Shown here piece after piece: positions 1 to 20,152 of a DNA stretch of 20,152 nt. The stretch is from a virus. The position numbers and the translations under genes are program-made. The notes below the pieces were generated by a model. The model worked only from the letters and a program-made list of their open reading frames with translations, was not told where the DNA came from and searched no databases. Location: IMG/VR virus record IMGVR_UViG_3300031711_000266, positions 1 to 20,152 of that record, one strand, 5' to 3'. Numbering within the stretch: position 1 is the stretch's first letter; each line of letters opens with the position of its first letter.

Positions 1-1407
1 CTTGCCGTCGTAGTTGCGCAAGCTATTGGTCATGCCGATCGGAAGACCGAGGCCGACGACACGATCGAGCAGGGAAACGATCTGCTTCTGTGTGACGCCG
101 GTGCCCAGGAAGCGGCAGCGGAAATCGTCGGTGCACAGTGTTTCGGGAGAACCCTCGGGCCAAACCTTGACGCCGCGGTTGGCCATCATTTCGAGCGTGA
201 GTCCATCGCCGGACGCTTTGCCGATCACTGCGGCCAGGCTGTTGGGCTCGCGCGAGGGCCATTCGACGTAGACGTCGACTCCGACCAGTTCGGTCTTCGG
301 CGCGGGCTTAGGCTCCGGCAACTTGATAGGTGGGCGAGGAGTCGTGGAGTATTCGGCGGCCTTGATCGTCTGCGGTTTCTGGCCGAGGCGCGCGACCACG
401 GCCTGGGCGAATTCCTTGGTGCCGACTTTCTGTTTGCTGAGGCCCTCCTGGAAGATGTCGTAAGTGTGGATGCCTTCCTCCAAGGTGCGGAGCCAGGCGT
501 TGTGGATGCGCTCGCCGACGTCGGGCTGGCCAATGTGCACCAGCATGAGTAGAGCGCCGTGGAGCAGGCCAGACGGATTCGCGAGGTTCTGTCCAGCGCG
601 GCGGGGAGCCGAACCGTGGATGGCCTCGAACATGGCGGCATGAGCGCCGATGTTGGACGATCCCGCGAGTCCGACGGAACCAGCGATTTGCGCGGCCACA
701 TCGGAAAGCACGTCGCCATAGAGGTTCGGCATGACGATGACGTCGAATGCTTCGGGCGTATCGGCTAGTTTGGCGGCGCCGATATCGACGATCCAGTGTT
801 CCTTCTCGAGGCTGGGGTATTCGGCAGAGATTTCGTCGTAGATCTTGTGGAAGCTGCCGTCGGTCATCTTGAGGATGTTGTCCTTGGTGAAGCAGGTGAC
901 CTTTTTGCGCTTGTACTGCATGGCGTACTCGAAAGCGTAGCGGACGATTTTCTCGCTACCGGGGCGGGAGATGACCTTGAGCGCGATGATCTCGTCGGGC
1001 GTGGCCTGGTACTCGATGCCGGCGTACAGATCCTCTTCGTTTTCGCGGACGATGACGACGTCCATGCCGGGGTGCTTGGTGCGGACGAAGGGGTGATACG
1101 ACACGCAGGGGCGGATGTTGGCGTAGAGGCCGAGCATCTTGCGGGTGGTGACGTTGAGGCTCTTGTATCCGCCGCCTTGAGGCGTGGTGATGGGAGCTTT
1201 CAGGAATACCTTGGTGCGGCGCAGCGAATCCCAGGAGCTGGGCGCGATGCCGGAGGTGTTTCCGGTGAGGTAGACCTTCTCGCCGACTTCGATGGTGTCT
1301 ATTTCAAGCGCTGCACCCGCCTCCTTGAGGATGTGCAACGTGGCGGCCATGATTTCGGGGCCGATGCCGTCACCGTGCGCGACGGTGATGGGGACTGGAG
1401 TGGGCAT
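1..1407 (-). CDS. icd: Isocitrate dehydrogenase, Thermus-type (3' end cut by window)
   Basis: Reading the minus strand from the ATG at 1407 gives 469 codons with no stop before the window edge. The enzyme oxidatively decarboxylates isocitrate to 2-oxoglutarate in the TCA cycle in the cytoplasm. It starts MPTPVPITVAHGDGIGPEI, the start of the isocitrate/isopropylmalate dehydrogenase family. Family motifs follow in order: PQGGGYKSLNV, RPCVSYHPF, VRENEEDLYAGIEYQ (substrate-binding Arg and Glu), FTKDNILKMTDG, MPNLYGDVLSDVAAQ (metal-binding Asp) and FEAIHGSAP (nucleotide site). The HGSAPRRAG segment has basic residues where NADP-dependent enzymes carry them, so NADP is likelier than NAD. A C-terminal extension from about residue 365 (VGVDVYVEW, ETLCTDDFRCRF) marks the long Thermus-type enzyme rather than leuB. 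That family is about 495 residues long, so only about 25 residues are probably missing. It sits apart from the phage-like genes and is a housekeeping gene. Confidence 0.93.
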   Translation of the reverse strand, partial: MPTPVPITVAHGDGIGPEIMAATLHILKEAGAALEIDTIEVGEKVYLTGNTSGIAPSSWDSLRRTKVFLKAPITTPQGGGYKSLNVTTRKMLGLYANIRPCVSYHPFVRTKHPGMDVVIVRENEEDLYAGIEYQATPDEIIALKVISRPGSEKIVRYAFEYAMQYKRKKVTCFTKDNILKMTDGSFHKIYDEISAEYPSLEKEHWIVDIGAAKLADTPEAFDVIVMPNLYGDVLSDVAAQIAGSVGLAGSSNIGAHAAMFEAIHGSAPRRAGQNLANPSGLLHGALLMLVHIGQPDVGERIHNAWLRTLEEGIHTYDIFQEGLSKQKVGTKEFAQAVVARLGQKPQTIKAAEYSTTPRPPIKLPEPKPAPKTELVGVDVYVEWPSREPNSLAAVIGKASGDGLTLEMMANRGVKVWPEGSPETLCTDDFRCRFLGTGVTQKQIVSLLDRVVGLGLPIGMTNSLRNYDGK

Positions 1408-1448
1408 GTTTTAGGGGTTAACCTTCTACGATAGCAGACAGGCCTCGG

Positions 1449-1463
1449 CAGGCGGTGAGCCTG
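1449..1463. repeat. Small inverted repeat between hicB and icd
   Basis: CAGGC and GCCTG arms (5 bp) flank GGTGA in the 79-base gap between the end of hicB and the start of icd. No T-run follows on the minus strand, so an intrinsic terminator is possible but weak. The rest of the gap holds nothing I recognise. Confidence 0.3.
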
Positions 1464-1486
1464 GAGACCGTCACCTTTACGGGAGA

Positions 1487-1921
1487 CTACGCGGCGTCCT
1501 CGACGGCTACCACGATCCGCTTTCCGAGAGCGTCGAGCGCGGCCTGGAGTTTCTCCGACTTCGTCTCGTGGTCGGGATCGAGCATCCGGCGGATGACCGT
1601 TTCCCTTACGCCCAGGCGGCGAGCCAATGCCGAGTTGCTGATGCCTTGCTCGCGGACGGCGAGATAGAGAGCGAGTTTGCCGGCGATCCACAGCGGGACG
1701 GGGATGAGACGCTGCCCTCGCTTGAGTGTCGATGGAGGTGGAACGGCGGACTTCTTGGCGATAAGCGTAGCGATGACGCTTCCCAGGCAGTCAATAGCTT
1801 CTTCGACCGCTTCGCGCATATCCTTGCCATCGGTGTGGGCCCCGGGGAAATCAGGGAAGCTGACAACCGGCCGTCCTTTTTCGTCGCGCCGGAATGTGGC
1901 GGGGTAGACAAATGAAGACAT
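1487..1921 (-). CDS. hicB: HicB-family antitoxin with C-terminal HTH
   Basis: This is a 144-residue protein of the HicB antitoxin family, which binds and neutralises the HicA mRNA interferase and usually represses its own operon. The N-terminal half (FVYPATFRRDEKGRPVVSFPDFPGAHTDG, then EAVEEAIDCLGSVI; given here in segments) is the degenerate RNase-H-like HicB fold with its typical substrate-like loop FPDFPG. Residues about 92-130 (SNSALARRLGVRETVIRRML) form a helix-turn-helix, so this is the DNA-binding HicB type. A GTG at 1936 overlaps the hicA stop as GTGA and adds five residues. I prefer the ATG at 1921 because AAGGG lies at a good distance upstream. The gene follows hicA in the same direction and is translationally linked to it. 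Confidence 0.88.
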   Translation of the reverse strand: MSSFVYPATFRRDEKGRPVVSFPDFPGAHTDGKDMREAVEEAIDCLGSVIATLIAKKSAVPPPSTLKRGQRLIPVPLWIAGKLALYLAVREQGISNSALARRLGVRETVIRRMLDPDHETKSEKLQAALDALGKRIVVAVEDAA

Positions 1922-1932
1922 GATAGATCCCT

Positions 1933-2145
1933 TCACAATTCCCTAGGATCGATTCCCAGGTCTTTACACATTGCGCGGAGTAACCCTGCGCCGATTTCTT
2001 TCCTTCGATCCTTCACGACGGTGAAGGACGAGCCGAAATACAAAGTTCCATGGCTCCCTTTCCCCTTCGCGGGAATGAAGACAAAGTCGAGGTTTTTCCG
2101 GCGCGCGAGTGTGGCAAGCTTGCGCAGGAACTCACTCCCCTTCAC
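1933..2145 (-). CDS. hicA: HicA-family mRNA interferase toxin
   Basis: This is a 70-residue protein of the HicA toxin family, a small dsRBD-like ribonuclease that cleaves mRNA when free of HicB. The start reads MKGSEFLRKLATLARRK. The GKGSHGTLYF segment holds the conserved catalytic His (residue 32), and the C-terminus ends in RAMCKDLGIDPREL, the usual HicA end. The length is typical, with no sign of truncation. The start is GTG at 2145. No Shine-Dalgarno sequence is visible, and a -10-like GATACT (minus strand, 2157-2152) would place the transcript start almost on the GTG, so a leaderless message is possible. The stop overlaps the alternative GTG of hicB. Confidence 0.88.
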   Translation of the reverse strand: MKGSEFLRKLATLARRKNLDFVFIPAKGKGSHGTLYFGSSFTVVKDRRKEIGAGLLRAMCKDLGIDPREL

Positions 2146-2155
2146 GTCTTAAGTA

Positions 2156-2173
2156 TCGCACACTTGTGTGCGA
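2156..2173. promoter_or_regulatory. Candidate hicAB operator palindrome
   Basis: TCGCACACTTGTGTGCGA is a perfect inverted repeat: 8-bp arms around a TT centre. It lies 10 bases upstream of the hicA start, between a possible -35 (TTAACT, minus strand 2182-2177) and the -10-like GATACT, which it partly overlaps. HicB here has an HTH domain, and HTH-type HicB proteins bind palindromes in their own promoter. The autoregulation is inferred. Confidence 0.65.
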
Positions 2174-2205
2174 CGAGTTAAAGAGACGGCAGACTGGCGT
2201 CCGTC

Positions 2206-2223
2206 GCAGGTCTAGAGACCTGC
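2206..2223. repeat. Short hairpin-forming inverted repeat
   Basis: GCAGGTCTAGAGACCTGC has 8-bp arms around an AG centre, followed by CCCTATGC. It lies in the divergent gap between hicA (leftward) and the sugar dehydrogenase (rightward). It looks like a miniature interspersed repeat. With only 31 bases to the next start codon, it could form a hairpin in that 5' leader. Confidence 0.5.
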
Positions 2224-2254
2224 CCTATGCACATTTGAGATAGACTCGGGGGCG

Positions 2255-3418
2255 ATGCGGATTTTATCCTTCCTGATTATTGCGGCGGTAGCGTGGGCGC
2301 AGCCGCAGGCCTACCCTCTGGGCGCGGGGCCGTGGACGTACACCACCTACGAGAAGAACCAGAAGATTCGGGTGTCGGTGGTGACGAAAGGGCTCTCGCA
2401 TCCGTGGAGTTTAGCGTTCCTGCCAAATGGGGATGTGTTGATCACAGAGCGGCCGGGGCGGCTGCGGATCATGCATAACGGCCTGCTGGCGCCGGAACCG
2501 ATCGCGGGGATTGCGGGTTTGTCGATCGACCAGCTGTTCGATGTCGCGCTGCATCCGGATTTCGCGAAGAACGGGTTCGTGTATCTCACCTACATCAAGA
2601 AGGGCAAGGCTCCGGATGGCAAGAACGGCTATTGGGCGACGACGGCGCTGGCGAGGGGGAAATTCGATGGCAAGTCGCTCACTGGCGTTCAGGATGTATT
2701 CGTGGCGGATGCGTGGCAGCCGCTCAATGGAGGCGATGGATCGCGGGTGGCGTTCGGGCCGGATGGCAAGATGTACTTCAGTTCGTCGCACCGGAGGAAT
2801 CCGGATGCGCCGCAGGATCTGAGTTCGGATGTCGGGAAGATTTTGCGCCTGAATGACGACGGCACGATTCCCAAGGACAATCCGTTCGTGGGGAAAGCCG
2901 GAGCAAAGCCGGAGATTTATTCCTGGGGGCATCGCACGATATTGGGGTTGACCTTCAAGCCGGGGACTAATGAGCTGTGGGAGACGGAGAACGGTCCGCA
3001 GGGCGGGGACGAGGTGAACGTGATCAAGGCGGGCAAGAATTACGGGTGGCCGTTGGTGACGTATGGTCGGGACTACGACGGCAAGCGGCTTCCGGGTCCG
3101 TCGAGGGACGGGTTCGAGCCGCCGGAGCTGTTCTGGGTGCCATCGGTGACCGCGTCGGGGATATTGTTCTACAGCGGCGACAAGATCCCGGCGTGGAAGG
3201 GGAATTTGTTCCTTGGGTCGATGACGGTCGGTCGGTTGCCGGGGACGGGGAATTTGCAGAGGATCGTGTTCAACGAGAACGGCGAGCAGCGGCGGGAATC
3301 GCTGCTGACGGATCTGCATCAGCGCATCCGGGATGTGCGGCAGGGGCCGGACGGGCTGTTGTATCTGCTGACGGATGAGAATGACGGCGCGATGTTGAAG
3401 ATCGAGCCGGGGCAGTGA
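2255..3418 (+). CDS. PQQ-dependent soluble aldose sugar dehydrogenase
   Basis: This 387-residue protein belongs to the glucose/sorbosone dehydrogenase family of six-bladed beta-propellers, which oxidise sugar C1 with pyrroloquinoline quinone in the periplasm. Residues 1-15 (MRILSFLIIAAVAWA) are a cleavable signal peptide ending at AWA|QP. Family motifs are clear: GLSHPWSLAFLPNGDVLITE, then RPGRLRI, GDGSRVAFGPDGKMY, GKILRLNDDGTIPKDNPF, YSWGHRTILGL, and GPQGGDEVNVIKAGKNYGWP, which supplies calcium and PQQ ligands. The length matches the soluble aldose sugar dehydrogenase subgroup (Asd/YliI-like). It is a single gene in front of the phage-like cluster, with no PQQ biosynthesis genes nearby. It looks like a chromosomal flank gene. 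Confidence 0.92.
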   Translation: MRILSFLIIAAVAWAQPQAYPLGAGPWTYTTYEKNQKIRVSVVTKGLSHPWSLAFLPNGDVLITERPGRLRIMHNGLLAPEPIAGIAGLSIDQLFDVALHPDFAKNGFVYLTYIKKGKAPDGKNGYWATTALARGKFDGKSLTGVQDVFVADAWQPLNGGDGSRVAFGPDGKMYFSSSHRRNPDAPQDLSSDVGKILRLNDDGTIPKDNPFVGKAGAKPEIYSWGHRTILGLTFKPGTNELWETENGPQGGDEVNVIKAGKNYGWPLVTYGRDYDGKRLPGPSRDGFEPPELFWVPSVTASGILFYSGDKIPAWKGNLFLGSMTVGRLPGTGNLQRIVFNENGEQRRESLLTDLHQRIRDVRQGPDGLLYLLTDENDGAMLKIEPGQ

Positions 3419-3463
3419 AATCGGGGACAGCGACGAGATAGCGTGTCGTTACTGCAGACACGA

Positions 3464-3539
3464 GGGGACAGCCAGCCGATTTCGGGGCGATGTTGCGGAC
3501 AGCGCGGCGTTAGTTCATCGAAATCGGTAGGCAGTCCCC
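3464..3539. repeat. Interspersed repeat A, copy 1 (imperfect inverted repeat)
   Basis: A 21-base left arm (3464-3484, beginning GGGGACAGCC and ending GATTTCG) and a 21-base right arm (3519-3539, CGAAATCGG...CAGTCCCC) are reverse complements with three mismatches. They enclose a 34-base loop containing GCGGACAG and TTAGTTCAT. A near-identical copy lies at 6612. It sits just downstream of the sugar dehydrogenase and may act as a transcript-end hairpin. The following 3540-3600 is AT-richer and could hold the cluster promoter, but I see no convincing -35/-10 pair. Confidence 0.8.
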
Positions 3540-3600
3540 AATTTCCGCGCAATAGCCTACTTCCAAACAAAAACAAGTTCTTTCGCGATGGCGACTTAGC

Positions 3601-3855
3601 GTGCTGCGGAATGCGTGCGCCCGAAGTGTGCGGATAGACTTCGGTCGTGAGCAAACTGAGCGAAAGCAAAAAAAAAAGACTCAGGCCGCGGTAGTAGACA
3701 AGCTGCTGAAGAACGTGGAGAAGAAGTTGGCAGGCAAGGACGTAAAAGCGACCTTGGGAGATTACATCAAGCTAGTGCAACTCCAGGCGGAACTGGAAGA
3801 GGAAGAGCCGAAGGACATCACGGTGACCTGGGTGGAACCGAAACCCGAGACGTAG
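3601..3855 (+). CDS. Putative terminase small subunit-like protein
   Basis: This small charged protein lies directly upstream of the large terminase, where the DNA-recognition small subunit usually sits. The well-behaved part runs from about 3678 (TQAAVVDKLLKNVEKKL, then GKDVKATLGDYIKLVQLQAEL and EPKDITVTWVEP), which is mostly helical with a short C-terminal strand. The start is unsure. The in-frame GTG at 3601 has no ribosome site and encodes an unconvincing N-terminus. A GTG at 3647 in another frame encodes MSKLSESKKK and runs into the 10-A tract at 3668-3677, where a one-base slip would join it to this frame. No HTH is obvious, so the terminase role rests on position and size. Confidence 0.55.
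   Translation: MLRNACARSVRIDFGREQTERKQKKKTQAAVVDKLLKNVEKKLAGKDVKATLGDYIKLVQLQAELEEEEPKDITVTWVEPKPET
3668..3677 (+). other. Ten-A homopolymer, possible slippage site
   Basis: Ten consecutive A residues occur near the 5' end of the small-terminase gene. The frame starting at GTG 3647 (MSKLSESKKK) stops soon after the tract, while the frame that encodes the rest of the protein is one base back. Polymerase or ribosome slippage here would create a plausible N-terminus. A sequencing error or a length polymorphism would do the same. Confidence 0.4.
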
Positions 3856-3866
3856 AGCGCCGAGAC

Positions 3867-5132
3867 ATTGAATATTGGCCGCTGCCGTCGCAGAAGCGGT
3901 TCCACGAATCGGGGGCGAGGTTCAAGGGGTTTTCGGGACCGATCGGATCGGGCAAGAGCCAGGCGTTGTGCCAGGAAGCGATCAAGCTGAGTTACTTGAA
4001 TCCTGGGCGAACGGGGCTGATCGGGGCACCGACGTATCCGATGTTGCGGGATGCGACGGTAGCGGCGTTGTTAGAGGCGCTGGCGAAGAACGGAATTCCG
4101 CACGAGGTGAATCGTGCGGAGAACTATCTGCTGATGGGGGAAACGAGATCGAGGATCTTGTTTCGGGCGGTGGAGGAGTTCGAGCGGCTACGCGGGAGCA
4201 ACCTGGCGTGGTTCGGACTGGACGAGCTGACGTACACGTCAGAAGAGGCCTGGCTGCGGCTGGAAGGGCGGCTAAGAGATCCAAAAGCAGCCAGGCTGTG
4301 CGGGTTCGCGGTGTGGACCCCGAAGGGTTACGACTGGGTCTACGAGCGGTTCGTCGCGGAGCGGGTGGATGGCTATGAGGTGGTGACCGCGAAGGCGTTC
4401 GAGAATCGGCATCTGCTGGAGCGGGTGCCGGACTACTACGAGCGGCTCAAGAGCAGTTATGACACGCGGTTTTATCAGCAGGAGGTGCTCGGCGAGTATC
4501 TGCATTTGCATGCCGGGCGAGTGTACTACGGATTCGAGCGGGGGAAGAATGTCGCTGAAGTGAAGGTGGATCGGAATCGGGCGCTGTTGTGGGCGCTGGA
4601 TTTCAACGTGGATCCGATGTGCTCAGTCGTCGCGCAGGTGGGGGGCGAGGGAGTGGTGGTGCTGGACGAGATCGTGCTGAGCCGGGCGACGACGCAGCAG
4701 GCGTGCGAGGAATTTCAGAATCGGTTTCCGGAACATGGCGCGGGGCTGAAGGTGTATGCGGACGCGTCGGGGGCGCATATGCAGACGACGGGGACGTCGG
4801 ATCTAGCGGTGCTGAAGAAGTTCTTTCGGAGCGGCGAGTACGGGGCGGTGGAGTTTAAAGTTCCGAGGTCGAATCCGGCGGTGCGGGATCGGGTGATGGT
4901 GGTCAACGCGGCGTTGGAGCCGGCGGATGGGGAGTCGCGGCTATTGATCGATGGGCGCTGCAAAGAGTTGATCAAAGACCTGGAGCAGGTGGCGTACAAG
5001 GAGAACACTCAGGTGATCGACAAGGATCGGGATCCGAGGAGAACGCACTTGTCGGATGCGCTGGGGTATCTAGTTTGGCAGGAGCTGCGGGTGGGGGAGA
5101 GGGTCGGAGAGAGAGGGACGAGGCTGATTTAA
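3867..5132 (+). CDS. Phage terminase large subunit
   Basis: This is the ATP-driven DNA-packaging motor and headful nuclease. With residue 1 at 3867, Walker A is GPIGSGKS (24-31), Walker B with its catalytic Glu is LAWFGLDE (ending 120), and the RuvC-like nuclease acids are D245 in ALDFN, D299 in YADASG and D397 in HLSDALGY. The first ATG/GTG/TTG start in this frame is TTG at 3966, which lies after Walker A, so it cannot give a working motor. Upstream the frame is open but holds no canonical start. ATT at 3867, before EYWPLPSQKRFHE, is my best guess. It lies 11 bases after the small-terminase stop, so translational coupling is possible. A lost ATG or a frameshift fusion with the upstream gene are the alternatives. 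The length of about 421 residues is normal for TerL. Confidence 0.88.
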   Translation: MEYWPLPSQKRFHESGARFKGFSGPIGSGKSQALCQEAIKLSYLNPGRTGLIGAPTYPMLRDATVAALLEALAKNGIPHEVNRAENYLLMGETRSRILFRAVEEFERLRGSNLAWFGLDELTYTSEEAWLRLEGRLRDPKAARLCGFAVWTPKGYDWVYERFVAERVDGYEVVTAKAFENRHLLERVPDYYERLKSSYDTRFYQQEVLGEYLHLHAGRVYYGFERGKNVAEVKVDRNRALLWALDFNVDPMCSVVAQVGGEGVVVLDEIVLSRATTQQACEEFQNRFPEHGAGLKVYADASGAHMQTTGTSDLAVLKKFFRSGEYGAVEFKVPRSNPAVRDRVMVVNAALEPADGESRLLIDGRCKELIKDLEQVAYKENTQVIDKDRDPRRTHLSDALGYLVWQELRVGERVGERGTRLI

Positions 5133-5140
5133 AGCATTTA

Positions 5141-5204
5141 GGCGGGGCTAAAGCCCCGCTTGCAGGCTGAAGCCCGCTCCACAAAGGCTGAAAGCCTGCC
5201 CTCC
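5141..5204. repeat. Interspersed repeat B, copy 1 (multi-hairpin)
   Basis: GCGGGGCTAAAGCCCCGC (5142-5159) is a perfect hairpin with 8-bp arms. It is followed by CAGGCTGAAGCC and AGGCTGAAAGCCT (5185-5197, 5-bp arms) and ends CTGCCCTCC. A related copy lies at 8131. It fills the gap between the terminase and portal genes, and its right edge abuts the portal ribosome-binding site AAGGAG at 5206. Confidence 0.8.
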
Positions 5205-5215
5205 TAAGGAGAGTG

Positions 5216-6592
5216 ATGGTGTTCGACATTGATCAAGAGCATCCGGAGTATGTGGCGAAGAAGGTCGCGTGGCGAAGATATCGCGATCTGTATGCGGGCG
5301 GCGAACAGTTCCGTGTGAATGCGGCGGAGTACCTGATCCCCCGCCAGAGGGAGCCGGGCGAGGTATACGCAGAGCGGCTGTGCCGGATTTTCTACGAGAA
5401 CTACGTGGGATCGATCGTGGACTGGTACGCGGCGACGCTGTTCCGGCAGGAGCCGGTGATCACCTTCGACGGCAGCGATGCGGCGTCGAAAACATTCTTC
5501 GCGGCGCTGGTGGAGGATTCGGACCGAAGAGGCACGTCGCTGACAGATTTCTTTCGGCGGCAGTTCACGGAGAGTTTGGTGACGGGCACCAGTTACGTGC
5601 TGGTGGATTTTCCGCGCATCGCCACATGGGACACAAGGCGGCCGGGGACGCGCGGGGAGGAAGACGCGAGCGGTGCGTCGCGGGCGTACCTGGTGGAATA
5701 CGGCGCGGACGACGTCATCAACTGGAGCCTGGATGAGTACGGGAACTTCGAGTGGGTGGTAATCCGGACGAAACAGATCAAGAAAGATCGTGTGGAGGAT
5801 CCGGATTGGCGAACCGAGACCAAGTGGGCGTACTACGACAAGCAGACTTATCGAATCTATCTTGAGCGCGATGGTGAAGGCAAACTCATCGATCAAGGAA
5901 CGCACGCGTTGGCCAAGCTGGGGCAAACACCGCTGTTTGCGCTGCGGATTCCGGAAGGGCTGTGGATGCTCAATCGGGCGGCCTCGCTGCAACTGGAGCA
6001 CTTCAATAAGTCGAATGCCCTGAGCTGGGCGCTGACGATGGGGCTGTTCGCGATGCCGGTGGTGTATTCGGATCGCGAGTGGAGCCAGATGGTGGGGGAG
6101 AGCTATTACATCCAGCTTGGACCGCAGGACAGGTTCGGCTGGACGGAGCCGGAAGGAAAGGTCTACCAGATCGCCGCGGACAACCTGGTGCGGCTGCGGG
6201 AAGAGATCTACAGGGTGTGCTATCTGAGCCAGGCCGGAGTCGAGCAAAGCGGAACGCAGCGCCAGAGCGCGCTCAGCAAGCAGATGGATTTTGCAATCAC
6301 GCAGGAGGTACTGCGCGGATACGGGGACGCAATCAAAGAGCAGATCCGGCGAGTGCTGCGGGCGACGGCGGCGGCTCGCGAAGACGGGTTGGATGTGAGT
6401 GTAACCGGCATGGACGAGTTTGACATCGCGGACTTCGGGACGGAACTGGAGGACGCAAAGCAACTACTCACGCTGGGCGTGACGTCGCCGACGCTGACGA
6501 AGGAAGTCTTCAAGAAGCTGGCGCTGAAGTATCTGTGCGATTCGCGGCAGGACGTGAAGGATCGGATTGTGGAAGAGATCGAGGGGGTTTGA
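5216..6592 (+). CDS. Phage portal protein
   Basis: This 458-residue protein most resembles the DUF4055-type portal family. The portal dodecamer sits at one capsid vertex, docks the terminase and later joins the tail. Supporting features are the N-terminal DLYAGGEQFRVNAAEYLIPR, the aromatic-rich FYENYVGSIVDWYAATLF, the central RIPEGLWMLNRAASLQLEHF, and the long C-terminal helical stretch with SALSKQMDF and ELEDAKQLLTLGVTSPTLTKEVFKKLA. It lies immediately after the large terminase, the canonical position. The start at ATG 5216 is favoured by AAGGAG four bases upstream; a GTG at 5213 would be too close to that site. The length is normal and there is no sign of damage. Confidence 0.85.
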   Translation: MVFDIDQEHPEYVAKKVAWRRYRDLYAGGEQFRVNAAEYLIPRQREPGEVYAERLCRIFYENYVGSIVDWYAATLFRQEPVITFDGSDAASKTFFAALVEDSDRRGTSLTDFFRRQFTESLVTGTSYVLVDFPRIATWDTRRPGTRGEEDASGASRAYLVEYGADDVINWSLDEYGNFEWVVIRTKQIKKDRVEDPDWRTETKWAYYDKQTYRIYLERDGEGKLIDQGTHALAKLGQTPLFALRIPEGLWMLNRAASLQLEHFNKSNALSWALTMGLFAMPVVYSDREWSQMVGESYYIQLGPQDRFGWTEPEGKVYQIAADNLVRLREEIYRVCYLSQAGVEQSGTQRQSALSKQMDFAITQEVLRGYGDAIKEQIRRVLRATAAAREDGLDVSVTGMDEFDIADFGTELEDAKQLLTLGVTSPTLTKEVFKKLALKYLCDSRQDVKDRIVEEIEGV

Positions 6593-6611
6593 CGGGGGCG
6601 CGGGAACGCGT

Positions 6612-6736
6612 GGGGACAGCCAGCCGATTTCGGGGAGCTGCCGCGGACAGAGGGGACTGTAGTTCATCGAAATCGGTAGGCAGTCCCTCACGCTCCGTCG
6701 GTTGATCGAAATCGGTGGGCAGTCCCCCACGCTCCG
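6612..6736. repeat. Interspersed repeat A, copy 2 with duplicated right arm
   Basis: The left arm at 6612-6632 is identical to the left arm at 3464. The right arm at 6668-6687 matches 3519-3538, and the loop again contains GCGGACAG and TAGTTCAT. The right arm plus its flank (ATCGAAATCGG to CACGCTCCG) is then repeated 39 bases on (about 6704-6736) with a few changes, a tandem duplication. It lies between the portal and scaffold genes and ends just before the scaffold ribosome site. Confidence 0.8.
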
Positions 6737-6753
6737 AGTGGATAGGAGAGGGC

Positions 6754-7167
6754 ATGGACGAAACAGATATTCGAGTGGTGCTGGAGGAACTGGCGGAGGA
6801 GCGGCGCCGAAGAGAAGGCCTGGAGAAGCGGGTGGAGGAAGCCGAACGGGGATCGGCCATCCGGGCGGAGCTGCAGAAGCTGGGGGTGGCGAAGCTCGAT
6901 CTGGCGTACAAGGCGGTAAAGGACGAAGTTCCGCGCGACGGCGGAGAGATGAAAGAGTTCCTGAAGAAATTCGTCGGCGAGAATCCGGAGCTGTTGCCGG
7001 CGCGGGTGGCGGGGGGGTCGGGGGCAAGTGGCGGGACACGTGGGAGCGGCGCGGGGGCGGGTGGGGTGGACATCGACAAGATCCGGCCGGGGATGAGCGC
7101 GGAAGAGATGGACAGGGTGAGGCAGGAAATCGCGCGGGTGGCGTCGCAAACGCTACGCGGGCTTTGA
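6754..7167 (+). CDS. Putative capsid scaffolding protein
   Basis: This 137-residue, highly charged, mostly helical protein sits between portal and capsid, where scaffolding proteins (and often a head protease) lie. Residues about 3-45 (VVLEELAEERRRREGLEKRV and onward) should form a coiled coil. A Gly/Ala/Ser linker follows near residues 88-108, then a terminal helix pair (PGMSAEEMDRVRQEIARVAS), like the coat-binding tail of scaffolds. It has no protease motif. The start at ATG 6754 has AGGAG five bases upstream; the earlier GTG at 6715 falls inside the repeat and is rejected. Scaffolds diverge fast, so the call rests on position and composition. Confidence 0.6.
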   Translation: MDETDIRVVLEELAEERRRREGLEKRVEEAERGSAIRAELQKLGVAKLDLAYKAVKDEVPRDGGEMKEFLKKFVGENPELLPARVAGGSGASGGTRGSGAGAGGVDIDKIRPGMSAEEMDRVRQEIARVASQTLRGL

Positions 7168-7182
7168 TGCGTAGGAGACAGA

Positions 7183-7205
7183 AGTCAGAATTCAGGAGTC
7201 AGAAT
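7183..7205 (+). repeat. Short direct repeat carrying the capsid ribosome site
   Basis: AGTCAGAAT occurs twice, at 7183-7191 and 7197-7205, 14 bases apart, in the 40-base gap before the capsid gene. AGGAG at 7194-7198 lies nine bases before the ATG at 7208 and is the likely Shine-Dalgarno sequence. Confidence 0.55.
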
Positions 7206-7207
7206 AC

Positions 7208-8119
7208 ATGGGTGCAATTACATCGAGTAACGTAGCGAACGCGATTGTGAAGCTGGTGGCGGCGGACGCGCTACCCGCGCTGATGGGGAACCTTGTCATG
7301 GGCAACCTGGTCAATCGCGACTATGAGCCGGCGCTGGCGCAAGCGGGAGACACGATCAACGTGCCGATTCCGCCGGCGATGACGGCTCACAACCTGACGG
7401 AAGGCAGCACGGTGACAACTCAGAATCCGAACCTGGACAATGCGCAGATCGTGCTGAACACGCACGCGGAGGCGACCTTCCTGATTCCGGACGTGACCAA
7501 GATTCTCGCGGTTCCGGATCTGCTGAAGCTGTACATGCAACCGGCGGTGGTGGCACTGGCGGAGAAGATCGAGACGGACCTTCTGGCTCTGTATGCGTCC
7601 TTTACCGCAAACACGGCAGTGGGGACAGGCGGAACGGCGATCACGGAAGAAGTGGTGGACGCAGCGGAAACCGGGCTGTTCGCGGCGAAGGTTCCTCCAA
7701 ATGCGGCGAAGTATCTGGTGGTGGACCCGGGGACGTATTCGACACTGCGGCAGATTCCTCGGTTCAGCGAGTTCAACACGGCGGGTGAAGCAGGTTTGCG
7801 CGCGCTGGTGGACGGGGCGGTCGGGAAGATGAAGGACTTCTACATTTTCCGGTCGCAGTTCGTGATGAAGACGGGGTCGAGTCCAGTGACCACGCACAAC
7901 CTGGCCTTCGCGCGGGACGCGATCGGTCTGGTGGTGCGCCGGCTGCCGAGACCGCTGCCGGGGACGGGGGCGATCGCGGAGTACGCCGAACTGGGCAGCT
8001 TCGGGATGCGGGTGACGATGAGTTATCAACCGAACACGCTGGCGCAGCAGTTTACAGTGGACGTGCTGTATGGCTCGGGCTTGCTGAGAAACAGCTTCGG
8101 GGTGCAGGTGAACAGCTAG
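7208..8119 (+). CDS. Major capsid protein
   Basis: This 303-residue coat protein is most like the P22-type coat group of the HK97 fold, and would form the icosahedral shell. Supporting features are the N-terminal helix with LVAADALPALMGNLVMGNLV, then NRDYEPALAQAGDTINVPIP (the usual start of the E-loop/P-domain region), LYMQPAVVALAEKIETDLLALYA (spine helix) and AKYLVVDPGTYSTLRQIP (A-domain). AFARDAIGLVVRRLPRP and GMRVTMSYQPNTLAQQFTVDVLYG form the C-terminal strands. No long N-terminal delta domain is present and no protease is encoded nearby, which fits a separate scaffold. A strong ribosome site precedes it and a repeat B hairpin follows. Confidence 0.85.
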   Translation: MGAITSSNVANAIVKLVAADALPALMGNLVMGNLVNRDYEPALAQAGDTINVPIPPAMTAHNLTEGSTVTTQNPNLDNAQIVLNTHAEATFLIPDVTKILAVPDLLKLYMQPAVVALAEKIETDLLALYASFTANTAVGTGGTAITEEVVDAAETGLFAAKVPPNAAKYLVVDPGTYSTLRQIPRFSEFNTAGEAGLRALVDGAVGKMKDFYIFRSQFVMKTGSSPVTTHNLAFARDAIGLVVRRLPRPLPGTGAIAEYAELGSFGMRVTMSYQPNTLAQQFTVDVLYGSGLLRNSFGVQVNS

Positions 8120-8130
8120 GGGAGAGAGAG

Positions 8131-8179
8131 GGAGGGCAGAGCGGGGCTAAAGCCCCACGCAGGCTGAAGCCTGCCCTCC
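8131..8179. repeat. Interspersed repeat B, copy 2 (three-stem structure)
   Basis: Outer arms GGAGGGCAG (8131-8139) and CTGCCCTCC (8171-8179) are perfect 9-bp complements. They enclose GGGGCTAAAGCCCC (8143-8156) and CAGGCTGAAGCCTG, each a 6-bp hairpin, the second overlapping the outer stem. The RNA could fold as a cloverleaf-like junction right after the capsid stop codon, where it could protect the capsid message or reduce readthrough. Confidence 0.85.
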
Positions 8180-8192
8180 TTCAAAAGGCCAT

Positions 8193-8450
8193 ATGAATTT
8201 GCTCGCGTATTACGAGAAGATTCGCAAGATCGAAGCCGTGATCGAGGTGGTGTTCGCGGTGGTGACCAGTCGGGCTACGCCGGATGGAGGCAGGGCCGGG
8301 GTGAAAACGGAGCTACCGCGCGCGGTGGCGGCGCGCTTGATCGCCGAAGGGAAGGCAGACCTGGCGAATCCCGAGGAGACGGCGCAATTCCGCGCGGAAG
8401 CGGAGGCGAAATGGAAAGAGGCGCAACTGAATGTTGCTGATAGACGGTAG
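8193..8450 (+). CDS. Small hypothetical protein after capsid
   Basis: This 85-residue protein is not firmly recognised. It has an N-terminal helix (LLAYYEKIRKIEAVIEV), a central TSRATPDGGRAGVKTELPRAVAARLIAEGKADLANPEE segment (two short spans joined here for orientation only, read as TSRATPDGGRAG and ELPRAVAARLIAEGKA), and a charged C-terminal helix. The basic-to-acidic turn with ARLIAEGKA recalls small head proteins that follow capsid genes. AAAGG four bases upstream supports ATG 8193. It overlaps the next gene by 20 bases, so the two are translationally coupled and belong to the virion operon. Confidence 0.7.
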   Translation: MNLLAYYEKIRKIEAVIEVVFAVVTSRATPDGGRAGVKTELPRAVAARLIAEGKADLANPEETAQFRAEAEAKWKEAQLNVADRR

Positions 8451-9234
8451 TCCGAACGGCACCGAAGACTTGCGCGTATATGAGTCGGCAATCCTTGGGC
8501 TAGCGAACTTAGAATCGATCGACCTGGGAGTGAAGCTGGACCTAGCGACCGAAGAGGTCGCGGAGGACGTGCTGGATTTTCTCCTGGATCATGCGGGCAC
8601 GAATCTGCAAGTATTTTCGCCATTCCAGGTCGGGACGCCCGCGGCCCGGCGCAGAACCATCGGCGTATCGGACGTGGTGGTTACGAGGCAACTGAAACGC
8701 TGGCATGCGGTACACACGCTAGAGATCGTGTACCGGGATGCGTTCAACAATCAGCTGAACGACCGGTATCAGCCAAAGTTTCTGGAGTACCGGGAGCTGA
8801 CGCGGAACGCGCGGGAGCACACATTTCATTTCGGCGTGGGCCTAGCGCTGACGCCGATTCCGCAGGCGCAGACGCCGGTGTTCAGTGCCGTGGCTGGTCT
8901 GATTCCCGCGACCACTTACTATGCTCGGGTGTCGTGGGTGGGAGCGTCCGGGCAGGAGGGAGAGCCGTGTGAGATGACGGCTTACGCTGCGCCGGCTGGG
9001 AGCCTGCCAGTGGTGCAGATGCCAAGTACACCTGTCGTCGCGGCGGTCGCGACGGGGTTCAACGTTTATCTGGGACTGACGCCGGACGGGCTGGCGTTAC
9101 AGAATCCGACACCGGTTCCGGTGGGGCAGAGTTTCACGTTGGCGGGTTCGGGGTTGGCTGCGGGCGCAGCGCCGGGAGACGGGCAAGCCGCCGACACCTA
9201 TATCAGTGGCGGCTGGATGCTGAGGCGGGGTTGA
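8431..9234 (+). CDS. Putative head-tail connector with C-terminal Ig/FN3-like domain
   Basis: This 267-residue protein lies where adaptor and stopper genes occur. Residues 1-70 are helical (ESAILGLANLESIDLGVKL, then EVAEDVLDFLLDHAG) as in connector adaptors. Residues 70-135 include RRTIGVSDVVVTRQLKRWHA and YRDAFNNQLNDRY. From about residue 145 there is a beta-rich domain (IPATTYYARVSWVGASGQEG, GFNVYLGLTPDG) that resembles an FN3-like module in the hub protein at 15540-15870. Such surface modules often bind sugars. I do not recognise the N-terminal family by name, so the connector role is from position and helix content. The ATG lies inside the preceding gene. Confidence 0.5.
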   Translation: MLLIDGSPNGTEDLRVYESAILGLANLESIDLGVKLDLATEEVAEDVLDFLLDHAGTNLQVFSPFQVGTPAARRRTIGVSDVVVTRQLKRWHAVHTLEIVYRDAFNNQLNDRYQPKFLEYRELTRNAREHTFHFGVGLALTPIPQAQTPVFSAVAGLIPATTYYARVSWVGASGQEGEPCEMTAYAAPAGSLPVVQMPSTPVVAAVATGFNVYLGLTPDGLALQNPTPVPVGQSFTLAGSGLAAGAAPGDGQAADTYISGGWMLRRG

Positions 9235-9238
9235 AGCG

Positions 9239-9736
9239 ATGGCCATGACAGGAAGCGTCGCGACGCGCAAGATGGTGGGGTTCCTGACGGCGACGGATAC
9301 GGGGCTCGGTCCGGCGGTGGCGGAGATCGCGAACGAGACCTCAGTGGAGCTGGCTCCCATTCCGCCGGGCCACGTCGTGAACCAGAACGTTTCTTTCGAA
9401 CTGAGCGAGCGTGCGCAGATTGTGAAGTACCCGGCGGTGTATGTGTACGTGGATCGCGTACGGAATCTACTGACGGAGAAGTTCCGAACTTTTTCGGGCA
9501 AGGTTCGAACGGTCGCCGAGGTGCGGGTTTCGCAGGATCGGATCGAGGGAGTGGAGGAGCAACTGCGGCTATACGTGGAAGCGGTTACGCAGGTGCTGGA
9601 CGCAAATCGGGGGAGCTGGGGAGAAGGGGCATTCTTCACAGGCGGGTACGAAGTGAGTATCGATCCAGTACGCCATGGCGGGAAGAATTTCCTACAGATC
9701 GCGAAAGTCGAATTTGAAGTGGACATGTCATTGTAA
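9239..9736 (+). CDS. Putative tail terminator / tail completion protein
   Basis: This 165-residue protein sits directly before the tail tube gene, the usual place for the tail terminator that caps the tube and joins the head. The middle fits that fold: YPAVYVYVDRVRNLLTEKF, then RTVAEVRVSQDRIEGVEEQL, a helix (YVEAVTQVLDANRG) and a closing strand pair (GYEVSIDPVRHG, FLQIAKVEFEVDMS). Terminators share a mixed sheet of this kind with low sequence identity. The ATG follows the upstream stop by four bases, so the genes are coupled. A neck-completion role is the alternative. Confidence 0.55.
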   Translation: MAMTGSVATRKMVGFLTATDTGLGPAVAEIANETSVELAPIPPGHVVNQNVSFELSERAQIVKYPAVYVYVDRVRNLLTEKFRTFSGKVRTVAEVRVSQDRIEGVEEQLRLYVEAVTQVLDANRGSWGEGAFFTGGYEVSIDPVRHGGKNFLQIAKVEFEVDMSL

Positions 9737-9769
9737 GCCGCAAATGAACGCAAATAAACGCAAATGAGT
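9734..9769 (+). repeat. Repeat C, copy 1, carrying a stop and a start codon
   Basis: After the stop TAA, the sequence GCCGCAAATGA is followed by ACGCAAATAA and ACGCAAATGA, a 10-base unit repeated about three times. The last unit contains the ATG (9764) of the tail tube gene. The same motif with G for A (TAAGCCGCGAATGAAGGCG) occurs at 17209. No Shine-Dalgarno sequence separates it from the start codon. Confidence 0.75.
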
Positions 9770-10936
9770 TGCTATATATCATCGAACAACAACAGAGTCT
9801 ACGTGGCGCTGGAGTCGAACTATGGCCAGGCGGCCGGGATCACGGGCGCGAATCGGATTCCCCTTGTGAAGCTGACGGCACGTCAGGTTCAGGAACAGGC
9901 CAGTCGCCGGGATAAGACGGGAAGCCGAACGTTTCCGGGACTGCCAAACCGGATCCGGAGGCGTACGAATTTCCAACTGAACACGTTCATGACGCAGTGG
10001 ACGGATCAGACGGTGCCGCCGACCCACGGGCCGTTGTTTCGGGCGGCGATGGGGGCCACGCCGGTGATCTTCGCGGGCGGAACCGTGGCGGTGGTCACAG
10101 GGCAGACGCAGATCCAATTCGCGGCGGCGCACGGGCTGACGGCGGGTCAAGCGATCACTTCCGCGGGCGAGATCCGGTTCGTGGCGGCGGTGCAGAACAC
10201 GACGACGGTGTTCATAAATGCGGCGTTTACGGTTACGCCGGTAGCGGGCTCGGCCATCGGAGCGACGGCAACCTTTCAACTTGCGAACGACCTGGGAAGC
10301 ACGACGATCTACGACTACTGGGATCCGAGCACCGTAGTGCAACGGATCCTAAACGGCGCGGCCATGGACGCGATGAAAGTGACGGTGAACGGAGACTTTC
10401 ACGAGTTCGAGTTTTCCGGGCCATCGCAGGACCTGCTGGACAGTGCGAGCTTCGTGAGCGGGCAGGCGGGACTCAGCAGCTATCCGGCGGAACCGTCTTC
10501 GGCAGACTTCGATTACACGATTGTTCCGGGGCATCTGGGACAGGTGTGGATGGGCGCGCCCGAAAGCCAATTCCTCACTTTGACGGCGGCGCAACTGACG
10601 ATGACAAACGGAATCGCGCAACGGTTGCAGGAGTTCGGTAGCGACTTTGCGAGGTGCATTACGGCGGGTGAGCGAACGGTGCGGCTGAACTTCAAGATCT
10701 TCGAGCACGATGACGCGCAGACGAAAGCCCTGTATCAGGCGGCTCGGCAACGTTCGCCGATCGGGGTGATGTTGCAGTTGGGCGAGCAGACGGGGCAATT
10801 GTTCGGGGCGTACATGCCGGCAATGGTTCCGGAGGTGCCGGAATTCGACGACAGTGAGACGCGGCTGCAGTGGGCGTTTCAAAACGATCGCGCGCAGGGG
10901 ACGGTGAATGACGAGTTGTACATTGCTTTCGGGTAA
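9764..10936 (+). CDS. Major tail tube protein with inserted domain
   Basis: This 390-residue protein is placed as the tube subunit of a non-contractile tail. It follows the terminator and precedes the chaperone pair. The core is beta-rich: RVYVALESNYGQAAGI at the N-terminus (a common tail-tube start), MKVTVNGDFHEFEFSG in the middle, and a C-terminal half with LTLTAAQLTMTNGIAQRL, ERTVRLNFKIFE and LQWAFQNDRAQGTVNDELYI. Residues about 105-175 (VVTGQTQIQFAAAHGLTAGQ, then TTTVFINAAFTV) look like an inserted surface module; many tube proteins carry such insertions. The start ATG lies inside repeat C without a ribosome site, odd for what should be one of the most abundant products. The stop falls in the first unit of a 15-base tandem repeat. 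Confidence 0.75.
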   Translation: MSCYISSNNNRVYVALESNYGQAAGITGANRIPLVKLTARQVQEQASRRDKTGSRTFPGLPNRIRRRTNFQLNTFMTQWTDQTVPPTHGPLFRAAMGATPVIFAGGTVAVVTGQTQIQFAAAHGLTAGQAITSAGEIRFVAAVQNTTTVFINAAFTVTPVAGSAIGATATFQLANDLGSTTIYDYWDPSTVVQRILNGAAMDAMKVTVNGDFHEFEFSGPSQDLLDSASFVSGQAGLSSYPAEPSSADFDYTIVPGHLGQVWMGAPESQFLTLTAAQLTMTNGIAQRLQEFGSDFARCITAGERTVRLNFKIFEHDDAQTKALYQAARQRSPIGVMLQLGEQTGQLFGAYMPAMVPEVPEFDDSETRLQWAFQNDRAQGTVNDELYIAFG

Positions 10937-11330
10937 CGGGCTTTCGGGTAACGGGCTTTCGGGTAACAGACACGAGAGCTCGGCGTGGTTCGATGCGGAG
11001 ACTTGCGCAGGAGTGCGATTCCGGGTAGCGCGGATCTCCGTGGCGAGGAGGATCGAGCTGGCGCGGAGGATTCGGGAGATCGGCCGGAAGGTGGAGTTTC
11101 TGGATGCGGGGCAGGATCCGCGGGAGAAGCTCGAGGCGGCGGTGCTGGCGGCGGAGATCGACCGCGTGTATCTAGAGTGGGGGTTGGAAGCGATCGAGGG
11201 TCTGGAAATTGACGGAGAAGCGGCGACGCCGGCTGCGCTGATCGAGAAAGGTCCGTTGGATCTGGCCAAGGAGATGCTGGGCCGGATCAAACGGGAGTGC
11301 GGGCTGAGCGAGGACCAACGAAAAAACTGA
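10908..11330 (+). CDS. Tail assembly chaperone G-like protein
   Basis: This 140-residue, strongly helical protein lies between tail tube and tape measure, the place of lambda G. Helices include VARRIELARRIREIGRKVEF, EKLEAAVLAAEIDRVYLEWG and LAKEMLGRIKRECGL. Chaperones of this kind coat the tape measure during tail assembly and are absent from the virion. It ends at a UGA preceded by the slippery heptamer A AAA AAC, so a fraction should continue into the next frame. The first 25 residues contain LSGNG three times, encoded by the 15-base repeat. The ATG at 10908 overlaps the tail tube gene by 29 bases; GTG at 11013 is a later possible start that omits the repeat. Confidence 0.75.
   Translation: MTSCTLLSGNGLSGNGLSGNRHESSAWFDAETCAGVRFRVARISVARRIELARRIREIGRKVEFLDAGQDPREKLEAAVLAAEIDRVYLEWGLEAIEGLEIDGEAATPAALIEKGPLDLAKEMLGRIKRECGLSEDQRKN
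10926..10967 (+). repeat. 15-base tandem repeat, about three units
   Basis: CTTTCGGGTAACGGG occurs twice in full and a third time for 12 bases. In the tail tube frame the first unit reads FG-stop; in the chaperone frame each unit reads LSGNG. The period is a multiple of three, so copy number can change without breaking the chaperone frame. Confidence 0.85.
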
Positions 11331-11647
11331 TTGTCGCATTTCATTTCCTGCGCGGTGACGGGTCCCGATGGGAATGCGACGCGTGCCGGAAGCAGGGCCT
11401 CGAAGTGCGCAGACGTTGCGGGTTTCTGCCGGAGGAACAACGCGGTGCCAGGCGAATCGTGTGGGCGCGCGGGGCGGCGTCGACCGAAGAGTGCCCGAAG
11501 TCGCTGATGACGGCGGAAAGTATCGAACTGCTGGAAAGGTTCTTAGCGGCGCGTGCCTGGGGGTGGCGCGATCCGACGGCGCGTGAGGCGGACGCATTCC
11601 TGGCGCTGGAACAAGAGCTGCGGGCGGAGGGGTTGAATGGCAAGTGA
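11297..11647 (+). CDS. Tail assembly chaperone T extension (made by -1 frameshift)
   Basis: This frame overlaps the end of the G-like gene and is one base back from it. A -1 slip at 11321-11327 joins G through Asn140 to LIVAFHFLRGDGSRWECDAC and onward for about 106 residues, giving a fusion of about 246. The annotated span begins at a GTG with no ribosome site, so independent initiation is less likely. The T part contains a possible zinc knuckle (CDAC, then RRRC, then EEC) and a C-terminal helix pair (AESIELLERFLAARAWGW, AFLALEQELRAEGL). In lambda the T part of GT contacts the tail tube protein while G coats the tape measure. It overlaps the tape measure start by 11 bases. Confidence 0.72.
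   Translation: MRAERGPTKKLIVAFHFLRGDGSRWECDACRKQGLEVRRRCGFLPEEQRGARRIVWARGAASTEECPKSLMTAESIELLERFLAARAWGWRDPTAREADAFLALEQELRAEGLNGK
11321..11327 (+). promoter_or_regulatory. Programmed -1 ribosomal frameshift site A AAA AAC
   Basis: In the G frame the codons are cgA AAA AAC TGA, an exact X XXY YYZ heptamer directly followed by a stop. Slipping back one base gives AAA AAA CTG and opens the T frame. Position (between tube and tape measure), frame change (-1) and stop placement all match the G/GT arrangement conserved in long-tailed phages. No stimulatory stem-loop has been modelled. Confidence 0.82.
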
Positions 11648-12185
11648 TCCGGGAACGTTGGGACTGAACGAACAGATCGCGCAACTGGCGGACCAGCTGC
11701 AGCAGTTGCAGACCGAGAGCCAGGCGGCGACTGCGTCGATTCAGGCAAGCTTAGGGACGACATCGGGCGGAGGCTCTTCGAGCGGAGCTTCGTCAGGTCA
11801 GTCGATAGGCAGCACACTGCTGGATGTGTTCGGTGCGGGGCTGGGTCTTAGCCCGTTGATTTCCGGGCTCGCAAACTTGTTCGGGGGAAGTGGGGATAGT
11901 TCGACGCCGGCTACGTTGACGAAGTTTGCGCTGCCGCCTTCGATCCAGGCCAATGGTGGAGTGAGCGAGAGCGGAGGGCAAGCGTTCGGGGTGGACAATC
12001 CGCAAGGCGGACTTCCGAGAGCTGCACCCGCTGGAGGGCAGGCAAGCGGGCCGGCGCAGATCACCGTACAAGTTCAGGCGATGGACAGCCAATCATTTTT
12101 GGATCACAGCACGGATATAGCGATGGCCGTTCGGCAGGCGATGCTGCAATCGAGCGTGCTGAACGACGTAGTTCGGGAGGCGTAG
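11637..12185 (+). CDS. Short tape measure-like protein
   Basis: This 182-residue protein occupies the tape measure slot between the chaperones and the distal tail genes. Residues 9-36 form a coiled coil (LNEQIAQLADQLQQLQTESQ). A Gly/Ser linker follows, then one hydrophobic segment near residues 58-85 (IGSTLLDVFGAGLGLSPLIS), suited to membrane contact. After a low-complexity Pro/Gly region comes a C-terminal helix (QSFLDHSTDIAMAVRQAML, LNDVV) that could anchor it at the tip. Tape measures of siphophages are commonly 600-1500 residues, so this is very short, near the size of the RcGTA tape measure. The ATG lies inside the T frame. The role is positional; the protein could also be an accessory tail protein. 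Confidence 0.6.
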   Translation: MASDPGTLGLNEQIAQLADQLQQLQTESQAATASIQASLGTTSGGGSSSGASSGQSIGSTLLDVFGAGLGLSPLISGLANLFGGSGDSSTPATLTKFALPPSIQANGGVSESGGQAFGVDNPQGGLPRAAPAGGQASGPAQITVQVQAMDSQSFLDHSTDIAMAVRQAMLQSSVLNDVVREA

Positions 12186-12542
12186 GTGGCGAATTTCCCA
12201 GCGTTGAAGACGGGAGCGGTGGCGCAGTATCCGTCGGACCGGACAAGGCGGTATTCGACACAGGTGCTCCGGTTTCTGGACGGCAGCGAGCAGCGGTTTG
12301 CGGGATTTGGCGCTCCACTGAAACGGTGGCTGATTCGGTTGGAACTACTGGATGACACGGAGCTCGCCGGCTTCGAGGACTTCTTCGTGGAGCAGGGCGG
12401 CCAGGCGGGGACGTTCACGTTTACCGATCCATGGGATGGAACGGTGCATACGAACTGCAGTTTCGAAGGCGACATTATGTCGGCGGATTATCGCGGACGA
12501 AATGACGGCGTAGCCTCGCTGGTGGTCAAGGAGAACCGCTAA
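12186..12542 (+). CDS. Distal tail protein, DUF2460-like (paralog 1)
   Basis: This 118-residue protein starts MANFPALKTGAVAQYPSDRT, then LRFLDGSEQRF, WLIRLELLDDTELAGFEDFF and GTFTFTDPWDG, the pattern of short distal-tail proteins (RcGTA gene 12-like). They form a hexameric ring at the end of the tail tube where the hub docks. The start GTG follows the tape measure stop without a gap, so translation is coupled. It aligns along its length with the N-terminal third of the next protein (FPxLxTGA, YPxxRT, DGS, TFTFxDP), so the two arose by tandem duplication. Confidence 0.72.
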   Translation: MANFPALKTGAVAQYPSDRTRRYSTQVLRFLDGSEQRFAGFGAPLKRWLIRLELLDDTELAGFEDFFVEQGGQAGTFTFTDPWDGTVHTNCSFEGDIMSADYRGRNDGVASLVVKENR

Positions 12543-12543
12543 C

Positions 12544-13332
12544 ATGCTGGTGTTTCCGCAACTGGCGACGGGCGCATCGGCGCTGTATCCGGTGACGCGA
12601 ACGAACGTGACGCGCACGGTGGTGAACGCGCTGGGTGATGGAAGCACGGTGGTCTTCGGGGATCCGGATGCCGGGACGCGGGAGTGGGAGCTTCGGGCGA
12701 GTGGACTGACTTTGAACGAATGGACGGCAATCGACACACTGTTCCAGGCGGTGACGGGAAGATTCGCAACATTCACGTTTTTGGATCCCTTCGGCAACCT
12801 GCTGCTGCGTAGCGAAGAGTTTGGCGATCCGGCGTGGGTCAACGGCTCGCTGATTCAGTTGACGCCGGGCATCAGTGATCCGTTGGGAACGACGCGGGCG
12901 ACGCAAGTGGTCAACGCGGGGTCGGCCGCAGGTGCGGTCGCGCAAACACTGGCGGCCCCTGGAAATTTCCGGTACACGCTGAGCGTGTGGGCGAAGACGA
13001 CGGGCGTATCGAACGTAACGCTATCGGCAACGACGACGGGAGGCAGCGCGACGCGCAGTATCGCCTTGACGAGCCAGTGGATGCGGGCTTCGCTGGACGT
13101 GGAATTGGGACTAAACACGGACAACGTTGTGTTCGGGGTGGTTCTGGATGTGGGTGCAATCGTGGACTTGTTCGGGATGCAAGTGGAGGCGCAGCCGGGA
13201 ACGTCGGATTACAAGAAGACGGGTGGAAGCGCCGGCCTGTATTCGCAAGCCCGCTTTGCGGAGGACGACTTCACGGTGACGGCCCAGGGCACCGATGTGT
13301 TCGATGCGGTGATTAGGATTATGGCGAGCTGA
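12544..13332 (+). CDS. Distal tail protein paralog 2 with carbohydrate-binding-like extension
   Basis: This is a 262-residue protein. Residues 1-85 repeat the distal-tail pattern of the preceding gene: FPQLATGASALYPVTRT, NALGDGSTVVFGD, EWELRASGLTLNEW and ATFTFLDPFGNLL. Residues about 90-225 are a beta-sandwich-like insert (RSEEFGDPAWVNGSLIQLTP, YTLSVWAKTTGVSNVTLSAT, VFGVVLDVGAIVDLFGMQVE) that resembles the carbohydrate-binding jelly-roll often seen in phage tail proteins (SEEFG..W and WAKT are typical). A short closing segment (ARFAEDDFTVTAQGTDVFDA) returns to the base fold. Evolved distal-tail proteins of other phages carry similar sugar-binding insertions. AAGGAG ten bases upstream supports the start. 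Which paralog forms the ring, or whether both do, cannot be told from sequence. Confidence 0.72.
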   Translation: MLVFPQLATGASALYPVTRTNVTRTVVNALGDGSTVVFGDPDAGTREWELRASGLTLNEWTAIDTLFQAVTGRFATFTFLDPFGNLLLRSEEFGDPAWVNGSLIQLTPGISDPLGTTRATQVVNAGSAAGAVAQTLAAPGNFRYTLSVWAKTTGVSNVTLSATTTGGSATRSIALTSQWMRASLDVELGLNTDNVVFGVVLDVGAIVDLFGMQVEAQPGTSDYKKTGGSAGLYSQARFAEDDFTVTAQGTDVFDAVIRIMAS

Positions 13333-13338
13333 ACCAGA

Positions 13339-16300
13339 ATGCCGACGATAGATCAACTCAAAGAAGAGCAGACACCTCCGACACCGCTGTTCCTATTCGA
13401 ATGCACCTTACAGAATGGTTCAGTGGAGCGGTGGGGAACGCACGCGGTAACGTTTGACGGCAACAATTACGACGCACGGTTGTTGAAGCATAATCTTTTC
13501 GAGCTGGCGGCAGCGCCGGAAGACACCAAGATCAGTGTCACGTTGGCGAACGCGGATTCTCGGTTTTCGGAGATTGAACGGGAGACGGGGTTCCGGGGCG
13601 CGCAGGTGGTCGCCCGTTTCCTGTTTTACGACTTGACCGCTCAAGCGGCGTCGTCGGAAGCGCGGATCGTATTTCGTGGAATTGCAAACGCGGCGGAAGA
13701 GACGACGGAAGCGGCACTGCGGGTCACGTTCACGAACCGGCTGAATTTGCAGCGCATCGTGCTTCCCGACGTGCGAATCCAGCGGCGATGTCCATGGGTA
13801 TTCCCGGCGACGTCCGACCAGCGGCTTGAGGCGTTGACCGGCGGCACGAAGGGAAAATATTCGGCGCTGTATCGCTGCGGATATTCGCCCGATCAGACGG
13901 GCGGTGTGGGCACGCTGGATAGCGGGCAGCCGTTCACGACTTGCGACTACACGCGACCGGCGTGCACGGCGCGCGGAATGTTCGACATCGGACGATTCGG
14001 CGGCGTGGAGTTCGTACCGGCGCAGATCGAGGTGCGAAGTTTCGGCGAGTCGGGATCACATCTCTCTCCGATTATCGCGAGCGAGGCTCGATACAACGAT
14101 TTCGTTCCGCTAGTGTACGGTACGGCGTGGTATCAGCCGCCGGTGGTCTTTGCGAGGAACGATGGAAATCTTACCCATCTGGAAGTGCTGTTGGGGATGG
14201 GCGAGATCGCGGAGATCTTGAAGGTTGTCGTGAATGATGTGGAAGTTCCCGAGGGCGTCAGCGGCGTGGATATGACCGGGACGGGCTGGTTCAGCCTCGT
14301 CACCGGCGGCACGCGGTCGGGATCATTCAATCCGGATTTCCCTGGCGGCGATCCATACGGCAGCATGGCGATGGCTAGCGTGGTGGTGCCGAATCAGATC
14401 AGCAACGGACAGTCGCTGCCCAGAGTCCAGGTGCTGTTGGCAGGACTGAAGCTGGAGCGATTCGACGAGAGCGGCGCGTCTCTCGGCGAAGCATTTACGA
14501 ATAACCCCGCATGGGTTTTGCTGGATGTGCTGCGGCGAAGCGGCTGGCTTACGTCGGATGTCGACCTGGTGAGCTTTGCTACGGCAGCCGCGTACTGCGA
14601 GGAAGCGATCGAGACCACGGACCTCTATGGCAACACGGTCCTGGTTCCGCGATTTGAATGCAACCTGGTGGTGAATCGGCGATGGAGCGCGGCCGAAGTC
14701 GCACGGGGCATCCGGAACGGATCGTCGCTGCTGCTTACGTACGGAACCGGAGGGCTGCTGACCCTACGGGTCGAAAACACGCTAGCACTGCAGCAGCCCG
14801 CGAAGCCGGACGGCAGCAATAGCACCGAGGTGTTGAACGGCGGCTGGCCGGCCTATGAGTTCAGCGACGGGTCGGCTTCGTTCTCGGGTATTCTGCGCAA
14901 ACCAGGCGGCGAACCAGCCATTCGTTTGTACGCAGCCAGTGGCGCCGATACGCCAAACCGGTTGACGGTGGAATTCCAAGACGAGTTCAACGAGTATCAG
15001 CAGGATAGTCTGTCTCTGGCGGATGTGGACGACGCGCTGTTGACGCAGCGGGAAGTCACGGCTACGTTTCCGGGCCTAGGGCTTCCGAACTTCGACCAGG
15101 CAACGCGGATGCTGGATCTGCAACTGGCGAAGTCGACCGTAGGGAGCACGCTGGTCGAGTTCGAGACGACCGTGCGCGGCGCGGGGCTCGTACCGGGCGA
15201 TCTGATCACGGTCACGTATCTGAAGGAAGGGTTACAAAGACAACCGTTCCGGATCCTGCGCCTGGCTCCGGGAGCGAACTATCAGACAGTTCTGATCACG
15301 GCGCAATGGCACGATGACGCATGGTACACGTCGGGCGGCGCCAGCGCGGCTGGAGGTCGCAGAACAGGCGCGGGGGAGATCGGGCTGCCGCGGCCCCTGG
15401 TAGGAAGCGTACTGGACACAAACGGGATCGAACAATTCGGCATTACGGAGACGCTGATTCCGCTTTCGGATGGCGGATTCCAGGTGAAGCTAAGAGCGGC
15501 GTTCACGGTGCCGGCCGCGCCCGCGTCGTCACTGGCGAATATTCCACTGGTGAGCCTGAATCCGACGATCAACGCAACGGGCGGAACGCTCGCGGGCGGA
15601 CAGACGCTGTACTACGCAGTGAGCGCGACGGATTCGAGCGGCGCGGAAAGCGGACTGTCATTCGCGATACGGGCGAAGATCCCCACGGGAACAAACACGA
15701 ACTCCGTGAGTCTGACGGGACTGAGTTTTTCGCCGGGCAATACCACAGCATTCTCGGTGTACCGCGGATCGAATCCGATGGAGCTGCTGCGGGTCGCGCA
15801 TGGCCAGACGGTGGCGACCTCGTTCGCGGACGCGGGAGGAACGGCTGAGCTGGTGGGTCCGCCGGACGGCAACTACAATCACGCGAACTTCTATTGGAGG
15901 CTGGAGCTGCAGCCGGAAGAGAACGCGGGGATTCACTCGGCGACGACCATCGGCAAAACCGGGCTCGGAATGTCGGCGGATAACTTCAAGGGTGCGCTGG
16001 TGCGGGTGATGCGTGGAACCGGGACGACGCAAGAGCGCGTCGTGGTTACGAATACCGACACCACCTTGACTATCAGCCCGCCGTGGCAAGTGGAGCCGGA
16101 TTCGACGAGCTATTTCGTGGTGGCGGATGGAACGTGGAGATTCGGCGGCGTGAGCACATCGAGTCCGGCAGAGTTTGAGGTTTCGAATACGCCGGGCGCG
16201 ACCGTCGAAATATCGGGCCGGTCGGCCAATGTGCTCGATCAAGAAAGCGCGTACGAACTGAATCCGCTGACGCGCTGGCAGATCGGCGGGAGTTCGGGAG

Positions 16301-17211
16301 GTGTGGACACGGACACACCGCCGCCACCGTCATTCACGTTGAGCTTGACCGGCCAGGGCACGGTTGAGCTATCGGGGATCACGTTTACGACAATGGCGAA
16401 CACAGAGACGATCCAGGCGGGAACGCTGTGTTTGTTTTACTGGGATGAACTCAACAGCCCGACGACGTTTTCATTGGCAAGCGCCATTACTGCGACCGAT
16501 ACAACCATAACCTTGAATGCAGCGGGCCCAGCCGTCGTCGGGCAGTTTGTGCAGATCGAAGCAGAGCTTCTGGAAGTAGAGGCCGTGGCCAGCGGAGGGA
16601 CGCAGTACCAGGTCGTCAGGGGATCGCTTGGGAGCACCGCTGTGTCGCACGCTGGCGCGACGCTGGCGTATCACTTGCAGCGTTTGATCGTGACAATTCC
16701 GTTTGTAAAAGGCTTCTTCGGGAGTCCGGCGAACGCGGCTTTCAGTTATTCGGTGTTCCTTCCCAATGTGCGGATTGGCGCGGCGGAGTTGTACATGACG
16801 AACGCGGTAGGCGGCGGGCTGGTGGGGAATGCCGCGTTCGGGGCGACCGCGGATCAGGGGTTGCGCACGCTGGCGGGCGGGCAACTCTCGATCCAGACGC
16901 AAGGGTATCTGGCCATTCAGACAGGGGCGGCACCGCCGCTGGTGCTTGAGGATCCGCACGTGCCGCGTGATATTTCCGCGATTGTGCGAGAAGCTCCCAG
17001 CGGAGGCGCGATCGAAATGCAAGTGACGCAGAGTGGTTCGGCATACTGCACTTTGACGATTGCGGACGGACAGACCGTTTCAAACGTAGTCGGCGGATTC
17101 GGGCTAGCGCCGCTGGCCGCGAGCGCGCGGCTGGACCTGGACATTACATCGGTGCCGACGGCCGCGGGGACGTTGCCGGGTCGCGATCTGACGGTCACGA
17201 TCAGACTGTAA
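13339..17211 (+). CDS. Tail hub/tip protein: gpL-like Fe-S domain fused to gpJ-like tip
   Basis: This 1290-residue protein is the largest of the cluster. Residues 1-215 resemble the lambda gpL / RcGTA gene 13 hub: DGNNYDARLLKHNLFELAAA, KISVTLANADSRF, then four cysteines at 151 (RRCPW), 180 (YRCGY), 202 (TTCDYT) and 209 (PACTARG) before RFGG. The last two spacings (22 and 7) are close to those of the cluster-binding cysteines of gpL, so a 4Fe-4S cluster is likely. Residues about 225-700 look gpJ-like (NDFVPLVYGTAWYQPPVVFA, WVLLDVLRRSGW, FECNLVVNRRWSAAEVARGI). Residues 734-844 hold an FN3-like module (LYYAVSATDSSGAESGLSFA), and beta-rich repeats follow to the end. It should plug the tail tube and contact the host surface. 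The upstream ribosome site is weak. Confidence 0.8.
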   Translation: MPTIDQLKEEQTPPTPLFLFECTLQNGSVERWGTHAVTFDGNNYDARLLKHNLFELAAAPEDTKISVTLANADSRFSEIERETGFRGAQVVARFLFYDLTAQAASSEARIVFRGIANAAEETTEAALRVTFTNRLNLQRIVLPDVRIQRRCPWVFPATSDQRLEALTGGTKGKYSALYRCGYSPDQTGGVGTLDSGQPFTTCDYTRPACTARGMFDIGRFGGVEFVPAQIEVRSFGESGSHLSPIIASEARYNDFVPLVYGTAWYQPPVVFARNDGNLTHLEVLLGMGEIAEILKVVVNDVEVPEGVSGVDMTGTGWFSLVTGGTRSGSFNPDFPGGDPYGSMAMASVVVPNQISNGQSLPRVQVLLAGLKLERFDESGASLGEAFTNNPAWVLLDVLRRSGWLTSDVDLVSFATAAAYCEEAIETTDLYGNTVLVPRFECNLVVNRRWSAAEVARGIRNGSSLLLTYGTGGLLTLRVENTLALQQPAKPDGSNSTEVLNGGWPAYEFSDGSASFSGILRKPGGEPAIRLYAASGADTPNRLTVEFQDEFNEYQQDSLSLADVDDALLTQREVTATFPGLGLPNFDQATRMLDLQLAKSTVGSTLVEFETTVRGAGLVPGDLITVTYLKEGLQRQPFRILRLAPGANYQTVLITAQWHDDAWYTSGGASAAGGRRTGAGEIGLPRPLVGSVLDTNGIEQFGITETLIPLSDGGFQVKLRAAFTVPAAPASSLANIPLVSLNPTINATGGTLAGGQTLYYAVSATDSSGAESGLSFAIRAKIPTGTNTNSVSLTGLSFSPGNTTAFSVYRGSNPMELLRVAHGQTVATSFADAGGTAELVGPPDGNYNHANFYWRLELQPEENAGIHSATTIGKTGLGMSADNFKGALVRVMRGTGTTQERVVVTNTDTTLTISPPWQVEPDSTSYFVVADGTWRFGGVSTSSPAEFEVSNTPGATVEISGRSANVLDQESAYELNPLTRWQIGGSSGGVDTDTPPPPSFTLSLTGQGTVELSGITFTTMANTETIQAGTLCLFYWDELNSPTTFSLASAITATDTTITLNAAGPAVVGQFVQIEAELLEVEAVASGGTQYQVVRGSLGSTAVSHAGATLAYHLQRLIVTIPFVKGFFGSPANAAFSYSVFLPNVRIGAAELYMTNAVGGGLVGNAAFGATADQGLRTLAGGQLSIQTQGYLAIQTGAAPPLVLEDPHVPRDISAIVREAPSGGAIEMQVTQSGSAYCTLTIADGQTVSNVVGGFGLAPLAASARLDLDITSVPTAAGTLPGRDLTVTIRL

Positions 17212-17231
17212 GCCGCGAATGAAGGCGAATG
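17209..17231 (+). repeat. Repeat C, copy 2, carrying a stop and a start codon
   Basis: TAAGCCGCGAATGAAGGCG followed by AATG matches the repeat at 9734, with G for A in the unit. The TAA (17209-17211) ends the hub gene and the final ATG (17229) starts the tail-tip gene. Confidence 0.75.
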
Positions 17232-19947
17232 ACTGAAAAACTCACTCCGGACCGGGATCTGCAATGCTTCTTCTTGCACCCGTCGGCAATCGCGGCCATC
17301 AGTGGTGCATCGGCGGATGGATTCACCGTCTCGGGGACTTGGCGGCAGCAGTTCGACTGGGCCGTCATTGAGTGGAATCGCGATAACGTTTACGAACATC
17401 CGGCATTACGAAATCTACCGGACGGCGATTTGAGCGGGCTGGTGCTGACCTACGAGGAGACTCGCACGAATTGCATCGCGTTGGACTCCGATTTGTTTCC
17501 TACCGTGGACTGGCCGTATTTGAGAGTGTGGGCCGGGGACGATCCGGCAGCAGATCCCTATTTCGTGCGTGTGAAGGATCACGCGGAAGCGATCGAAGGC
17601 AGCTACCAATCGTCGTATGCGGATTTCACGCTTTCCGGAACGGCGGTAGCCGGAGAGTTTGTGGGTTTGGGATATCTCGGGTTGAGTTATACGTATCAGG
17701 TGGTTTCCGGCGACACGCTCGATGATATCGTCGCGGCGATTACGGGCGGGATGAATGGACCGACGTCGCCGTTTCTCACGGCGACACAAACAGGGACGAC
17801 GATTCGTGTGCTTTATCCGAGTGCAGCTGGCGCGAACGGGAACCGTTTCGGCATCTATTCGTCCACGAGTGGTTCGGCAACGTGGGACGCGGCGTCAAAG
17901 ACTCTCGCGAATGGCACGTCGCCGACGAAATGGCGAGTGACGATCGACTTCTCATCATTAGTTGATAAGAACGGGACGACCATTCCGACGAATAAGGTCC
18001 GCAAGCTCCGCTGGACGTATGCGGCGGACTTACAGACCGGCTCGTTCGAGCGGAGTGAATTCGCGGCGGTAATCTCGAATTGGACTGTGACTGGGACCGG
18101 CAGGATCTATTCTGTGGCGGGGCCGGGGAGCCGTCGCTACGAAGATGATGCCGTCGGCATGACGTATAGCGGGACGTGGACCGTCACGCGCGGGAACTTT
18201 TCGGGGGGCTCGATTCACTCGACGACGACGGAGGGCGATTCGGTCAGCTTCCCATACACGGCCGCGCAGACGCACACGGTGTACGTGGGTACGCGATATA
18301 CGGGAAACGGTGCGCAACTATCGATCGTGGTGGACGGCGGCACGGCCACTACGGTGAATCTTCGGGTTCCGGGCGAGGATGTGCTGATTCGCTGGCCGGC
18401 AGGCGAGTTCGGCAGCGGGACTCATACGGTGACCATCACGCACGCGGGTCCGGCGGGCGGAGACTTTTATCTCGACTTTCTGGAGGCAGCCGTACCCACG
18501 ACGACGCTTCCCACATTTCCGGACGAACCGCGGATGACGCTGGCGACGGACTGGGACACCGATCATTCGATCGCGCTTGCGCCCGAGCGAACAGCGTGGC
18601 TGATAGACACGCTGGGGTTCAAGGGCCGGCAAAATCACTACGTGGGCGCGCTGTGGTTCTATGAGCTGGCGAATCCGGACAATGTTTACGCCACGGGCAC
18701 CGTGACGTTCGGAGGAACGCCCGAGCCGGGCCAGTTCGTTTCCGTCTTCCTGGCGCGCGATGATGATCCCGCGGGCACGTCGCCTACGGAGATCCAGCGG
18801 GGGATGCACGGCGGCGACACACTGGATACGATTGCGATTTCGTATGCCCAGGAGCTGAACCATGGCTACACAGGCATATGGGCGAGCGTAGCCGGAAGCG
18901 TGGTCACGATTTATTCGCGCTCCATGGGAGATGACGGAAACCACCACACGCTGAGTCAATCGACGACCAGCAGTACGCTGACGGTGAGCGTCTCGGCGAT
19001 GTTCTCCGGAGGGCATACGGGCTTGTGGCGCACGGATCTGACGGCTGCTCCGCGATTGAATCGCGCGGTACTGGAACCAGAGTTTCTTCACTGCTCTTGC
19101 GAGCTACGGGATCGATGTCGCGACGGCGTTCAGCACCGAGCTTCGCGACGTGGATCCGTCGGTGGGAGTGGGCATGGTTCAGAGAGGGCCGGCCGGCGAC
19201 GCGATTCTGTTGCAGACGCCTTCGTACCAGACGAACTTTTCCCCGACCAGCCTCGATTTCTGGAAGCAAGTGTACCTGGACGCGGCGGCGATTCAAGCGG
19301 ATGCCGGCTTGCGGCCCTATCTGCAATTCGGCGAAGAACAGTGGTGGTATTTTCCGAACGACGGGGCTGGCAACGCGTTTTCCGGAATGCCGTTCTACGA
19401 TGCCTGGACGGCGAGCCAGTTCCTGACGCTGTACGGAAGGGCGATGACGGTGTTTGCCGACAACACGGCCGATCCCACTGCGTATCCCGATGAAGTCGCG
19501 TTTCTCCAGACAGTGCTGGGAAACTTCACTGCCGCGATTATGGCCTACGTCCGGGGAACATACTCGAACGCGCGGTTTGAAGTGCTGTATCCCGTTGATG
19601 TGAACCAGACGAGTTTCAACCGGGCGATTAATTATCCGCCGAGCCAGTGGACAGCGGCCACGCTCGACTGTCTGAAGACGGAAGGCTTCGGTTTCACACT
19701 CCAACGCAACCTCGACAAAAGCGAACAGGCACTGATGTTGGCCGGATTTCCAGCATTCCCGGCGGCCCAGCGAAGCCATCTGGTGGGGGTCGGCGACGCA
19801 ACCACGGCTTGGATGAAAGAGGCCCATTCGGCCCAGGGAAAGGGCTTCGAGAGCGTGGTCTTGTTCGCGCTGGACCAGATGTGTTTGATCGGCTATGCTT
19901 TGCCGCTGCCGGAGATGTTCCGGCGGAGCGTGAGGATGGGGAGTTAA
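17229..19947 (+). pseudogene. GTA TIM-barrel-like tail tip protein, frameshifted
   Basis: Two frames together encode about 905 residues. The first runs from ATG 17229 and makes sense to RTDLTAAPRLNRA (about 19068). The second makes sense from YWNQSFFTALASYGIDVATA (about 19069) to the stop at 19945. Left uncorrected, the first frame continues as Arg-rich nonsense to 19493. Residues 1-125 are an N-terminal domain; about 135-215 and 488-598 are related beta modules, both with a GDTLD motif; 305-420 is jelly-roll-like (EGDSVSFPYTA, LSIVVDGGTATTVNLR). From about 430 a TIM barrel begins (WLIDTLGFKGRQNHYVGALW), is split by the second module, and resumes with LQFGEEQWWYF, VLYPVDVN and VVLFALDQMCLIGY. 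This resembles the TIM-barrel domain of the last RcGTA structural gene. The break is either real damage or a sequence error. Confidence 0.72.
19060..19072 (+). other. Frameshift point in the tail tip gene
   Basis: The meaningful frame changes by +1 (or -2) between AATCGCGCG and TACTGGAAC. The second frame has a stop at 19057-19059, so the switch must lie after it. There is no slippery heptamer and no stop at the switch, unlike the G/T site, so programmed recoding is unlikely. Confidence 0.75.
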
Positions 19948-19958
19948 ACTGGTCTCGG

Positions 19959-20152
19959 TTGCTCCACGTCCAGAACGTTTCCAAGGTGTATCGTTTGTAC
20001 CGTCGGCCGCTGGACCGGCTGACGGAAATCGTGCCATTCCTGCCGCACCAGCCTCCCTCTGAGTTTTGGGCACTTCGCGACGTGAATCTGAGCGTCGAAC
20101 GGGGCGAGGTTCTGGGCGTCGTCGGACCGAACGGTAGCGGCAAGAGCACACT
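19959..20152 (+). CDS. ABC transporter ATPase, polysaccharide-export type (3' end cut by window)
   Basis: The frame reads LLHVQNVSKVYRLYRRPLDR, then FWALRDVNLSVERGEVLGVV and GPNGSGKSTL (Walker A) at the window edge. The VSKVY start, the long insert with H-x-x-x-x-x-FWALRDV before the core sheet and the Walker A match ATPases of O-antigen or teichoic acid exporters (Wzt/TagH group), which energise export of undecaprenyl-linked polysaccharide. TTG 19959 is a guess. The frame is open further upstream into the end of the tail-tip gene (for example GTG 19881), so the true start is uncertain. It begins about 12 bases after the tail-tip stop in the same direction and could share its transcript. Confidence 0.8.
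   Translation, partial: MLHVQNVSKVYRLYRRPLDRLTEIVPFLPHQPPSEFWALRDVNLSVERGEVLGVVGPNGSGKST

Follow-up and report, generated by a model that had tools for sequence, protein, structure and literature searches.

The IMG/VR virus record IMGVR_UViG_3300031711_000266 raises the question of whether its virion genes belong to a virus, to a prophage in decay, or to a bacterium that keeps the particle for itself. The window, by which we mean the whole stretch of 20,152 b that was analysed, is this record, and its virion genes occupy about 16 kb (window 3601-19947), all on the + strand. The initial annotation had inferred a host-kept locus resembling a gene transfer agent (GTA), a particle of phage origin with which bacteria hand parts of their own DNA to one another, and had named a partly decayed prophage as the main alternative. 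We are fairly confident that the locus encodes a phage particle which Bryobacterales have domesticated and inherit vertically, most likely a GTA, the packaging and transfer of DNA being inferred. The features of the window are listed below, where counts of loci refer to the best 80 genome loci.

2255-3418, + strand: glucose/sorbosone dehydrogenase (GSDH; PF07995), upstream host gene, likewise accompanying the locus in L152 and L006
3601-3855, + strand: TerS-like small ORF of 84 aa, predicted small terminase subunit, function inferred
3828-5132, + strand: large terminase TerL, ATPase and nuclease (phrog_2, E=3.5e-36; PF17289), start probable
5213-6592, + strand: portal protein (phrog_145, E=4.2e-51)
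6662-6736, + strand: 39-b tandem repeat at the portal-scaffold junction; palindromic copies at 3464-3540 and 6613 are related to it
6754-7167, + strand: probable scaffolding protein, between portal and coat (weak match to phrog_206, E=0.0014)
7208-8119, + strand: major coat protein of the P22-coat family (PF11651, E=8e-18; phrog_283, E=2e-41)
8193-8450, + strand: small head/connector-region protein, role unassigned (72/80 loci)
8431-9234, + strand: connector protein, possibly head closure (phrog_8040, E=0.004; 78/80 loci)
9239-9736, + strand: neck/tail-completion-region protein, role inferred from position (75/80 loci)
9764-10936, + strand: tail tube (major tail) protein (phrog_290, E=1.5e-6)
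10908-11330, + strand: ORF at the tail-assembly-chaperone position (70/80 loci)
11297-11647, + strand: second, overlapping ORF at the tail-assembly-chaperone position (67/80 loci)
11637-12185, + strand: short tape measure protein of 182 aa (weak match to phrog_3779; position)
12186-12542, + strand: distal tail protein, DUF2460 (PF09343, E=4e-10)
12544-13332, + strand: second distal-tail protein adjoining the DUF2460 gene (65/80 loci)
13339-17211, + strand: hub/tip protein of 1290 aa (PF13550; phrog_31, E=3.5e-17)
17229-19947, + strand: TIM-barrel tail protein, split by a frameshift (PF23845, E=3e-8; phrog_165, phrog_6040)
19942-20152, + strand: 5' end of a Wzt-type polysaccharide ABC ATPase, host gene (PF14524 and PF00005)

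The order is the canonical one of head and tail genes: the TerS-like ORF, TerL, portal, scaffold, P22-type coat, connectors, tail tube and two chaperone-position ORFs are followed by the tape measure, the DUF2460 distal tail protein and its neighbour, the hub/tip and the TIM-barrel protein. Every virion gene named in the initial annotation was found in this order and on this strand, and the flanks were likewise as it had described them, with GSDH on one side and the Wzt-type ABC ATPase on the other. The window holds the first ~60 residues of the ATPase, whose best blastx match (79% over 52 aa, E=4e-27) was to a relative's copy. The GC content of the locus equals that of its flanks. Among the ORFs scanned, no integrase, repressor, replication, protease or lysin family was recognised, as had been claimed, and family searches of the window ORFs gave no holin or immunity gene in the locus. 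The features of a temperate prophage are thus unmet, without an integrase in the window and without replication, repressor or lysis modules in the locus. Searches of the window for tRNA and Rfam RNA gave nothing, and the 300 b upstream of the TerS-like ORF contained no shared regulatory motif of note. A HicB-like antitoxin and a short companion ORF lie on the - strand (window 1487-2145) between an isocitrate dehydrogenase (IDH) gene and the sugar dehydrogenase gene.

With regard to packaging, the assignment of the TerS-like ORF as the small terminase is inferred from position, size and layout only. An HMM of its family matched directly 5' of TerL in 50 of 57 loci, and the protein has a helical core, a C-terminal motif KEIxVTWVEP and a variable N-terminus that is often Lys/Ala-rich; it had no HTH family match, and neither an HTH nor a TerS match in PHROGs. 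In the clade of G171, G172 and G209, the N-terminus of the TerS-like protein is long and Lys/Ala-rich. The Walker A and B motifs and three nuclease Asp residues of TerL are essentially invariant in 34 sequences. The TerL frame of the window has no ATG, GTG or TTG ahead of Walker A, and the CTG at 3828, 36 codons before Walker A, coincides with the start position of most relatives, which have ATG, GTG or TTG there; a standard start lies in that zone in 46 of the 47 loci examined. Judging from these sequences, TerL probably starts at CTG 3828 and overlaps the TerS-like ORF. A profile of the portal recovers portals of known structure (e.g., 8ts6, E=2e-17), and the scaffold-position protein is kept in all 80 of the best 80 genome loci. 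An AlphaFold model of the coat, built on an alignment of 15 rows, was set aside (mean pLDDT 30).

The hub/tip protein carries an N-terminal four-Cys hub domain followed by a J-like tip, and its profile matches solved phage tip and baseplate hub proteins; the hub cysteines 151, 180, 202 and 209 are invariant in 34-35 sequences. In G171, G172 and G209 (loci L294-L297, L300 and L301), the TIM-barrel gene is missing from its usual place after the tip, and PF23845 matches occur elsewhere in this clade, in G172 and G209 at a distance of about 1 Mb or more. The frameshift of the window, which had been placed in the tip gene and taken as a sign of decay, actually lies in the last gene, that of the TIM-barrel protein, as a net 5-base deficit near 19066-19071. 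It occurs in the window alone, and the four closest relatives have an uninterrupted frame of 908-916 aa; being private to this copy, it is no sign of decay of the family. A recent lesion and an assembly error would both account for it; unless the assembly is at fault, the frameshift and the CTG start of TerL may together impair the window copy.

Selection bears on the same point. Pairwise Nei-Gojobori comparison of the window with relatives gave dN/dS of 0.04-0.17 for every virion gene tested, which agrees with the expected value below 1; the adjacent host GSDH gene gave 0.055-0.081, and dS of the virion genes was of the same order as that of GSDH. Moreover, the frames run their full length in nearly all of about 55 loci. 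A decaying prophage remnant without function, which the frameshift in the last gene and the lack of lysis and replication modules might suggest, is contradicted for the family by the dN/dS values, by the open frames in these ~55 genomes and by the private nature of the lesion. As an explanation of the locus it is scarcely credible, and it remains possible only for the single copy of the window.

The repeats in the gene junctions had been cited as evidence of long vertical residence. They are real: palindromic copies lie at 3464, 3519, 6613, 6668 and 6707, and an array of three 15-b units lies at 10925. Window repeats also recur in the loci of close relatives, several of them at the same portal-scaffold junction. 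On the other hand, the two repeat motifs tested gave 0 and 1 matches in the nearest genome available, so a spread of the junction repeats through the host chromosome is unsupported. As evidence of long residence, the repeats hold only in part.

The locus is widespread in one order. The coat gene was found in 201 and the portal gene in 202 of 257 genomes of Bryobacterales, the order of the isolate KBS 96, which itself has the locus intact, and almost always as a single copy; presence in only one strain, which would have refuted a host-kept locus, is excluded, since about 80% of the order carry it. Record titles are the basis of the order assignment. The ~20% of order genomes without a match cannot be divided into those that lost the locus and those in which sequence is missing, because genome completeness was not reported. 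In a phylum sample of 396 genomes, the strong matches were two members of the order only, with two further matches near 1e-4, and in a class sample of 299 genomes two matching genomes were outside the order (G651 and G657). G651 has the full gene set, and the loci of the two genomes are L329-L331; a deep vertical origin and transfer remain unresolved for these two carriers outside the order list. The best 80 loci in GTDB genomes contain the same genes, and their labels are nearly all Bryobacterales, Bryobacteraceae, Solibacter or unplaced Acidobacteria/Terriglobia. In G225, contigs C541 and C110 each have a strong portal match, with similar scores, which would mean either a duplicate locus or a mixed bin. 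In IMG/VR, at least nearly 600 relatives were found with the TerL query and nearly 600 with the coat query.

To what extent the locus follows its host was judged by comparing FastTree trees of RpoB, as the one host gene, and of five concatenated virion proteins in 34 genomes, with SH-like supports. The two trees share 17 of 31 splits, against a maximum of 3 in 2000 label permutations, and among splits with support of at least 95, 12 are identical and 1 is contradicted. Distances from RpoB and from the virion proteins are correlated (r=0.71, against at most 0.21 in 5000 permutations), and the agreement with RpoB was similar when head genes, tail genes or a set of ten genes were used. Some branches do conflict between the trees; the agreement expected of gene tree and species tree is nevertheless far beyond chance for RpoB and the virion genes of these genomes. 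One carrier, L194 (NZ_CAJCHS010000017.1; G028), is titled Nevskia soli. Its RpoB and virion genes place the record within Bryobacterales genomes, so the label is probably wrong as far as sequence comparison can tell.

Synteny across relatives points in the same direction, mainly on one side of the locus. The Wzt-type ABC ATPase follows the last virion gene in 17 loci, in addition to the window and the divergent G084; an SSF or POT transporter and then an M24 peptidase come after it. Even in G084, whose tip protein is only 39% identical and where no TIM-barrel match was found, the ATPase and the peptidase come directly after the tip. The upstream neighbours differ between loci, the nearest relative L152 having the IDH and GSDH of the window. 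The flanks in relatives are thus varied, with host-type families at recurrent downstream positions, and the chromosomal address is conserved mainly downstream. As for integration genes, in 11 draft genomes no tyrosine integrase was among the matches listed (to E of about 2e-5) for the contig that carries the locus, and the nearest one listed was ~80 kb away in G171 and more than 400 kb away in G001, G172 and G209. An integrase with att sites just outside the window would have told against a host-kept locus; in 16 genomes, no tyrosine integrase was among the matches listed within ~80 kb, serine integrases and att sites being outside the scope of this search.

Phage relatives of the locus do exist in the same hosts. 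Besides the locus, G038 carries a true phage, L216 (G038:C156), which has DnaN-, methyltransferase- and SSB-like genes (named by reading the sequences) and a 999-aa tape measure at the same position; its coat is 77% identical to that of the window, its portal 33% and its TerL 47%. Over the related phages found, the identity to the window is 51-77% for coat, 29-33% for portal and 32-51% for TerL. The Bryobacterales phages L216, L309, L314, L316 and L318 have a coat of the same family (60-77% identical) and share the TerL and portal superfamilies; they differ in portal (29-33%) and TerL (32-51%), on records of up to 67 kb. In the portal tree, the locus clade is separate from the phages with full support; in the TerL tree, the locus sequences are together with negligible support; in the coat tree, several phage coats fall inside the locus clade. 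In L216, L309, L316 and L318, the coat is 64-77% identical to that of the window and nested in the host-locus coat clade, with distant portal and TerL. This nesting indicates that coat genes have moved between the host locus and phages. Among isolate phages, the nearest single genes are TerL of Cyanophage KBS-S-2A, the coat of Streptomyces phage Hiyaa and the portal of Caudoviricetes MW202476; identity was at most 34% over most of a protein, and none has the gene set.

Could the locus then be an ordinary temperate prophage or small phage of Bryobacterales that was repeatedly acquired? Such a reading would draw on the true relatives in the same hosts, namely L216 with its 77% coat and L314 and L316 on 55-67-kb records. 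It would have to explain why host and virion trees agree, why the downstream address is fixed, why a single copy resides in ~80% of the order, and why replication genes are absent and no integrase is nearby among the matches listed. Moreover, in IMG/VR the records that hold the locus are mostly 15-19 kb long (30 of the longest relatives examined were 15.3-19.0 kb, with one of 21.2 kb), whereas those of related phages are 26-67 kb. We therefore consider repeated acquisition very unlikely. Full temperate phages carrying the same genes had been named as a refutation; the phages found share closely only the coat.

The host-kept particle is thus well supported by synteny, tree agreement and dN/dS, gene transfer itself being inferred. 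Six criteria have been given for GTAs: proteins derived from caudoviricetes; full endogenisation; mostly vertical inheritance with co-diversification with the host; encapsidation of mostly random host DNA; a genome too large for one particle; and delivery of the DNA to cells (PMC9662315). Three of these are met by the locus, namely the derivation (TerL, portal, coat, tail and tip families), the vertical inheritance and the endogenisation, with chromosomal flanks in all genomes examined, a downstream address that is kept and no tyrosine integrase listed nearby. For random packaging there is only a hint, the TerS-like ORF without HTH, and packaging is inferred. An HTH domain is also missing from the small terminase of RcGTA, and the authors of that work suggest that packaging is random for this reason (PMC6854486).

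The resemblance to RcGTA (Rhodogtaviriformidae) that had been pointed out holds for the layout, for DUF2460 and for the Fe-S-type hub. Both have a single head-tail cluster from terminase to TIM-barrel protein, a small TerS without HTH, a very short tape measure, a DUF2460 distal tail protein and a Cys-rich hub, with order-wide vertical inheritance and without integrase or replication genes. The tape measure is indeed very short, at 182 aa in the window; the figure of about 220 residues is that of RcGTA. Membership in the RcGTA family did not hold. RcGTA has an HK97-type coat with a protease, whereas the locus has a P22-type coat with a scaffold and no head protease by families; in addition, no lysis enzyme was recognised in the cluster, and the phylum is different. 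The RcGTA portal is of the PF04860 family, whose model gave no match in the window (a control search matched in Caulobacter), and the window coat matches PF11651 and phrog_283, not PF05065, the family of the HK97-type RcGTA coat. This mismatch of coat and portal places the locus outside the RcGTA family. DUF2460, the family of RcGTA gp12, is common in ordinary phages too and so is not diagnostic. BaGTA, BhGTA/VSH-1, Dd1, VTA of M. voltae and FpGTA of Faecalibacterium are independent domestications of tailed phages in other hosts, and are works-like analogues (no sequence comparison) rather than siphophage/P22-coat loci of Bryobacterales.

Our verdict is that the locus is new, independently domesticated and GTA-like, and, judged by its P22-type coat and the lack of a match to the RcGTA portal model, in none of the characterised GTA families, its function being inferred. 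Our searches of open PMC papers yielded no description of a GTA or a domesticated prophage from Acidobacteria, Bryobacter or Solibacter; in one study, prophages were predicted in genomes of acidobacteria, among them KBS 96, and none was called a GTA (PMC5900883). With somewhat less assurance than for domestication itself, we think it probable that this is an independently evolved GTA, the first in Acidobacteriota, inherited vertically through nearly the whole of an order of dominant soil bacteria, present in hundreds of IMG/VR "virus" records and with a capsid gene repeatedly captured by phages of the same hosts.

How such a particle might work can be proposed as follows. With a TerS-like protein that lacks a sequence-specific DNA-binding domain, TerL would pack host DNA by sequence-independent headful cutting. 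P22-type heads built on the scaffold would receive this DNA, and a short non-contractile tail (182-aa tape measure; DUF2460 protein, four-Cys hub and TIM-barrel tip) would deliver it to sister cells. Cell exit would depend on lysis genes, which on this model must lie elsewhere in the genome because none was recognised in the locus.

The vertical inheritance, the purifying selection and the lack of phage replication genes would fit equally well with a domesticated particle like PBSX, kept by the host and filled with random chromosomal DNA, whose use is to kill competitors or some other host purpose and not to deliver DNA. PBSX itself packages dispersed chromosomal fragments of 13.4 kb (PMC12946183). 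The absence of a lysin, holin or immunity gene from the locus argues against this reading; the tail-tip genes are constrained like the head genes, which fails to separate it from DNA delivery. We consider it unlikely, though less so than the other rival readings. Another host role, such as interference with phages through capsid sharing or a shell for storage of protein or DNA, gains some support from same-host phage coats of the same clade, as the locus proteins could co-assemble with phage heads. It seems improbable, in that a shell or decoy needs no selected terminase, portal and full tail.

Finally, only a few lineages, most of them Alphaproteobacteria, have proven GTAs. If the Bryobacterales locus is a GTA, it would add an independent case to the question of why hosts keep such particles, and hundreds of soil "viral" contigs would be host genes. 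The coat genes common to the locus and phages of the same hosts would allow gene flow between a domesticated particle and its viral relatives to be studied in nature. An order-wide locus in an abundant soil group would also open capsid-mediated DNA exchange in soil to direct testing.
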